Assembly (NCBI RefSeq): GCF_030209475.1
Contig: NZ_JARVRW010000004.1
Coordinates: 186,001-250,000, forward strand
DNA length: 64,000 nt
Direction: 5' to 3'
Origin: Microbacterium sp. lyk4-40-TSB-66
GTDB taxonomy: Bacteria; Actinomycetota; Actinomycetes; Actinomycetales; Microbacteriaceae
Notes under the pieces: generated by a model
What the model was told of the DNA's origin: nothing
Databases searched by the model: none
What the model saw: only the letters and a program-made list of their open reading frames with translations
Part shown: piece after piece, positions 1 to 64,000 of the stretch
Numbering within the stretch: position 1 is the first letter of the stretch
How the letters are laid out: each line of letters starts with the position of its first letter
Program-made: the position numbers and the translations under genes

Positions 1-56
1 CAGCCGCCCTCCGGTCGGCGCCCGGGCCGCACCGGGTGGTCAGGGAGCGGGCGAGG

Positions 57-617
57 TCATCCCGCCGCGCCGGACCGGCGTCGTTCGGCCGCGAGGTGAA
101 GTCGCTCGAGCTCGCCGGCGAACGCGTCGAACGGCCCGCGTGTGACGACCCCCGGAGCGACGTCGGAGATGGCGAGGGGGCGGATCGGCGAGGGGGCCGC
201 GCCCCACGAGGACCGCCATCGCGTCAGCTGCGCGGTCGAGCCGGCGAAGACGATGGGACCGAGTCCCGCCCACGCGTGAGCCGCGGCGCACATGGCGCAG
301 TGCTCGCCCGAGGTGTACACGGTCATCGACGACCGCTCGGCTGCCGGGTGATGCGCGACAGCCCACCGCACGAGGGCGATCTCCGGGTGCGCGGTGGGAT
401 CGCCGCCGCCGACGGTGTTGCGTTCTTCTCGGAGGACCCGCCCGTCACCGTCGACCAGGATCGATCCGAACGCGTCGTCACCGGCGTCCACCGCCTCCGC
501 CGCCAGTTCCACGCAGCGCTTCAGTGCGTCGATGTCGTCCACGGGTTCCTCTTCTCCGAATCGTGCCGCTGCGGGCGGGTCGGCCGCTCCTGCGTGCTGA
601 GTCCATCCTGTCGTCAT
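57..617 (-). CDS. Nucleoside/cytidine deaminase-fold protein
   Basis: A 186-residue protein of the zinc-dependent cytidine deaminase superfamily, which hydrolytically deaminates a base or nucleoside; the substrate cannot be read from sequence. The zinc site is visible as HPE (residues 77-79, His ligand plus proton-shuttling Glu) and HCAMC (Cys107 and Cys110). The usual PC before the second motif is replaced by EHC. The ATG at 617 is preferred because the frame upstream reads through shadow sequence; an earlier in-frame ATG would add about 12 residues. It is divergent from a second deaminase at 753, so the two may be functionally related paralogues. The last codons lie only 56 bases from the window edge, but the stop at 57-59 is present, so the gene is complete. 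Confidence 0.85.
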   Translation of the reverse strand: MTTGWTQHAGAADPPAAARFGEEEPVDDIDALKRCVELAAEAVDAGDDAFGSILVDGDGRVLREERNTVGGGDPTAHPEIALVRWAVAHHPAAERSSMTVYTSGEHCAMCAAAHAWAGLGPIVFAGSTAQLTRWRSSWGAAPSPIRPLAISDVAPGVVTRGPFDAFAGELERLHLAAERRRSGAAG

Positions 618-752
618 AGAGCCCACCCCGGGGGCTCGTGACTGCGACGGCATCGGCGCAGACGCGACGGGCGCGATCCGCCGGCGGTTAGCACATCCGC
701 GCGCCCCGAGGGGTTTTCGCGTCGATCGGACCGTCGTGATTACGGTGAAGCG

Positions 753-1226
753 ATGAACGATCAGGAGCTCACCGCCCTCACCATCTCTCTCGCGAGCGAG
801 AACGTCCGCAACGGCGGCAAGCCGTTCGCCTGTCTCATCGTGAAAGACGGCGAGATCATCGCCCAAGCCGTCAACCACGTCAGTCAGGACGGCGACCCGA
901 CGGCCCACGCCGAGATCCGGGCGATCCGCGCCGCCGCCGCGACGGGCGTCAGCGACCTCGGCGGGTACGACATGTTCGTCACCGCCTATCCCTGTCCGAT
1001 GTGTCTCGGCGCGGTCTACTACGCGCAGCCCGATCGCCTCGTCTACGCGGCGACGCGGGAGCAGGAGGGCGAGCACTACGAGGACGGCAATCGCCTCATG
1101 ACGCTTGCGACCTTCTACGACGAGTACGCCAAGCCGGTGGCGGAGCGCGCTCTCCCCACCGAGCAGGGGCAGGCCGACGATCCGACGGCACCGTTCCGCG
1201 AGTGGACCGCGATCCACGGCGACTGA
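753..1226 (+). CDS. Guanine/cytosine deaminase-like nucleoside deaminase
   Basis: A 157-residue member of the cytidine/deoxycytidylate deaminase family, close in layout to bacterial guanine deaminases and TadA-like enzymes. The zinc-binding HAE is at residues 52-54 and PCPMC at 80-84, both intact. Length is normal for the family (about 150-160). It probably deaminates a free purine or pyrimidine base in salvage or catabolism; assigning guanine rather than cytosine is not possible from motifs alone. A weak GGTGAAG ribosome site precedes the ATG. It is transcribed divergently from the deaminase at 57-617, with 135 bases between the starts, and is followed by a hairpin repeat at 1291. Confidence 0.85.
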   Translation: MNDQELTALTISLASENVRNGGKPFACLIVKDGEIIAQAVNHVSQDGDPTAHAEIRAIRAAAATGVSDLGGYDMFVTAYPCPMCLGAVYYAQPDRLVYAATREQEGEHYEDGNRLMTLATFYDEYAKPVAERALPTEQGQADDPTAPFREWTAIHGD

Positions 1227-1290
1227 CGCGTCGACACCGCGGCGGCGGCCCGGTGCACCGTCCCTCTCGACCGCAACCCGCCCCGATCAC

Positions 1291-1357
1291 GCATAAACGC
1301 CATCCGTGCGTATAAACGCGCTGTAGGCGTGTTTCCGCGCACGGATCGTGTTTATGC
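1291..1357. repeat. Intergenic hairpin repeat, copy 1
   Basis: An AT-richer imperfect hairpin between the deaminase and ku. GCATAAAC (1291-1298) pairs with GTTTATGC (1350-1357), ATCCGTGCG (1302-1310) pairs with CGCACGGAT (1338-1346), and ACGC (1316-1319) pairs with GCGT (1327-1330). Its right arm, ACGGATCGTGTTTATGCGTG, recurs exactly in the hairpin at 41277-41341. It could act as a terminator, but no T-run follows; a G-run does. Confidence 0.8.
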
Positions 1358-1472
1358 GTGGGGGGGGCGCCGGGTTCCTCGGGCATCGATCGGCTCGACC
1401 CCCGCGTGACGGCGTCCGTTCGCCCACGCAAGGGTCTCGGCATCCACCGTCGTTTCGGTGTTCACTGGACCC

Positions 1473-2324
1473 ATGCGATCGATCTGGAAGGGTGCCCTGA
1501 CGTTCGGCCTCGTCAACGTGCCCGTGAAGGTGTACTCGGCCACCGAGGATCACGACGTCTCCCTGCACCAGGTGCACAACAAGGACGGCGGACGTATCCG
1601 CTACCAGCGCATCTGCGAGGTCGACGGCGAGGTCGTGCCCTACGGCGACATCGATCGCGCCTACGACGACGGCGAGCAGACGGTGGTGCTGACCAAGGAC
1701 GACCTCGCGTCGCTGCCCAGCGAGCGCAGCCGTGAGATCGAGGTCGTCGAGTTCGTCCCCAGTGAGCAGGTCGACCTGCTCACCCTCGACAAGGCGTACT
1801 ACCTCGAGCCCGACTCCTCGTCGCCGAAGGCCTACGTGCTGCTGCGCAAGACGCTCGAGCAGACCGACCGCACCGCGATCGTCCGCTTCTCGCTGCGGCA
1901 GAAGACCCGGCTCGCCGCCCTCCGCGTGCGCGGGGACGTGCTCGTCCTGCAGACGTTGCTGTGGGCCGACGAGGTGCGCGAGGCGGCGTTCCCGGCGCTC
2001 GATGAGAGCGTGCGGATCTCGGCGAAGGAGCTGGAGATGTCGGCATCCCTCGTCGAGAGCTTCTCGAAGGACTTCGATCCCGAGGAGTTCACCGATGCCT
2101 ATCAGGCGGAGCTGCGCACCCTCATCGACGCCAAGCTCGAGCAGGGCGACGCGATCGACACGGATGCCACCTTCGGCACGCAGGAGGAGGACGACGGCGG
2201 CGAGGTCATCGACCTGATGGAAGCGCTCCGCGCGAGCGTCGAGCGCAGCCGCGCGGCGCGGGCCGAGAAGGACGCATCCGCGAAGAAGTCCCCGGCGAAG
2301 AAGAAGACCTCGAAGGCGTCGTAG
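1473..2324 (+). CDS. ku: Non-homologous end joining protein Ku
   Basis: Bacterial Ku, 283 residues, forms a homodimeric ring that threads broken DNA ends and recruits LigD for end joining. The N-terminus MRSIWKGALTFGLVNVPVKV is the family signature, and the Ku core runs through about residue 240. The tail is lysine-rich (AKKSPAKKKTSKAS), as in many actinobacterial Ku proteins where it helps DNA binding and sliding. The ATG at 1473 is chosen because it puts the family signature at residue 1; a GTG at 1458 would add five residues. No ligD is present in this window, so the partner must be encoded elsewhere. The gene is followed convergently by a DedA gene. Confidence 0.95.
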   Translation: MRSIWKGALTFGLVNVPVKVYSATEDHDVSLHQVHNKDGGRIRYQRICEVDGEVVPYGDIDRAYDDGEQTVVLTKDDLASLPSERSREIEVVEFVPSEQVDLLTLDKAYYLEPDSSSPKAYVLLRKTLEQTDRTAIVRFSLRQKTRLAALRVRGDVLVLQTLLWADEVREAAFPALDESVRISAKELEMSASLVESFSKDFDPEEFTDAYQAELRTLIDAKLEQGDAIDTDATFGTQEEDDGGEVIDLMEALRASVERSRAARAEKDASAKKSPAKKKTSKAS

Positions 2325-2343
2325 CCGTCGGGGAGACCCGCGT

Positions 2344-3108
2344 TCAGCGCGCGGGGTGGTCGCCGTCTTCGAGCGTCTTCGGGTCGAGCGTGAGGGCCTG
2401 GGCCTCGGCGTGGTTGATGGCGCCCTGACCGGCGGCGGCGTCGCGCTTGGCGGCGGCACGCTCGCGGAAGTAGTGGATGGCGATGAAGATCGCGGTCCCC
2501 GCGACGGCGGCGAGCAGGATGACGTCGATGTACTCCGTGACGATGTCGCGGACGAAGGGGATGTAGCCGACCGCGTACCCGAGCATCGTCAGACCGATAC
2601 CCCAGATGACGGCGCCGATGAAGTTGTAGAGCGTGTACTTGCGCCACGGCATGTGACCCACGCCCGCCGCGATGGGGGCGAAGGTGCGCACGACCGGGAC
2701 GAAGCGGGCCAGGATCACGGTGAGCCCGCCGAAGCGCTCGAAGAACGCGTTCGTGCGCTCGACGTTCTTCCTGCTGAAGATGCCCGACTCCTTGCGCTCG
2801 AAGATCGACGGCCCGGCTTTGTGACCGATGAAGTAGCCCACCTCACCGCCGATGAACGCGGCGAAGCCGATCGCGAGGGCGACCCACCAGGCGTTGAGTC
2901 CGAAGACGCCGTTGGGGGCCGCGGGCGTGGCGTGCGAAAGCAGGCCCGCCATGATCAGCAGCGTGTCGCCTGGGAGCAGGAAGCCGATGAGCAGCCCGGT
3001 CTCGGCGAAGATGATGAAGCACACCACCAGCAGAGCCCAGGGCTGCGAGTTCGTGATGATCGTCGCGGGGTCGAGCCACGGGAGCAGAGCGGCGGTGGTG
3101 TGGATCAC
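2344..3108 (-). CDS. DedA family membrane protein
   Basis: A 254-residue polytopic inner-membrane protein of the DedA/VTT (SNARE-associated) family. Some family members flip undecaprenyl phosphate or other lipids; the role here is not shown. Visible marks are the hydrophobic N-terminal segment followed by FAETGLLIGFLLPGDTLL, the re-entrant segment GGEVGYFIGHKAG, and the arginine motif LARFVPVVRTFAPIAAG, followed by two further hydrophobic stretches. The C-terminal 40 residues are polar and probably cytoplasmic. A GTG start at 3108 is used because an ATG two bases upstream is in another frame and stops at once. It is convergent with ku, with only 19 bases between the stops. Confidence 0.9.
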   Translation of the reverse strand: MIHTTAALLPWLDPATIITNSQPWALLVVCFIIFAETGLLIGFLLPGDTLLIMAGLLSHATPAAPNGVFGLNAWWVALAIGFAAFIGGEVGYFIGHKAGPSIFERKESGIFSRKNVERTNAFFERFGGLTVILARFVPVVRTFAPIAAGVGHMPWRKYTLYNFIGAVIWGIGLTMLGYAVGYIPFVRDIVTEYIDVILLAAVAGTAIFIAIHYFRERAAAKRDAAAGQGAINHAEAQALTLDPKTLEDGDHPAR

Positions 3109-3199
3109 ATCGGTCCCGTCGGATCGGAGAAGCGGTGCTGGGGGGAACGGCGAGGGCTACGCGGTGCTGCGGGACGTCGCCGGTGGAAGCGGCAGACCG

Positions 3200-3281
3200 T
3201 GCGGAAGGGGGGACTTGAACCCCCACGCCCGAAGGCACAGGAACCTAAATCCTGCGTGTCTGCCGATTTCACCACTCCCGC
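3200..3281 (-). tRNA. tRNA-Leu (anticodon TAG)
   Basis: An 82-nt leucine tRNA on the minus strand. The acceptor arm GCGGGAG pairs with CTTCCGC (one G-T), the anticodon stem-loop is CAGGA-TTTAGGT-TCCTG giving anticodon TAG (reads CUA/CUG), a short variable arm typical of class II tRNA is present (TGCCTTCGGGCG), and the T-arm is GGGGGTTCAAGTCCCCC. The 3' CCA is not encoded. It stands alone between the DedA and amidohydrolase genes, both on the same strand. Confidence 0.95.
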
Positions 3282-3332
3282 GAGTGGATTCAGTCTAAAC
3301 GGGCCGCACGCGCGCTCGATGTGAACGAGCCG

Positions 3333-4943
3333 TCAAAGAGCGAGCACCTCACCCGCCACCACCGTCGCCTTCGTCCGGGTCTCGTGGACGTCGGTGGCCG
3401 GACCGGCGAACGGATCGCGGTCGGCGATCGCGAGGTCGGCCGGCGCCCCCGGCGCGAGGGTGCCGGGGCCGACGCCGAGAAGCTCGGCGGAGCCGCGCGT
3501 GTACGCGTCCAGCGCGGTCCCGAGCTCGAGCGTCTGCGCGGCGCCGAGGGGTGCGGCATCCGCCTCTCCGGGCGGGCGGCGCGTCACCGCGACGTGGATG
3601 CCGAGCCACGGGTCGAAGGTGGAGACGGGCCAGTCCGACCCCATGGCCAGTGCGGCGCCGGCGGCACGCAGGGCCGCGAACGGGTAGAGATCGTCGGCGC
3701 GCTCTTCGCCGAGCAGGGGCAGGGTGACCTTGCGCACGAGGGCGTTGGTGCACGCCCAGTACGGCTGGCAGTTGGCGGTGACCCCCAGCGCGGCGAAGCG
3801 AGGGATGTCGTCGGGGCCGATGAGCTCGAGGTGGGCGATGTGGTTGCGCACGCCGGAGCGGTGCTCGGCCGGTACCGCGGCGAAGCCGTCGAGGGCGTCG
3901 TGCACCGCCGCATCTCCGAGGGCGTGCACGTGGACGGCGACACCGGCCGCGTTCAGCGCGGGCACCAGGTGCTGCACGAGCTCGGGCGCGAAGTACGACA
4001 GACCGTGCGACCCGTCGGGATAGGGGTGACACAGATGAGCGGTCCGCGTCTCCACGATTCCGTCCAGCATGAGCTTCGCCGTGCGCGTGGGGAAACCGGC
4101 CGCCGTGTTCGCGCGGGCTCGCTCGAGGCATTCGGCGACGAAGGCGTCGACCGTGTCCGCCGTGAGGTTCCGCGGCACCCAGATGGCGCCGGTCGCCCGC
4201 CCGGTCAGCGATCCGTCGCGCAGCAGCGAGAGGTAGGCGTGCGAGAAATCGGGGTAGCCGGCGTACTCTCCCAGCGCCGCCTCCTGCCAGCCGGTGATGC
4301 CGGCGGCCAGTGCCGACCGCGAGACGCTCAGCAGAGCCCGCGCGATGTCGGCGGTGTCGTGCGGGGGGACGTGCGGGGAGACCAGCTGCATGGCGCCCTC
4401 GCGCAACGCGCCGCTCGGTGCGCCGTCCACCGCCCGCTCGACCCGCCCGTCGGAAGGATCGGGGGTGGCGCGATCGATGCCCGCGGCGGCGAGGGCCGCC
4501 GAGTTCGCCCACCCGCCGTGGTGGTCGGCGTCGAGCAGGAATGCCGGCCGGTCGGGAACCAGCGCGTCCAGGTGGGCGGCGGTGGGGCCGGTGGGCGGGA
4601 AGAGCGTGGGGTCCCATCCTCCGCCCACCACCCAGGCGGCGGCGGAGCCGGAAGCGAAGGTGCGGATACGTTCGTCGATCTCATCGAGGGTCGCAGCTCC
4701 CGCCAGATCGCAGCGGAGGGAATCCACCGCACCTCCGCCCAGGTGGAGGTGCGCGTCGACGAATCCGGGGGTCACCAGCCCGCCGCGCGCGTCGAGCTCC
4801 TCGTCGACCCGACCCAGCGCGTCGCGCACCTCGCGGTGCGAACCGACGGCGACGATTCTGCCGTCGCGTATGCCCAGGGCGTCGGCGCCGAGAAGGGTTC
4901 CGGACGAGAAGAAGACGCCGTCGGCGACGAGGAGGCTGCTCAC
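3333..4943 (-). CDS. YtcJ-type amidohydrolase
   Basis: A 536-residue metal-dependent hydrolase of the amidohydrolase-3 family, a TIM barrel that hydrolyses amide or related C-N bonds of an unknown small molecule. Visible metal-site motifs are DAHLHLGG (His65, His67), HVHALGD around residue 337 and GSDWP around residue 435. The C-terminal composite beta domain ends with APADLAIADRDP, typical of the family. The GTG at 4943 is chosen because it starts right before LLVADGVFF, the usual first strand; the open frame extends well upstream but only as antisense to the next gene. Length is normal (about 530-560). No signal peptide is seen, so it is cytoplasmic. Confidence 0.9.
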   Translation of the reverse strand: MSSLLVADGVFFSSGTLLGADALGIRDGRIVAVGSHREVRDALGRVDEELDARGGLVTPGFVDAHLHLGGGAVDSLRCDLAGAATLDEIDERIRTFASGSAAAWVVGGGWDPTLFPPTGPTAAHLDALVPDRPAFLLDADHHGGWANSAALAAAGIDRATPDPSDGRVERAVDGAPSGALREGAMQLVSPHVPPHDTADIARALLSVSRSALAAGITGWQEAALGEYAGYPDFSHAYLSLLRDGSLTGRATGAIWVPRNLTADTVDAFVAECLERARANTAAGFPTRTAKLMLDGIVETRTAHLCHPYPDGSHGLSYFAPELVQHLVPALNAAGVAVHVHALGDAAVHDALDGFAAVPAEHRSGVRNHIAHLELIGPDDIPRFAALGVTANCQPYWACTNALVRKVTLPLLGEERADDLYPFAALRAAGAALAMGSDWPVSTFDPWLGIHVAVTRRPPGEADAAPLGAAQTLELGTALDAYTRGSAELLGVGPGTLAPGAPADLAIADRDPFAGPATDVHETRTKATVVAGEVLAL

Positions 4944-5016
4944 GGCTTCAGTGTGGCGGGGGCCCTCGCGACACGCCGAAGGGAATTCACGCGCGGCCCC
5001 CGGCGCTTCCTCCCGT

Positions 5017-6039
5017 ATGCAGGCGATCACGTACTCCCAGACCGGTGACTCCTCCGTCCTCTCGCTCGTCGAGCGTCCTCTGCCCGAGCCGGGCCCCGGC
5101 GAGGTGCGGGTGCGCATCGCCGTGTCGGGGGTGAACCCGACCGACTGGAAGGCACGACAGGGCGGCCGGCCCTTCTCCTGGGACGAGGTGACGCCCGACC
5201 AGGACGGAGCGGGGATCGTGGATGCCGTCGGCGACGGCGTCGACAGCCCGTCCACCGGTCAGCGGGTGTGGGTCTACCTCGCCCAGCACGAGCGTCCCAC
5301 CGGCACCGCCGCCGAGTACGCCGTCATCCCCGCCGCACGCGCGGTCCCGCTCGCCGACGGGGCCTCCTTCGCCCTCGGGGCGAGCCTCGGCGTCCCGGCC
5401 ATGACCGCCCACCGCGCCCTTACCGTGCACGAGAACGGTCCCGCGCGACTCGCCCCCGGCGCGCTCGATGGACGCACGGTCCTCGTGCAAGGTGGCGCCG
5501 GGGCGGTCGGCCACGCCGCCATCCAGCTCGCCGTATGGGCCGGCGCGACGGTGATCGCGACCGTCAGCAGCGACGAGAAGGAGGCCCTGGCCCGAGCGGC
5601 CGGCGCCCACCACGTGCTGCAGTACCCGAGCGACGCGCTGGCCGACGGCATCCGCGAGCTCGCACCGGACGGTGTCGACCACATCGTCGAGGTCGCCATC
5701 GCCCACAACGCCGCCCTCGACGTCGAGGTGATCGCCAACCACGGCTCGATCGGCTACTACGCCGACAACGGCGGTGACCGATTCAGCGCCGCGGTGCGGG
5801 CCAGCTTCGCCAAGAACGTCCGCTGGCAGGGACTGCTGCTGTACACCGTGGGCGAAGACGCGCTCGCCGCCGCCGCGGAAGACGTATCGGCTGCCGTCGC
5901 CGACGGAGCACTGCCGGTCGGAGACGACGCCGGGCTGCCGCTGACGTGGTTCCCCCTGGCCGACACCGCCGCCGCGCACGACGCCGTTGCGAACGGTGCG
6001 ACGGGCAAGGTGCTCATCCGCGTGAGCGACGCCGAGTAA
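5017..6039 (+). CDS. Quinone oxidoreductase-like NADPH dehydrogenase (MDR family)
   Basis: A 340-residue medium-chain dehydrogenase/reductase of the zeta-crystallin/quinone oxidoreductase type, which reduces quinones or activated alkenes with NADPH. The GroES-like N-domain carries SGVNPTDWKARQG, and the Rossmann fold carries VLVQGGAGAVGHAAIQLA, the usual AxxGxxG-type nucleotide loop. The cysteine/histidine ligands for catalytic zinc of true alcohol dehydrogenases are absent. The ATG at 5017 begins the canonical first strand MQAITY; the frame is open far upstream only as a shadow of the amidohydrolase. It is transcribed divergently from the amidohydrolase (74 bases apart) and ends before a bidirectional terminator. 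Confidence 0.9.
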   Translation: MQAITYSQTGDSSVLSLVERPLPEPGPGEVRVRIAVSGVNPTDWKARQGGRPFSWDEVTPDQDGAGIVDAVGDGVDSPSTGQRVWVYLAQHERPTGTAAEYAVIPAARAVPLADGASFALGASLGVPAMTAHRALTVHENGPARLAPGALDGRTVLVQGGAGAVGHAAIQLAVWAGATVIATVSSDEKEALARAAGAHHVLQYPSDALADGIRELAPDGVDHIVEVAIAHNAALDVEVIANHGSIGYYADNGGDRFSAAVRASFAKNVRWQGLLLYTVGEDALAAAAEDVSAAVADGALPVGDDAGLPLTWFPLADTAAAHDAVANGATGKVLIRVSDAE

Positions 6040-6052
6040 CCGCTGCACACGA

Positions 6053-6091
6053 AACCGCCGGGGCCGCGCGTGATGCGCGACCCCGGCGGTT
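6053..6091. terminator. Bidirectional terminator hairpin
   Basis: AACCGCCGGGG (6053-6063) pairs perfectly with CCCCGGCGGTT (6081-6091), and the loop itself contains GCGC/GCGC complementarity. It lies between the convergent ends of the reductase (6039) and the M28 peptidase (6120), so it can serve both. Confidence 0.8.
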
Positions 6092-6119
6092 CGTCGGTCC
6101 GGGGGGAGACCGTCGACGG

Positions 6120-7898
6120 TTACTGCTGCGTGCGGCGGCGGGCGATCGCCGTTCCGGCCGCGACGATCAGACCGAACGCGAGCATGCCCGCACCGATCAG
6201 CGGCAGGGGCGAGCCCTCCACGTCGGAACCGGTCTGCGCGAGGTTCCCGCTCGAACCCTTCTTGCCCGGGGCGGGAACGGCTGTAGCCGTGGGAGACGGC
6301 GCAGCCGTGGGGGCGGCGGTGGCCGTCGGCTCCGCGGTGGGGCTGGGCGTCGCGGTGGGCTCGGCCGTCGGGGTGGGCGTCGGCGTCGGGACGACGGCAT
6401 CCCAGGCCAGCACGTAGGCCGCGTGGCCGATCGCGGGCGAGAAGATGTCGATCGAGGTGCGGTTGATGTTCGCGAGGGTGTCGTCGGCCGTGTGGTAGTT
6501 CCGGTCCATGAAGACCCCGGCCGTTCCGCCGAACTGCGCAACCTGCTCAGCGGTCTTGATGTCGTCCGCACCCGAGAACAGTCCGCCCGAGGGGATGCCG
6601 TTCTCGATGAACGCCTGGTAGTCGCTGCGGCCCGAGTACTCGGTGTCGATCCACGGCTGCTCGATGGCGTCGAAGTAGTCGGTGTAGACCTTCTCGATCT
6701 CGATGGATCCGTCGGGGATGTCGACGGGCGCCTCGGACGACGACTCGTTCGCGTCGTAGACGCCCACGGTGAAGTTCTCCGAACCGATCATGTCGTAGTT
6801 GAGGTACGCCGAGATGCGGGCGAGCTCGGCCGGGTCCTCCGCGACGAGTTCGTCGACGTAGGCCGTCGAACCGAGCAGACCGATCTCCTCCGCACCCCAC
6901 AGGGCCAGGCGGATCCGCTTGTCATTGGGAACCTCGGATGCCGCGACCTTCTCGGCCAGGGCGAGGATCGCCGCGGAGCCGGAGCCGTTGTCGTTCACAC
7001 CGGGTCCCTCGGCGACGCCGTCGAGGTGCGCGCCGACGACGAGGGTGTCGTCGGGGTCGCCCGCGATGCTGTCGGCGATGATGTTGAAGGACTTCCCGAC
7101 GAGGAACTCCTTCTCGATGACGGCGGTGCCCTCGACGGGCTCGTCGGCGGGGGCCGCCGTGATCAGCGCGACCAGCGCGTCACCGCTCGCCTGCGGCAGG
7201 GTGGCCGCGGGAGAGTTGTCCTCGTTGCGCGGCCCGGCCGAGACGTTCGTGAGCTGATCCTGGGGCGTGGTGCCCTCGGCCTCGGGGCGGGCGTTGTTGT
7301 AGACGAACACCGCGCCGGCGCCGGCCGCCGTGGCGTTCTCGATCTTCGCCTGGAAGGTGCATTCGCCGCGCTGCACGAGCACGATCGCACCGGCGGGAAC
7401 GGCGGCGTAGTCGGTGGTCGCGCACCCGAGGCGCAGGCCCGCGGCGTCGGCGGCCGGCAGGGCGAGCACGTCGATGTAGTCGCCGTCGATCCCTTCGCTG
7501 GTGTCGAAGTGCGACCCCTCGTAGGTGGTGCCCTCGACGGTGAGGGAGGCTTCGCCGAACTCCGAGTACGGCACGTCGAACTCGTCACGGGTGACGGTGA
7601 ACGCCCCCGTCGCTTCGAGCACCTCTTCGGCGTACTCGGCGGCGGCCTCGTATCCGGGCGAGTCCCAAGCGCGGTAGCCCTCGCCGGCGAACGACTCGCT
7701 GATCTCGGACAACTCGGTGAGGTGGGTCATGACGTCTGCGCCGGTCAGGCCGAGGTCGTTCGGGGTCTCGCCCGGGGCGACCGCGGCGGTCGCCGCCGGC
7801 GCGAGCAGCAGCGACCCGCCGACGAGGGCGGTCGTGGCGACCGCGGCGGAGAACCGGCGGCCGCGCGAGGGCGGGGAGTGGGTGGTGTTTCGGGGCAC
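6120..7898 (-). CDS. Secreted M28 family metallopeptidase with LAxTG anchor
   Basis: A 592-residue exported aminopeptidase-like protein. An N-terminal signal peptide (RRFSAAVATTALVGG, cleavage near ATAA) is followed by a prodomain, a PA (protease-associated) insert at about residues 130-250, and an M28 di-zinc peptidase core: GAHLDG (His about 291), NDNGSG (Asp about 302), GAEEIG (Glu-Glu about 335) and YHTADD. A Pro/Thr/Ala-rich linker (PTPTPTAEPTATPS) leads to LAQTG around residue 553, a hydrophobic span and RRRTQQ. That is a class E-type sortase signal, so the enzyme is predicted to be covalently attached to the wall. The GTG start at 7898 has AGAGGTG upstream. It probably releases amino acids from extracellular peptides. 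Confidence 0.93.
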   Translation of the reverse strand: MPRNTTHSPPSRGRRFSAAVATTALVGGSLLLAPAATAAVAPGETPNDLGLTGADVMTHLTELSEISESFAGEGYRAWDSPGYEAAAEYAEEVLEATGAFTVTRDEFDVPYSEFGEASLTVEGTTYEGSHFDTSEGIDGDYIDVLALPAADAAGLRLGCATTDYAAVPAGAIVLVQRGECTFQAKIENATAAGAGAVFVYNNARPEAEGTTPQDQLTNVSAGPRNEDNSPAATLPQASGDALVALITAAPADEPVEGTAVIEKEFLVGKSFNIIADSIAGDPDDTLVVGAHLDGVAEGPGVNDNGSGSAAILALAEKVAASEVPNDKRIRLALWGAEEIGLLGSTAYVDELVAEDPAELARISAYLNYDMIGSENFTVGVYDANESSSEAPVDIPDGSIEIEKVYTDYFDAIEQPWIDTEYSGRSDYQAFIENGIPSGGLFSGADDIKTAEQVAQFGGTAGVFMDRNYHTADDTLANINRTSIDIFSPAIGHAAYVLAWDAVVPTPTPTPTAEPTATPSPTAEPTATAAPTAAPSPTATAVPAPGKKGSSGNLAQTGSDVEGSPLPLIGAGMLAFGLIVAAGTAIARRRTQQ

Positions 7899-8101
7899 GG
7901 TGAAGGCACCTCTCTGCGGGCGGCGACGCCCGCATCATCCAGGGGGAACGATGCGTCCGCCCGAGGAGGCGAACACGCTTCGATTCTTATCGGATAGCTG
8001 AGGATTCGCCATCGATTCCCGGAATGTTTACGGCGTGGAAACGTGTGAGCCGCCGTTTCGGGGGCGTCTGCGCCCGGTGCACCTGAACTGTTTCCGCCGC
8101 C

Positions 8102-9391
8102 TCAGCGCGTGCGCGGCACGTACCGCGGTACCCACCGGATGAAGCCGACGGCGCCGAACACCGCGATCGCTCCCACCGCCCCCACGCCGACCGATATCGA
8201 CGCCACCGCGGTGAGTGCCGATACCAGCAAGGGTGCCACCGCCCCACCGGCATCCGTCAGCGTCCGCCACGATCCGAGGAAGGCGGCGGGCTCGGTGGGT
8301 GGGGCGATGTCGGCGCCGAGGGTGAGCAGGATGCCGCTGGAGAGACCGTTGCCCACCCCGAGCACGGCGGCGAACATGGCGTACCACATGGCCGCGGAGC
8401 CCAGATCGTGGGTGAACGACAGCGCGATGAACCCGGCGCCCATGAGGATCATCGCCGGCAGCGCCGCCCACAGTCGCCCGAAGCGGTCCATCACCTGCCC
8501 GCTGGCGTAGAACAGGGCGAAGTCGATCGCACCCGACACCCCGACCACCACCGCGATCGTGCCGGCATCCAACCCCAGCGAGACACCCCACAGCGGAAGG
8601 ACCACCTGGCGGGCCGAACGTACCGCCGACAGGGAGGCCGCGGCGAGCCCGAGTCGGGCGAGCACGCCGCGGAAGCGCCACATCGTGCGGAAGACGCCCG
8701 CGCGTTCGACCGTGGGGATGGCACCGGTCACGGGCTCGCCGCTGTCCTCCGCCTCACCGGTGGCGGCGGCTGGCCGCTGCGTCGATCCCGCCCCGACGGG
8801 CACGGCCCGCTCGGGGTCGGGGCCGAAGAACACCAGGAGGATCGTCGCGACCTGGCACACGGCGAAGAAGATCACGGACGCCGTCTCGTCGCCGAAGATG
8901 CCCAGCAGCGCCGCCGAGATGAACGGACCGACGAACATGCCCGCGCGGAACGTGCCTCCCAGCAGAGACAGTGCCCGAGCGCGGAAGTGCAGCGGCACGC
9001 GCGTGGTCATGAACGAGTGGCGCGCCAACGCGAACGCCGCCGCGCAGAAGCCGATGAGGAACACCGCCGCCGCGAACACGGCGAGCGATGAGGCGAAGAC
9101 GACGCCGACGAGGCCGGCCAGGACGATGATGCCCGCGACGCCCATGGTCACGCGCTCGCCGAAACGGGCGACGGCCCACCCGGCGGGGATGTTGCCGCAC
9201 AGCTGGCCGACGACGAGGGCGGACGCGACGAGGGCTGCGAGGGCGACGTCGGCGCCGAGCCGGTCGGCGATCACGGGGATGAGGGGGATGACCGCGCCCT
9301 CGCCGATCGCGAAGAGCAGGGTGGGGCCGTAGATCATCGGTGCGAAGCGCACCAGCACGTTCCGGGGAGAGTCGGCTGTCACCGACTCCAC
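8102..9391 (-). CDS. MFS transporter
   Basis: A 429-residue major facilitator superfamily protein with about 12 hydrophobic segments and a charged central loop (ERAVPVGAGSTQRPAAATGE), probably a drug or metabolite exporter; the substrate is unknown. After helix 2 the loop reads VARFGERVTMG, a degenerate form of the family motif A. The start is uncertain: GTG at 9391 or GTG at 9382 are both in frame and neither has a good ribosome site. It is divergent from prfB, with only 17 bases between the starts, so their promoters must overlap or reach into the coding regions. Stop is at 8102-8104. Confidence 0.85.
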   Translation of the reverse strand: MESVTADSPRNVLVRFAPMIYGPTLLFAIGEGAVIPLIPVIADRLGADVALAALVASALVVGQLCGNIPAGWAVARFGERVTMGVAGIIVLAGLVGVVFASSLAVFAAAVFLIGFCAAAFALARHSFMTTRVPLHFRARALSLLGGTFRAGMFVGPFISAALLGIFGDETASVIFFAVCQVATILLVFFGPDPERAVPVGAGSTQRPAAATGEAEDSGEPVTGAIPTVERAGVFRTMWRFRGVLARLGLAAASLSAVRSARQVVLPLWGVSLGLDAGTIAVVVGVSGAIDFALFYASGQVMDRFGRLWAALPAMILMGAGFIALSFTHDLGSAAMWYAMFAAVLGVGNGLSSGILLTLGADIAPPTEPAAFLGSWRTLTDAGGAVAPLLVSALTAVASISVGVGAVGAIAVFGAVGFIRWVPRYVPRTR

Positions 9392-9393
9392 GA

Positions 9394-9399
9394 TAGGCT
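9394..9399 (+). promoter_or_regulatory. Candidate -10 box of prfB
   Basis: TAGGCT lies nine bases before the prfB ATG. Transcription starting about seven bases downstream would leave almost no leader. The same box at the same nine-base distance precedes ftsE (10625-10630). No clear -35 element is visible. Confidence 0.45.
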
Positions 9400-9408
9400 G
9401 GATGCCAA

Positions 9409-10518
9409 ATGCTTGAACTCGATTTGACCGCCGACATCCAGGCGCTGCGCTCGACCTTCGCCGATATCCAGGCCGTGGTCGACGTCGACGCACTCACCGC
9501 AGACATCGCACGTCTCAGCGAAGAGGCCGGCGCCCCCAACCTCTGGGACGACGTCGACAACGCCCAGAAGGTGACCAGCCGCCTCAGCCACAAGCAGGCC
9601 GAGCTCAAGCGCGTCTCCGAGATCGCGCAGCGTCTCGACGACCTCGAGGTGCTCGTCGAGCTCGCCATCGAGATGGACGACGACGAGTCCGCCGACGAGG
9701 CCCGTCGCGAGCTGGCCGCGCTGAAGGACGTGATCGGTCAGCTCGAGGTGCAGACCCTGCTCGACGGCGAGTACGACCCGCGCTCCGCCGTCGTCACGAT
9801 CCGTTCCGGCGCCGGCGGCGACGACGCCACCGACTTCGCCGAGATGCTTCTACGCATGTACCTGCGCTGGTGCGAGCGTCACAAGTACCCCGTGAAGGTC
9901 ATGGACACCTCGTTCGCCGAGGGTGCGGGCATCAAGTCCGCGACCTTCGAGGTCGACGTGCCCTACGCCTACGGCACACTCTCCGTCGAGGCGGGTACTC
10001 ACCGCCTCGCGCGCATCAGCCCCTTCGGTGGTGCCGACAAGCGCCAGACCAGCTTCGCCGCGGTCGAGGTCATCCCGGTGATGGAGGAGGCCGTCGAGGT
10101 CGATGTACCCGAGGGCGACATCCGCGTCGACGTGTTCCGCTCATCCGGACCGGGCGGACAGTCGGTCAACACGACCGACTCGGCCGTGCGCATCACGCAC
10201 CTCCCCACGGGCCTGGTCGTGTCGATGCAGAACGAGAAGTCGCAGATCCAGAACCGCGCCGCCGCCATGCGCGTGCTGCAGACGCGCCTGCTCCTGCTCA
10301 AGCGCGAAGAAGAAGCCGCCAAGAAGAAGGAGCTCGCCGGCACGATCACGGCGAGCTGGGGCGACCAGATGCGCTCCTACTTCCTGTACGGCCAGCAGCT
10401 GGTGAAAGACCTGCGCACCGGCTACGAGGTCGGCAACCCCGCGGTCGTCTTCGACGGCGACCTCGATGGGCTCATCGCCGCCGGCATCCGCTGGCGCAAG
10501 CGCAAAGAAGACGACTGA
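9409..10518 (+). CDS. prfB: Peptide chain release factor 2
   Basis: RF2, 369 residues, recognises UGA and UAA and triggers peptide release on the ribosome. The codon-recognition tripeptide SPF is at 204-206 and the catalytic GGQ at 249-251 ([16 protein letters not shown]). The frame is continuous: the programmed frameshift with an internal UGA that autoregulates prfB in E. coli and many other bacteria is absent. It is followed by a strong hairpin and then ftsE-ftsX-smpB, the usual actinobacterial order. The start is fixed by family alignment ([17 protein letters not shown]) and by the divergent gene ending the intergenic space only 17 bases upstream. Confidence 0.98.
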
Positions 10519-10536
10519 CACGCCGGTGACGACGAG

Positions 10537-10571
10537 CCCTGTGGATGCCGAGGAGACCGGCATCCACAGGG
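10537..10571. terminator. Rho-independent terminator after prfB, built from an inverted GGATGCC pair
   Basis: CCCTGTGGATGCCG (10537-10550) pairs perfectly over 14 bp with CGGCATCCACAGGG (10558-10571) across a 7-base loop, followed by TTCTCTCGTTT. The stem contains one GGATGCC and one GGCATCC. Confidence 0.9.
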
Positions 10572-10624
10572 TTCTCTCGTTTCGTGACACGGCGCGTCCT
10601 GACGGCGTGCCCCCGACCCGCGCT

Positions 10625-10630
10625 TAGGCT
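10625..10630 (+). promoter_or_regulatory. Candidate -10 box of ftsE
   Basis: TAGGCT nine bases before the ftsE ATG, following the prfB terminator. The box and spacing are identical to those of prfB. Confidence 0.45.
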
Positions 10631-10639
10631 CATCGAGCC

Positions 10640-11722
10640 ATGATCCGGTTCGAAAACGTCACCAAGCGGTATCGCGGCACCGCGAAGCCCGCCCTCAGCG
10701 CCGTCGACTTCGAAGTGCAGCGCGGGGAGTTCGTCTTCCTCGTGGGCGCTTCGGGGTCGGGTAAGTCGTCGTGCCTGCAGCTGATCCTGCGCGCCGAGAC
10801 GCCCAGCGAGGGGCGCGTGGTCGTGCTCGGTCGGGACCTCCGCACCCTGTCCAACCGCAAGGTGCCCTACTTCCGCCGCGAGATCGGCTCGGTCTTCCAG
10901 GACTTCCGGTTGCTGCCGAACAAGACCGTGTTCCAGAACGTGGCGTTCACGCTGCAGGTGACCGGGTCGTCGCGCGGGTTCATCCAGCAGGCCGTTCCCG
11001 AGGTGCTCGCCCTCGTCGGCCTCGACGGCAAAGAGAAGCGTCTGCCGCACGAGTTGTCGGGTGGGGAGCAGCAGCGTGTCGCCATCGCGCGCGCCCTGGT
11101 CAACCGCCCCCAGGTACTGCTCGCCGACGAGCCGACCGGAAACCTCGACCCCGGCACCTCCACCGACATCATGCGCCTGCTCGCGCGCATCAACGCCGGC
11201 GGCACGACCGTCGTCATGGCCACGCACGAGGCCGGCTTCGTCGACCAGATGCAACGGCGGGTGATCGAGCTCAGCGGTGGCGAGATGGTGCGCGATGAGC
11301 GCGGAGGCGGCTACGGCGACACCGCCAGCATCCCGCGTCTGACCCCCGAGGTCGAGAAGGGCGCGGCCGCCGTCGCCGCCCTCTCGGCGGTGCTCGAGGT
11401 GCAGCGCGAGGTCACGGGCCGCACGGGCCCCCTGCAGCCGCTCCCGACGACGGATCCCGCACCGGCACCGCGTGCGGAACAGACTCCGGATGCCGAGCCC
11501 GCACCGCGTGCGGAACGGGTGGCGGGAGCCGCCCCCGATGCGGCGGCAGCGACGGCGACGGCTGACGCCGCCGACGAGCCCACCCGGCAGCCGCGCGAGC
11601 CGGGGACGAACACGGGGTTCATCCCGGTCACGACCCCCCAGGTCGACGAGCTCGGCCTCGCCGACCGTCTGGGCCTCGGCAAGAAGACGGACAGCAACGA
11701 CGAAGTGGGGCCCACGTCATGA
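10640..11722 (+). CDS. ftsE: Cell division ATP-binding protein FtsE, C-terminally extended
   Basis: FtsE is the ABC ATPase that with FtsX activates peptidoglycan hydrolases (RipC-type in actinobacteria) at the septum. Walker A GASGSGKS is at 36-43, the signature LSGGEQ at 139-144, and Walker B LLADEP at about 160-165. The ATPase domain ends near residue 225, but the protein is 360 residues: the extra 135 are Pro/Ala/Thr-rich, low complexity and probably disordered (a [17 protein letters not shown] repeat), ending in a short conserved-looking helix [16 protein letters not shown]. The stop overlaps the ftsX ATG by 4 bases (ATGA), so the two are translationally coupled. Confidence 0.97.
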
Positions 11723-12636
11723 GGTTGGGGCTCATCCTGTCGGAGGCCTTCACGGGTCTCCGCCGCAACGCGTCGATGGTGATCTCGGTCATCCTCGTCA
11801 CCTTCGTCTCGCTGACCTTCGTCGGTGCGGCGATGCTCATGCAGATGCAGATCGGCAAGATGCAGTCGTACTGGGCCGACCGCGCCCAGGTGGCGGTGTT
11901 CATGTGCGCGTCCTCGTCGAACGTGCCGACCTGCAATGCGGGGGAGCCGGCGACGCAGCAGCAGATCGACGACGTCAAGGCGACGCTCGATGGGCAGGCG
12001 CTCGCGCCGCTCATCCGCGACTACACGTTCCAGACGAGCGACGAGGTGTTCGCCGACGCCCAGCAGCAGTTGCCGGAGGACATCCTCGGAGTCGTCACAG
12101 CCGACCAGTTCAACGCGACCTTCAGCATCAACCTGGTGGATCAGCGTCAGTCGGATGTGATCACCGAGGCGTTCAGCGGCCAGGCGGGTGTCGAGGACGT
12201 CCAAGACCAGCTGCAGTACCTCGAGCCGTTGTTCCAGGCACTGACGGTCGCGACCTACGTCGCCGTCGGCATCGCCGGTCTCATGCTGATCGCCGCGGTG
12301 CTGCTGATCGCCACCACCATCCGCCTGTCGGCGTTCGCGCGTCGACGAGAGCTGGGCATCATGCGGCTCGTGGGGGCGTCCAACCGCTTCATCCAGACAC
12401 CGTTCGTCGTCGAGGGCGTGCTCGCCGCCCTGGTCGGTTCGGCACTCGCGAGCGTCGCGGTCTGGGCGATCGTCGGCGTGGGAGTGAACCAGTACCTGCG
12501 CGATCGCATCGGGTTCATCACATCGTGGGTCGATGTCGGCGACGTCGCCGTCGTCATCCCCGTCATCGTCGTCGTCGGCGTGATCCTCGCCGCCCTCAGC
12601 GCCAGCTTCGCCATCCGGCGGTGGCTGCGCACCTGA
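11719..12636 (+). CDS. ftsX: Cell division protein FtsX
   Basis: The membrane subunit of the FtsEX complex, 305 residues. It has a cytoplasmic N-terminus ([17 protein letters not shown]), TM1 near residues 20-45, a large extracellular loop (about 50-175) that contacts wall hydrolases, and three further membrane segments near 175-205, 225-250 and 275-300. The loop contains a pair of cysteines ([15 protein letters not shown]), a feature seen in other actinobacterial FtsX proteins. It overlaps ftsE by 4 bases and is followed 54 bases later by smpB. Confidence 0.97.
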
Positions 12637-12690
12637 GCGTGGGGTAAACTGTAAGGCTCTGTGTGCCCATGATCATGAGGAGGTGGCACC

Positions 12691-13167
12691 ATGCCTCGTG
12701 AGCAGGGTGAAAAGCTCATCGCGTCCAACAAGAAGGCGCGTCACGACTACGCCATCGAGAAGACCTACGAGGCCGGTCTGATCCTGACCGGTACCGAGGT
12801 GAAGTCGCTGCGGCAGGGTCGCGCGAACCTCACCGACGGCTACGCCTACATCGACGGCGGACAGGCATTCCTCGACGCGGTGCACATCCCCGAGTACTCG
12901 CAGGGGCACTGGACGAATCACTCCGCCAAGCGCACCCGCAAGCTGCTGCTCCACAAAGAGGAGATCATCAAGCTCTCCCACGCCGTCTCAGCGGGCGGGT
13001 ACACCCTCGTGCCGTTGCGGCTGTACTTCCTCGACGGTCGCGCCAAGGTCGAGATCGCCGTGGCGAAGGGTAAGCGCGAGTTCGAGAAGCGTCAGACGAT
13101 CCGTGAGCGCGAAGACAAGCGCGAGGCGGAGCGTGCCATGCGGACGAAGAACCGGCTGGGCGACTGA
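12691..13167 (+). CDS. smpB: SsrA-binding protein SmpB
   Basis: SmpB, 158 residues, binds tmRNA and delivers it to stalled ribosomes for trans-translation. The core GTEVKSLRQGRANLTDGYA is intact, as is the lysine/arginine-rich C-terminal tail (RQTIREREDKREAERAMRTK) that enters the empty decoding channel. The ATG has a strong GAGGAGG site eight bases upstream. GTAAACTGTAAGG at 12645-12657 could provide a separate promoter. Its RNA partner ssrA lies 850 bases downstream, separated by one antisense gene. Confidence 0.98.
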   Translation: MPREQGEKLIASNKKARHDYAIEKTYEAGLILTGTEVKSLRQGRANLTDGYAYIDGGQAFLDAVHIPEYSQGHWTNHSAKRTRKLLLHKEEIIKLSHAVSAGGYTLVPLRLYFLDGRAKVEIAVAKGKREFEKRQTIREREDKREAERAMRTKNRLGD

Positions 13168-13209
13168 CGGTCCTTCGAGGGGCGCCATCGGGGTCTCAGG
13201 CCGGGCGGG

Positions 13210-13866
13210 TCACTCCGCGCGGAAGCGTCCCTCCACCACCGACGTCACCTCGATCTCGGGCGGCTGCAGGCTGAACGACGGGCCGGCGTCGGCGCGGGCG
13301 GCCATCAGACGTGCGCCCATCGGCGACGGCGAGTCGGGGCGACCGCCGAGCAGTCCGACGTCGGCGATCTCGACGGCGGCGACCGATGCGAGGCCCAGGG
13401 CGTCGGCGTAGGCCGTGGCGCGCTCGACGGCCACGTGAACGGCTTCTGCCGCGACCTCTCGCTCCACCCGGGCGCGGGTGTCGGGGGAGAGGCGCCACTC
13501 GACCGCCGTGACCTGCACGTCGTCGGACTCGGCGACGTCGCCGAGCCACCACGACAGGGCGCCGGCGTCGGTGAAGGTCGCCGACAGTTCGACGCTGGCG
13601 TGGTGCACGAGGGGGAGCTGCGCACCGTCGTTGTTCCACGGGCGGTCAGACCACACCGAGACGCGGGCGCTCGACCACTCCGACACCTCTCCGGAGCGGA
13701 GGTGTGCGACCAGGCCGTCCTGCACGGTCGATGCACGCTCCTGCGCCCGCTCGACGACGGGGCCGCGCGTGGGGCCGTCGGTGGAGACGGTGACGCGCAC
13801 CGCCGCCTCTTCGGCGCGGACGCGCGAGTTGCTCTCGCCTCGGACGGTGATGACGACGTCGCTCAT
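13210..13866 (-). CDS. SIMPL domain-containing protein (DUF541)
   Basis: A 218-residue protein of the SIMPL family (periplasmic or cytoplasmic oligomer-forming beta proteins; function poorly known). The N-terminus VVITVRGESNSRVRAEEAAV is the typical first strand, and the middle contains VEWRLSPDTRARVEREVAAEAVHVAVERATAYADALG in the family's helix position (shown here only to locate it, residues about 125-160). No signal peptide is seen, so this copy appears cytoplasmic, unlike many Gram-negative members. It lies antisense between smpB and ssrA. Start is the ATG at 13866. Confidence 0.85.
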   Translation of the reverse strand: MSDVVITVRGESNSRVRAEEAAVRVTVSTDGPTRGPVVERAQERASTVQDGLVAHLRSGEVSEWSSARVSVWSDRPWNNDGAQLPLVHHASVELSATFTDAGALSWWLGDVAESDDVQVTAVEWRLSPDTRARVEREVAAEAVHVAVERATAYADALGLASVAAVEIADVGLLGGRPDSPSPMGARLMAARADAGPSFSLQPPEIEVTSVVEGRFRAE

Positions 13867-14015
13867 GCAAGGGAGCCTACGGGACGGGCGTCCGGGAGCC
13901 AGGGATGGGAATCATGGCACTCCGCGAACCGTTGTAGAGTAGGAGGCTCGGGTGTTCCGGCATCCGAGTTGGCAACTCAACAGCGTGACAACGGCCGCTC
14001 CTTCACGGAGTTCCC

Positions 14016-14382
14016 GGGGCTGATCGGTTTCGACAGCGCCTGCGAACCCGCGAGAAGCGGGCCGAGGATGTGGGGTTATCTCGTAAACGCTCCCTGCAAA
14101 ACAATAAGTGCCGATGCTAAGCGCACTGACTTCGCCCTCGCTGCGTAAGCGAGCCCGATAGTCCGTCAGACCGTGTGTGACCCCGCCACGGAATCTGGCG
14201 TCATTTAGGGGTCTTGCTGTGTGACGGCGTCTGGACGTCACGCGGGACTTTTCCCAGGCTGGGCTCGTCGACTTAGGTGTCTGTGACAAAGGTCGGAGCC
14301 GAGCAGAACGTCTGCACAGACTGCGCCCGGAGAAAACGCGGAGACCCAGCGTTGGACGGGGGTTCGATTCCCCCCAGCTCCA
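14016..14382 (+). ncRNA. ssrA: tmRNA (transfer-messenger RNA)
   Basis: A 367-nt tmRNA. The 5' end GGGGCTG pairs with CAGCTCC at the 3' end (one G-T), followed by discriminator A. The T-arm is GGGGGTTCGATTCCCCC, and the 3' CCA is not encoded. The tag reading frame is 14110-14148 and gives ADAKRTDFALAA then TAA; the resume codon is GCC after AAACAATAAGT, the same context as other actinobacterial tmRNAs. The tag ends ALAA, the usual ClpXP/ClpAP degron. It partners with SmpB, encoded upstream. Confidence 0.98.
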
Positions 14383-14408
14383 CGAGCCGTTGTCACGAAG
14401 AGTTGCAC

Positions 14409-14456
14409 GAAGAAGCCCCCGCTCCCGCCCGTTTCGGCGGGGGCGGGGGCTTCTTC
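14409..14456. terminator. Strong terminator hairpin after ssrA
   Basis: GAAGAAGCCCCCGCTCCCGCC (split as 14409-14429) pairs over 21 positions with 14436-14456, with one G-T, around the loop CGTTTC. It is 27 bases past the tmRNA 3' end and lies upstream of the convergent YaeQ gene. Confidence 0.9.
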
Positions 14457-14562
14457 GCGTGACCGCGGTCCGTTCTCGCGGGCGGAGCCTGGAACGGCGC
14501 GTCGAGGGATCGGTGGCGAAGCCGAGCGGCCTCGTCGTCGACCGCACCGGCGGCCGGGTCCC

Positions 14563-15102
14563 TCAGCCCGCGCTGCGGGTGTGTATGTCGCTCTCGCCCG
14601 AGATGTCGTTGAGTTCGAGGTAGACGCGATTCTCGGTGCGGGTCAGCGTGGCGGTGCTGCGGCGCTCGAGACCCCCGGCGACACGCTCGATGAAGCCGGG
14701 GTCGAAGCTGTGCAGGAGCACCTCGTCGGCGCGGTGGATGCGCTTGCCCGCCCAGGCCGCCGACACCTTGTCGGGGTCGCGGTGGGTGTAGACGGCGACG
14801 CGTTCGGCTTTCATGCTCCCGGTGTGCAGGCGTGCGGCATCCGGTGCACCGACCTCGATCCACGCCACGAGCGCCCCGGTGAGGTCCTTCACCATGACGG
14901 CCGGCTCGTCGGTGGCTGCGACGCCCTCGCTGAAGGCGATGCCCTCCTCGTACTCGAGGCAGTAGGCGAGCACCCGGGTGAGCATGTAGGGCGCGGTCTC
15001 GGACGGATGCCGTGCGACCCGCAGCTGCAGCTCGTCGTAGACGCCGCGATCGACGTCGGAGAGCTGCACCGTGAAGGTGTGAATGGTCGAGCCGATAGCC
15101 AC
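14563..15102 (-). CDS. YaeQ family protein
   Basis: A 179-residue YaeQ-family protein, a PD-(D/E)XK-nuclease-like fold of unknown role. Recognised from the start MAIGSTIHTFTVQLSDVDRG, the central LAYCLEYEEGIAFSEGVA, and WIEVGAPDAARLHTGSMKAE, which carries the family's conserved Glu/Lys positions. Length matches the family (about 180). It is convergent with ssrA and divergent from the small gene at 15188. ATG at 15102. Confidence 0.9.
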   Translation of the reverse strand: MAIGSTIHTFTVQLSDVDRGVYDELQLRVARHPSETAPYMLTRVLAYCLEYEEGIAFSEGVAATDEPAVMVKDLTGALVAWIEVGAPDAARLHTGSMKAERVAVYTHRDPDKVSAAWAGKRIHRADEVLLHSFDPGFIERVAGGLERRSTATLTRTENRVYLELNDISGESDIHTRSAG

Positions 15103-15187
15103 GACGACCGAGCCTACGCGAGCGGGCGCTGCCTTCGTGTCCGTGCAGCGCTTGTCCGGCCCCGTGGGCGGCGTCTAGCGTCGGAGG

Positions 15188-15454
15188 ATGCCTGACCCTC
15201 GCGCGCTCCGCATCGACGTCGGCCCCTTCCACCTCGCGCCCACGCCCGACGCCTCCACGTGGACCGCGGTTCCCCGAGGAGACGCCGTGGACGCGGCATC
15301 CGGAATCACGGCGGGCTGGAGCGAGTGGGTCGCTTTCGCGGCGCGCGTGCTGCGCGCCGACGAACTGTGGCGCGCCGTCGAGGCGCGCGGCGACGCGTGG
15401 GACGAGGGATTCGCCGCGGCCCGGAATGCTGCGGCGGTGAATCCGTACCGCTGA
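15188..15454 (+). CDS. Hypothetical protein, 88 residues
   Basis: I do not recognise a family. The codon usage (G/C-rich third positions) and a GGAGG-like stretch just upstream support real coding. The sequence is acidic and alanine-rich with several tryptophans (STWTAV, GWSEWVAFAARVLRADELWRA). The C-terminal half looks like two amphipathic helices. No signal, membrane segment or cysteine is present. It starts 85 bases from the divergent YaeQ gene. Confidence 0.6.
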   Translation: MPDPRALRIDVGPFHLAPTPDASTWTAVPRGDAVDAASGITAGWSEWVAFAARVLRADELWRAVEARGDAWDEGFAAARNAAAVNPYR

Positions 15455-15492
15455 CCCGCACGGCTGCAGCGGGGGAGCGGTCGCGTCGCGGG

Positions 15493-16065
15493 TCAGCGCG
15501 GGGTGTCGACGAGGATCAGGCTCTGCCGGGTGTCCGCGAGCTTCACGAACCCGTCACCGAACAGGTATGTCAGGCCGTATCCATCGACCCCGCGGCCACC
15601 GAGCCACTCGGGGTTCTCGGTGACGTAGGTGCCGTCGTCGTCGACCTCGACCTTCCAGCCGGAGGCGACGAGCTCCTTCTGGGCCGTGGCTGCGGTCGCG
15701 GCGTCGATCGGCGCCCATCCGAAGATCTGTACGCGGTCGGAAGCGATCTTCTGATCGCCCCACTTGCACTGGATGCCGTCCTCGAGCGCGATCGCTCCGA
15801 TGCGGAAGGGCTCCTGCTGCGTGACCCACCCGATGCTCGTGAAGTCGTCGGCGGTCGCCTGCGGGATGATGTTCTCGCATGTGGGGTCGGGCGTCTCGGA
15901 TGCGGCTGTCGCCGTCGTCTCCGGGGCCGCGATCGTCGGGCCCGCCGCCGACTCGGCGACACTGGGTGCGGTCTCGGGGGCGGGGCCCGTACAGGCGGTG
16001 AGCAGCACGGCGGCCAGGAGCCCTCCAGCCGCCGCCCACGCGGCGCGCCGACGCCCGCCCGTCAC
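15493..16065 (-). CDS. Secreted lipoprotein, 190 residues
   Basis: A probable membrane-anchored lipoprotein. The N-terminus has RRR, a hydrophobic core AAGGLLAAVLL and the lipobox LTAC, followed by a Thr/Ala/Pro-rich tether. The mature domain (about residues 50-190) contains CENIIPQATADDF and a second cysteine in GIQCKWGD, possibly a disulphide pair. No family is confidently recognised; it resembles small actinobacterial lipoproteins near wall or transport genes. The GTG start at 16065 overlaps the stop of the upstream hisN-like gene by 4 bases (GTGA), so it is translationally coupled. Confidence 0.8.
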   Translation of the reverse strand: MTGGRRRAAWAAAGGLLAAVLLTACTGPAPETAPSVAESAAGPTIAAPETTATAASETPDPTCENIIPQATADDFTSIGWVTQQEPFRIGAIALEDGIQCKWGDQKIASDRVQIFGWAPIDAATAATAQKELVASGWKVEVDDDGTYVTENPEWLGGRGVDGYGLTYLFGDGFVKLADTRQSLILVDTPR

Positions 16066-16877
16066 CGCGGGTCCTCGCCGTGCAGGAGGGCGAAGAAATC
16101 GTCGTGCAGGACGCCGTTGGTCGCGAACGACGATCCCGCGTCGAGACGGTCGGAGCCGTCGAAGGCGGTGAACCGGCCGCCGGCTTCGCGCACGATCGGG
16201 GCGATCGCGGCGATGTCGTACTCCTTCACGTCGAACTCGGCGACGAGTTCCAGCCGGCCCTCGGCGAGCCACATGTACGGCAGCGCGTCGCCGTAGGCAC
16301 GATCGCGCCAGACCGCGCGCGCCAGACGTTCGAGCGCGGGCACGAGCTCGACTCCGTCCCACTGCTGGATGCTCTGGAAGCTGATGCTCGAAGCACCGAC
16401 CTCACCCACGCCGGACACCCGGATGCCGCGCGTTTCACCCGATGCCGTGGTCGTCCAGGCGCCGTGACCGACTGCGGCCCACCAGCGGCGTCCGATGGCG
16501 GGCTGGCTCACGACGCCGACCTGGGGCACGCCGTCGACGGAGAGGGCGATCAGCGTCGCCCACACCGGGATCCCGCGCATGTAGTTGTGCGTGCCGTCGA
16601 TGGGGTCGATGACCCACCGGCGGGACGTGTCGCCGGACGAGCCGTACTCCTCGCCCAGAACGGCGTCGTCGGGCCTCTCGGCATCGAGGATCGCGCGGAT
16701 CGCGCGCTCGGTCTCGAGGTCGGCCTCGGTCACGTGCGTGCGGTCGGGTTTGGTGTCGATGCGGAGGTCTGCCGCGTCGAAGCGGCGCATCGATACGGCG
16801 TCGGCGGCGTCGGCCAGGCGCAGGGCGAGGGCGAGGTCGTCGGTGAGGGTCGGAGGCGTCGCTTCGATCGGGGACAC
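16062..16877 (-). CDS. hisN: Inositol monophosphatase family phosphatase, probably histidinol-phosphatase
   Basis: A 271-residue Mg-dependent phosphatase of the IMPase superfamily. The metal-site motif GEE is near 75-77, and DPIDGTHNYMRGIPVWATLI starts at residue 91; the third motif, EYDIAAIAPIVREAGG, is near residues 215-230. The DGTHNYMRGIPVWATLI form is the one I associate with actinobacterial HisN (histidinol-phosphate to histidinol) rather than inositol phosphatases, but substrate assignment is an inference. Start is GTG at 16877. It is the first gene of a two-gene operon with the lipoprotein. Confidence 0.88.
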   Translation of the reverse strand: MSPIEATPPTLTDDLALALRLADAADAVSMRRFDAADLRIDTKPDRTHVTEADLETERAIRAILDAERPDDAVLGEEYGSSGDTSRRWVIDPIDGTHNYMRGIPVWATLIALSVDGVPQVGVVSQPAIGRRWWAAVGHGAWTTTASGETRGIRVSGVGEVGASSISFQSIQQWDGVELVPALERLARAVWRDRAYGDALPYMWLAEGRLELVAEFDVKEYDIAAIAPIVREAGGRFTAFDGSDRLDAGSSFATNGVLHDDFFALLHGEDPR

Positions 16878-16980
16878 GGCTCAAGGATACGGTCGACCGG
16901 CGGCCGATTTGGCGCGCCCGCGTCACGCCTGGTAACGTAATCCCTCGGTTCGGAACGTGAGTTTCGGTCCGAAACGGAAT

Positions 16981-17056
16981 GCACCTCTAGCTCAATCGGC
17001 AGAGCAACTGACTCTTAATCAGTGGGTTCTGGGTTCAAGTCCCAGGGGGTGCACCA
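16981..17056 (+). tRNA. tRNA-Lys (anticodon CTT)
   Basis: GCACCTC pairs with GGGGTGC; the anticodon loop CTCTTAA is enclosed by ACTGA/TCAGT and gives CTT (reads AAG). The T-arm is CTGGGTTCAAGTCCCAG. The discriminator A at 17053 is followed by an encoded CCA (17054-17056). Confidence 0.97.
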
Positions 17057-17061
17057 CTCGA

Positions 17062-17101
17062 GAAGCCCGGTCTCTCATCGTGAGATGAGACGCCGGGCTT
17101 C
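17062..17101. terminator. Terminator hairpin after tRNA-Lys
   Basis: GAAGCCCGG and CTCATC on the left arm pair with GATGAG and CCGGGCTTC on the right arm around GTGA, with a two-base internal mismatch. It begins six bases past the tRNA CCA. Confidence 0.75.
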
Positions 17102-17206
17102 CGTCGTTCACGGGTGCGACCGACCGGTCGATCAACGCGCCGCGCGGGCTGCCGTTGTCCACGAGCCCGCCTCGCGAGGGCCTCGGGCGGGGTCGTCCGG
17201 GGTCGC

Positions 17207-17419
17207 CTACAGAACCTGAGCCTGTTGCGCCAGAGCGTCGTGCGCGTGAGAGCAGTAACCCGGATGACCGGCGTCCCCCGAGACCCGCGCGGTGACGATC
17301 ATCTCGCACCGGGGTTCCGACATCTCGCCACGAGTCCCGTAGGCGCACAGCGTGGGGCGGTCGAGGCGCGCTTGCGCCCACCGCAGTACGCGTCCTATCG
17401 ATGGCTCTCCGATGAGCAT
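17207..17419 (-). CDS. Hypothetical 70-residue Cys/His protein
   Basis: A short open frame with G/C-rich third positions and a good ribosome site (GAGGGG, six bases before the ATG at 17419). The product starts MLIGEPSIGRVLRWAQARLD and contains Cys at 25, 39 and 55 with CSHAHDALAQQAQVL at the end. The ending resembles the YCS..C/H.. half of small zinc-ribbon proteins, but one expected ligand is missing. I do not recognise it. It lies alone and antisense to its neighbours in an otherwise gene-free stretch, so it may be a real small protein or a remnant. Confidence 0.45.
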   Translation of the reverse strand: MLIGEPSIGRVLRWAQARLDRPTLCAYGTRGEMSEPRCEMIVTARVSGDAGHPGYCSHAHDALAQQAQVL

Positions 17420-18205
17420 CGTCGTCCCCTCGCTTCGCTGATGGTGGGTGCCCCCGCCCCGACCACGGACTCCGTCTTCCTCGACGGCGTCTCCCCCCGT
17501 GGGGCGCGGGCACCCGACAACCATGTCTAGCGCGCGCTGCGCCGGCGATCCCGCTGTGGCGACGATGATCCGCAGTGCGCGACTACTGGTTCCGTTACCC
17601 GGTAGTCGCCTCGGCGGCGGAGCGGCATCGGTGAGGAACCGGGAGGGAATTCCCTCACGACCGGGAACCTCGGCACGCGCCGCGGGGAAACAACCTGGTT
17701 TGCCGAGGGGTTGAATTCAGCAGACAGGGCGGGTGAATTGCTTCAGCGACGCACGCGCACCGGAGGAGTTTTCGATACGTTGGCGCAGTCGGCGCACCCG
17801 TCGGGCCGAACGCTCGGTCGATTCCCCAAGAACGTTCTGCGGAAGTCGCAGACGGATCGCCGGGTGTCGCTAATGCACTCGCTTTCACGACGCATTGACC
17901 CGGTTACCGCTATCTTGTGGCCTGCGAGAAGGTGGTGTCAATAGCGTCTCGGGCGTCCTGCCGCGGGAAGAGCACCGATCGCGGGGTGGCACCTCTCCAC
18001 CACACTTACTGGGCGCCCCCAGAACGGCGGGGTCGTTTCGACGGTATTCACCCTCGGTAGGTTCGCGCGACACCTTCGACGGCTCGAATGAGGACCTCCG
18101 TGCGGTCCATTCTTAATCCACCCGTAATGGTGCGGGTATAAGGTCGGTTTTGCTGCGCCGCAGCGGTACTCACATTTGCACCCGCCGCGGGGCGTTAAAG
18201 AAACA
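17420..18205. other. Gene-free stretch upstream of the beta-helix protein
   Basis: About 790 bases with no convincing gene: the open frames here are short and have poor codon usage. G+C is visibly lower than in the neighbours, especially from 17690 to 18200. It contains a perfect 14-bp palindrome, GAGGGAATTCCCTC, at 17643-17656. A possible promoter of the downstream gene is TATAAG (18137-18142) with TTAATC about 18 bases before it. It could hold a long regulatory leader or decayed DNA. Confidence 0.5.
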
Positions 18206-19990
18206 ATGCGCACCCTGAGCTCGAGCCGAAAGCACAATGCGCCCATGGAACTCAACGCCGCCTCCGGTGTTCCGTCCCGTTCGTCCGCCCGCCACCGACG
18301 CACACTGATCCTCACCACCGCCGTCGTCGCTGCCGCGCTCGTCACCGGAAATGCGACGCCCAGCGTCGCCGCCGTCGCCGGGCCCGTCGGACTCCTCCCC
18401 GATAGCGCGCGACCGCAGATCGCCGCAATGCCCGTCCCCGGTCCGCTCGAGGTCGGATTCACCTTCTCGCCGGCGGAGTCGGGCGCCCTGTCGGCCGTCC
18501 GCTTCTACCAGAACGCCCCCAACTCGGGCGTGGTCAGTGCCTCGGTCTGGTCGTCGACGGGGGTGCTCCTGGCCCAGGCGCCGGTCAATCCGGTCGCCGC
18601 GGTCGGTTGGCGAACCGTCCCGATCGCGCTGGATCTCGACGCGGACGTCTCGTACACCGTCAGCGTGCTCGACAACGACGGCCGCATCCCGGCCATCGAG
18701 AACTACTTCGCCGAGGCGAAGACGACCAACGGCATCGTCACGCCCGCGAAGGCCGGCGTGTACAAGGCCGCCGCCGGGTTCCCCACCAACGGGCAGACCT
18801 CGAGCGGCCTCGTCGACATCGCCTTCACCGCCGAGCCCGACCTCGAGTCCGGTTCCGAGTCGCCGGTCGAGCCGACCGAGCCGGAGCCGACCGAGCCCGC
18901 ACCGACGCCGACCCCGGTCGAGCCGGCCGCGCCGGAGCCCGACCCCGCCGGACCCGTCAGCGCCGTCGGCCCCGACGGCACCCACTGGCCCGAGAACACC
19001 CCCCGTGCCGGTGAGGCGCGCGTGGTGAAGGTGAACCCCACCTGGGCCGCGATCTCCGCGGCGATCGCCGCCGAGGCCAAGACCTCGGACGACGTGGTGA
19101 TCTGCGTCTCGCCGGGCACCCTCACGGGCGGTAACGGCTCGGGTTCCAGCGCCAAGGGCGTCCTCCAGGACGTCGGAAACGCCAACCGCGCCTCGCGCAT
19201 CCTCGTGGACGCCTGCGACGGCATCGGCACGGTCAAGACGGCCGGAGACAAGGGCATCGCCTTCGTCGGAGTGCGCGGTGTGTCGATCGTCGGCATCGAC
19301 ATGGGTGACACGTCGGTCATGCTGCGCAACGTCGAGTCGTTCGGCTTCGGGTACACCACGGTCGGCACGCTCCTCGTGACCGCCAACGGCGGCCGCGGCG
19401 TGCGTGATGCAGACGTGGTCGAGGTCGTGGCGGGCACCGAAGCGGTGGCCGGCGCCGGGTACGACCGCATGGAGGTGAAGTCGGCCGACGGCTACAACAT
19501 CGACGGTCTGACGTTCTCGGGCCTGTACGCCGCGCCGCACTACAAGGCTCGCGGCTCGAACGCCCACACGGACACGATCCAGTTCGTGACGACTTCGGGC
19601 AAGGGCACGATGACCGACATCGTCATCGAGGACTCCGCCGTCTTCGCATCGTCCAACCAGGGCATCATCGCGGGGAGCAACAACGGCGGCGAGATCCGCA
19701 ACACCCTCGTGGTCGGCGGCAAGACCAGCCAGCAGCGCTACCCCGTCTACGAGGGCGGTCAGCCCGTGCTCGCGGCGAACTCCCTGCACGGAACCTGGTC
19801 CGACCTCGCGATGGACACCTCCACCGTCGCCGGCAGTGTCTCTCCGTCGTACTCGTTCTCCGAGGTCGAGGCCTCGGAGAGCACGAAGGGCGATCGTGGG
19901 TTCAGCAAGCTCGAGCCCATGACGCTCGACGACCTCGACGAGATCGCCCCGGTCCCCACGGCCGAGCGACTGGCCGCGATCTGGGGCTGA
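18206..19990 (+). CDS. Large secreted DUF4082 / beta-helix protein
   Basis: A 594-residue exported protein. After the signal peptide (RRTLILTTAVVAAALVTG, cleavage near SVAA) comes a DUF4082-type domain at about residues 55-205 (VGFTFSPAESGALSAVRFYQ ... GWRTVPIALDLDADVSYTVS), then a Pro/Glu/Thr linker (EPTEPEPTEPAPTPTPVEP), then a right-handed beta-helix region from about 260 to 560 of the pectate-lyase-like kind (GVSIVGIDMG, NIDGLTFSGLYA, DIVIEDSAVFASSNQG). No wall anchor is seen. It probably binds or cleaves a polysaccharide, but no catalytic set is identified. Start is uncertain: ATG at 18206 or ATG at 18245, and neither has a ribosome site. Confidence 0.85.
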   Translation: MRTLSSSRKHNAPMELNAASGVPSRSSARHRRTLILTTAVVAAALVTGNATPSVAAVAGPVGLLPDSARPQIAAMPVPGPLEVGFTFSPAESGALSAVRFYQNAPNSGVVSASVWSSTGVLLAQAPVNPVAAVGWRTVPIALDLDADVSYTVSVLDNDGRIPAIENYFAEAKTTNGIVTPAKAGVYKAAAGFPTNGQTSSGLVDIAFTAEPDLESGSESPVEPTEPEPTEPAPTPTPVEPAAPEPDPAGPVSAVGPDGTHWPENTPRAGEARVVKVNPTWAAISAAIAAEAKTSDDVVICVSPGTLTGGNGSGSSAKGVLQDVGNANRASRILVDACDGIGTVKTAGDKGIAFVGVRGVSIVGIDMGDTSVMLRNVESFGFGYTTVGTLLVTANGGRGVRDADVVEVVAGTEAVAGAGYDRMEVKSADGYNIDGLTFSGLYAAPHYKARGSNAHTDTIQFVTTSGKGTMTDIVIEDSAVFASSNQGIIAGSNNGGEIRNTLVVGGKTSQQRYPVYEGGQPVLAANSLHGTWSDLAMDTSTVAGSVSPSYSFSEVEASESTKGDRGFSKLEPMTLDDLDEIAPVPTAERLAAIWG

Positions 19991-20001
19991 CGCTCCGACG
20001 A

Positions 20002-20061
20002 TGAGGCGCCGGATGCCGCGCCCGATCGGTCTCCGATCGCGTGTCGACATCCGGCGCCTCA
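20002..20061. terminator. Bidirectional terminator
   Basis: TGAGGCGCCGGATG (20002-20015) pairs perfectly over 14 bp with CATCCGGCGCCTCA (20048-20061); the loop has a further CGATCGG/CCGATCG stem. It sits between the convergent beta-helix gene and the MFS gene. Confidence 0.85.
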
Positions 20062-20084
20062 CCAGCGGCTCCGTGACTACCGCG

Positions 20085-21314
20085 TCATGCGGCGTCGCCC
20101 ACCAGCACCGCGGCGCCCTCGTCGGCGGCATCCGGGTGCGCTCCGTCGATGTGGGCGAGCAGACGGCGTCCGAACAGGATGCACAGGCTCGCGATCACGA
20201 CCGATGCGGCCGCCATGATGTACGGAACGCCCGCGTTGAAGGCGTGCCACAGGAGGGCTGCGAGCGGGGGAGCGACGGCGCCGCCGAGGAACCGCACGGC
20301 GGAGTACGCCGACGATGCCACCGAACGCGGCAGGTCGGTCGCCTCCATGACCGCCTCGGTGAGTGCGGTGTTGATCACGCCGAGCACGAGCCCGCCGACC
20401 ACGATGCAGGCGACCAGCGCGGCGGCCGACGACACGACGAACGCGGCGACGACGAGATCGACCGCGAGCAGCGGCAGGGCGATCAGCAGGACCGTCGTCA
20501 AGCGCAGACGCCGTAGCAGCAACGGCGCGACCCAGACGCTGGTGATCGCCAGGCCCAGACCCCACCCGAAGAACGTCAGCCCGATGCCCATCGCCCCGAA
20601 GCCGAGCGGGAAGGGCGAGAAGGCCAGCAGCGTGAAGAAGCCGATGTTGTAGAACAGCGCCGTCGCGGCGAGGATCGCCAGCGCGGGCCGACCCAGGGCG
20701 TGGAACGGTGCGCTGAACGCCAGTGGCGTGCGCTCGGGAGTGGGCCCGCGCAGCAACAGCATGACGGCGACGAACGCGATGGCCATGAGTGCGACGACAC
20801 CGAAGAACGGTCCTCGCCAGCTGATCTCGCCCAGGATGCCGCCCAGCAGGGGTCCCACCGCGATGCCGAGACCGAGAGCCGCTTCGTACAGGATGATCGC
20901 CGCGGAGCTGCCCCCCGACGCCGCCCCGACGATCGTCGCGAGCGCCGTGGAGATGAACAGCGCATTGCCGAGTCCCCACCCGGCGCGGAAGCCGATGATG
21001 GCGTCGACGCTGCCGCTGAGGGCGCACAGGAGCGCGAACACCACGATGAGAGCGAGCCCCACCAGGAGCGTGGCCTTCGCCCCGATCCGGCTCGAGATCC
21101 AGCTCGTCACGAGCATCGCGAGACCCGTGACCACGAGGTAGCTCGTGAACAGCAGCTCGGTCTCGACAGGGGTCGCCTGCAGTGATTCGGCGATCGCGGG
21201 GAGGATGGGGTCGACGAGCCCGATGCCCATGAACGCCACCACGCAGGCGAACGCGACGGCCCACACCTGTGCGGGCTGCTTCCAGATGCGGGGTGCTGCG
21301 GTGTCGGCGGTCAC
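20085..21314 (-). CDS. MFS transporter of a marR-linked pair
   Basis: A 409-residue 12-helix major facilitator, probably a multidrug or metabolite exporter. Motifs seen are the helix 1 sequence GIGLVDPILPAIAESL, motif A-like ISSRIGAKATLLVG after helix 2, and GPLLGGILGEISWRGPFFGV in helix 5 (motif C-like, typical of antiporters). The GTG at 21314 overlaps the stop of the upstream marR gene by 4 bases (GTGA), so it is coupled to its regulator. The substrate is unknown. Confidence 0.88.
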   Translation of the reverse strand: MTADTAAPRIWKQPAQVWAVAFACVVAFMGIGLVDPILPAIAESLQATPVETELLFTSYLVVTGLAMLVTSWISSRIGAKATLLVGLALIVVFALLCALSGSVDAIIGFRAGWGLGNALFISTALATIVGAASGGSSAAIILYEAALGLGIAVGPLLGGILGEISWRGPFFGVVALMAIAFVAVMLLLRGPTPERTPLAFSAPFHALGRPALAILAATALFYNIGFFTLLAFSPFPLGFGAMGIGLTFFGWGLGLAITSVWVAPLLLRRLRLTTVLLIALPLLAVDLVVAAFVVSSAAALVACIVVGGLVLGVINTALTEAVMEATDLPRSVASSAYSAVRFLGGAVAPPLAALLWHAFNAGVPYIMAAASVVIASLCILFGRRLLAHIDGAHPDAADEGAAVLVGDAA

Positions 21315-21787
21315 CGGACGACCTCCTTCAGTTCGTGGGTCTCGTGTTCGCGGGTGAGGGGTGCGGCGGGCGCGAGGCCCACGCGCAGTGAGAGGGCCGA
21401 GGCGGCCGCGCCGACGGCATCCCATTCCGCCTTCGACAGGTCGGCGACGTGCGGCGCGAGTGCGGCGCGGAACTGCTCGAACCATCCGGCGAGGGCGTCC
21501 AGGCCCCGCCCGGTCGCGCGGATCACGCTGACCCGGGAGTCGGTGGGGTCGGCGGCGCGCTCGACGAGGCCCGCGGCCTCCATCTGGCGTACGAGCCGCG
21601 TCATGCCGGGCTGGGTCACCCGGCTCAGCGTGGCGAGGTCGCCGAGGCGCTGCGGGCCGTGATCGCGCAGGAGCGTCAGCGTGCGCCACTGCGCCGCCGA
21701 GGCGTCGTTCTGGGTGTCGAGGGCCGCGATGCGCGTGAGGGCGTGCACCGCGAGCAGGAGTCTCTGCAGGTCGTCGTCGCGGGTCAT
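21311..21787 (-). CDS. MarR family transcriptional regulator
   Basis: A 158-residue winged-helix repressor. The DNA-binding region runs through GPQRLGDLATLSRVTQPGMT (recognition helix, about residues 44-63) and the wing DSRVSVIRATGRG. MarR proteins are dimers released from DNA by phenolic or other small ligands; the coupled exporter downstream suggests a ligand-induced efflux unit. A near-perfect palindrome ends ten bases before the ATG, and a candidate -10 (TATGCT on this strand, 21794-21799) sits six bases from it, so binding there should repress its own operon. Confidence 0.9.
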   Translation of the reverse strand: MTRDDDLQRLLLAVHALTRIAALDTQNDASAAQWRTLTLLRDHGPQRLGDLATLSRVTQPGMTRLVRQMEAAGLVERAADPTDSRVSVIRATGRGLDALAGWFEQFRAALAPHVADLSKAEWDAVGAAASALSLRVGLAPAAPLTREHETHELKEVVR

Positions 21788-21796
21788 GAGAAAAGC

Positions 21797-21822
21797 ATAC
21801 CGCAGGTATATACCTAAGGTAT
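21797..21822. promoter_or_regulatory. MarR operator (26-bp palindrome)
   Basis: The site reads ATACC-3-GGTATATACC-3-GGTAT, symmetric about 21809.5; only the two 3-base spacers break symmetry. It overlaps the candidate -10 element of the marR-MFS operon and ends ten bases from the marR start codon. Confidence 0.8.
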
Positions 21823-21836
21823 CGAAACAGGCGATG

Positions 21837-22637
21837 TCACGGCCGCGCGGCGATCCGCATCGACAACTGATGCGCGTGCGCGAGGAGGACGCGCCCCAGC
21901 TCGGCGAGCCGCTCGCCGCCGAAACGGAACTCGACTCCCGTCAGACTCAACGCCCACTGCGGATCGCCGGAGCGCGTGAACACCGCCGCGCCCAGGCCCC
22001 AGCTGCCTTCGACGATGAGCCCCGGATTGACCGCATACCCGCGGGCCTTCGTATCGGCGATGCGCGTGCGCAGGCGTCCGGGGGAGTGCGACGCCCCCCA
22101 TCGCTCCGCCAATTCCGGATGCCGTTCCAGATACGCGTCCACATCCTGGGGCGGGAGGAACGCGAGGATCGCCAACCCCGCCGATGCGACGCCGAGCGGG
22201 AACCGCACCCCCTCCGACAGGACGAAGGAGCGGATGGGGAAGCTCCCGTCCTCGCGCACCAGGCAGACGGTCTCGTCGCCGCGCCGCACCGAGAGGAAGG
22301 CGCTCTCCTCCGTCCGCACGGCGAGCGAGCGCACGATGTCGCGCGCGGTGGCGGTGACGTCGAATCGGGATGCCGCGACGCTCCCCATGAGATACAGCTC
22401 CGGACCCGGCAGCCACCGTCCGGAGGCATCGTCGCGGTCGACGAGTCCCTCCGCGCGCAGCGCGGTGAGCAGGCGGTGAACCGTGGGGCGGGTCAGATCG
22501 GCGTCGCGCGCGAGATCGCCCACGCTCGCGCCGGCGTCGCCCGCGGCGGTGACCAAGCGCAGCAGGTGAGCCGCTCGGGCGATGACCTGGGCGCCGGGGA
22601 CGCCGGCACGCGGGGTCGATCCGGATGAGCTGTCCAC
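21837..22637 (-). CDS. IclR family transcriptional regulator
   Basis: A 266-residue regulator with an N-terminal winged helix (AGASVGDLARDADLTRPTVHR, recognition helix about residues 40-60, given by position) and the IclR ligand-binding domain (residues about 85-260; FPLGVASAGLAILAFLP). IclR proteins commonly control aromatic or short-chain acid catabolism, and this one is divergent from a CoA-transferase/thiolase operon, suggesting a PcaR-like role. The GTG at 22637 is the only start that gives a normal-length protein; the frame runs open upstream as a shadow of the CoA-transferase. Its start codon lies inside a palindrome, suggesting autoregulation. Confidence 0.9.
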   Translation of the reverse strand: MDSSSGSTPRAGVPGAQVIARAAHLLRLVTAAGDAGASVGDLARDADLTRPTVHRLLTALRAEGLVDRDDASGRWLPGPELYLMGSVAASRFDVTATARDIVRSLAVRTEESAFLSVRRGDETVCLVREDGSFPIRSFVLSEGVRFPLGVASAGLAILAFLPPQDVDAYLERHPELAERWGASHSPGRLRTRIADTKARGYAVNPGLIVEGSWGLGAAVFTRSGDPQWALSLTGVEFRFGGERLAELGRVLLAHAHQLSMRIAARP

Positions 22638-22670
22638 GATGTGGACGCTACAAGCCGTGACATCCACATC
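22632..22670. promoter_or_regulatory. Divergent IclR operator region
   Basis: GTCCAC-GAT-GTGGAC (22632-22646) is a perfect inverted repeat covering the iclR start codon. In addition GATGTGGA (22638-22645) is mirrored by TCCACATC (22663-22670). Both lie between the iclR start and the CoA-transferase start at 22741. Confidence 0.65.
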
Positions 22671-22740
22671 GCAAGACGAGGCTGCGTGCGCTCGCACGAG
22701 ACGCCGCAGCATGGGATCACCGCTGTTCGAAGGAGTGCGC

Positions 22741-23514
22741 GTGATCGACAAGACCTGGCCGTCGGCGGCCGACGCCGTCGCCGACATCCCCGACGGAGCC
22801 TCGCTCGCCGTGGGAGGCTTCGGCCTCTCCGGAAATCCCATCGCCCTCATCGAGGCGCTGCTCGCACAGGGCACGCGCGATCTCTCCGTCGTGTCCAACA
22901 ACTGCGGGGTCGACGACTGGGGGCTCGGGATCCTTCTCGGGGCCGGCCGCATCCGCAAGATGACCTCCTCGTACGTCGGCGAGAACAAGGAGTTCGAGCG
23001 ACAGTTCCTCTCGGGCGAACTCGAGCTCGAGCTCACCCCGCAGGGCACGCTGGCCGAGAAGCTGCGCGCGGGCGGCGCGGGCATCGCCGCGTTCTACACG
23101 CAGACCGGCGTGGGCACGCAGGTCGCCGAGGGGGGACTGCCCCGCCGATACGACGGCAATGGAGGTGTCGCCGTGGCGTCGCCCGCGAAAGACGTCCGGA
23201 GCTTCGACGTACGGGGTGAGCCCCGCGAGTTCGTCTTGGAAGAGGCGATCACCACGGACTTCGCCCTCGTGCACGCCTGGAAGGGCGACCGCCACGGCAA
23301 TCTCGTCTTCCGCAAGGCCGCCCGCAGCTTCAATCCGCTCGCGGCGATGGCGGGTCGCACCTGCATCGTGCAGGTCGAGCACCTCGTCGAGCCGGGTGAT
23401 ATCGATCCGGATGCCGTTCACCTGCCGGGAGTCTTCGTGCACCGCATGGTCGAGGTCGGCCCCGACATCCCCAAGCGCATCGAGAAGCGCACCGTGAGTG
23501 AGGAGACCCGCTGA
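22741..23514 (+). CDS. 3-oxoacid CoA-transferase, subunit A
   Basis: A 257-residue alpha subunit that binds CoA in a transferase moving CoA from succinyl-CoA (or another acyl-CoA) to a 3-oxoacid such as 3-oxoadipate or acetoacetate. Family marks are [20 protein letters not shown], the [11 protein letters not shown] segment and [16 protein letters not shown]. The GTG at 22741 is chosen because GAAGGAG sits five bases upstream; an ATG at 22711 would add ten residues. It is cotranscribed with the B subunit (stop and start share one base) and the thiolase. The substrate could be 3-oxoadipate (pcaIJF) or acetoacetate (scoAB), and the sequence does not decide. Confidence 0.92.
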
Positions 23515-24170
23515 TGGTTCTGTCCCGCACCGAGATGGCCGCCCGCGCCGCACGTGAGCTCGCCGACGGCTCCTACGTCAACCTCGGCATCGGCCTGCCC
23601 ACCCTCGTCCCGAACCACGTGCCGGACGGCGTGACCGTCGTCCTCCAGTCCGAGAACGGCATCCTCGGCGTCGGTCCCTACCCGTCCGACGACGCGGTGG
23701 ACGCCGATCTCATCAACGCCGGCAAAGAGACCGTGACGACCCTTCCCGGGGCCGCCTTCTTCGATTCGGCGCTGAGCTTCGGGATGATCCGCGGCGGCAA
23801 GATCGACGCCGCCATCCTCGGGGCGATGCAGGTGTCGGCATCCGGAGACCTGGCCAACTGGATGATCCCGGGGAAGATGGTCAAAGGTCCCGGCGGCGCG
23901 ATGGACCTCGTGCACGGCGCCGCCCGCGTGGTCGTGCTCATGGAGCACGTCGCCAGAGACGGCTCGCCCAAGATCGTCGACCGGTGCTCGCTGCCGCTCA
24001 CCGGACGCGGAGTGGTCGATCGCATCATCACCGACCTCGCCGTCATCGACGTGACGGAGGATGGACTCGTGCTCGTCGAGCTCGCCCCGGGCGTCGGCGT
24101 CGACGAGGTGCGGGATGCCACCGAGCCCCCGCTGACCGTGAGACTCACCGAGGAGATCGAGAACGCATGA
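23514..24170 (+). CDS. 3-oxoacid CoA-transferase, subunit B
   Basis: A 218-residue beta subunit carrying the catalytic glutamate in SENGILG (Glu47), which forms the glutamyl-CoA thioester intermediate. [13 protein letters not shown] and [19 protein letters not shown] are family signatures. Its ATG shares one base with the stop of subunit A (TGATG), and its stop overlaps the thiolase ATG (ATGA), so the three are tightly coupled. Confidence 0.93.
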
Positions 24171-25354
24171 GCGCCGAGAAAGACATCGTCATCGTGGCCG
24201 CCGCCCGCACACCGCAGGGCCGGCTCAAGGGGCAGCTCGCCCCGCTCACCGCGGTGCAGCTCGGCGCGGTCGCCATCCGCGGGGCACTCGAGCGTGGCGG
24301 CATCCCCGCCGATGCCGTCGACGCCGTACTCGTGGGTCAGGTGCTTCAGGCGGGAGCCGGGCAAAACGCCGCGCGCCAGGCCGCGATCGAGGCGGGCATC
24401 GGCTGGGAGGTGCACAGCGCCACCATCAACAAGGTCTGCCTGTCGGGACTCACCGCCGTCATCGATGCGGCGCGCATGCTGCGCCTCGGCGATGCGACGG
24501 TGGTCGTCGCAGCCGGCATGGAATCCATGACCCGCGCCCCGCACCTGCTCATGAATTCGCGCGAGGGTTACGCCTACGGCTCCATCGAGGTCATCGACCA
24601 CATGGCCTTCGACGGATTGACCGACGCCTACGACCGCGAGAGCATGGGCGCCTCGACCGAGCGCGCGAACGCCCGGTACGAGGTCACCCGGGAAGCCCAG
24701 GATGCCGTCGCCGCCCGCTCGCACCAGCGTGCCGCGGCGGCGCAGGCCGCCGGGGTGTTCGACGCCGAGATCGTGCCGGTGTCGATCCCGCAACGCAAGG
24801 GTGATCCCGTCTCCGTCACCGCTGACGAGGGCATTCGTCCCGACACCACGGTGGAGACACTCGCGAAGCTCCGCCCGGCCTTCGCCGCGGACGGTTCGAT
24901 CACCGCGGGGAACGCCTCGCAGATCTCCGACGGTGCCTCCGCCGTGGTCGTCACGACCCGTGCCGTCGCACAGGAGCACGGCTGGGACGTGCTCGCTGTG
25001 GTCGGAGCCTCGGGTCAGGTCGCCGGACCCGACAACTCCCTGCACGCCCAGCCTGCGCGTGCGATCGAGAAGGCGCTCGAGAAGCAGGGGATCGCCGCAT
25101 CCGACCTCGACATCGTCGAGATCAACGAGGCCTTCGGCGCGGTGGTCGCGCGGTCGCAGTCCGAGCTCGGCCTCTCCGACGCCGTCGTCAACCCGCACGG
25201 CGGCGGCATCGCTATCGGCCACCCCATCGGAGCTTCCGGCAACCGGCTCGTCGTGCATGCGGTTCACGAACTCGTCCGCCGGGGCGGCGGCACGGCGGCG
25301 GTGGCGCTGTGCGGCGGAGGCGGTCAGGGCGACGCGCTGATCCTCACCCGCTAG
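24167..25354 (+). CDS. Acetyl-CoA acyltransferase (thiolase)
   Basis: A 395-residue thiolase that cleaves a 3-oxoacyl-CoA with CoA to acetyl-CoA plus a shorter acyl-CoA. The nucleophile is Cys91 (INKVCLSGL), with His352 ([11 protein letters not shown]) and Cys382 ([10 protein letters not shown]) completing the active site. Downstream of the CoA-transferase it would finish 3-oxoadipate (PcaF) or acetoacetate (AtoB) degradation. GC-rich codons match the neighbours, and a perfect hairpin follows the stop. Confidence 0.95.
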
Positions 25355-25371
25355 AGCCGGCCCCGGAAAGA

Positions 25372-25403
25372 CGGATGCCGCGACCTCGGGGTCGCGGCAT
25401 CCG
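25372..25403. terminator. Bidirectional terminator built from an inverted GGATGCC pair
   Basis: CGGATGCCGCGACC (25372-25385) pairs perfectly over 14 bp with GGTCGCGGCATCCG (25390-25403) around TCGG. It lies between the convergent thiolase and the small membrane gene. Confidence 0.88.
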
Positions 25404-25426
25404 ATGACGTCCGGTGGGGGAGGGGC

Positions 25427-25681
25427 TCAGCGCCCGAGGCGCTTCTTCAGCAGCTTGCCCTGCTTCTTCTGGACGGGGGAGTCGCCCGCGATCACCCGTC
25501 CGCGGCGGGCGCGACGCGTGTCGACGACGGCGCCGACGGCGAGAGCGAGGGTGATCCCCCAGCTCAGCCACGCCAGGGCGGTCCGCCAGGTGAACGGCTC
25601 GTCGTTCTTGAGTCCGCGCAGGAGCGTGACGCCGCCGGTGATGGCGCTGAGGAGACCGGTTCCGAAGATGTACTGCCGCAT
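25427..25681 (-). CDS. Small two-helix membrane protein
   Basis: An 84-residue protein with two hydrophobic segments (YIFGTGLLSAITGGVTLL and TALAWLSWGITLALAVGAVV) and a basic C-terminus (VQKKQGKLLKKRLGR), so both ends are probably cytoplasmic. No family is recognised. ATG at 25681. Confidence 0.65.
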   Translation of the reverse strand: MRQYIFGTGLLSAITGGVTLLRGLKNDEPFTWRTALAWLSWGITLALAVGAVVDTRRARRGRVIAGDSPVQKKQGKLLKKRLGR

Positions 25682-25882
25682 GCGCCCAACCTACCGATGC
25701 GCGGTCGATCGTCGCCGCCTCCTTGACACCTGCCCGCTGCCGTCTCGACGAACGCGACAGGCGACGCGACACGGCTCATCGAGGCGTGTCGGCCGGGGTC
25801 GAGCGTTCCTCGCGCCGGAGTCCAGCCCCCGAACCCGGATCGGGCCCGCTGTTAGCCTGAGGACGATCCCCGAGGAGGACCT

Positions 25883-27346
25883 GTGACCCAGGCCGATTTC
25901 GTCGTCGTCGCGAACCGACTGCCCGTCGACCGCACCCCCGATGGAGAAGGGTGGCGGCGTTCGCCGGGCGGACTCGTGACCGCTCTCGAACCGGTCATGC
26001 GCAGTGCCGACGGCGCATGGGTGGGGTGGGCCGGCCAGGCCGACGTCGACGTCGAGCCGTTCGAGTTCGACGACATGCACCTCGTTCCCGTCACGCTCTC
26101 CGCCGCCGACGTGCAGCTCTACTACGAGGGTTTCTCGAACGACACCATCTGGCCGCTGTACCACGACGTGATCTCGCCGCCCACCTACAAGCGCGCGTGG
26201 TGGGACGCCTACGTCAAGGTCAACAAGCGCTTCGCCGACGCGGCCGCGGCGGTCGCGGCCGAGGGTGGGATCGTCTGGGTGCAGGATTACCAGCTGCAGC
26301 TCGTGCCGAAACTCCTGCGGGAGCTTCGCCCCGACGTCACCATCGGGTACTTCCACCACATCCCGTTCCCCGCCTACGGCCTCTACTCGCAGCTGCCGTG
26401 GCGCAAGCAGGTGCTCGAGGGGCTGCTCGGCGCCGACGTCATCGGCTTCCAGCGCGTGGCCGACGCGGGCAACTTCGCCCGGGCCGTCCGTCGCCAGCTG
26501 CGCTACGAGACCAAGGCCAGCGGCATCCTGGTGCCCGACGCCGAGGGCGGCACGCGCGTCGCCCTGGCGAAGGCGTTCCCCATCTCGATCGACGCGGAGT
26601 CGTACATCGAACTGGCCCAGCGGCCCGACATCCAGCAGCGCGCCAAGGAGATCCGCGAGGGCCTCGGCAACCCCCGCAAGATCCTGCTCGGCGTCGATCG
26701 ACTCGACTACACCAAGGGCATCCGCCACCGCCTGAAGGCGTGGGGCGAGCTGCTCGAGGACGGCCGCGCGACAGTCGAGGACGCCACTCTCGTGCAGGTC
26801 GCGAGCCCGAGTCGCGAGCGCGTCGACGCCTACATGCAGCTGCGCGACGAGATCGAGATGACGGTCGGGCGCATCAACGGCGACTACGACACCACCACGC
26901 ACACCGCGATCCGCTACCTCCACCAGTCGTATCCGCGCGAAGAGATGGTGGCGCTCTTCCTGGCCGCCGACGTCATGCTCGTCACGGCCCTGCGCGACGG
27001 CATGAACCTCGTCGCCAAGGAATACGTCGCGAGCCGTATCGACAACCGCGGCGTCCTCGTGCTGAGCGAGTTCGCCGGGGCCGCCGACGAGATGGGCAGC
27101 GCGCTGCTCATCAACCCGCACGACATCGACGGATTGAAGGATGCCGTGATCCGCGCGGTCGACATGCCCGCGGCCGAGCAGGGCCGCCGTATGCGCACCC
27201 TGCGGCGGCGCGTCCGCGAACACGACGTCGAGGACTGGTCGCGCGGTTTCCTCGAGGCGCTGTCGGCGTTCCACGACCGCTCCTCCCGTGCGGCGGCCGC
27301 CGAGGTCGAGGCGGACACCGACGACGATGAGACGGATGCCGAATGA
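25883..27346 (+). CDS. otsA: Trehalose-6-phosphate synthase
   Basis: A 487-residue GT20 glycosyltransferase making trehalose 6-phosphate from a nucleotide-activated glucose and glucose 6-phosphate. Family motifs are VVANRLPVDR near the N-terminus, RSPGGLVTAL, the glucose-phosphate-binding YFHHIPFPAY region (about residue 155), and GVDRLDYTKGIRHR (about residue 270). The last 25 residues are acidic and probably disordered (EVEADTDDDETDAE). The GTG at 25883 follows GAGGAGG at eight bases. TAGCCT at 25853-25858 is a possible -10. The stop overlaps otsB by 4 bases. Confidence 0.96.
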   Translation: MTQADFVVVANRLPVDRTPDGEGWRRSPGGLVTALEPVMRSADGAWVGWAGQADVDVEPFEFDDMHLVPVTLSAADVQLYYEGFSNDTIWPLYHDVISPPTYKRAWWDAYVKVNKRFADAAAAVAAEGGIVWVQDYQLQLVPKLLRELRPDVTIGYFHHIPFPAYGLYSQLPWRKQVLEGLLGADVIGFQRVADAGNFARAVRRQLRYETKASGILVPDAEGGTRVALAKAFPISIDAESYIELAQRPDIQQRAKEIREGLGNPRKILLGVDRLDYTKGIRHRLKAWGELLEDGRATVEDATLVQVASPSRERVDAYMQLRDEIEMTVGRINGDYDTTTHTAIRYLHQSYPREEMVALFLAADVMLVTALRDGMNLVAKEYVASRIDNRGVLVLSEFAGAADEMGSALLINPHDIDGLKDAVIRAVDMPAAEQGRRMRTLRRRVREHDVEDWSRGFLEALSAFHDRSSRAAAAEVEADTDDDETDAE

Positions 27347-28122
27347 CCGCGGCCGACGCGACGGTCGAGGCCGTCGCCACCACCGACACCCTTCTCATCG
27401 CCCTCGACTTCGACGGCACACTGTCGCCGCTGGTCGATGAGCCGATGTCGGCGCGCATGACGCCGGAGGCACGCGCGGCCGTCGATGAGCTCGCGGCGCT
27501 GCCGCGCACCGTCGTCGCGCTGGTCTCGGGCCGCTCGCTCGGCCACCTGCGGGAGATCTCCGAGCACGCCGACGACTCGCCGGTGTGGCTCGCGGGCTCG
27601 CACGGCGCGCAGTTCTGGGTGCCCGGCGTCGGCGTCGAGGAGACCCCCGACGACTCCGCCGATCTCGCGCTGCGGGATCACCTGCAGCGGGAGGCGACGG
27701 CCGGGACCGGTGAGATGGACGGCGTGTGGATCGAGCCGAAGGAGTACGGGCTCGGCGTGCACACGCGCACCGCGGATGCCGCGACCGCCCGGGCCGCCCG
27801 CGACCTCGTCGACGCACTGGTCGGTACCGAGGCGCCCTCGTGGCGGCGTCGCACGGGGCACGACATCCTCGAGTTCGCGTTCCGCCACGAGGGCAAGGAC
27901 TCCGCTGTCGCGCGCCTGCGGGAGCGCGTCGGGGCCTCGGCCGTCCTGTTCGCCGGCGACGACGTCACCGATGAAGACGCCCTGCGCTCCCTGGGGCCGC
28001 AGGACCTGGGCGTCCGGGTCGGAGGGGGAGAGACGGCGGCGACCCTGCGTGTCGACGACATCGCCGCGTTCGTCGCCGTGCTGGAAGACGTGGCGCGCCT
28101 GCGCCGTGCGCACGGCGCCTGA
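27343..28122 (+). CDS. otsB: Trehalose-6-phosphate phosphatase
   Basis: A 259-residue HAD-family phosphatase releasing trehalose. The nucleophile Asp22 is in LDFDGTLSPL, and the C-terminal Mg-binding motif is FAGDDVTDEDALR (about residue 205). A cap region with HGAQFWVPG lies in between. It overlaps otsA by 4 bases, giving a two-step trehalose operon for osmotic and desiccation protection. Length is normal for bacterial OtsB. Confidence 0.95.
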   Translation: MTAADATVEAVATTDTLLIALDFDGTLSPLVDEPMSARMTPEARAAVDELAALPRTVVALVSGRSLGHLREISEHADDSPVWLAGSHGAQFWVPGVGVEETPDDSADLALRDHLQREATAGTGEMDGVWIEPKEYGLGVHTRTADAATARAARDLVDALVGTEAPSWRRRTGHDILEFAFRHEGKDSAVARLRERVGASAVLFAGDDVTDEDALRSLGPQDLGVRVGGGETAATLRVDDIAAFVAVLEDVARLRRAHGA

Positions 28123-28221
28123 TCGGCCTCGGCCTGCGGCCGCAGTGTCGAGCCCTCCTGCACACGGCGATTAATCCGCCGTTCATCGCCTGTGGCGCAT
28201 CGGGGGGACGTGCGTGCGCAA

Positions 28222-28227
28222 TAGACT
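28222..28227 (+). promoter_or_regulatory. Candidate -10 box of ilvD
   Basis: TAGACT six bases before the ilvD ATG. If used, transcription would begin at or next to the start codon, giving a leaderless mRNA. Confidence 0.45.
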
Positions 28228-28233
28228 TCGAGG

Positions 28234-29952
28234 ATGCCCGCACCGCAGAATCCGAACACCGGCGAGTTCGACATCAAGCCCCGCAGTCGCGTCATCACCG
28301 ATGGCATCGAAGCCACGACCTCGCGCGGCATGCTCCGCGGCGTCGGCATGGGTGACGACGACTGGGACAAGCCCCAGATCGGCATCGCGTCGAGCTGGAA
28401 CGAGATCACTCCCTGCAACCTGAGCCTCGACCGCCTCGCGCAGGGCGCGAAAGAGGGTGTGCACTCCGGCGGCGGCTACCCGCTGCAGTTCGGCACCATC
28501 TCCGTCTCCGACGGCATCTCGATGGGCCACGAGGGCATGCACTTCTCCCTCGTCTCACGTGAGGTCATCGCCGACAGCGTCGAGACCGTCATGATGGCCG
28601 AACGTCTCGACGGCTCCGTCCTGCTCGCCGGCTGCGACAAGTCGATCCCCGGCATGCTCATGGCATCCGCCCGACTCGATCTCTCCAGCGTCTTCCTCTA
28701 CGCCGGCTCCATCGCCCCCGGGTGGGTCAAGCTCTCCGACGGTACCGAGAAGGAGATCACGATCATCGACTCCTTCGAGGGCGTCGGTGCGTGCCTCGCG
28801 GGTCGCATGAGCGAGGCCGACCTCAAGCGCATCGAGTGCTCCTTCGCCCCGGGCGAGGGCGCGTGCGGTGGCATGTACACGGCCAACACGATGGCGTCGG
28901 TGGCCGAGGCGCTCGGTCTCAGCCTCCCCGGCTCCGCCGCCCCGCCGTCCGCCGACCGTCGTCGCGACTACTTCGCACACCGCTCGGGCGAGGCCGTCGT
29001 CAACCTGCTGCGCCAGGGGATCACGACCCGCGACATCCTCACCAAAGAGGCGTTCGAGAACGCCATCGCCCTCGCCATGGCACTCGGCGGCTCGACGAAC
29101 GTCGTGCTGCACCTGCTCGCCATCGCACGCGAGGCCGAGGTGGAGCTGTCGCTTCACGACTTCAACCGCATCGGCGACAAGACGCCGCACGTCGCCGACA
29201 TGAAGCCCTTCGGCAAGTACGTCATGAACGACGTCGACCGCCAGGGCGGCATCCCGGTCATCATGAAGGCCATGCTCGACGAGGGACTCCTGCACGGCGA
29301 CGCGCTCACCGTCACGGGGAAGACGCTCGCCGAGAACCTCGCGGATCTGAACCCCGACCCCATCGACGGCACGGTCATCCACACCTTCGACAACCCGATC
29401 CACGCGACCGGCGGCATCACGATCCTGCACGGCTCGATGGCCCCCGAGGGTGCGGTCGTGAAGTCGGCGGGCTTCGACGGGAACGTCTTCCAAGGACCGG
29501 CCCGCGTCTTCGAGCGCGAGCGCGCCGCCATGGACGCCCTTGAGGCGGGGCAGATCCAGGCCGGCGACGTCGTCGTCATCCGTTACGAGGGCCCCAAGGG
29601 TGGTCCGGGCATGCGCGAGATGCTCGCCATCACGGCGGCCATCAAGGGCGCGGGGCTCGGAAAAGATGTACTACTCTTGACGGACGGTCGATTCTCAGGC
29701 GGCACAACCGGCCTCTGCATCGGCCACATAGCTCCCGAAGCGGTGGACGCAGGTCCTATCGCCTTCGTGCGCGATGGTGATCTGATACGGGTCGATATCG
29801 CCGCTCGCACTCTCGACTTGATCGTCGATGACGCCGAGCTGAGTTCCCGCCGCGAAGGCTGGGAACCGCTTCCCCCGCGCTATACCCGTGGCGTTCTGGC
29901 CAAGTACTCCAAGCTCGTGCACTCCGCCGCGGAGGGCGCTGTCACGGGCTGA
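28234..29952 (+). CDS. ilvD: Dihydroxy-acid dehydratase
   Basis: A 572-residue Fe-S enzyme that dehydrates 2,3-dihydroxy acids to the 2-keto acids of valine and isoleucine synthesis. Candidate cluster cysteines are Cys61 (TPCNLSLD), Cys134 (GCDKS) and Cys211 ([11 protein letters not shown]). Length and motifs are normal. Oddly, codons from about 29659 to 29895 (residues about 476-554) use A or T at the third position in 30 of 79 codons, against 8 in the preceding 100, although the protein sequence stays well conserved ([10 protein letters not shown]). That suggests a recombined segment. It is followed 44 bases later by ilvB. Confidence 0.97.
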
Positions 29953-29996
29953 CGGCCGTCCCCCTTCTCACCTTCTCTGGTTCTCGAGGTACTCCC

Positions 29997-31805
29997 ATGT
30001 CCATCGATTCCCCCACCGCGGCCATTCCCCGGCCGCCCGCCCGCACCGCACCGGCGCCCGTCATGACGGGGGCTCAGGCGGTCGTCCGCTCGCTCGACCT
30101 GCTGGGTGTGACCGACGTGTTCGGTCTGCCGGGCGGTGCGATCATGCCCGTCTACGACCCGCTGATGGACGACGAGCACGTCCGCCACATCCTCGTGCGC
30201 CACGAACAGGGTGCCGGCCACGCGGCCGAGGGGTACGCCGCGGCCTCCGGACGCGTCGGCGTGGCCATCGCCACGTCCGGTCCCGGTGCGACCAACCTCG
30301 TCACCGCGATCGCCGACGCCTACATGGACTCCGTGCCGCTGGTGTGCATCACCGGCCAGGTGTTCTCCACCCTCATGGGCACCGACGCCTTCCAGGAGGC
30401 CGACATCGTCGGCATCACGATGCCGATCACGAAGCACTCGTTCCTGGTGAAGTCGGCCGACGAGATCCCCGGCGCCATCGCCGCGGCGTTCGAGATCGCC
30501 TCGACCGGTCGCCCGGGTCCCGTCCTCGTCGACATCACGAAGGACGCGCAGCAGGCCGAGGCCCCCTTCGTGTGGCCGCCCAAGATCGACCTGCCCGGGT
30601 ACCGCCCGGTGACCAAGGCGCACGGCAAGCAGATCCAGGCTGCGGCCCAGCTGCTGACCACGGCCAAGAAGCCGGTCCTCTACGTCGGTGGCGGCGCGAT
30701 CCGCTCGAACGCGTCGGCCGAGCTCAAGGTGCTCGCCGAGGCGACGGGCGCTCCCGTGGTCACGACGCTGATGGCGCGGGGAGCCTTCCCCGACTCGCAC
30801 GAACAGCACCTCGGCATGCCCGGCATGCACGGCACCGTTCCGGCTGTGCTCGCCCTGCAGGAGAGCGACCTCATCGTCTCGCTCGGCGCCCGCTTCGACG
30901 ACCGCGTCACCGGCAAGGCGGCTCTCTTCGCCCCGAACGCGCAGGTGGTGCACGTCGACATCGACCCCGCCGAGATCTCCAAGATCCGCACCGCCGACGT
31001 GCCGATCGTGGGCGACCTGCGCGAGGTCCTGATCGACCTCGAGGCCGCCTTCCGTACCGCCGACGCCGAGAACACGCACGACTACACCGAGTGGTGGACC
31101 TACCTGAACGGACTGCGTGAGGAGTTCCCCCTCGGCTACACGCCCACCACCGACGGTCTCCTCTCGCCGCAGCACGTCATCCAGCGCATCGGCGAGATGA
31201 CCGGACCCGAGGGCGTCTACGCGTCGGGAGTCGGCCAGCACCAGATGTGGGCGGCGCAGTTCATCAAGTACGAGCGCCCCAACGCCTGGCTGAACTCGGG
31301 CGGCGCCGGCACCATGGGCTACGCGGTTCCCGCGGCCATGGGCGCGAAGGTGGCCCAGCCCGAGCGCGCGGTGTGGGCGATCGACGGCGACGGATGCTTC
31401 CAGATGACCAACCAGGAGCTCGCGACCTGCGTCATCAACGACATCCCCATCAAGGTCGCGATCATCAACAACTCCTCGCTCGGCATGGTGCGCCAGTGGC
31501 AGACGCTCTTCTTCGACGGCCGCCACTCCAACACCGACCTCAACACGGGCCACGGAACGCGTCGCATCCCCGACTTCGTCAAGCTGGCGGAGGCGTACGG
31601 GTGCCTGGGCATCCGCGTCGAGAAGGAAGAAGAGATCGACGCAGCCATCCAGCTCGCGCTCGACACCAACGACCGCCCGGTCGTGATCGACTTCGTCGTG
31701 AGCGCCGACGCGATGGTGTGGCCGATGGTGCCGCAGGGCGTCAGCAACAGCTACGTCCAGTACGCGCGCGACCACTCGCCCACCTTCAACGAGCAGGAGG
31801 ACTGA
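29997..31805 (+). CDS. ilvB: Acetolactate synthase, large subunit
   Basis: A 602-residue thiamine-diphosphate enzyme condensing pyruvate with pyruvate or 2-oxobutyrate, the first common step of branched-chain synthesis. The cofactor-activating Glu70 is in [13 protein letters not shown], followed by [17 protein letters not shown]; the ThDP/Mg motif starts [12 protein letters not shown] near residue 463 and runs to [11 protein letters not shown]. The N-terminal 20 residues ([17 protein letters not shown]) are an extension of low complexity. It is part of ilvD-ilvB-ilvN, with the ilvN start two bases after this stop. Confidence 0.97.
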
Positions 31806-31806
31806 G

Positions 31807-32316
31807 ATGTCTCGTCACGTTCTGAGCCTCCTCGTCGAGGACAAACCCGGTCTGCTCACCCGCGTCGCGGGCCTGTTCGCGCGGCGCGGCTTCAACATCG
31901 AATCCCTCGCGGTCGGTGTGACCGAGGTACCCGGACTCTCGCGCATCACGGTCGTCGTCGACGTCGAAGGTCTGCCGCTCGAGCAGGTGACCAAGCAGCT
32001 GAACAAGCTCATCAACGTCATCAAGATCGTCGAGCTCGACCCCGCGGCATCCGTCCAGCGCGAGCACGTGCTCGTCAAGGTGCGCGCCGACAACGCCACG
32101 CGCTCGAACGTGGTCGAGGTGGTCAACCTGTTCCGCGCCTCGGTCGTCGACTACGCCCCCGACGCCATGGTCATCGAGATCACGGGCGACTCGGGCAAGG
32201 TCGGCGCGTTCCTCAAGGCCATCGAGCCGTTCGGGGTGAAGGAGCTCGCCCAGTCGGGCCTGCTCGCCGTCGGCCGCGGCGGCAAGAGCATCACCGAACG
32301 CGTCCTGCGCGGCTGA
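31807..32316 (+). CDS. ilvN: Acetolactate synthase, small regulatory subunit
   Basis: A 169-residue regulatory subunit that gives valine feedback inhibition. The N-terminal ACT domain (HVLSLLVEDKPGLLTRVAG ... FNIESLAVG) and a C-terminal ACT-like domain (VMVIEITGDSGKVGAFL region) are both present. It is translated right behind ilvB (TGAGATG junction). Downstream, a duplicated REP-like element separates it from ilvC. Confidence 0.97.
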   Translation: MSRHVLSLLVEDKPGLLTRVAGLFARRGFNIESLAVGVTEVPGLSRITVVVDVEGLPLEQVTKQLNKLINVIKIVELDPAASVQREHVLVKVRADNATRSNVVEVVNLFRASVVDYAPDAMVIEITGDSGKVGAFLKAIEPFGVKELAQSGLLAVGRGGKSITERVLRG

Positions 32317-32318
32317 CC

Positions 32319-33513
<1,195 letters not shown>

Positions 33514-33525
33514 GTAGCTTCTCCG

Positions 33526-33566
33526 AACGCCCCGCGGCTCCGGCCGCGGGGCGTTCGTCGTTTTCG
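33526..33566 (+). terminator. Rho-independent terminator after ilvC
   Basis: AACGCCCCGCGGC pairs perfectly with GCCGCGGGGCGTT around TCCG (33526-33555), followed by CGTCGTTTTCGG. Confidence 0.92.
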
Positions 33567-33658
33567 GTCCGGACCATCGATGGGTTGCGACGAGGCGAGC
33601 GGGTCTGCGTGCGGCGGGGCGCGCGCCGGCGGCGGGGGAGCGCCGCTACCGTGGACGC

Positions 33659-34219
33659 GTGAGCACTCCGCGTGATGACGACGCCCTCTCCTGGGGCGGT
33701 GACGACGACCCGACGCTCGACGTCGGCGAGAAGGCCGCCCCCGAGCGGGCCACTCGCGGGGCGTCCCCGCCCGACCCGGCGCCGAGAGAGGCTCGTAGCC
33801 CGGAGCCCCTGCAGCCTGCCCCCGCACCCCTGCAGCCCCGTTCCTCGTCCGCGGAGCCGGTGTCCCGGCATCCCGAAGCCGTCGACATCGAGTCCGAGGA
33901 CGACGAGCCGGATGCCGCTCACCAGAGGCCTCTGGGCAACGCCGGGCTCATCGGGATCGGGATGGTCGCCGCGACCTTCCTGCTGTTCGCCGTCGGCTGG
34001 CTCGTCGCCGGGTTCCGACTGCAGGGTCTGGGGTTGCCCATCCCCTCCGTCACCCTGATCGCTCTGACCATCGGCGCCGCCCTCGCCCCCCTCGTGTGGT
34101 TCGTCGCGGTGTTGGCGCTGACGCGGTCGTGGCGCACCTGGCAGCGCTTCCTGCTGCTCATCCTCGGAATCGTGCTGCTCGTTCCCTGGCCCTTCCTGTC
34201 GTTGGGAGCCTTCGCATGA
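33659..34219 (+). CDS. Membrane protein with disordered N-terminal half
   Basis: A 186-residue protein. Residues 1-90 are acidic, Pro/Ser-rich and probably disordered (DDDALSWGGDDDPTLDVGE; PLQPAPAPLQPRSS). Then come three hydrophobic segments (IGIGMVAATFLLFAVGWLVAG, ITLIALTIGAALAPLVWFVAV region, and LLLILGIVLLVPWPFLSLGA). No family is recognised. GTG at 33659. It overlaps the next membrane gene by 4 bases (ATGA), so the two may form one complex. Confidence 0.75.
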   Translation: MSTPRDDDALSWGGDDDPTLDVGEKAAPERATRGASPPDPAPREARSPEPLQPAPAPLQPRSSSAEPVSRHPEAVDIESEDDEPDAAHQRPLGNAGLIGIGMVAATFLLFAVGWLVAGFRLQGLGLPIPSVTLIALTIGAALAPLVWFVAVLALTRSWRTWQRFLLLILGIVLLVPWPFLSLGAFA

Positions 34220-34554
34220 GCGAGACCGTGCGCACCCGCCATCTGCCCACCTGGCTGGTCGTGACCATCGCCGGGGTGTTCGGACTCTTCTACGCCTACG
34301 TCGTGTGGAGCTCGGTCGCGTTGCTGATCCAGCAGGTGAACGGGCCCCTCGGGCTGAACGGCCTGGGATGGTTCGTCTACATCCTGCCCATCGCGTTCCC
34401 CCTCATCGCGTTCGGCGTGGCCTTCGCGATCGGCGCGAGACGTCGAGCGGGGGAGTTCGCGATCGTTCTGCTCGCCGGATTGACGGTGTCGGCGGCGTTC
34501 TGGCTGGCGATCGTCGGCTACGGAACGACGTCGTACGGGCTGTACGGGGGCTGA
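34216..34554 (+). CDS. Small membrane protein, partner of the preceding gene
   Basis: A 112-residue protein with three hydrophobic spans (LVVTIAGVFGLFYAYVVW, GWFVYILPIAFPLIAFGVAF and IVLLAGLTVSAAFWLAIVG). No family is recognised. It starts at the ATG at 34216, overlapping the upstream gene's stop by 4 bases. Both sit between ilvC and serA. Confidence 0.7.
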   Translation: MSETVRTRHLPTWLVVTIAGVFGLFYAYVVWSSVALLIQQVNGPLGLNGLGWFVYILPIAFPLIAFGVAFAIGARRRAGEFAIVLLAGLTVSAAFWLAIVGYGTTSYGLYGG

Positions 34555-34793
34555 CTCACCGAGCCGGTGCTCCCCGGTCGTGGGCCGATGGCGGGTCGCC
34601 ACGCTTGTGCCGCGGCGCACCGCTGCCAACGGCCCCGAGGCCCCGGCACCCGCCGCCCGCCGTCACACGGTCGGGGGCGTCCTCGCCTCCGCGCTAGGCT
34701 GGCAGACGGCCCGCACGGGTCGCGCGCCCGGCTCGCGCCGGTGATGCGCGGCGGTGCGCGCCAGTCCCCAGCACCGTTTCGAAGGACGCATCC

Positions 34794-36398
34794 GTGACGA
34801 AGCCCGTCGTGCTCATCGCCGAAGAACTCTCTCCCGCCACGATCGACGCGCTCGGCCCCGACTTCGACGTGCGTAACGTCGACGGGACCGACCGCCCCGC
34901 GCTGCTCTCGGCTCTGGCCGACGCGCACGCGGTGCTGGTGCGCTCGGCCACCCAGATCGACGCCGAGGCCCTCGCCGCCGCGCCGTCGCTGAAGGTGGTC
35001 GCCCGCGCCGGTGTCGGCCTCGACAACGTCGACATCAAGTCGGCCACCGCGGCCGGCGTGATGGTCGTCAACGCGCCGACGTCGAACATCATCTCCGCCG
35101 CCGAGCTCACCGTCGGGCACGTCCTCAGCCTCGCCCGCCGTATCCCCGCCGCCCACGCCTCGCTGGCGCAGGGGCTGTGGAAGCGCAGCTCGTTCACCGG
35201 CACCGAGCTGTTCGAGAAGACGATCGGCATCATCGGCCTCGGCCGGATCGGCGCCCTCATCGCCGCCCGCCTGCAGGGCTTCGACATGCGCGTCATCGCG
35301 TACGACCCCTACGTCACCGCCACCCGCGCGCAGCAGCTGGGGGTGCAGCTCGTCTCGCTCGACGAGTTGCTCGAGCAGAGCGACTTCGTGACGATCCACA
35401 TGCCGAAGACCCCCGAGACCACGGGCATGATCGGCGCCGAGCAGCTGCGCCGCATGAAGAAGTCGGCCTACGTGATCAACGTCGCCCGCGGTGGGCTCAT
35501 CGACGAGGAGGCGCTGTTCGACGCCCTCACCACCGGTGAGATCGCCGGCGCCGGACTCGACGTGTTCTCGTCCGAGCCCCCCGTCGAGGGGGGACCGGCC
35601 CGCAGGCTCCTCGACCTGCCCAACGTCGTCGTCACGCCCCACCTGGGCGCCAGCACCGAAGAGGCGCAGGAGAAGGCGGGCGTCTCGGTCGCCCGCTCGG
35701 TCAAGCTCGCGCTCGAGGGCGACCTCGTTCCGGATGCCGTGAACGTCGCCGGTGGCGCCATCGACCCGTTCGTGCGTCCCGGCATCGCGCTCGTCGAGAT
35801 GCTCGGTCAGTTCTTCAGCGGCCTGGCCGACAGCGCCCTCACCAGCCTCGACATCGAGGTGCGCGGCGAACTCGCCCAGTACGACGTCAGCGTCTACCGT
35901 CTCGCGGCGCTCAAGGGCTACTTCAGCCGCATCGTGAGCGAGAGCGTCTCGTACGTGAACGCGCCGCTGTTCGCCGAGCAGCGCGGCGTCGAGGCTCGTC
36001 TGGTCGTCGAGGCCGAGAGCCCCCTGTACCGCAACATCACCATCCTGCGCGGCACCCTGGCCGACGGCTCGACCCTCACCGTCGCCGGCACTCTCGCCGG
36101 AACGCGTATGGTGCCCAAGGTCGTCGCGATCAACGGCTACGACATCGAGGTGCCCATCGAGAAGCACCACCTCGTCATGCGCTACGCCGACCGCCCCGGC
36201 ATCGTCGCCATCTACGGCCAGAAGCTGGGCGAGGCGGGCATCAACATCGCAGGTCTCCAGGTGGCGGCTCCGGATGCCACGGGCCGGGCGCTCTCGGTGC
36301 TCACCGTCGACTCGCCGGTGCCCGACGACATCCTCGGCGCCATGCGCGAGGCCGTCGGCGCCGACCTGTTCCGCCAGATCGACATCGTCGAGGACTGA
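34794..36398 (+). CDS. serA: D-3-phosphoglycerate dehydrogenase
   Basis: A 534-residue type I enzyme catalysing the first step of serine synthesis, oxidising 3-phosphoglycerate with NAD. The nucleotide loop GLGRIG is at about 148-153, the catalytic Arg in NVARGG near 230, and His283 in PHLGAST. The long C-terminus contains the intervening ASB domain (about 310-450) and a final ACT domain (HHLVMRYADRPGIVAIYGQ), the layout of actinobacterial type I SerA, which is serine-inhibited. GTG at 34794; TAGGCT at 34695-34700 is a possible promoter -10, with about 90 bases of leader. A hairpin follows the stop. Confidence 0.97.
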   Translation: MTKPVVLIAEELSPATIDALGPDFDVRNVDGTDRPALLSALADAHAVLVRSATQIDAEALAAAPSLKVVARAGVGLDNVDIKSATAAGVMVVNAPTSNIISAAELTVGHVLSLARRIPAAHASLAQGLWKRSSFTGTELFEKTIGIIGLGRIGALIAARLQGFDMRVIAYDPYVTATRAQQLGVQLVSLDELLEQSDFVTIHMPKTPETTGMIGAEQLRRMKKSAYVINVARGGLIDEEALFDALTTGEIAGAGLDVFSSEPPVEGGPARRLLDLPNVVVTPHLGASTEEAQEKAGVSVARSVKLALEGDLVPDAVNVAGGAIDPFVRPGIALVEMLGQFFSGLADSALTSLDIEVRGELAQYDVSVYRLAALKGYFSRIVSESVSYVNAPLFAEQRGVEARLVVEAESPLYRNITILRGTLADGSTLTVAGTLAGTRMVPKVVAINGYDIEVPIEKHHLVMRYADRPGIVAIYGQKLGEAGINIAGLQVAAPDATGRALSVLTVDSPVPDDILGAMREAVGADLFRQIDIVED

Positions 36399-36416
36399 CG
36401 CCGCAAGATCGTCGGG

Positions 36417-36453
36417 GGAGGGGGTCGCTGCGGCGGCCCCCTCCTTCCGTTTC
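36417..36453 (+). terminator. Terminator after serA
   Basis: GGAGGGGGTCGC (36417-36428) pairs with GCGGCCCCCTCC (36433-36444), one G-T, followed by TTCCGTTTC. Confidence 0.85.
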
Positions 36454-36713
36454 TCGAGCGCTCGACGGTTCGCGCGAGGCCTTACCGCCTGTCTGTTTTC
36501 GCGGAGCGGAGGAGATTCGGGGAGCGGAGGATCCCTGGAGAGTGGGGCGTCCTCCCGCCGCCGATTCCCCCCGTCCCGAACTCGCGCGCGCGATCGGCGC
36601 GTCCGGGGATGGGCGCATAGGCGCGGGATGCCGCGGGGCGGATGCGCGGGGGGCCGTCGGTCGGCCGCAGCGTGGGCCCGTCAGGGCCGGAGAGGCCGCG
36701 CGGTGCGCCCGCG

Positions 36714-37256
36714 TCAGGTCGTGGCCGCGACGACCGCGGAGATGAGCTTGTCGAGCTCCGCGCCCTCGAGCTGCGGGCCGGCGACGGCGTTCAGGTCGAG
36801 CACCGCGTTGAAGTACAGTCCGTCGCTGACGAGCAGCACCATCTGCAGCGCGGTCTCGTCGCGCGTGTGGGAGCGCAGGCTCTCTTCCCACAGCTCCCGT
36901 ACCCGGCGCAGCGATGCCGAGGCGGCGTCGCTACCGTTCTGCGCGAGACGTGACACCGCGAGGATCGTCACATCGAGCGGGGAGCCGGTGTTCTGCGACG
37001 AGCGGAGATGCGCCGCAACGACCCCTTCGTCGGACTTCTCGATCTCGTCGACGTCTTCCTGCGCCAGCCGTTCGAGGCGCTCGACGAGGGCGGCCTCCAG
37101 GGCGCTCTTCGAATTGAAGTGGTAGAGCAGCCCGCCCTTGGACACACCCGCGGTGCGGGCGGTGGCATCCATCGTCGCGGCGCGCTCGCCCTCGTCGACG
37201 AGGATGCGCGTGAACGCGTCGAGGACGGCGTCGCGGGCGAGTGGGGGGCGGCTCAT
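36714..37256 (-). CDS. TetR family transcriptional regulator
   Basis: A 180-residue repressor. The N-terminal helix-turn-helix is RAATMDATARTAGVSKGGLLYHFNSKS (recognition helix about residues 38-50; quoted only by position), and the C-terminal ligand-binding helices follow. Divergent from a 14-helix exporter at 37336, it is probably its ligand-responsive repressor. ATG at 37256. The 260 bases between its stop and the serA terminator hold no gene I can see. Confidence 0.9.
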   Translation of the reverse strand: MSRPPLARDAVLDAFTRILVDEGERAATMDATARTAGVSKGGLLYHFNSKSALEAALVERLERLAQEDVDEIEKSDEGVVAAHLRSSQNTGSPLDVTILAVSRLAQNGSDAASASLRRVRELWEESLRSHTRDETALQMVLLVSDGLYFNAVLDLNAVAGPQLEGAELDKLISAVVAATT

Positions 37257-37299
37257 GGCTTCTCGATCGTACTGGTGGTCATCGGGCTGACTCTGATAC

Positions 37300-37318
37300 T
37301 ATACCGGCTGGACGGTTA
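37300..37318. promoter_or_regulatory. Probable TetR operator/divergent promoter
   Basis: TATACCG-6-CGGTTAA is an imperfect inverted repeat (ACCG and CGGT arms exact) in the 79-base gap between tetR and the exporter. TATAGT on the minus strand overlaps it as a likely tetR -10. Confidence 0.55.
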
Positions 37319-37335
37319 AGAAACGGATCGGAAGA

Positions 37336-38874
37336 ATGCTCATCTCGTCGTTGCCCACCCAAGAGATCACCGTGACCCGCGCCGGCTGGCGCGGTTGGTT
37401 CGCGTTGGCGGTGCTCATGCTGCCCGTGCTGCTCGTCTCGGTCGACAACACGGTGCTGAGCTTCGCGCTGCCCGAGATCGCCCTCGACCTGCAGCCCTCG
37501 AGCATCGAGCAGCTGTGGATCATCGACGTCTACCCGCTCGTCCTGGCGGGTCTGCTGGTGACGATGGGAACGCTGGGCGACCGGTTCGGTCGTAAGCGCA
37601 TGCTGCTGATCGGCGCCACGGGGTTCGCCGCGGTGTCGGCACTTTCGGCGTTCGCTCCGACCGCGGTGCTGCTCATCGCGGGTCGCGCCCTGATGGGTGT
37701 CTTCGGGGCCATGCTGATGCCGTCGACCCTGTCGCTGCTGCGCAGCATCTTCCGCGACCGTGACGAGCGACGTTTCGCCATCGCGATCTGGGCGTCGGGC
37801 TTCTCGGCGGGTGCCGCGCTCGGGCCCATCGTCGGCGGTTTCCTGCTCGAGCATTTCTCGTGGGGGTCGGTTTTCCTCATGGCAGTGCCCGTTCTCGTGC
37901 CGCTGCTCGTGCTCGCACCGTTCTTCGTCCCTGAGAGTCGCGACCCGGCCCCCGGCCGTTTCGACGCCGTGAGTGTCGTGCTGTCGCTGGCGACGATGGT
38001 GCCCATCGTCTACGGCATCAAGAAGCTCGCGGTCGAGGGTCCGGTGTCGCTCGCTCCCGTCCTGTTCGTCGTGGGTGTCGTCTTCGGCTGGTTGTTCGTG
38101 CGCCGGCAGAACCGCGCGGCCGCGCCGATGCTCGACATGTCGCTGTTCCGCCGCGGCACGTTCTCGGGGGCCATCCTGGTCAACTTGTTGAGCGTCGTCG
38201 GGCTGGTCGGCTTCCTCTACTTCGTCGCACAGCACCTGCAGCTCGTCGTCGGCCTCTCTCCGATGACCGCCGGGTTCGCCCTCGTGCCGGGCCTCGCGTT
38301 GATGATCGTGTCGGGGCTCGCGGTGGTTCCCGTCGCCAAGCGTTTCGCGCCGCGCGTCGTGGTTCCGGTGGCTCTCGCGTTCTCCGTGGTGGCCTACGTC
38401 ATGGTCGCCCTCTCGACCGCCGACCTCGTGCAGCTCATCGTCGCCTTCTCGTTGCTGGGCATCGGCATCGGGGCGGCCGAGACCGTGTCGAACGAGCTCA
38501 TCCTCTCCAGCGCCCCCTCGGCCAAGGCGGGCGCGGCCAGCGCCGTCTCCGAGACCGCGTACGAGGTGGGCGCGGTGCTCGGCACGGCGGTGCTCGGAGG
38601 CATCCTCGCGGCCTTCTATCGCACGCAGCTCGTGCTGCCCGAGGGGCTCTCGGCGGCCGCGGCCGACGCGTCACGCGAAACGCTCGCCGGGGCGGTGGCC
38701 GTGTCGAACACGCTCGACGACGCCGCGCTGGCCGAGTCGTTGCGCACGGCGGCGGCGCACGCCTTCGACTCCGGTGTGGTGGTGACGGCCCTGATCGGCG
38801 CGGCGCTGATCGTCGTGGCCGCGGTGATCGCTGCCGCTACCCTGGGAGGAACCCGCAGCACGTCGACGAAGTGA
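37336..38874 (+). CDS. DHA2-family MFS drug exporter (EmrB/QacA type)
   Basis: A 512-residue transporter with about 14 hydrophobic segments. Marks include VSVDNTVLSFALPEIALDL in helix 1 (QacA-type D1 motif), GTLGDRFGRKRMLLIG after helix 2 (motif A) and GPIVGGFLLEHFSWGSVF in helix 5 (motif C of proton antiporters). It probably exports cationic drugs. The adjacent TetR regulator supports ligand-induced expression. It ends 24 bases before leuB, so read-through into leuB is possible. Confidence 0.9.
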   Translation: MLISSLPTQEITVTRAGWRGWFALAVLMLPVLLVSVDNTVLSFALPEIALDLQPSSIEQLWIIDVYPLVLAGLLVTMGTLGDRFGRKRMLLIGATGFAAVSALSAFAPTAVLLIAGRALMGVFGAMLMPSTLSLLRSIFRDRDERRFAIAIWASGFSAGAALGPIVGGFLLEHFSWGSVFLMAVPVLVPLLVLAPFFVPESRDPAPGRFDAVSVVLSLATMVPIVYGIKKLAVEGPVSLAPVLFVVGVVFGWLFVRRQNRAAAPMLDMSLFRRGTFSGAILVNLLSVVGLVGFLYFVAQHLQLVVGLSPMTAGFALVPGLALMIVSGLAVVPVAKRFAPRVVVPVALAFSVVAYVMVALSTADLVQLIVAFSLLGIGIGAAETVSNELILSSAPSAKAGAASAVSETAYEVGAVLGTAVLGGILAAFYRTQLVLPEGLSAAAADASRETLAGAVAVSNTLDDAALAESLRTAAAHAFDSGVVVTALIGAALIVVAAVIAAATLGGTRSTSTK

Positions 38875-38898
38875 CGTGCCCGAGCTCGGAGGAGAGCG

Positions 38899-39948
38899 AT
38901 GTCGCGTGTCGTGAAGTTGGCCGTCATCCCCGGTGACGGAATCGGTCCCGAGGTCGTCGCCGAGGCGGTGAAGGTCCTCGACGCGGTCACCGCTGGCTCG
39001 GAGGTCGCGTTCGAGAAGACGTCGTTCTCCCTGGGGGCCGGTCGATACCTCGACACCGGCGACACCCTCACCGACGACGACCTGGCCGCGATCGCCTCGC
39101 ACGACGCCATCCTGCTCGGCGCTGTCGGGGGAGTCCCCGGCGACCCCCGTCTGGCCGACGCCAACATCGAACGCGGCCTGCTGCTCAAACTCCGCTTCGA
39201 ACTCGACCACTACGTCAACCTGCGCCCGTCGAAGCTGTACCCGGGCGCGGCGGGGCCCCTCGCCGACCCGGGCGACATCGACTTCGTGGTCGTTCGCGAG
39301 GGCACCGAGGGCCCGTACGTCGGCAACGGCGGCGCCATCCGCCGGGGCACGCCGCACGAGATCGCGAACGAGACATCGGTCAACACCGCCTACGGCGTCG
39401 AGCGCGTCGTCCGCTACGCCTTCGCCCTGGCGGAGCGTCGCCGCCACAAGCTCACGCTCGTGCACAAGACGAACGTGCTCGTGCACTCAGGCAGCATGTG
39501 GAAGCGGATCGTGGATGCCGTGGCATCCGAGTTCCCGGGGGTCGACGTAGACTACCTCCACGTCGACGCGGCAACCATCTTCCTGGTCACGAACCCGGGC
39601 CGATTCGACGTGATCGTCACCGACAACCTCTTCGGCGACATCTTGACCGACCTGGCCGGCGCCGTCACCGGAGGCATCGGCCTCGCCGCATCGGGCAACA
39701 TCAACCCCGACGGCGCGTTCCCCTCGATGTTCGAGCCCGTCCACGGATCGGCGCCCGACATCGCGGGTACCCAGAAGGCCGACCCCACGGCCGCGATCCT
39801 CTCCGTCGCCCTCCTGCTCGATCACCTCGGGCTCACCGACGAAGCCGCCCGCGTCACCCGCGCGGTTGAGAACGACATCGCGAGCCGCGACGGCGCGCGC
39901 ACCACCGCCGAGATCGGCGACGCCATCGTCGGGGGAGTCCAGGCGTAA
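38899..39948 (+). CDS. leuB: 3-isopropylmalate dehydrogenase
   Basis: A 349-residue NAD-dependent oxidative decarboxylase of leucine synthesis. Family motifs are [20 protein letters not shown] at the N-terminus, [14 protein letters not shown] and the metal-binding [20 protein letters not shown] (about residues 238-257), and [12 protein letters not shown] near 280. The compact length matches actinobacterial LeuB. GGAGGAGA precedes the ATG. It is followed by ilvE after 55 bases. Confidence 0.97.
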
Positions 39949-40003
39949 CCTGGACGGATCGGCCTGTATCGCCCCCGCGCATCGAACAGTTTTGGACTCA
40001 CAG

Positions 40004-41110
40004 ATGACCACCATCGACACCGACCCCGACACCGGACTCGACCCGCTCGAGTTCGCCGTCACCCGTAACCTCACGGCCAAGAGCAACGCCGACCGCGACG
40101 CGATCCTGGCCAGCCCCGGCTTCGGACAGAGCTTCACCGACCACATGGTCGACATCTGCTGGTCGGTCCGCGGCGGCTGGCACCGGCCGCGGGTCTCGCC
40201 TTACGGCCCGATCTCGCTCGACCCGGCCGCGGCCGTCCTGCATTACGGTCAGGAGATCTTCGAGGGCATCAAGGCCTACCGTCACGCCGACGGCTCGGTG
40301 CACACCTTCCGCCCCGACCAGAACGGGCGCCGTCTGCAGCGTTCGGCCCGCCGCCTGGCGCTTCCCGAGCTGCCGGTGCCGTACTTCCTGCAGTCGCTGC
40401 GCGAGCTCATCGCCGTCGACGGCGCGTGGGTCCCCTCGGGTGCCGACCAGAGCCTGTACCTGCGCCCGTTCATGTTCGCCAAAGAGGCGTTCCTCGGCGT
40501 CCGCCCCGCGCACAAGGTCGCGTACTACCTGATCGCCAGCCCCGCGGGCGCCTACTTCAAGGGCGGCGTGAAGCCGGTGTCGATCTGGCTCAGCGAGGAC
40601 TACTCGCGCGCCGGCAAGGGCGGCACGGGAGCGGCCAAGACCGGGGGAAACTACGCCGCCAGCCTGCTGCCGCAGTCCGAGGCCTACGAGAACGAGTGCG
40701 ACCAGGTCGTGTTCCTCGACCAGGACCGCAACGTCGAAGAACTCGGCGGCATGAACGTCGTCTTCGTCTACAAGGACGGCACCATCGTCACCCCGCAGTC
40801 CGACTCGATCCTCGAGGGCATCACGCGCGACTCGCTCCTGCAGCTGGCCCGTGACCGCGGACACCACGTCGAGGGACGCAACGTCTCGCTGACGGAGTGG
40901 CGCGAGGGAGTGGCATCCGGAGACATCGTCGAGGTGTTCGCCTGCGGCACCGCCGCCGTCGTCACCCCCATCGGCACGCTCAAGGGGCGCGACTTCATCG
41001 ACGAGCAGCCCAGCGGCACGCTCGCCCTCGAGTTGCGCGAGGAGCTGACGAACATCCAGTACGGCCGCGCAGAAGACAAGCACGGCTGGTTGTACCGGCT
41101 CGACGCCTGA
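40004..41110 (+). CDS. ilvE: Branched-chain amino acid aminotransferase
   Basis: A 368-residue PLP class IV transaminase making valine, leucine and isoleucine from their keto acids. The PLP lysine is Lys212 (GAAKTGGNYA); EIFEGIKAYRHADGSVHTFR near residue 85 and the ELGGMNVVFVYKDG region are family marks. The ATG at 40004 is used; the frame is open upstream only as a shadow of leuB. A region with a hairpin repeat and a tandem array follows. Confidence 0.97.
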   Translation: MTTIDTDPDTGLDPLEFAVTRNLTAKSNADRDAILASPGFGQSFTDHMVDICWSVRGGWHRPRVSPYGPISLDPAAAVLHYGQEIFEGIKAYRHADGSVHTFRPDQNGRRLQRSARRLALPELPVPYFLQSLRELIAVDGAWVPSGADQSLYLRPFMFAKEAFLGVRPAHKVAYYLIASPAGAYFKGGVKPVSIWLSEDYSRAGKGGTGAAKTGGNYAASLLPQSEAYENECDQVVFLDQDRNVEELGGMNVVFVYKDGTIVTPQSDSILEGITRDSLLQLARDRGHHVEGRNVSLTEWREGVASGDIVEVFACGTAAVVTPIGTLKGRDFIDEQPSGTLALELREELTNIQYGRAEDKHGWLYRLDA

Positions 41111-41276
41111 CGCGTCGCACACGGAGGGGCTCCCGGATGCCGGGGGTCCCTTCGTCGTTCGTGCGGCACCCTGCAGGGCTTCGGGGCGGGTCAAGCCCGA
41201 TCTTCCAGAGCTCCGGCGGCATGGACGCGCTTCGCGCCCACGTCCTCGAGTCGAGCCCACGAACGCGCCCCTCGCT

Positions 41277-41341
41277 CATAAACACGAAGCGTGCCGATAA
41301 ACACGGTCAGGGCCTGTTTATCGACACGGATCGTGTTTATG
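41277..41341. repeat. Intergenic hairpin repeat, copy 2
   Basis: CATAAACACG (41277-41286) pairs with CGTGTTTATG (41332-41341), CGTG (41290-41293) with CACG (41325-41328), and GATAAAC (41296-41302) with GTTTATC (41316-41322). The right arm matches copy 1 at 1340-1360 exactly. It lies 167 bases after ilvE. Confidence 0.8.
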
Positions 41342-41373
41342 CGTGCCCCCGGGGCGCGTACGCCAGTTGCGGG

Positions 41374-41672
41374 GCCGGCACGCGCCCCTCGCTGCCCCGG
41401 CCGGCGTGGGCGTCCCGCTGCCCGGGGCCGGCGCATGCGTCCCGCGACCCGGGGCGGGCGTGCGCGTTCTGTTGCACGGGCGGGCGCGCGCGTCCCGCTG
41501 CCCGGGTCCGGCACGCGCGTCCCGCTGCCCCCGGCCGGCGTAGGCGCCCCGCGACCCGGGCGGGTGCGCGCGTCCCGCTGCCCGAGGCGGGCGCGCGCGT
41601 CCCGCTGCCCGGGGAGGGCGCGCGCATCCCGCTGCCCGGGGCAGGCACGCGCGTCCCGCGACCCGGGGGCGG
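41374..41672. repeat. Tandem array of about eleven 26-27-bp GC-rich units
   Basis: Degenerate direct repeats with the core CGTCCCGCTGCCCGG, each followed by GGCGGGC-like spacing; unit lengths alternate between 26 and 27, which breaks any reading frame, so the array is unlikely to encode protein. Together with the hairpin at 41277 it fills the 650-base gap between ilvE and the FAH gene. No spacers separate the units, so it is not CRISPR. Confidence 0.8.
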
Positions 41673-41749
41673 GCGGAGCGCGAGGCGGCGCTGAAGCGGG
41701 CGACGCTGCGGGCTGTGGACAGTCCCCGGCAGGTGTCGGACCTCGCGGA

Positions 41750-41755
41750 TAGGCT
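41750..41755 (+). promoter_or_regulatory. Candidate -10 box of the FAH-family gene
   Basis: TAGGCT six bases before the GTG at 41762; transcription would start at about the start codon. Confidence 0.45.
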
Positions 41756-41761
41756 GATCCG

Positions 41762-42529
41762 GTGAAGATCGCACGATTCAGCCACCAGGATGCCATTCGC
41801 TACGGGATCGTCGACGTCGGCGAACTCGTCGTGCTCGCCGGCGACCCGATGTTCGCCGGGTTCGACACCACGGGAGAACGCGTGCCCCTCACCGAGGTCG
41901 CCCTGCTCGCCCCGGTCATCCCACGCTCCAAGGTCGTGTGCATCGGGAAGAACTACCGCGATCACGCCGCCGAGATGGGCAGCGAAGCCCCCGCCGAACC
42001 GCTCATGTTCCTCAAGCCGAACACGTCGGTCATCGGCCCGGGCGACGCCATCGTGCGTCCCACGGCACTGAGCTCCCACACCGATTACGAGGGCGAGCTC
42101 GCCGTCGTCATCGGTCGCGTCGCGAAGAACGTCCCCGCCGAGCGCGCGAGCGACTACATCCTCGGCTACACCGTCGCCAACGACGTCACCGCGCGCGATC
42201 TGCAGCGCAGCGACGGCCAGTGGTCGCGCGCGAAGGGCTTCGACACGTTCTGCCCGGTCGGACCGGTCATCGAGACCGACCTCGATCTCGACGCGGCGGT
42301 CATCACCACGCGGGTCAACGGCGAGGTGCGCCAGAACGGCCCCGTGTCCGACATGATCCACGGCATCCCGGCACTCATCGCCTACGCGTCGGCGGTGTTC
42401 ACGCTGCTGCCCGGAGACCTGATCCTCACGGGCACCCCCGCGGGGATCGGGTCGTTCGACGCGGGCGACACGATCGAGGTCGAGATCGAGGGCATCGGGA
42501 TCCTGCGCAACACCGCGCGCGATGCCTGA
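41762..42529 (+). CDS. Fumarylacetoacetate hydrolase family protein
   Basis: A 255-residue FAH-superfamily enzyme. The metal-binding region SSHTDYEGELAVVIG (about residues 103-117) has the conserved Glu pair, and ANDVTARDLQRSDGQWSRAK the family loop. Members hydrolyse or decarboxylate 2-oxo/acyl-pyruvate compounds (fumarylpyruvate hydrolase, oxaloacetate decarboxylase); the substrate is unknown. It occupies the usual actinobacterial place between ilvE/leuB and gltX. GTG at 41762. It overlaps the next gene by 8 bases. Confidence 0.9.
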   Translation: MKIARFSHQDAIRYGIVDVGELVVLAGDPMFAGFDTTGERVPLTEVALLAPVIPRSKVVCIGKNYRDHAAEMGSEAPAEPLMFLKPNTSVIGPGDAIVRPTALSSHTDYEGELAVVIGRVAKNVPAERASDYILGYTVANDVTARDLQRSDGQWSRAKGFDTFCPVGPVIETDLDLDAAVITTRVNGEVRQNGPVSDMIHGIPALIAYASAVFTLLPGDLILTGTPAGIGSFDAGDTIEVEIEGIGILRNTARDA

Positions 42530-43769
42530 CCTCGCGGCGTCCGCGGCGATCGATGTCGTCGCCGCGCAACGCCGCACGGTGCGGGTGCTGGCGGCCGGAC
42601 AGGTGCTCAGCGGTGTCGCCTTCGGTTCGACGCTGTCGCTGGGGGCGCTCCTCGCCGCCGACCTCTCGGGCGAAGAATCGCTCTCGGGTTTCGCCACGGC
42701 GTCGGTGACCCTCGGTGCTGCCCTGACGGCGATCCCGCTGGCGCGCCTCGCCGCGCGTCGGGGGCGCCGGGTCGCGCTCACGACCGGCAACATCGCAGCC
42801 CTCAGCGGTATCGCCCTCGTCATCCTCGCGGCGGCGACGCGCACGTTCCCCCTGCTCCTCGTCGGCATCGCGCTCATCGGTGCGGGCAACGCCGCCACCC
42901 TGCAGTCGCGTTTCGCCGCCACGGATCTCTCCACCACGGCCCGACGCGGCCGCGACCTCGCGACGGTGGTCTGGGCGACCACGGTGGGCGGCGTCGTGGG
43001 TCCGCTGCTCCTGGCACCGGGCGAACTTCTGGGCGCGAGCATCGGCATGCCCCGGCTCACGGGCGCCTACCTCTTCTCGCTCCTCGCCCAGGCGTGCGCG
43101 TTCGCGCTGTACGTCCTGGTCCTGCGCCCCGACCCCCTGCTGCTCGCACAACGGATCGACCGCGAGAGGGCGCCGACGGCGCTGCCCTCGTCAGAAATCG
43201 ATCGGCCGCGCGTCGCCCGTTTCGCGATGCTCGCGGTGGCAGCCTCGCACGTCACGATGGCCGCCGTGATGGCGATGACCCCGGTGCACCTGTCGCACAT
43301 CGTGGCCCCGGATGCCGTGACCGTCGCCGTCGGAGTGACGATCTCGCTGCACGTGTTCGGGATGTACGGGTTGTCTCCGGTCTTCGGCATCCTCGCCGAC
43401 CGCGTCGGTCGCATCCCCGTCATCTTCCTCGGGCAGGTGCTCCTGGCGGCGGCCCTCACCGTCGCGTCCACCGCCGCGGACTCGCAGGCGGGCGTCCTCA
43501 TCGCGCTGCTGCTCCTCGGCCTCGGCTGGAGCGCGGCCACCGTCGCGGGTTCGGCCCTACTCACGGAGGCGACGCCGCTCGCCGCACGCCCTCGGCGGCA
43601 AGGACGCAGCGACACGCTCATGACCGGCTGTGCCGCCGTCGGGTCGGTGCTCGCGGGTCTCATCCTGGGTCTCGTCGGCTACGGGGGTCTCGCGTTCTGG
43701 GCGTTCGTCCCCATCGCGGTGGTCTGCCTGGCTGTGGCTTCCACGCGCGCGCGGCCCGTCAGGGTCTGA
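42522..43769 (+). CDS. MFS transporter
   Basis: A 415-residue protein with about 12 hydrophobic segments, probably an efflux permease. Motif A-like LARLAARRGRRVALTTG follows helix 2 and GILADRVGRIPVIFLGQ its counterpart in the second half. The ATG lies inside the end of the FAH gene (8-base overlap), so the two are translationally coupled. The 200 bases after its stop contain no gene. Confidence 0.87.
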   Translation: MPDLAASAAIDVVAAQRRTVRVLAAGQVLSGVAFGSTLSLGALLAADLSGEESLSGFATASVTLGAALTAIPLARLAARRGRRVALTTGNIAALSGIALVILAAATRTFPLLLVGIALIGAGNAATLQSRFAATDLSTTARRGRDLATVVWATTVGGVVGPLLLAPGELLGASIGMPRLTGAYLFSLLAQACAFALYVLVLRPDPLLLAQRIDRERAPTALPSSEIDRPRVARFAMLAVAASHVTMAAVMAMTPVHLSHIVAPDAVTVAVGVTISLHVFGMYGLSPVFGILADRVGRIPVIFLGQVLLAAALTVASTAADSQAGVLIALLLLGLGWSAATVAGSALLTEATPLAARPRRQGRSDTLMTGCAAVGSVLAGLILGLVGYGGLAFWAFVPIAVVCLAVASTRARPVRV

Positions 43770-43969
43770 CCAGGCCCACCGAGTCGGGCGCGCGAGCCGT
43801 GCCGAGCTCCGGATTGTCAGCCCGCGTCCGAGGTCAAGAGTGCCGTGTCAAGTGTCGGCGAGAGAGATTTCCGGGATTCGGCACTGCGCTGGCCGGCGGG
43901 GCTGAAAGCACCGCGGCTACCGGCGCCGGCGAGCGTGCAGGGCGGCGATGCGCGGCCGCCGCGGCACGG

Positions 43970-45061
43970 TCAGATGGAGTAGCTCAGCGAGGCGGAGGCG
44001 GGCGCGGGCGCGGCGATGGAAGCGGCACCGAGCGCGGCGAGCGCCCGATCCACGTCGCCGTCGTCGTTGAACACGTGGAACGCCACCCGCGCTCGACCCG
44101 CTCGGCCCGACGCCGTGATGCCCCGGGCCGTCAGCCGTGCCAGCGCCTCACCCGTGGCATCCGGCCACGTGACGATCGCCGACGCTCGCGCGGGCTGAGC
44201 GAGGCCGAGCCCCGCACGGAAGCGGGCTGCGAGGCCCGTCGCATGGGCGTGCAGGTCGGTGATGTCGGCGTCGGCGAACAATCCGAGCGCGGGGGCGGCG
44301 CCGACGAAGGCCTGCCACGCCGGTGAGACGTCGAAGCGGCGGGCGTCCGGGGCGAGAGTGCCCCCGGTGCCGTAGCACGACGACCAGGGATCGTCGCCCG
44401 CGTACCACCCCGCCTGCACGGGACGCAGCGTCGCGGCGAAGGACGGGTTCACGGTCAGGAAGCCGACGCCGCGCGGGCAGCACAGCCACTTGTACGCGTG
44501 GCAGACGGTCGCATCGAACAGTGTGGCGTCGACCGGCAGCCAGCCCGCCGCCTGGGTGAGGTCGCACAGCGTGCGGGCGCCTGCGCGGGTCGCCGCGGCG
44601 GCGATGCCGGCGGCATCCGCCACCTCTCCCGTCGCCGACTGCACGAGAGAGAACGCCACGAGCGCGGTGCCGCTCGTCACGGCGTCGGCGAGCTCAGCGA
44701 GCGGTGCCGTGCGTAGGCGGATGCCACGACCGGCGTGTGCGAACGGCGCGACGAGCGACGAGAAGTCACCCTCGGGGCAGAGCACCTCGGCGCCATCGGG
44801 GAGGGAGGCGGCGATGAGGGACACCATCACCGAGGTCTGCGACGCGATGGCGACGTCGCCGACGGGGGAATGGACCAGACGCGCGTAGGCCGAGCGGGCG
44901 TCTTCGACGGCGCGCGACGCCGCGGCGATGTCCGGGCGACCGGATGCCGCGGCATCCAGGTCGGCGCGGACGGCGTGAACGGTCGCGCGCGGGGGGAGGC
45001 CGAGCGTGCACGCGGCGAGGTAATCGCGGCCGCCGGTGAAGTGCGATGCGAGGGTGGTCAT
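43970..45061 (-). CDS. Class V aminotransferase-like PLP enzyme
   Basis: A 363-residue fold-type I PLP enzyme of the class V group (kynureninase, cysteine desulphurase, isopenicillin N epimerase). The cofactor lysine is in CHAYKWLCCPRGVGFL, preceded by the Asp of TLCDLTQAAGWLPVD. The substrate cannot be assigned. ATG at 45061. It is divergent from a LysR regulator with 80 bases between, a typical regulator-target pair. Confidence 0.88.
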   Translation of the reverse strand: MTTLASHFTGGRDYLAACTLGLPPRATVHAVRADLDAAASGRPDIAAASRAVEDARSAYARLVHSPVGDVAIASQTSVMVSLIAASLPDGAEVLCPEGDFSSLVAPFAHAGRGIRLRTAPLAELADAVTSGTALVAFSLVQSATGEVADAAGIAAAATRAGARTLCDLTQAAGWLPVDATLFDATVCHAYKWLCCPRGVGFLTVNPSFAATLRPVQAGWYAGDDPWSSCYGTGGTLAPDARRFDVSPAWQAFVGAAPALGLFADADITDLHAHATGLAARFRAGLGLAQPARASAIVTWPDATGEALARLTARGITASGRAGRARVAFHVFNDDGDVDRALAALGAASIAAPAPASASLSYSI

Positions 45062-45087
45062 GGGTCCAGGGTCCCGCGAGCGCGTTC

Positions 45088-45111
45088 ATTGCACCAGGAC
45101 AGGTGTTGCAT
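45088..45111. promoter_or_regulatory. Probable LysR-type binding site
   Basis: An imperfect dyad with TTGCACC and GGTGTTGCA as arms around 6 bases (45089-45110) lies in the divergent intergenic space between the aminotransferase and lysR starts. Confidence 0.5.
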
Positions 45112-45141
45112 GAAAACCATCGCGTCTGCTTATGTATCGGT

Positions 45142-46098
45142 GTGACGGATGCCGACGACGACCTCGACGCCCACTCCCTGCGGGTCGTGAAGGCGATCTC
45201 CGACACGGGGTCGATCACGGCCGCGGCGCGTCAGCTCGGCTACAGCCAACCCGCGGTGAGCCAGCAGCTGCGTCGCCTCGAACGCCGCGCGGGCATGCCC
45301 ATCGTCGAGCGCGTCGGGCGCGGCGTGCGCCTGACCGAAGCCGGCCGCGTCCTCGCCCGGCACGCCGCGGCGGTGACGACGGCGCTGGATGCCGCGGCGG
45401 GCGACCTCGCAGAGCTCCGGGGGCTCCGCGCGGGTCGGGTGCGCATCGCGGCCTTCCCCTCCGCGTCGTCGACGGTCGTGCCGCGCGTGATCGCGGCGGT
45501 GACGGCCCGCCGGCCCGGCGTGTCGATCAGCTTCGTCGAGGCCGAGCCTCCCGAGGCGATCGTTGCGGTGCGCGAGGACCGCGCCGACATCGCCCTCACC
45601 TACAGCTACCCCGGCGACCGCCGCGAACTCGACCTCGCGGCCACGGGACTCGCCGTCCGCACGGTCGGCGGCGACGACACGGTGCTCGTGCTCCCGGTCG
45701 ACCACCCGGCCGCCGAGGGCCCGATCGACCTGTCGCGCCTGGCGGAGGAGCGCTGGATCGCCGGATGCCCGCAGTGCCGCGGCCATCTGCTCGAGGCATG
45801 CGCACGCGCCGGGTTCGTGCCCGACATCGCGTTCGAGACCGACAACTACATCGCCGTCGAGAACCTCGTCGCCCAGGGCGTGGGCGTGGCGATCCTGCCG
45901 CGCATGGCCGTGGCATCCATGCCCCTGCTCTCGGGCATCGCCGTTCCCCGCCTTCCGGATGCCGAGGCGCGCACCCTGCACGTCGTCACCGCCCGCGGGG
46001 CCGAGAAGGTGCCCGCGGTGGGAGTGGCCCTCGATGCCGTGACCGAGGTGCTCGCGGACTATCCCCACCCCTCGGGTCGCGCGACGCGCCGCCGGTAG
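45142..46098 (+). CDS. LysR family transcriptional regulator
   Basis: A 318-residue LTTR. The winged helix near residues 8-65 contains [20 protein letters not shown] and [19 protein letters not shown]; the effector domain follows from about 90. A CPQC pair ([18 protein letters not shown]) in the effector domain is unusual and may bind a metal or sense redox. The GTG at 45142 is preferred, since the frame upstream is a shadow of the divergent gene and lacks family sequence. The likely target is the divergent aminotransferase gene. Confidence 0.9.
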
Positions 46099-46108
46099 GA
46101 TCGAGGGG

Positions 46109-47617
46109 ATGTCTGCCACGCCCGATCCCCGCACCACGACCGCCTCCGGCGCCGACGTTCGCGTCCGCTTCTGCCCGTCTCCGACGGGTCTGCCGCACGT
46201 AGGTCTCATCCGCACCGTCCTGTTCAACTGGGCCTACGCCCGGCACAACGGCGGCAAACTCGTCTTCCGCATCGAAGACACCGACGCCGCCCGCGACAGC
46301 GAAGAGAGCTACCAGCAGCTGCTCGACGCGCTGCGGTGGATGAACATCGACTGGGACGAGGGCGTCGAGGTCGGCGGCCCCCACGCGCCCTACCGCCAGT
46401 CGCAGCGTCACGAGCTGTACCGCGAGGTGCTCGACAAGCTCGTCGCGGCGGGAGCGGTGTACGAGAGCTACTCGACCGCCGAAGAGATCGACGCCCGCAA
46501 TGAGGCGAACGGTCGCGCGAAGCAGCTGGGCTACGACAACTTCGACCGCGGGCTGACCGATGAGCAGAAGGCCGCGTTCCGTGCCGAGGGGCGCCAGCCC
46601 GCCTGGCGCCTGCGCGTGCCCGACCACGACCTGAGCTACGACGACCTGATCCGCGGTGAGGTCACCTTCCCGGCCGGATCCTTCCCCGACTTCGTGCTCG
46701 TGCGCGCCGGGGGAGTGCCCCTCTACCCGTTCGTGAACCCGGTCGACGACGCGCTCATGGGCATCACCCACGTCATCCGCGGCGAGGACCTCATGCCCTC
46801 GACGGCCCGTCAGCTCGCGCTGTACTCGGCCCTGGTGGATGCCGGGGTCACGACGTTCATCCCCCGCTTCGGTCACATGCCGCTGGTGCTGGGCGAGACG
46901 GGGAACAAGAAGCTGTCCAAGCGCGACCCGCAGGCCGACCTGTTCCTGCAGCGCGAGAAGGGCTTCATCCACGAGGGGCTGCTCAACTACCTCTCGCTCC
47001 TCGGCTGGTCGCTGGCGAGCGACCGCGACGTCTTCTCGCTCGACGAGATGATCGCCGCGTTCGACATCGCCGACGTCAACCCCAACCCCGCGCGCTTCGA
47101 CCAGAAGAAGGCCGAGGCGATCAACGGCGACCACATACGCCTGCTGGATGCCGACGATTTCGCGGCCCGGATCGTCCCCTACCTCGCCGGTGCGGGGTTC
47201 ATCGCCGAAGAACCGTCGGCCGAGCACCGCGCGCTCATCGCCCAGGCGGCGCCCCTCGTGCAGGAGCGCGTGCAACTGCTGGGCGAGGTGCCGGGCATGC
47301 TCGGGTTCCTCTTCGTCGCAGAGGTCGAGTACGCCGATGACGCGATGAAGGGGCTCCCCGCGAACGCGGCCGAGGTGCTCACGGCGTCCGTCCGTGCCCT
47401 GGAGGGTGTGGACGACTTCACTGCCGCAGGCGTGCAGCAGGCCCTGTCGACGGCCCTCGTCGACGAGCTGGGCCTCAAGCCCCGCGTCGCCTACGGCCCG
47501 CCCCGCGTCGCGCTGACCGGTCGCCGCGTGTCGCCGCCGCTGTTCGAGTCCATGGAGCTGCTGGGCAAAGACGAGAGCCTGCGACGCCTCTCCGCTCTGG
47601 CGGCCCACCTGGGCTGA
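46109..47617 (+). CDS. gltX: Glutamyl-tRNA synthetase
   Basis: A 502-residue class I aminoacyl-tRNA synthetase. The HIGH-like site is [15 protein letters not shown] (about residues 21-35), where the family's usual His-hydrophobic-Gly-His reads HVGL. The KMSKS equivalent is KLSKR at 268-272. It charges tRNA-Glu, and in bacteria without GlnRS also tRNA-Gln; a tRNA-Gln gene follows 480 bases downstream. ATG at 46109, with TAGGAT at 46096-46101 as a candidate -10. Confidence 0.98.
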
Positions 47618-47635
47618 CGCGCATTCCGCGCAGAG

Positions 47636-47688
47636 CGCCGCGATCCCCGCAGGACTCCGACGGGAGCCCGCGAGGATCGCGGCGTTCG
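47636..47688 (+). terminator. Terminator hairpin after gltX
   Basis: CGCCGCGATCCCCGC (47636-47650) pairs with GCGAGGATCGCGGCG (47670-47684) with one mismatch. Its GCGATCC/GGATCGC core recurs in the inverted region at 47896-48010. Confidence 0.75.
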
Positions 47689-47721
47689 TGCGTGGGGGAG
47701 CGGGTGGGACGGTTGCCGGGC

Positions 47722-47835
47722 GCGCGGCTCAACCGGGCACGCGCCGTTCGACCGGGCTCGCGCCGTTCGGCCGGGCTCGCGCCGTTCGGACGGGCTCGCG
47801 CCGTTCGGCCGGGCACGCGCCGTTTGACCGGGCAC
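47722..47835. repeat. Tandem array of six 19-bp units
   Basis: Six head-to-tail units of GCGCCGTTCGGCCGGGCTC or close variants, exactly 19 bp each, with a degenerate seventh start. 19 is not a multiple of three and no gene crosses it. It fills part of the 480-base gltX to tRNA-Gln gap. Confidence 0.85.
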
Positions 47836-47895
47836 GCGTCGTGCTCGTAGGGGTGCGCGGTTCGCGCGGGGCCGCGAACGTCGCGGGGGCAGTGG

Positions 47896-48010
47896 TTCTC
47901 GCCGCGAGCACGATCTCACCCGAGATACGCGATCCTCGCAGAGGTGCGCGATGCTCGCAGACTTCGTTTGAGAAGCTGCGAGCATCGCGCGTTCCTGCGA
48001 GATCCCGCGT
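47896..48010. repeat. Inverted and direct repeat cluster
   Basis: CGCGATGCTCGCAG (47947-47960) pairs perfectly with CTGCGAGCATCGCG (47976-47989), extended by CTTC/GAAG inside the loop. A near copy, CGCGATCCTCGCAG, precedes it as a direct repeat, and CCTGCGAGATCCCGCG follows it. No gene is seen here. Confidence 0.8.
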
Positions 48011-48098
48011 CGCGCGACGCGCGCGGACGGCCCCGATTTTGCTCACCCCGGCATCTCACGTAAGCTTGTCCCTCGGCACGAGTTCCGGCTCAGCGCCT

Positions 48099-48173
48099 TG
48101 GGGTATGGTGTAATTGGCAACACGGCGGTTTCTGGTTCCGTTGTTCTTGGTTCGAGTCCAGGTACCCCAGCCA
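48099..48173 (+). tRNA. tRNA-Gln (anticodon CTG)
   Basis: TGGGGTA pairs with TACCCCA, the anticodon loop TTCTGGT gives CTG (reads CAG), the T-arm is CTTGGTTCGAGTCCAGG, and G plus CCA are encoded (48170-48173). The last anticodon-stem pair is a T-T mismatch, which is tolerated in glutamine tRNAs. Confidence 0.95.
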
Positions 48174-48373
48174 CTTTCAGAAGCATTAAGTGCACGAGAA
48201 TCATTCCCTCCTTCGGCAGTCCGCCGGGGGAGGTTTTGGTTTCCGGTGGCTCTTGCGGGGCCGCGCACCCAGCCGGGGAGTCCCCTCCCGGACGCCCCCG
48301 GACACGTCGTTCCGGACGGCTGACGAGCACCGTCAGGGTGGTAGCGCGCGCCGCATCGTGTTAGGCAGGATGC

Positions 48374-49060
48374 ATGACGTCCACCGCTTCGCCTCCCCGG
48401 CGTGAGTCGCCGAGCGCGCGCGCGAAGCGCAAGAACCGCCTGCTGACGGCGATCACGCTCGGAATCGCCGTGATCATCTGCGCGGTGGTCGGCCTCGGCG
48501 CGTACGCCATGACGAACTCCTGGTGGACCGAGGACGACCCCGTGGCCTCGGCCGACCAGCAGCTCTCCGACGGTCAGTCGCGCTTCGACCGGGCCGGCCA
48601 GGACTTCTTCAACCGACAGCGTCTGGTGACCGTCGATCTGGGAGCGCCGGCGTCCGCCGCCGATCTCGGGCTCCCCGGCGACGGCTCCACCATCGTCGAC
48701 ACGCTCGTTCCCCTCCCCATCGAGGTGCGAACGAACGGAGACGACCTCCGCTTCAGCGGGGTGACGCGGTTCTCGCTCGTCACGGTGGGCGGTGCGCTCG
48801 CACAGGTGGCCGTCGTGTCGGCGTCGTCGGGAGCGTGGACGGCGATGGAGGCCGATCTCCGCGCGCGTGCGGGTCAATGGGGATGGTCGGATGCCGATAT
48901 CGCCACCCTCGCGGAGCAGGTCGGTGCGGCGGCACGGAACGAGGGCGTCGCGACGTCGATGACCCTCCCCACGGTGGCGTTCATGGGCGTCGACATCGGC
49001 GCCGAGGTCACTGTGTCCGAGGTGGGTTCGCTCGAGCTGGTCTACGTCCTCTCGCGCTGA
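48374..49060 (+). CDS. Membrane-anchored extracytoplasmic protein
   Basis: A 228-residue protein with a basic N-terminus (ARAKRKNRLLTA), one membrane span (ITLGIAVIICAVVGLGAYAM, residues about 27-46) and an extracellular domain. No family is recognised. The ATG at 48374 has TAGGCA (48362-48367) six bases upstream, matching other candidate leaderless promoters here. The following 290 bases, to the APC permease, contain only GC-rich low-complexity sequence. Confidence 0.75.
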   Translation: MTSTASPPRRESPSARAKRKNRLLTAITLGIAVIICAVVGLGAYAMTNSWWTEDDPVASADQQLSDGQSRFDRAGQDFFNRQRLVTVDLGAPASAADLGLPGDGSTIVDTLVPLPIEVRTNGDDLRFSGVTRFSLVTVGGALAQVAVVSASSGAWTAMEADLRARAGQWGWSDADIATLAEQVGAAARNEGVATSMTLPTVAFMGVDIGAEVTVSEVGSLELVYVLSR

Positions 49061-49351
49061 CCGTGGCTGCCGGCGGCGGCTTCACGGCCGTCGGGTTCCG
49101 TGCGGCGCTCCGCCTCCGCGACCGGGGACGCCGCCCGGGACGCCCGTGGCATCCCGTCGACGCGCTTCCGCCGCGGTGGCTCACGCTCGTTCGCTGCGTG
49201 CAACCGGCTCGCCGCCGCCGGCGGCTCGTTCACGCGCCTCCGCTTCCGCGGCGCACTCGACCTCGCTCCGTGCGACTCCGGATGCCGTTGGGCGTCGAAG
49301 CTCACGGCATCCGGTCGACGTGCGTCCCTTCGACGTGGGACGCAACCGCGC

Positions 49352-50695
49352 TCAGTGCGACGCCGCCCGGCGCTCGGCCCGCCGACGGCCGGCCCGCGCG
49401 ACGAGGAACAGCACGGATCCGACCGCGATGTAGCCGAGCGCGCCGAGCCAGACGATTCCCGTCTGCTGCGTGAGCAGCACGATGCTGGCGATGATCGCCA
49501 GTACCGGGACGACGCGGGGAACGCGGAAGTGCTCGTGCGCCACCTCGTCCTTCTTCAGCACCAGCACGCTCACGTTCGCCGCCAGGAACACCAGCAGCAG
49601 CAGGAGAACGGTCGTCTCTGCCAGGGTCGCGACGTCGCCGACGAACGAGAGGGCGATCGTCGCGGCACCCACCACCACGATCGAGACCCACGGCGTGCGG
49701 CGCCGCGGCAGCACGCGCGAGAACGCCTGGGGGAGCAGACCCGACTCGGCGAGCCCGAAGCCGACGCGGCTGGCCATGACCATGAACAGCAGCGCACCGT
49801 TGGCGATCGCCACGAGCGCGATCGTGCTGAACAACCACGCGGGGATCGCGACGCCGCTGGCCGCGACGACGTCGAGCAACGGTCCGGTCGACTCGGCGAG
49901 CTGGGCGGGCGGCAGGACGATCGCCGCGCCGAGGGCGATCAGCAGGTAGACCACCGCCGCCGTCGCGATCGCGCCGAACAGGGCGCGCGGGTACGTGCGT
50001 GAGGGGTTCTTGACCTCTTCCGCCATGTTCGCCGCGGCCTCGAAGCCGAGGAACGAGAAGAACGCGATCACCGAGGCGGCGAACGCACCCTGGAGCGGTG
50101 GCACGTCGGGTGCGAACTCGAAGATGCGCGCCGGCTCGCCGCCTCCGCTGCCGAAGACCATCGCGGCCACGACGATGACGATGACGAGACCGGTGACCTC
50201 GATCACGGATGCCACGAGGTTCGCCCCGAGCGACTCGCGAACGCCCCGCAGGTTGATGAGCGTGAGGATCGTGATGAAGGCGATCGCGGTGGGGATGGGC
50301 GGGAGGTCCACGAGGGCCGCGAGGTAATCGCCGGCGAACGCGTTGGCCAGCGACGCCGCCGTCGTGATCCCGGAGGCCATCATGAGGAAGCCGACCAGGA
50401 ACGAGACGTACGGGATGCCGAAGGCGCGCTCGGCGTAGCGGGCGGCACCCCCGGCGTGGGGGTACTTCGTGATGAGTTCGGCGTAGGTGCCGGCCGTCAG
50501 CAGCGCCACGACGAGCGCGATGAGCAGCGGGAGCCAGATCACCCCGCCGACGTCGGTGGCCATCGAGCCGACGAGCGTGTAGATGCCGGCGCCGAGCGTG
50601 TCGCCGACGATGAAGGCGAAGAGCAGGGGTCCCGTGACGACGCGCTTGAGCTTGCCGGAGTCGGCCGGGGAAGACGCGGTGATTTCCGTGGACAT
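49352..50695 (-). CDS. APC superfamily amino acid permease
   Basis: A 447-residue transporter with about 12 membrane segments. Helix 1 has FAFIVGDTLGAGIYTLVG, the unwound substrate-binding motif (GxG) of the APC fold, and helix 6 has FFSFLGFEAAANMAEEVKNP, a family signature. It probably imports an amino acid or related cation. ATG at 50695. It is followed on the same strand by the Ig-like protein's terminator region but not part of that operon. Confidence 0.92.
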   Translation of the reverse strand: MSTEITASSPADSGKLKRVVTGPLLFAFIVGDTLGAGIYTLVGSMATDVGGVIWLPLLIALVVALLTAGTYAELITKYPHAGGAARYAERAFGIPYVSFLVGFLMMASGITTAASLANAFAGDYLAALVDLPPIPTAIAFITILTLINLRGVRESLGANLVASVIEVTGLVIVIVVAAMVFGSGGGEPARIFEFAPDVPPLQGAFAASVIAFFSFLGFEAAANMAEEVKNPSRTYPRALFGAIATAAVVYLLIALGAAIVLPPAQLAESTGPLLDVVAASGVAIPAWLFSTIALVAIANGALLFMVMASRVGFGLAESGLLPQAFSRVLPRRRTPWVSIVVVGAATIALSFVGDVATLAETTVLLLLLVFLAANVSVLVLKKDEVAHEHFRVPRVVPVLAIIASIVLLTQQTGIVWLGALGYIAVGSVLFLVARAGRRRAERRAASH

Positions 50696-50786
50696 CCGCC
50701 AAGTTCACAGGCACCGGCGGTGGTGACGCAAGCCCGGGCTTCCCGCCGGCGTCCGCGCACCCCATGAGGTAGGTCCCGCCTCCGCC

Positions 50787-50809
50787 GCCCCCGCGTGATC
50801 GACGGGGGC
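50787..50809. terminator. Possible terminator after the Ig-like repeat gene
   Basis: GCCCCCG (50787-50793) pairs perfectly with CGGGGGC (50803-50809) around nine bases, between the end of the minus-strand secreted gene and the APC gene start. It is short, and no T-run follows. Confidence 0.4.
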
Positions 50810-50856
50810 CGCGGACGTGCGGCCGGTCACCCGATGGCGGCGGTGGAGGTGCTCGT

Positions 50857-52701
50857 CTAAGACAGAGGGGCGTACCCCGTCTTCGTGCCCGTGACGCGGA
50901 CGCTGATGCGCTTGCCCTTGTCCGCGGACGTGAGCTTGTACGTGGCGGCGGTGGCCCCGGAGATGGCGACGCCGTTCCGCAGCCACTGATGGGTGAGCGT
51001 CACCGGCGCCGGCGCCCACGTGCCGGCCCGCGCGGTCAGGGTCGACCCCACCTTGGTCGTTCCCGTGACGGTGGGTACGGGCCCGCTCAGGGCGCCGTTC
51101 GCGACCACGGCCGACGTGCTCGTGGCTGTCTTCGTGGTGTACCCGCTCTTCGTGCCCGTGACCGTGACCGACAGTCGGGTCCCGGCGTCTGCGGCGACGG
51201 GCGTGTACGTCGCAGACGTGGCGCCCGAGATCGACGCGCCGCCCCGGAGCCACTGATACGTGAACGTGACGGGAGACGGCCCCCACGCACCCGGTGCGGA
51301 AGTCACCGTCTTTCCGACGGCCGGCGTGCCGCTGATGGTCGGGGTGGCCGAGGTGAGGACGCCCTTGGCGACGACGGCGGTCGGCGCGCTGGTCTTTCGC
51401 GCTCCGGAGTAGCCGGGCTTGCTCGCGGTGACCGCGACGGAGATCTGCGCGCCCGCGTCGGCGGCGCTGAGCGTGTACGTCGGCTGTTTCGCCCCGGAGA
51501 TGTAACTGCCCCCGTTGCGCATCCACTGGTAGGTGAGGGTCGTGCCCTCGTCCCATGTCCCCGGGTTGGCCGTGAGCGTCGAGCCCACCTGGGCCGTGCC
51601 GGTGATCTTCGGGGTCGGCATGAGGGTGAGGAGGGGGAGTTGATAGGTGCTGAGCTTCATCACGTAGTCGCCGACGCTGAAGTGATAACCACCGACCTGA
51701 ATGAAGTAGGTGCGGCCGGGTTCCACCGCGAAGTCCGCGTAGGCATCCGCTTTGGAGTACGTGCTGGGGTCGTTCGCGTTCGCCCTCGGGCAGGCCAGGG
51801 GCGACGTCGGCATCGATCCGTCTGACGCCCACACGACGGCGTCCGCATCGTAGAAGCTGTCGCGAAGGTCGAGCCGCACGCCCGTCGTGGCCGTTGCGAC
51901 GTACTTGTACCAGCGCGATCCCAGCATGGTCTCGAAGTCCTGGCTGCACGTCCGGTCATATGGGGCGTACCAGTTGTTGTCGACCTTCGAGATCGACCCG
52001 GTGACCGTGCTCGGGACCGAGAGCGCCGTCGAGGTGGCGGGGGAGAGGTTCGGGAGAGGCGCGCTCGCGCGGATCCAGAGGGATGCCGTGTCGGGCGGCG
52101 CGGCTCCATACGAATCATCGGTGACCTGGAAGAGGTAGGTGCCTCCGGCGCGTGCCTGCAAGTGGTTCTCGTCGCGGAAGCTCGTTTCCGTGCAGCTGAT
52201 GCGAGCGAGGTCGCTCATCGCCGCAGCGGTGTAGGCGATGACCATGCTGTCGGCCCCGCTGACACCGCCGCCGAACGTCAACGTCTGGGCGACGGGGGAC
52301 GTATAGGTGTACCAGACCGAGCGGTCACCGTCCGTGAAGTACTCGGACTGGTCAGGGTCCGTCGTCCGGCACGTCGCCGGCTCATCCGCCTCCAGCGTGG
52401 CACCCGCGTACGGCTGCCCGCTGACCTGGAAGGGCAGCGACGGCACCTTCGTCGCATTCGCGAGCATGTCGTTGACGGGCGCCGCAGCGGCCGAGAACAG
52501 TCGATTCGGTGAGACCGGCGCCGACCGCTCTGCCGGCGATTGCTCCCGCTCCTCCGGTGTGTGCCAGCGTCCGGCGGTGGTGGATGAGCCCTCGTCGGTC
52601 GGGGCTGCGGTCGCGTGTGCGGCGGCCCCTCCGGTCAGACCTACCGCCACGACGAGTGACAGGGACCAGGCGAGCGAACGCAGGGCGCGATGAATGGACA
52701 C
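50857..52701 (-). CDS. Secreted protein with Ig-like tandem repeats
   Basis: A 614-residue exported protein. The signal peptide has RSLAWSLSLVVAVGLTGG and a likely cleavage near ATAA. The central part (about 70-350) has two carbohydrate-binding-like beta domains. The C-terminal third contains three tandem repeats of about 88 residues, each with the pattern TISGT..VGKT, YQWLRGG..ISGAT and YTPVAADAGTRLSVTVTG, typical of actinobacterial surface Ig-like domains that extend from the wall. No sortase signal is seen. The GTG at 52701 is used; the open frame upstream lacks family sequence. It is separated from the histidine kinase by 180 bases. Confidence 0.87.
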   Translation of the reverse strand: MSIHRALRSLAWSLSLVVAVGLTGGAAAHATAAPTDEGSSTTAGRWHTPEEREQSPAERSAPVSPNRLFSAAAAPVNDMLANATKVPSLPFQVSGQPYAGATLEADEPATCRTTDPDQSEYFTDGDRSVWYTYTSPVAQTLTFGGGVSGADSMVIAYTAAAMSDLARISCTETSFRDENHLQARAGGTYLFQVTDDSYGAAPPDTASLWIRASAPLPNLSPATSTALSVPSTVTGSISKVDNNWYAPYDRTCSQDFETMLGSRWYKYVATATTGVRLDLRDSFYDADAVVWASDGSMPTSPLACPRANANDPSTYSKADAYADFAVEPGRTYFIQVGGYHFSVGDYVMKLSTYQLPLLTLMPTPKITGTAQVGSTLTANPGTWDEGTTLTYQWMRNGGSYISGAKQPTYTLSAADAGAQISVAVTASKPGYSGARKTSAPTAVVAKGVLTSATPTISGTPAVGKTVTSAPGAWGPSPVTFTYQWLRGGASISGATSATYTPVAADAGTRLSVTVTGTKSGYTTKTATSTSAVVANGALSGPVPTVTGTTKVGSTLTARAGTWAPAPVTLTHQWLRNGVAISGATAATYKLTSADKGKRISVRVTGTKTGYAPLS

Positions 52702-52881
52702 GATGATGAAACCCCCAAGTGGATGCGCTCCCGCGCGGATCGTCGTCAGTGCCCGGCCCGCGCGGCGCCACCCCAAGCCCCCATGGAGCGGCGACACACG
52801 ACACCGTCTACGACGACCGGATCCGGCGCCGCGACAGAACGATCAGGCGCGGCGCTCCCCGATCCCCCAGGACTGCGCTCA

Positions 52882-54186
52882 TCAAAGCATGGTGGCCGGG
52901 GCGGGGCAACAGATATCCGCCGTCTCCGCGGGGAGGCGCGCTTCGACGCGGGTGCCGTCGGCGTTGGAGGCCACCGTGAGGTCTCCGTCGACGTCGGCGA
53001 AGGCCCGTTGCAGAAGGCGGAGGCCGTGGCCGGACGTCGCACTGCGTCCCGGCGCGAACCCGCGGCCGTCATCCGTGACGGTGAGCGCGACGGCATCCGG
53101 ACGTCCGTGAAGCGACACCTCGATGCGCGTCGCGTCGGCGTGCTCGATGACGTTGCGCAGCAGCTCGCGCACCGCCTCGACCAGGAGGCGGGAGGTCGTG
53201 GCATCCGGTTCGCGATCGACGACGACGTCGAGGTCCACCCGCACCCCGGCCTCGCGCGCGGGGGCGACCGCGTCGGACAGGGCGTCGCCGATGCGCGGAG
53301 CGGGTGCGGATGCCGAGCCGTCGACGATTCCGCGAAGCGTGCGGGCGTCGTTCGCGAGGGTGATCGCGATCGCGCGGAGCCGCGCGGGATCGGGCGCGGA
53401 TGCCAGGGCCTCGAGCGCGAGCGCCGACCCGGCGAGATCCTGCAGGACGTCGTCGTGAAGGCGGCGCCCCAGTCGCAGCCGCTCGCGCTCGCGCGATCGC
53501 AGACCGAACTCGATGGCGAGGCGCCGGTCGACGTCGGCGGCCGAGAGCGTACGGGCGAGCCGCACCGACATCGGTACGAGCACGGCCACCAGCACGGCGA
53601 TGCCCCCGACGAGCACCGGGACGTAGACGGAGAGGGTCGAGGCCACCCACGCGTCGCGGAAGACCGGCACGTAGACCTCGAGGCGCAGCGGCGCGCCACC
53701 GGCGTCCTCGAAGGCGATGAGGGCCTCGCGCAACTCGCCGCCACCCGCTTCGAAGCGGTGCTCCGCGTCGTCGGGGACGTCGAGCACCACGACGCCGTCG
53801 TCATCGAGACGATCGGCCAACGCGGAGGAGAACGGCCGCCGGTCGCCGATCAGACGGCGTTCATCCGAGTAGACGACGCGTGCCGTGTCGCCTTCGATGT
53901 GCCAGACCTTGACGCGCGCGACCGACCCGGCGGCGAAGAAGCCCTCGAGCCGCGCGTCGAGTGCGGCCGGGTCGATGTCGTCACGGGCGAAGTCGGCTGC
54001 GGCGAGCGCGGTCGACACCCGCTTCGCGACGCGTGCGGCGGCGGCTCGGGTCACCCGGTCGGCTTCGGCGCTCGCGAGCGAGAACTCCACCCCCACCAAC
54101 GCGCCGACGATCGCGAGGGTCACGGCCACGGCGGCGATCAGGTGGCGACGCACGATCGCCGCAGCGCGCGGCACCGGGAGCGTCAC
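52882..54186 (-). CDS. NarL-type sensor histidine kinase
   Basis: A 434-residue sensor. TM1 (HLIAAVAVTLAIVGALVG) is near residues 15-32, a periplasmic sensor region lies at about 40-175, and TM2 (VPVLVGGIAVLVAVLVPMSV) is near 188-207. The HisKA_3 phospho-site is LGRRLHDDVLQDLAG with His about residue 244, and the HATPase domain has VRELLRNVIEHADATRIEVS and DDGRGF. The GTG start overlaps the stop of the response regulator by 4 bases (GTGA). It probably reports an extracytoplasmic signal to that regulator. Confidence 0.93.
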   Translation of the reverse strand: MTLPVPRAAAIVRRHLIAAVAVTLAIVGALVGVEFSLASAEADRVTRAAAARVAKRVSTALAAADFARDDIDPAALDARLEGFFAAGSVARVKVWHIEGDTARVVYSDERRLIGDRRPFSSALADRLDDDGVVVLDVPDDAEHRFEAGGGELREALIAFEDAGGAPLRLEVYVPVFRDAWVASTLSVYVPVLVGGIAVLVAVLVPMSVRLARTLSAADVDRRLAIEFGLRSRERERLRLGRRLHDDVLQDLAGSALALEALASAPDPARLRAIAITLANDARTLRGIVDGSASAPAPRIGDALSDAVAPAREAGVRVDLDVVVDREPDATTSRLLVEAVRELLRNVIEHADATRIEVSLHGRPDAVALTVTDDGRGFAPGRSATSGHGLRLLQRAFADVDGDLTVASNADGTRVEARLPAETADICCPAPATML

Positions 54187-54818
54187 CGGCCGCCTCGGAC
54201 GTTCGCGCCGAGATCGCGGGCCTTCGCGACCACCTCGAGCTGAGACCGTGCGCCCAGCGAGCGGCGGAGGGTCTTGACGTGGTCGCGGACGGTGTGGGGA
54301 GACAGCGAGAGCTCACGCGCGATGTCGGTCGGGCGGCGTCCCTCGCACAGCAGGGTCAGCACCTCGCGTTCCCGCGGAGTGAGGGCGTCCAACGGCGTAC
54401 GGGCGAGACCCGGCGCGATCGCGGGGCGCGAAGCGGTCGCGGTGTGCAGCGCGGTCACCAGATCGTCGAGGCGCGTGTCCTTGGCGAGGTAGCCGCTCGC
54501 TCCGGCGGCGCGCGCGGCATCGGCGCCGGCCGCGGTCGGGTGGGCGGTCAGCACGACGATGCGTGCGCGCGGGCACCGCGCCCGCAGCTCCGGAATGGCC
54601 TGCACGCCGTCGTCGTCTCCGATGCCGACGTCGAGCACGATCGCATCGAGCGACATCGCCTCGGCCTTGCGCAGCCCTTCGCCGACGCTCGCGGCGGTGC
54701 CCACGCAGACGGTGTCGGGCGTGGCATCCAGAGCGAAGGCCAGCAGGTCGGTGAAGACGCGGTGGTCGTCGATGACAAGCACCCGCAGGGGGGCTTCGAC
54801 AGCGGCGGGTGGGGTCAT
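54183..54818 (-). CDS. LuxR/NarL-type response regulator
   Basis: A 211-residue regulator. The receiver domain has acidic Asp17-Asp18, the phospho-acceptor Asp63 (AIVLDVGIGDDDG) and the conserved Lys near 114 (YLAKD). The C-terminal HTH is LTPREREVLTLLCEGRRP (residues about 146-163) with SPHTVRDHVKTLRRSLGA as the recognition part. It is the first gene of the two-component operon, which is divergent from the iron transporter operon. Confidence 0.93.
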   Translation of the reverse strand: MTPPAAVEAPLRVLVIDDHRVFTDLLAFALDATPDTVCVGTAASVGEGLRKAEAMSLDAIVLDVGIGDDDGVQAIPELRARCPRARIVVLTAHPTAAGADAARAAGASGYLAKDTRLDDLVTALHTATASRPAIAPGLARTPLDALTPREREVLTLLCEGRRPTDIARELSLSPHTVRDHVKTLRRSLGARSQLEVVAKARDLGANVRGGR

Positions 54819-54849
54819 GACCCCCTCAGTTTAGGGGGAGGACAGCCGT

Positions 54850-54868
54850 GAAGGTAAGGCTAGCCTCA
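54850..54868. promoter_or_regulatory. IdeR/DtxR-like iron box
   Basis: GAAGGTAAGGCTAGCCTCA matches the 19-base DtxR consensus (TTAGGTTAGSCTAACCTAA) at about 14 positions and keeps its central dyad AGGCT/AGCCT. It lies 41 bases before the iron-binding protein start, so the operon is probably repressed in high iron. Confidence 0.7.
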
Positions 54869-54909
54869 GTACGTCGCGACGACCCGAACCGTCGATCCCA
54901 GGAGTCCCC

Positions 54910-55950
54910 ATGCCCCGCATCACATCCGTCACCGGCGCGCTCGCGCTCGCGCTCGCCGGTGCTCTCGCCCTCTCGTCCTCCTCGGGCGCCGCACCCGCAC
55001 CTTCCGGGGCGGACGCCGCTCCCGAGCGCACTCTCACGGTGTACTCGGGCCGCGACGAGGAGCTCGTCGCGCCCCTCATCGAGCAGTTCGAGGAGGCCTC
55101 CGGCATCGACGTCGAGGTGCGGTACGCCGGTTCCACCGAGCTCGCCGCGCAGATCCTCGAGGAGGGCGACCGGACGCCCGCGCAGGTCTTCCTGTCGCAG
55201 GACTCCGGGTCGCTCGGGGCGCTGGATGCCGAGGGTCTGCTCGCGACGCTTCCGGCGGACATCACCTCCACGGTGCCCGCGGAGTACACCTCGACGGACG
55301 GATCGTGGGTGGGCCTGACCGGTCGTGCCCGCGTCATCGCGTACGACAGCGAGACCTACACCGCCGACCAGATCCCGGCCGACGTGTGGGAGCTGACGAA
55401 GCCGGAATGGAACGGCAAGGTCGCCATCGCTCCCTCCAACGCGTCGTTCCAGGCCTTCGTGACCGCCCTGCGCGTCGACGAGGGTGAGGACCGGGCGCGC
55501 GAATGGGTCGAGGCGATGGTGGCCAACGGGGTGCAGCGGTACGCCAAGAACGGTGAGATCCTCGAGGCCGTCAACACCGGAGTCGTGCCCGTCGGCCTGC
55601 TCAACCACTACTACTGGGCGCGCTCCGAGCAGGACCCCACCACTCTGCGGGCGCAGCTGAAATTTGGTGAGCCCGGGTCGGTCTCGGCGCTGGTGAACGT
55701 CACGGGCGCGGGTGTGCTCGCCGGGAGTGCCGAGTCGACCGAGGCGCAGGAGTTCATCGCCTTCCTCGTCTCGACGCCCGCGCAGGAGTACTTCGCCGAG
55801 GAGACGTTCGAGTACCCCCTCGTCGACGGAGTCGCCTCGCCCGCGGGCGTCCCGCCGTTATCGGAGCTCGGCGGTGCCGACATCGACCTCGCCCAGCTGT
55901 CGTCGGTGCAGCAGACGGTCGATCTGCTCACGGCGACGGGTCTGCTCTGA
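54910..55950 (+). CDS. Iron(III) ABC transporter substrate-binding protein
   Basis: A 346-residue extracytoplasmic Fe(III)-binding protein of the FbpA/IdiA type. The signal peptide is ITSVTGALALALAGALAL, and the mature protein starts with LTVYSGRDEELVAPLIEQFE, the family motif. NHYYWAR (about residues 236-242) contains the two tyrosines that bind iron. No cysteine follows the signal peptide, so the usual lipobox anchor is missing. The ATG at 54910 follows AGGAGT. It is the first gene of an fbpABC-type operon under the iron box. Confidence 0.93.
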   Translation: MPRITSVTGALALALAGALALSSSSGAAPAPSGADAAPERTLTVYSGRDEELVAPLIEQFEEASGIDVEVRYAGSTELAAQILEEGDRTPAQVFLSQDSGSLGALDAEGLLATLPADITSTVPAEYTSTDGSWVGLTGRARVIAYDSETYTADQIPADVWELTKPEWNGKVAIAPSNASFQAFVTALRVDEGEDRAREWVEAMVANGVQRYAKNGEILEAVNTGVVPVGLLNHYYWARSEQDPTTLRAQLKFGEPGSVSALVNVTGAGVLAGSAESTEAQEFIAFLVSTPAQEYFAEETFEYPLVDGVASPAGVPPLSELGGADIDLAQLSSVQQTVDLLTATGLL

Positions 55951-56006
55951 TCCTTCCGACCAGCCCCGCGCACCGGGGTGTCCGCACTGCTCGCGCGGGC
56001 ACTCCG

Positions 56007-57512
56007 GTGCTTCTGTGCATCGCCGCCGCGGTGGCCATCGCCGCGGCGGCGCCGCTCATCCACCTGGTGGTGCGCGTGCTGACCGCCGATCCCGAGCGCC
56101 TGGCACCTGTTCTGTTCCGCCCTCGCACCCTCGAGCTGTTGTCGACGAGCGTCGTGGTCACCGTGGCCACCAGCGCCGGGGCGTTGGCTCTGGGGGTGGC
56201 GATGGCGTGGGTGCTCACGCGCGTCGCGCTGCCGTGGGGCGGCGTCTGGCGGATCGCCGCATGCCTGCCTCTGGCCGTGCCGAGTTTCGTCGCCGCATTC
56301 GGATGGATGGGGGTGTTCCCGGGCCTGTCGGGCATCGGCCCCCTCGTGGGCGTGCTGGTGCTCGCGACCGCGCCGTACGTCACGGTGCCGACGATGGCCG
56401 CATTCGTGCGTGCCGATCGGGCGGTGACGGATGCCGCGGTCTCGCTGTGTCGCCCTCCCCGGCGCGCCTTCCTCACGGTGACCCTTCCCCAAGTCCTGCC
56501 GGCGGCGCTCGCGGGCACCCTGCTCGTCGCCCTGTACGCGCTGTCGGACTTCGGCGCCCCCGCGCTGCTCCGCGTGGACACGCTGACGACCGGGATCTAC
56601 GCGCAGTTCACGGGAGGGATCGATCGCGCGCTGTCGGCGGCGCTGGCGCTCGTGCTCGCGGCCCTCGCCGTGGTGTGCGTCGTCGCCGAGGGCGCCTGCC
56701 GTCGCCGGTCCGTGCGACCTGCACCCGGCCGGACCGTTCCACCGCGGCGGCGCGCCCTCCGCCCCGCCGCCACCGCTCTGCTGATCGCGGCGCTCGCAGC
56801 GGTGGCGACCGCGTCGGTGATCGTGCCCCCGGCCGCGCTCCTCGCACGCCTCCCCTCGGCCGACCGTTACCTCTCCGGGGGAGACGACCTGGCCCGTGCC
56901 ACGATGACCACCCTGGCTCTGGGGATCTGCGCCGCACTGATCACCGTCGTCGCCGCCCTCCCCGTCTCGTGGCTGGCTGCGAGACGACCGCGACCGGTCG
57001 TCTCGGTGCTGGAGTCGATCACCTACGTCGGCCACGCCCTCCCGGGGCTCGTGGTCGCCCTTGCGCTCGTGTCGCTGACCGTGGCCATCGCCCCCGCGGC
57101 GTACCAGGGGCCCTTCGCCCTCATCGCGGCGTACGTGGTGCTGTTCGTTCCCAAGGCGGTGGGATCGGCCCGTGCTGCGGTCGCGGGGGTGCGCCTCGAG
57201 CTCGAAGACGCCGCGCGGAGCCTCGGCGACGCACCCGCCCGGGTCTTCGCCCGCGTGACGCTCCCGGGGGCGGCACCCGGCATCCTGGCCGGGGGAGTTC
57301 TCGTGATGGCCGCGGTCATGAAGGAGCTCCCGGCCACCCTGCTGCTCCGCCCCATCGGCGTCGACACCCTGGCGACCGAGCTCTGGCGGGCCACGAGCGT
57401 GGGGGCGTTCGGCGCGGCGGCGCTCCCCGCGCTGCTGCTCATCGCGGTGGGACTCATACCGGCGCTCGCCGTGGCTCGCGGCATCCGTTCGATCGGGGAG
57501 GACCGACGATGA
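56007..57512 (+). CDS. Iron(III) ABC transporter permease
   Basis: A 501-residue double-length permease (two fused BPD-transport domains) with about 12 hydrophobic segments. The EAA-type cytoplasmic loops appear as DAAVSLCRPPRRAFLTVTLP (about residues 140-159) and LEDAARSLGDAPARVFARVT (about 395-414). The GTG at 56007 is the only standard start in frame, but it begins inside the first membrane helix; upstream in-frame residues (RTARAGTP) have the positive charges expected, so the true start may be a rare codon nearer 55947 (CTG overlapping the previous stop, CTGA). The stop overlaps the ATPase ATG by 4 bases. Confidence 0.85.
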   Translation: MLLCIAAAVAIAAAAPLIHLVVRVLTADPERLAPVLFRPRTLELLSTSVVVTVATSAGALALGVAMAWVLTRVALPWGGVWRIAACLPLAVPSFVAAFGWMGVFPGLSGIGPLVGVLVLATAPYVTVPTMAAFVRADRAVTDAAVSLCRPPRRAFLTVTLPQVLPAALAGTLLVALYALSDFGAPALLRVDTLTTGIYAQFTGGIDRALSAALALVLAALAVVCVVAEGACRRRSVRPAPGRTVPPRRRALRPAATALLIAALAAVATASVIVPPAALLARLPSADRYLSGGDDLARATMTTLALGICAALITVVAALPVSWLAARRPRPVVSVLESITYVGHALPGLVVALALVSLTVAIAPAAYQGPFALIAAYVVLFVPKAVGSARAAVAGVRLELEDAARSLGDAPARVFARVTLPGAAPGILAGGVLVMAAVMKELPATLLLRPIGVDTLATELWRATSVGAFGAAALPALLLIAVGLIPALAVARGIRSIGEDRR

Positions 57513-58474
57513 CGCTCGACCTGCAGTCCGTGTCCGGGGGATACGGTTCGGACCTCGTCGTACGCGGGGTCGACCTGCACGTGGGACAGGGTGAGATCGT
57601 CTCGGTTCTCGGCCCGTCGGGGAGCGGAAAGACGACACTGCTCCGGCTGATCGCGGGCCTGCACCCCATCGCGTCGGGTCGCGTCGTCTCGGGTGGTCGC
57701 GACCTGACCGACGTACCGGCTCACCGTCGACGCGTCGGGTTGGTCGCCCAGGAGGGGGCGCTGTTCCCCGGGCTCAGCGTCGCGGCGAACGTCGCGTACG
57801 GCCTCCGCGGCGTGCGTTCCCGGCGGGCGGCGGATCACCCCGTCGTGCGCCGGCTGCTCGAACTCGTGCATCTGGGCGACCTCGCGCATCGGATGCCGTA
57901 CGAGCTGTCGGGCGGTCAGCGTCAGCGCGTGGCGGTGGCCCGCGCGCTCGCGCCGCAGCCGACGGTGGTGCTGCTGGACGAACCGTTCAACGCCCTGGAT
58001 GCCGGCCTCCGCGCGGGCGTCCGCAAGGGGGTCCTGGCTCTGCTGCGCGACGCGGGCGTCGCGGGACTGTTGATCACGCACGACCGTGCGGAGGCCTTCG
58101 CCTCCGGCGACCGCGTCGCCGTCTTCGACGACGGCCGGGTGGCGCAGGTGGACACCCCCTCCGGTCTCTATCGCGCCCCGTTCACTTCCCGGGTCGCCGC
58201 GCTGACGGGTGATGTCGTCGCGGTGCCGTCGGCGCTGGGCGGACGCACCGGCGAGCGGGCGCGTCCGGAACAGCTGATCCTCGATCCCGCGGCGGGTGTG
58301 CGAGCCCGTGTCACGGCCGTGCGCGACGAGGGGGCGCGAGCCGTGATCTCCGTCGCCTTCGCCGACGGTGGATCCGCGGTCGTCGACGTGCCGGGCCACG
58401 CGCCGGTGCCCGATGTCGGCATGGAGGTCGGGGTCGCGCTACGGGGGAGCACCCTCCGAACGCCGGTCGGCTGA
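57509..58474 (+). CDS. Iron(III) ABC transporter ATP-binding protein
   Basis: A 321-residue ABC ATPase of the FbpC type. Walker A is GPSGSGKTT (about residues 35-43), the signature LSGGQRQRVAVARAL (about 133-147), and Walker B VVLLDEPFNALD (about 153-164). The tail from about 235 is an OB-like regulatory domain, shorter than in CysA/FbpC of proteobacteria. It overlaps the permease by 4 bases (ATGA) and powers import of iron from the binding protein. Confidence 0.93.
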   Translation: MTLDLQSVSGGYGSDLVVRGVDLHVGQGEIVSVLGPSGSGKTTLLRLIAGLHPIASGRVVSGGRDLTDVPAHRRRVGLVAQEGALFPGLSVAANVAYGLRGVRSRRAADHPVVRRLLELVHLGDLAHRMPYELSGGQRQRVAVARALAPQPTVVLLDEPFNALDAGLRAGVRKGVLALLRDAGVAGLLITHDRAEAFASGDRVAVFDDGRVAQVDTPSGLYRAPFTSRVAALTGDVVAVPSALGGRTGERARPEQLILDPAAGVRARVTAVRDEGARAVISVAFADGGSAVVDVPGHAPVPDVGMEVGVALRGSTLRTPVG

Positions 58475-58547
58475 TCCGTCGCGCGCAGTCTCGGGTCGCC
58501 GACACCGTCGGCCCATCCCGGGGTCGCGACGGGGCGACAATGGACTC

Positions 58548-58757
58548 ATGGGACTCTTCGTACAGCGACCGGAGGAACCGAGTGAGTGGGCGGGCCTGCC
58601 GGGTGAGCCTGCGCGGCCGCAGACGAAAGCCGAGCTGCTGCCCGACGACGATCGTCCGGTCGCGTCACCGACCGGTCTGCTCGGGCTCTCCGAAGACTCG
58701 ACGACCTCGATCGCGATTCCGCTGGGCGACTCCGCGGGGGCGTCCAGCGGCGACTGA
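58548..58757 (+). CDS. Hypothetical 69-residue acidic protein
   Basis: Short, acidic and Pro/Ser-rich (EEPSEWAGLPGEPARPQTKAE; GLLGLSEDSTTSIAIPLGDS, each quoted by position), with no predicted membrane segment. Family unknown; similar small proteins are common in this group of bacteria (general impression only). GACAATGG at 58536 may be a -10. It is independent of the iron operon. Confidence 0.55.
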   Translation: MGLFVQRPEEPSEWAGLPGEPARPQTKAELLPDDDRPVASPTGLLGLSEDSTTSIAIPLGDSAGASSGD

Positions 58758-58835
58758 GCACGGGGGAGCGGACGACACGGCTCCACCTCCGCGCGGTCGA
58801 CACGCGCCGGGATAGCATCCCGGAAGGAGGTCCTC

Positions 58836-59255
58836 GTGAAGCGCATCAGCATCGTCGTCCTGGCCGCGGCCCTGCCGCTGCTGATCGCCGGCTGCACGCC
58901 GACGGCACCCGAGGACGCATCGACGTCCGATCCCGCGGCGTCGATCGCTCCGTCGCCCTCCGGGATGGACCAGATGCTGCCGCCGACCACCGTCGCACCC
59001 GCCGATCTCGAGGGAACCGACGTCCGCGTGATCCGGGGCACATCGCTCGTGCTCGCCGTCCCCGAGGGCACCGAGGCGGAGTGGAGCGGGACCACCGCCG
59101 ATGTCGCCGTCGCGGAGTTCTCCGCCGGGGGGCCGTCGGAGGGTGCCGTCTTCCGCCCCGGCTTCATCGTGCGCGAGGTGGGGAGTACCGCGGCCACCGT
59201 CACGGGTCCCGACGGCGCCACGGTCTCGTTCACGATCACGGTCTCCGAGTACTGA
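58836..59255 (+). CDS. Small lipoprotein
   Basis: A 139-residue lipoprotein. The signal peptide KRISIVVLAAALPLLIAGC has its lipobox cysteine at residue 20, followed by a Ser/Thr/Pro tether and a beta-rich domain of about 80 residues (GTSLVLAVPEGTEAEWSG; GATVSFTITVSEY). A strong GGAAGGAGGT site lies six bases before the GTG at 58836. Function unknown. It is followed by 332 bases without a gene. Confidence 0.75.
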   Translation: MKRISIVVLAAALPLLIAGCTPTAPEDASTSDPAASIAPSPSGMDQMLPPTTVAPADLEGTDVRVIRGTSLVLAVPEGTEAEWSGTTADVAVAEFSAGGPSEGAVFRPGFIVREVGSTAATVTGPDGATVSFTITVSEY

Positions 59256-59587
59256 TCGCCGCCGCGGCGTCCCGAAGGACGGCGCGGTCATCCCTCGGGG
59301 CGGTGAGGTGATGACTTTCACTGCGCGCGTCCTTGGCGTGCGTTGCCGTCGGCGGGAATGCGGACTCGATTCGCGGATGCCGGGTCCTCCGCCGGCGTAC
59401 ACGGCGTCGGTGCACCCGGTGACCCGCCGAACGCTGAGGTGGCCGCCGCGGTCGCGTCGTCGGACGGTCGACCGCGCCGCTTGAGCGAAGCGAGGAGCGC
59501 CTTTCGGCAGCCGTACACGATCTTCGAGAAACTGTTGCTCTGTGTGGTTTCGTGTTGTATCGTGTGGGAATCTTCGAAGGGGATCCC
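59256..59587. other. Non-coding upstream region of the fructose operon
   Basis: No gene is seen. Near its end, three TGTGT/CGTGT half-sites start at 59541, 59551 and 59561, exactly one DNA turn apart, flanked by TCTTCGA at 59521 and 59571. This is a likely binding site for the DeoR-type regulator encoded next. Confidence 0.5.
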
Positions 59588-60370
59588 GTGTACGCAATGG
59601 AGCGCCAGCAGCTCATCGAGCGCGAACTGCGAGACGTCGGACGCGTCAGCGTCGTCGACCTCGCCCGTCGCTTCGACGTCACGACCGAGACCGTTCGTCG
59701 CGACCTCGACCGCCTCGAGGGGACCGGCTCGTTGCGCCGCGTCCACGGCGGTGCGGTGAGCACCGATCGGGCGAGCACCGCCGAGTCCACCCTCACCGAG
59801 CGTCGCGACCGTCAGGGCGAAGCCAAGCGCGCGATCGCCGCCGAAGCCGCGAGCCTGCTCGGCTCGTCTTTCCGCGGCTCGATCTTCGTCGACGGCGGCA
59901 CCACTCCCGCCGCCGTGGCGGCCATGCTCCCCGAGACACTCGGGACGGGCGGTGGCGTCGAGGTCGTGACGCACTCCCTCGAGGCGGCTCACCTGCTGGC
60001 GGGGGAGGAGCAGTTCTCGCTCACCACCATCGGCGGGCGCGTGCGCGGCGTCACCGCGGCCGCGGTCGGTGCGCACACCGTTCGCGCGATCTCTCAGCTG
60101 CGCCCCGACATCGCCTTCGTCGGAACCAACGGACTCAGTGCCGGCTTCGGCCTCAGCACGCCCGACCCGGAGGAGGCGGCCGTGAAGGCCGCGATCATCC
60201 AGTCGGCACGTCGCGTCGTGCTCGTCGCCGACGCGGCCAAATTCGGAGAGGAACTGCTCGTGCGCTTCGCCCGACTCGACGAGATAGACGTGCTCGTCAC
60301 CGACGCGGCCCCGCCCGCACCGCTCGCGGAGGCCCTCGCCGACGCCGACGTCGAGGTGCGTGTCGCATGA
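59588..60370 (+). CDS. DeoR family transcriptional regulator (FruR-like)
   Basis: A 260-residue repressor. The N-terminal HTH is VSVVDLARRFDVTTETVRRDL (recognition helix about residues 32-42), and the C-terminal sugar-phosphate-sensing domain runs from about 75 with DGGTTPAAVAAMLP and FVGTNGLSAGFGLSTPD, the DeoR effector fold. It is the first gene of a fructose PTS operon and probably responds to fructose 1-phosphate. The GTG at 59588 has GAAGGGG five bases upstream; ATG at 59597 is an alternative. It overlaps fruK by 4 bases. Confidence 0.9.
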   Translation: MYAMERQQLIERELRDVGRVSVVDLARRFDVTTETVRRDLDRLEGTGSLRRVHGGAVSTDRASTAESTLTERRDRQGEAKRAIAAEAASLLGSSFRGSIFVDGGTTPAAVAAMLPETLGTGGGVEVVTHSLEAAHLLAGEEQFSLTTIGGRVRGVTAAAVGAHTVRAISQLRPDIAFVGTNGLSAGFGLSTPDPEEAAVKAAIIQSARRVVLVADAAKFGEELLVRFARLDEIDVLVTDAAPPAPLAEALADADVEVRVA

Positions 60371-61332
60371 TCGTCACCGTCACCGCCAACCCGTCGGCCG
60401 ATCGCGCCGTCGTGCTCTCCGACGCCCTCGCCCCCGGCGAGGTGCAGCGCGCCCTGTCGTCTCGCGAGGACGCGGGCGGCAAGGGAGTCAACGTCGCCCG
60501 TGTCGTGTCCGCCGCGGGCGCTCCGGCGCGTGCCGTCGTACCCGTGAACGCGCACGATCCGTACCGGATGCTGCTGGAAGACACCGGCATCGCCCTCGAG
60601 ACCGTCGAGGTCGCCGGCCGTGCGCGCGCCAACCTCACCATCACCGATCCGACGGGTGAAACCACCAAGCTGAATCTGCCCGGCGCCGAGCTGACGGCCG
60701 TCGAGGCCGAAGCGCTCGTCGCCGGAGTGGTGGCCGCCGCCGAGGGAGCCACCTGGCTCGTGCTCGCCGGTTCGCTGCCTCCCGGGGTTCCGGCGACGTT
60801 CTACGCCGATCTCGTCGGCGCGGTCCGCGCGCGCTGGGGGGCCGATGCGCCCCGTATCGCTGTCGATGCGTCGGGCGCCGCCCTCGCCGCGGTCGTCGAG
60901 ACCGCTCGTCCCGACCTCATCAAGCCCAACCACGAAGAACTCGCCGAACTCGTGGGCGAGGATGCCGCGTCCGACACCGACGTGCTCGCCGAAGCCGCTC
61001 GGCGCGCCCGTGCCCTGGTGCCGGGCCGTGTGGCATCCGCTCTCGTCACCCTCGGAGCCGACGGCGCCCTGTTGTTCACGGCCGACGGCGACTGGCGCGG
61101 ACGCGCCCCACGGATCCAGGTCGCCAGCACCGTCGGCGCGGGCGACAGCTCGCTCGCCGGCTACCTACTGGCCGACCTCGAGGGGGCCACGGCCCCCGAC
61201 CGCCTCGCGCGCAGCATCGCCTACGGCGCCGCTGCCGCGACCCTGCCGGGGACGCAGGCCCCGACACCCGACGACCTGCCTACGGCACCCATCGTCGTCA
61301 CCGACTTCGCCACCCCCATCGCTACATCCTGA
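60367..61332 (+). CDS. fruK: 1-phosphofructokinase
   Basis: A 321-residue PfkB-family sugar kinase that phosphorylates fructose 1-phosphate to fructose 1,6-bisphosphate. N-terminal VTVTANPSADRAVVLSD, the GGKGVNVARVV substrate motif (about residues 39-49), and GAGDSSLAGY with catalytic Asp260 are intact. It overlaps the regulator by 4 bases and is followed by the fructose permease. The pathway uses the product of the PTS transporter next to it. Confidence 0.95.
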   Translation: MIVTVTANPSADRAVVLSDALAPGEVQRALSSREDAGGKGVNVARVVSAAGAPARAVVPVNAHDPYRMLLEDTGIALETVEVAGRARANLTITDPTGETTKLNLPGAELTAVEAEALVAGVVAAAEGATWLVLAGSLPPGVPATFYADLVGAVRARWGADAPRIAVDASGAALAAVVETARPDLIKPNHEELAELVGEDAASDTDVLAEAARRARALVPGRVASALVTLGADGALLFTADGDWRGRAPRIQVASTVGAGDSSLAGYLLADLEGATAPDRLARSIAYGAAAATLPGTQAPTPDDLPTAPIVVTDFATPIATS

Positions 61333-61351
61333 CCACGGAGGTCATCGACAC

Positions 61352-63409
61352 ATGTCCGACATCATCACGCCGGAGCTCGTCTCACTCGACGCGCCCCTGG
61401 GCACCGACAAGCAGTCGGTGATCCGTGCCCTCGCCGAGCGCGTCGTCGCGCAGGGCCGCGCGACGAGCGCACAAGAACTGTTCGACGACGCCTGGGCCCG
61501 CGAGCAGAAAGACGAGACCGGCCTGCCCGGCGGCATCGGCATCCCCCACGCGCGCAGCGCCTCGGTCACCGAGCCCACCCTCGCCTTCGCGCGCCTGACC
61601 CCGGGCGTCGACTTCGGCGCTCCGGACGGACCCGCCGACATCGTGTTCCTCATCGCGGCCCCCTCGGGTGCCGACGAGGCCCACCTGTCGGTCCTGTCGC
61701 AGCTCGCGCGCAGCCTCATGAAGAACGACTTCATGTCGGGCCTACGTGCCGCGCAGGCGCCCGAAGACGCGGTGCGCATCATCACGGATGCCGTCACTCC
61801 GGCGTCCGAGTCCGCCCCGGCTGCCGCCGCCCCCGCGGCTGCTGCCGCCGCCGCGCCCGCCGCCACCCGCGCCGACGCGCGCACCGCCACCAAGACGAAG
61901 AAGATCGTCGCCGTCACGGCCTGCGCCACCGGCATCGCCCACACCTTCATGGCCGCCGACGCGCTCACCGCCGCCGGTGCCGAAGCCGACGGCGTCGAGC
62001 TGATCGTGGAGCCCCAGGGCTCGAGCGGCTACAAGGCCCTTCCCCAGAGCGTCATCGATGACGCCGACGCCGTCATCTTCGCGGTCGACGTCGACGTGCG
62101 CGAACCGCAGCGCTTCGCCGGCAAGCCGGTCGTCCGCTCCGGCGTCAAGCGCGGCATCGAGCAGCCGAAGCAGCTCATCGCCGAGGCCCTCGCGGCCAGC
62201 GAGAACCCGAACGCCGCGCGCGTTCCGGGCAGCGGCGCCGCGGCATCCGCGTCCGACGTGCCGGTCGCCCAGCAGTCGGTGGGTCGCCGCATCCAGCGTT
62301 GGCTGCTGACCGGTGTCAGCTACATGATCCCGTTCGTTGCCGGTGGCGGCCTCCTCATCGCCCTCGGGTTCCTCCTCGCCGGTTACCAGGTGACCGCCGA
62401 CGCGGCCAATGTGATCATCCAGAACTCCCTCTGGGATCTGCCGGAGGGTGGGCTCGGGCAGTACCTCGGCTCGGTCGCGTTCATGATCGGTGCGACGTCG
62501 ATGGGCTTCCTCGTCGCCGTTCTCGCGGGCTTCATCGCCTACGCGATCGCCGACCGCCCCGGCATCGCGCCCGGTTTCGTCGCCGGTGCCGTCGCCGTGC
62601 TCATGAACGCCGGCTTCATCGGCGGCATCATCGGCGGTCTGCTCGCCGGATTCATCGCCTGGTGGCTCGGTCGCTTCAACGCTCCCCGCTGGCTCCGTGG
62701 CCTCATGCCGGTCGTCATCGTTCCCTTCCTCGGCTCGATCTTCGCTTCCGGCCTGATGATCCTGTTCCTCGGTCGACCCATCGCCGCCCTGATGACGGTT
62801 CTCACCGACGGCTTGACCTCGCTCGCCGCCAGCGGCGCCGGCGCCGTCCTGCTCGGAGTGATCCTGGGCCTCATGATGTGCTTCGACCTCGGTGGCCCCG
62901 TCAACAAGGTCGCCTACGTCTTCGCCACGACCGGTCTGGCCGCCGCGACGACGACCAACACCGCGCCGTACCTGATCATGGCCGCGGTCATGGCCGCCGG
63001 TATGGTGCCCCCGCTCGCGATGGCCCTCGCCTCCACGGTCCTCTCGCGCGGTCGGTTCACCCCGGTCGAGCGTGAGAACGGTGCGGCCGCCTGGCTGCTG
63101 GGTGCCTCGTTCATCTCCGAGGGTGCGATCCCGTTCGCCGCGGCCGACCCGCTGCGCGTCATCCCCGCCTCGATGGTGGGCGGTGCGATCACCGGTGGAT
63201 TGAGCATGCTGATCGGCGTGCAGTCCTACGCACCTCACGGCGGCATCTTCGTGCTGTTCGCCATCAACCCGGTGTGGGGTTTCCCGCTGGCGATCATTGT
63301 GGGTACGGTCGTGACGGCGCTCATCGTCGTCGCCCTCAAGGGCATCGGTCGCACGCCGAAGGACGCCGCCGTCGCCGAGACCGCTCCCGCGGCCACGGTC
63401 GCAGCCTAA
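61352..63409 (+). CDS. fruA: Fructose-specific PTS enzyme IIABC
   Basis: A 685-residue three-domain transporter that imports and phosphorylates fructose at C1. The IIA domain (1-150) has the phospho-His66 in GIGIPHARS; an Ala-rich linker follows (about 155-180); IIB has phospho-Cys191 in TACATGIAHT; IIC (about 310-660) has the membrane helices and family motifs (VAGGGLLIALGF; GGPVNKVAYVF; SFISEGAIPF). Domain order IIA-IIB-IIC matches actinobacterial FruA. ATG at 61352, with GGAGG upstream. It receives phosphate from the HPr encoded next. Confidence 0.97.
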   Translation: MSDIITPELVSLDAPLGTDKQSVIRALAERVVAQGRATSAQELFDDAWAREQKDETGLPGGIGIPHARSASVTEPTLAFARLTPGVDFGAPDGPADIVFLIAAPSGADEAHLSVLSQLARSLMKNDFMSGLRAAQAPEDAVRIITDAVTPASESAPAAAAPAAAAAAAPAATRADARTATKTKKIVAVTACATGIAHTFMAADALTAAGAEADGVELIVEPQGSSGYKALPQSVIDDADAVIFAVDVDVREPQRFAGKPVVRSGVKRGIEQPKQLIAEALAASENPNAARVPGSGAAASASDVPVAQQSVGRRIQRWLLTGVSYMIPFVAGGGLLIALGFLLAGYQVTADAANVIIQNSLWDLPEGGLGQYLGSVAFMIGATSMGFLVAVLAGFIAYAIADRPGIAPGFVAGAVAVLMNAGFIGGIIGGLLAGFIAWWLGRFNAPRWLRGLMPVVIVPFLGSIFASGLMILFLGRPIAALMTVLTDGLTSLAASGAGAVLLGVILGLMMCFDLGGPVNKVAYVFATTGLAAATTTNTAPYLIMAAVMAAGMVPPLAMALASTVLSRGRFTPVERENGAAAWLLGASFISEGAIPFAAADPLRVIPASMVGGAITGGLSMLIGVQSYAPHGGIFVLFAINPVWGFPLAIIVGTVVTALIVVALKGIGRTPKDAAVAETAPAATVAA

Positions 63410-63437
63410 GACCCCCGTCGAATCGAGAGGATTCACC

Positions 63438-63707
63438 ATGGCAGAACGTCAGGCCACCATCGCCAGCAGCTCGGGACTCCACGCCCGCCCCGCGAAGCTC
63501 TTCGTGCAGGCCGTGCAGGAGAAGAAGATCCCCGTCACGATCTCGGCCGACGGCGGTGCCGACCTCAACGCCGGCAGCATCCTGTCGCTCATGGGTCTCG
63601 GCGCCGGCCACGGCACGGTCGTGACGCTCAAGGCCGAGGGTGAGGGTGCCGAGCAGGCGCTCGACGAGCTCGTCGCCCTTCTCGAGACCGACCTCGACGC
63701 GCAGTAA
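63438..63707 (+). CDS. ptsH: Phosphocarrier protein HPr
   Basis: An 89-residue HPr, the general PTS phosphocarrier. The active His15 is in SGLHARPA, and Ser47 in NAGSILSLMGL is the position phosphorylated by HPr kinase in firmicutes (actinobacteria usually lack that kinase). Being in the fructose operon, it probably serves both FruA and other PTS systems. A perfect terminator follows. Confidence 0.97.
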   Translation: MAERQATIASSSGLHARPAKLFVQAVQEKKIPVTISADGGADLNAGSILSLMGLGAGHGTVVTLKAEGEGAEQALDELVALLETDLDAQ

Positions 63708-63722
63708 GCACGTCGTCCGAGA

Positions 63723-63770
63723 ACACCGGATGCCACGGGCCCCAGGGCTCGTGGCATCCGGTGTTTCTGC
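63723..63770 (+). terminator. Terminator after ptsH, built from an inverted GGATGCC pair
   Basis: ACACCGGATGCCACG (63723-63737) pairs perfectly over 15 bp with CGTGGCATCCGGTGT (63750-63764), followed by TTCTGC. The stem contains GGATGCC and GGCATCC. Confidence 0.9.
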
Positions 63771-63800
63771 GTGGGCGTGTGACGGTGTGCGTGCCCCGGA

Positions 63801-64000
63801 TCAGACGTCGACGGTGTCGCCGGGCTTGAGGTCGACGAACGAGCCGCCGTTCTGCTCCACCGCCCAGGTCAAGCGCGCGTCGCCCATCTGCTTGCCGGCG
63901 ACCGACAGCGTCATGTCGTGCGTGGCGAAGACGCGCTCGGGCTTGACCGCGAGCACATAGTCGATCGCGTCGCCGATCTTCAGCCAGGGGGCGCCGACCG
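63801..64000 (-). CDS. MBL-fold metallo-hydrolase, C-terminal fragment
   Basis: A minus-strand coding end with its stop at 63801-63803; the start is beyond the window. The visible 66 residues read VGAPWLKIGDAIDYVLAVKP, then FATHDMTLSVAG, and end GGSFVDLKPGDTVDV. This matches the C-terminal metallo-beta-lactamase-fold region of UlaG/YtnP-like hydrolases (the THD is a metal-ligand histidine). Function beyond the fold is not assignable. Confidence 0.8.
   Translation of the reverse strand, partial: VGAPWLKIGDAIDYVLAVKPERVFATHDMTLSVAGKQMGDARLTWAVEQNGGSFVDLKPGDTVDV

Follow-up and report, generated by a model that had tools for sequence, protein, structure and literature searches.

A dispersed word and its inverted pairs in a Microbacterium genome

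The window, a 64,000-nucleotide stretch of a Microbacterium contig, carries a dispersed heptamer, GGATGCC or its complement GGCATCC, present in 104 copies and 6.9-fold over its zero-order expectation, together with several inverted pairs of the same word (Table 1). A sequence-only reading of this stretch had counted 56 copies of GGATGCC, which a recount reproduced, and about 43 of GGCATCC, of which there are 48; its total of near 100, its expectation of about 15 and its sixfold excess were all close to the computed values. Open reading frames were taken from a home-made finder and covered 87% of the window, so gene borders are approximate.

Table 1 Copies of the word and inverted pairs within the window.
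Feature	Position	Strand	Remarks
GGATGCC copies	1..64000	56 on +, 48 on -	97/104 are GGATGCCR; zero-order expectation 15.2
Inverted pair GGATGCC...GGCATCC, hairpin, likely terminator	10543..10565	+	-36.9 kcal/mol; 24 nt past predicted + gene stop
Inverted motif pair, hairpin, likely terminator	25373..25402	.	-38.3 kcal/mol; between convergent predicted genes
16-base inverted pair GGATGCC-NN-GGCATCC in coding sequence	39513..39528	.	start-to-start distance 9
16-base inverted pair GGATGCC-NN-GGCATCC in coding sequence	44942..44957	.	same form as at 39513..39528
Inverted motif pair	49280..49312	.	-36.5 kcal/mol; between convergent predicted genes
Inverted motif pair, hairpin, likely terminator	63728..63759	.	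-45.0 kcal/mol; between convergent predicted genes

The whole source genome contains 5,878 copies, approximately one per 600 bases. A fifth-order Markov model predicts 75 copies for the window; this expectation is high because the six-letter parts of GGATGCC are themselves enriched, and a codon-aware null is therefore the fair one. In a 414,710-base sample of the genome, coding DNA held 658 copies compared with 174.5 after synonymous-codon shuffling (60 shuffles, sd 9.4, maximum 198), a 3.8-fold excess, and intergenic DNA held 81 compared with 11.9 expected. Among 4,618 heptamers scored in a genome sample against the codon-shuffle null (20 shuffles), GGATGCC ranked first. Thus, two ways in which the excess might have dissolved, through codon use or through other heptamers being just as common, both failed, and the earlier description of a genome-signature motif is strongly supported. 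The form GGATGCCR accounted for 704 of 740 sites in the source-genome sample; the word in this genome is one letter longer than the heptamer first noted.

Three inverted pairs that had been pointed out as terminators do exist, each predicted to fold strongly 18–24 nt downstream of a predicted stop, and a fourth, at 49280..49312, had been missed. Among close intergenic pairs, 10 of 14 faced each other, and all 10 fold strongly and lie at most 50 nt from a predicted gene end; facing pairs account for 20 of about 99 intergenic sites. Judged by predicted folds and predicted gene ends, inverted pairs are likely used as 3′-end hairpins, as in the DNA uptake sequence (DUS) and uptake signal sequence (USS) systems. 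Inverted pairs at distance 9 were also in excess (9 seen, 0.37 expected in 569,410 bases). Same-direction close pairs were rarer than expected, with 12 and 8 compared with 19.4 each, which we count against the explanation preferred below.

Every letter of the word is enforced, and the word is shared between species

All eight letters of GGATGCCR are enforced at codon wobble positions, with 72–100% of slots filled in the 15 frame classes; T4 in one reverse frame, for example, was found in 193 of 241 slots where codon use predicts a fraction of 0.05. In the same frame analysis, GGATGCCR occurred 99 times between genes for 7.9 expected (12.6-fold), while single-mismatch words ranged from 0.3x to 3.2x. 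The earlier claim that the motif overrides codon choice holds: GAT filled 147 of 176 motif slots compared with 14–21% in other contexts (largest, 653/4,620), and GCA filled 86 of 109 compared with 5–24% (largest, 508/10,994).

Synonymous shuffles and frame analysis together rule out codon or dipeptide use as the cause, and since every motif position is enforced, single-base mutation bias is rejected as well. It is barely credible that the word arises from a directed mutation or repair bias, resembling very-short-patch repair, or simply from the use of codon pairs: the commonest slots do vary at T4 alone, where a C to T change would suffice, but enforcement extends to all eight positions, to every frame, to either strand and to intergenic DNA, and shuffled codons yield the 174.5 copies given above rather than 658.

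The word is conserved between species. Relative to G339, the closest relative compared, GAT was kept in 87 of 93 motif slots and GCA in 55 of 57, compared with 218/414 and 93/317 in unrelated contexts. The corresponding values were 65/71 and 31/34 for G023, and 48/53 and 29/33 for G340. A smaller test on 20 kb agreed at the nearest locus, with a signal that weakened in more distant ones. Genes lacking orthologues in three relatives had 29 of 44 slots filled, nearly equal to 122 of 160 for the others, a point against the uptake role preferred below. A few small non-slot classes were also well kept, among them GAT before GCC plus a pyrimidine (2/2) and GCA after RG (4/4), both in the G339 comparison.

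Relatives carry sister words with a GGAT core

Several relatives poor in GGATGCC bear another GGAT-core word, CGGATCC, GGATGCG, CGGATGGC or AGGATCC, and others bear none. In G220, CGGATCC occurred 451 times for 96.9 expected (z 35.9), and GGATGCC only 41 times for 74. CGGATCC was likewise raised in M. nanhaiense and M. suaedae taken together (65 for 11.1) and in G091 (56 for 9.0), CGGATGGC in G031 (125 for 35.8), AGGATCC in G061 (29 for 4.0) and GGATGCG in VKM Ac-2855 (25 for 3.9). G220 and G031 each enforce their own sister word at almost every letter, with no such enforcement of the wrong word. Whole-genome counts of CGGATCC reached 6,303 in G220 and 5,503–6,237 in four genomes of another genus (g56), compared with 860 in the source genome; they are graded rather than split, with intermediates such as G061 (2,222) and G241 (2,115). 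G182 carries both words, with 6,046 copies of GGATGCC and 4,111 of CGGATCC. Because AGGATCC is also raised in G220 (111 for 36.6), its excess in G061 may reflect no more than a variant flank on GGATCC.

These results show that GGATGCCR is replaced by GGAT-core sister words in some related genera and in some Microbacterium; related dialects with a conserved core thus occur inside one family, as in the DUS and USS systems. In the dialect map, a word was called at z≥4 and twofold excess, and 58 of 99 units came out as having none, many of them because a 21-kb locus is small. GGATGCC was about twofold in several Microbacterium loci. Stretches of 21 kb each underlie the calls for Leucobacter L031 (z 4.9), L025 (z 4.3), Pseudoclavibacter L039 (z 5.3), L026 and Clavibacter (both z 6–8); L012, L016 and L052 measured less than 8 kb, and L106, L114 and L115 were dropped as masked or tiny stretches. 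The tree that accompanies the map was built from one gene, ilvC, by a quick method. Loci of Arthrobacter, Pseudarthrobacter and Kocuria, of the Micrococcus luteus family, received no word call in this map.

The dialects bear on a rival that we regard as a minority possibility, roughly half as probable as an uptake role: that a DNA-binding protein within the cell, perhaps one that organises the chromosome, reads the word as a HIP1-like signature, and that weak selection maintains it without any role in uptake. Density, presence on both strands and location in coding sequence would fit any genome-wide binding word, slots are filled similarly in genes with and without orthologues, and the 16-base inverted pairs at distance 9 would suit a dimer. 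However, housekeeping proteins of the chromosome usually keep the same word from family to family, whereas this one changes within one genus, and several relatives lack a GGAT word in the stretches examined.

Strand balance, phages and candidate reader genes

The sequence-only reading had taken near-equal strand counts as an argument against a polar motif of the Chi or KOPS type, and this argument has gained weight. The source genome, in 18 contigs and assessed by strand totals only, has a 2,918:2,960 balance; along the complete G283 chromosome, the strands were 343:374 with no replication polarity over 22 stretches (chi-square 12.2, p 0.95). Polar words such as Chi, KOPS and AIMS are thereby ruled out by lack of orientation skew, and RecBCD Chi by RecC (PF04257), which matched in 0 of 48 genomes.

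Phage genomes showed no clear enrichment of GGATGCCR: the M. testaceum phage Franklin22 had 5 copies compared with 3.7–4.3 by codon shuffle, five M. foliorum phages had 45 compared with about 36 summed, and two near-identical M. foliorum phages had 13 compared with about 9. Of the six Microbacterium phages, one, Franklin22, comes from a host known to bear the word. No Microbacteriaceae plasmids were among the database matches listed.

The lack of enrichment in Franklin22 would be consistent with GGATGCCR as a Chi-like stop signal that shields self DNA from a recombination nuclease of the AdnAB or AddAB type, and Chi sites are short, frequent and different between species. We nevertheless consider this reading improbable: strand polarity was lacking in the 22 stretches of the complete G283 chromosome, the preference for facing intergenic pairs has no place in such a model, and RecC is missing from all 48 genomes, although this last point speaks to the RecBCD type only.

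A still less probable alternative holds that a conserved DNA methyltransferase targets GGATGCCR, which would be maintained by some function that depends on methylation. PF01555 matches were present in 40 of 40 genomes and were strong (E below 1e-34) in 37, leaving G108, G177 and G025 with weaker matches (about 1e-22 to 1e-24); G108, the only one of these three scored for its own word, shows no GGAT word. Against this, the C-terminal 200 residues of the PF01555 enzyme, which presumably include the target-recognition part, are 75–98% identical to those of the source enzyme despite different words or none. This comparison started from 16 loci, of which L254 had no ORF and was dropped, and thus covers 15 genomes, the source and 14 others. 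The recognition part is too conserved for this enzyme to be the dialect reader. The D12 methylases (PF02086) match only 10 of 40 genomes, with no pattern, and were likewise rejected.

Competence machinery, as in DUS- and USS-bearing bacteria, is present. The source genome has a comEA–comEC locus and a tad-type T2SSE–T2SSF–TadE cluster. All 30 genomes searched for ComEC had it, and all 48 searched for T2SSE ATPases had those, word-rich and word-poor alike; the machinery therefore does not track the word. The short and weak TadE model gave no match in the word-bearing G008, G064 and G061 and in four others. Presence or absence of ComEC, T2SSE or TadE fails to separate word-rich from word-poor genomes, making the criterion non-discriminating.

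A putative uptake sequence and its relation to known systems

We give about even chances to the explanation that GGATGCCR, a genome-wide recognition word, is a DNA uptake sequence, a self tag that would let a competence pilus favour DNA from close relatives. An envelope protein working with ComEA/ComEC and the tad-type pilus machinery would read the word, so that DNA bearing it would enter and recombine more often; repeated transformation would then drive near-miss sites to the full word by molecular drive. Should the specificity of the reader change, the whole genome would slowly follow, giving rise to dialects, and inverted pairs would double as 3′-end hairpins. The initial label "DNA-uptake-like" is only partly sustained. 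In its favour are seven likenesses (density, both strands, coding location, whole-word enforcement, terminator pairs, dialects and competence genes) and the exclusion of RecBCD-Chi and polar motifs; against it, relatives in which the word is scarce or missing have competence-type genes just as often.

Slightly short of even is our confidence in the broader proposal that Microbacteriaceae possess a full DUS system, independent of those of Neisseriaceae and Pasteurellaceae, in which single-membrane bacteria use at least five GGAT-core dialects as species-group words, with a tad-type pilus reader and a sexual barrier between dialect groups.

Among dispersed words, HIP1 (GCGATCGC) of cyanobacteria is genome-wide, both genic and intergenic, has no settled function and is a perfect palindrome. 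We know of no comparable dialect family for HIP1, and unlike it, GGATGCCR is not self-complementary. The core of the G220 word, GGATCC, is; the first letter of the whole word, CGGATCC, is enforced with odds of only x1.6, making that word a near palindrome, a form that a DUS seldom takes and that hints at a reader acting as a dimer. The USS of Pasteurellaceae lies on both strands, forms terminator pairs and is taken up by a type IV pilus route. It too is reported to be an over-represented word with hundreds to thousands of copies; it differs in that the word is unrelated and its hosts are Gram-negative.

To our knowledge, dialect-bearing uptake words come from two Gram-negative families only. 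If the uptake reading is true, Microbacteriaceae would add a Gram-positive family as the third, one in which dialects have switched naturally within a single genus. Whether uptake words exist for the sake of mating preference or are a side effect of receptor bias could then be tested comparatively. DNA with GGATGCCG, and not with GGATGCCC or scrambled words, would then transform Microbacterium several-fold better, giving a practical rule for transforming relatives, namely to supply DNA with the matching word; foreign islands might also be recognisable by the word. Even with a non-pilus reader, a word that is enforced at thousands of sites yet differs between close relatives would imply an undescribed sequence reader that coevolves strongly with it. 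Our literature search found no report linking uptake sequences with Microbacteriaceae or Microbacterium, for or against.

In Micrococcus luteus, of the same order, natural transformation depends on a Flp/tad pilus (PMC4322843), and the source genome similarly has tad-type and com genes; that paper uses neither the term "uptake sequence" nor "sequence-specific". The closest parallel is the DUS of Neisseriaceae, whose receptor is ComP. It differs in that our hosts are Gram-positive Actinobacteria, the words measure 7–8 bp compared with 10–12, one dialect is nearly palindromic, and the uptake effect and receptor are putative here. Both consist of a short word in thousands of copies with core-sharing dialects, GGAT here and a conserved CTG core there (PMC3630211). 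As described in the same paper, some Neisseriaceae genera have no obvious DUS, just as some members of this family lack a word, and one dialect, wadDUS, differs by a single-base insertion, as GGATGCC does from GGATCC. The genome of S. muelleri carries two dialects at once (PMC3630211), as G182 does here.

GGATGCC is enriched beyond codon use

The heptamer GGATGCC and its complement GGCATCC occur 56 and 48 times in the window, giving 104 copies against 15.2 expected from base composition, close to the roughly 100 counted by eye and the 15 or so calculated in the sequence-only reading. Across the whole lyk4-40-TSB-66 genome (3,570,227 bases, 18 contigs) we counted 5,878 copies, and the near-equality of strands seen in the window held (2,918 and 2,960). 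Read in reverse, the word reached 383. The same search returned 1,273 to 6,796 copies in 34 other genomes of the genus and 541 to 2,007 in 23 genomes from other families of the order; the highest raw totals outside the family were 1,853 and 2,007, in G039 and G057, of one genus. IlvC places lyk4-40-TSB-66 in Microbacterium, at 95-96% identity to its counterparts in M. testaceum StLB037 and in two further records of the genus.

Synonymous codons were then shuffled inside each gene over 414,710 bases of the genome, with ORFs, and hence approximate gene borders, from a simple home-made codon-model finder. Coding GGATGCC stood at 658 against 174.5 (s.d. 9.4; maximum of 60 shuffles, 198), and each of the six frame-and-strand positions contributed to the excess: GAT GCC (283 against 44.5), GCA TCC (154 against 5.8), GGC ATC C (173 against 111.6) and likewise the three rarer classes. 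Intergenic copies in the same bases numbered 81 against 11.9. Codon use, the explanation that the sequence-only reading had raised against itself, is therefore ruled out. Nor is any other heptamer as enriched: GGATGCC ranked first among 4,618 scored under the codon null (z 36.1), and GGATGCCG and GGATGCCA ranked first and third among octamers.

Every letter of GGATGCCR is enforced

The word in lyk4-40-TSB-66 is GGATGCCR, the following base being G or A at 704 of 740 sites (intergenic, 79 of 80). GGATGCCR stands at 14.5-fold and GGATGCCY at 0.7-fold of composition; in G283, from another genus, the ratios are 8.3 and 5.8, and the demand for a purine is therefore lineage-dependent.

In 537 ORFs, we scored use of the completing base wherever one letter of GGATGCCR fell at a wobble position and the other seven were present. 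Across 15 frame-position classes with at least eight cases, this base was used in 72-100%, with codon expectations as low as 0.05, so that the word does override usual codon choice, as first proposed. Odds ratios were 3.7 to 67 in 14 classes and 1.7 in the remaining one, whose expectation was already 0.98. Intergenic GGATGCCR numbered 99 against 7.9, and one-letter variants 0.3 to 3.2-fold. Enforcement in all wobble classes, together with the intergenic excess, therefore rules out a bias at a single position.

GGATGCC is conserved across relatives, synonymous sites included, where the sequence-only reading had suggested looking. Orthologue pairs numbered 181 with the closest relative compared (G339), 163 with G023 and 143 with G340, the same context class being demanded on both sides. 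GAT in a motif slot was kept in 87/93, 65/71 and 48/53 cases, respectively, against 218/414, 89/333 and 98/289 in unrelated contexts; the figures for GCA were 55/57, 31/34 and 29/33 against 93/317, 40/248 and 37/221. Small intermediate context classes were variable, two of them being kept fully against G339 (2/2 and 4/4). Where the relative lacked the marker base of a GAT slot, lyk4-40-TSB-66 had it in 6/14, 6/9 and 5/9 cases; the gain in unrelated contexts was 7.5-10.5%.

Related genomes use dialects of the word

GGATGCC density varies widely across 249 genomes of the family, with ~7,400 copies each in G114 and G283, 229 in G108 and only 812 in G220, itself a Microbacterium. Scored with the same synonymous-codon null, word-poor genomes yielded CGGATCC in G220 (451 against 96.9; GGATGCC 41 against 74), M. 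nanhaiense with M. suaedae (65 against 11.1) and G091 (56 against 9.0), CGGATGGC in G031 (125 against 35.8), AGGATCC in G061 (29 against 4.0), and GGATGCG in VKM Ac-2855 (25 against 3.9) and Schumannella (35 against 7.8). No GGAT word emerged from the 33-252 kb scored for each of G071, G073, G090, G092, G102, G107, G088, G108, pooled Leucobacter and Arthrobacter. Scoring of 99 units, made up of 19 genomes and 80 named loci (4.8-21 kb, partly outside the family), assigned GGATGCC to 25, CGGATCC to 8, GGATGCG to 4, GGATGGC to 1, AGGATCC to 1 and GCCGATGC to 2 (Demequina, of another family), and gave no word call for 58.

Whole-genome CGGATCC totals over the 249 genomes confirmed the dialects: 6,303 in G220 and 860 in lyk4-40-TSB-66; 5,752, 6,237, 5,503 and 5,986 in G091, G165, G222 and G273, of one genus, which hold only 854-934 GGATGCC; 2,871 in the 1.9 Mb of G207; and intermediate totals in some others. 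G182 holds both words (6,046 GGATGCC, 4,111 CGGATCC), possibly a dialect switch in progress. Tested with their own words, G220, G031 and G283 showed wobble enforcement at nearly all letters, except the first of CGGATCC in G220 (only 1.6-fold); enforcement was patchier in G091 (40 kb) and practically nil with the wrong word. The words cluster on a quick tree of ilvC alone (22 changes against a shuffled mean of 29.3; 0 of 200 shuffles as low), on which CGGATCC requires at least four changes.

Outside the family, GCCGATGC/GCATCGGC is enriched in Demequina loci (L058, L064, L066, L067, L072, L078; pooled, 69 against 20.2), most strongly in L058 and L078. CGGCGTAC/GTACGCCG, enriched in Nocardioides (L074, L089; 27 against 5.5), is perhaps a similar word in a different order.

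Facing pairs fold as hairpins near predicted gene ends

Copies of GGATGCCR are spaced almost at random, with one per 624 bases and a gap variation of 0.94. At a start distance of 9, facing pairs numbered 9 against 0.37 expected; same-direction pairs within 60 bases fell short of expectation (12 and 8 against 19.4 each). Of 14 intergenic close pairs, 10 face each other, four of these within the window. Each of the 10 folds, at -24.5 to -45.0 kcal/mol, and is no more than 50 nt away from a predicted gene end, which bears out the inverted pairs described from the window. The absence of replication polarity was likewise upheld in the complete G283 chromosome, with no orientation skew over 22 stretches (343:374, p 0.95).

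Uptake word or internal reader

According to PMC3630211, the DNA uptake sequence (DUS) of Neisseriaceae is a much-copied word whose dialects share a fixed core. GGATGCCR resembles it closely: its copies run into thousands on both strands, the whole word is enforced, pairs face each other near gene ends, its dialects share a fixed core and coexist in one genome, and some genera show no word. Given this resemblance, and the part played by tad genes when Micrococcus luteus, a species of the same order, is transformed (PMC4322843), we give an even chance to GGATGCCR being an uptake word. Its main rival is a reader inside the cell. Against uptake count the near-palindromic CGGATCC dialect, a fill of word slots only slightly lower in genes without orthologues (29/44) than in those with them (122/160), and a competence machinery that does not follow the word. 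The matches listed in the open-licence literature held nothing relevant on GGATGCC or uptake words of the family.

The com/tad genes, whose co-occurrence the sequence-only reading had proposed to check, do not track the word: ComEC was present in 30/30 genomes, T2SSE ATPases in 48/48 and a TadE match in 31/38, the exceptions being word-bearing G008, G064 and G061, and G108, G177, G092 and G070. RecC was absent (0/48). A PF01555 methylase matched in 40/40 genomes (strong form in 37), its C-terminal part being 75-98% identical to that of lyk4-40-TSB-66 in 14 others irrespective of the word. The reader is therefore not singled out by which of these families a genome has or lacks. lyk4-40-TSB-66 itself holds comEA-comEC (L236) and, beside a topoisomerase gene, a cluster (L256) of T2SSE, T2SSF, TadE and a small DUF4244 protein resembling, by eye, a Flp pilin.

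The PF01555 protein is a conserved lone DNA methylase (L240-L253, L255), adjoining a 350-aa gene beginning HGEYKVPGGKLVVVDLE in 8/8 Microbacterium loci. In G108 (L119-L122), GGATGCC is rare (3 against 8.8, codon shuffle), and the genome lacks both the TadE match and a strong form of PF01555.

Phages and other features

Six Microbacterium phages, five of which grow on M. foliorum, have 94 GGATGCC against 56.5 by composition, 50 with a purine next (GGATGCCR; about 40 by codon shuffle). By the same shuffle, GGATGCCR was highest in the near-identical Vitas and Bernstein (13 against about 9), and Franklin22, whose host is M. testaceum, has 5 against 3.7-4.3. Strong avoidance of CGGATCC extends to every one of the seven phages L129-L135 (Franklin22, Vitas, Slay, Celaena, Bernstein, FlameThrower, Olliecat), which together have 4 copies against about 66 (composition) or about 49 (codon shuffle, ORFs).

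At their starts, contigs C10 (L107:1) and C11 (L108:1) show one run of C and another of >50 G that look like sequencing artefacts.

RNA genes located in the window
Feature	Position
tRNA gene	3200-3281
tmRNA gene	14016-14385
tRNA gene	16981-17053
tRNA gene	48099-48170
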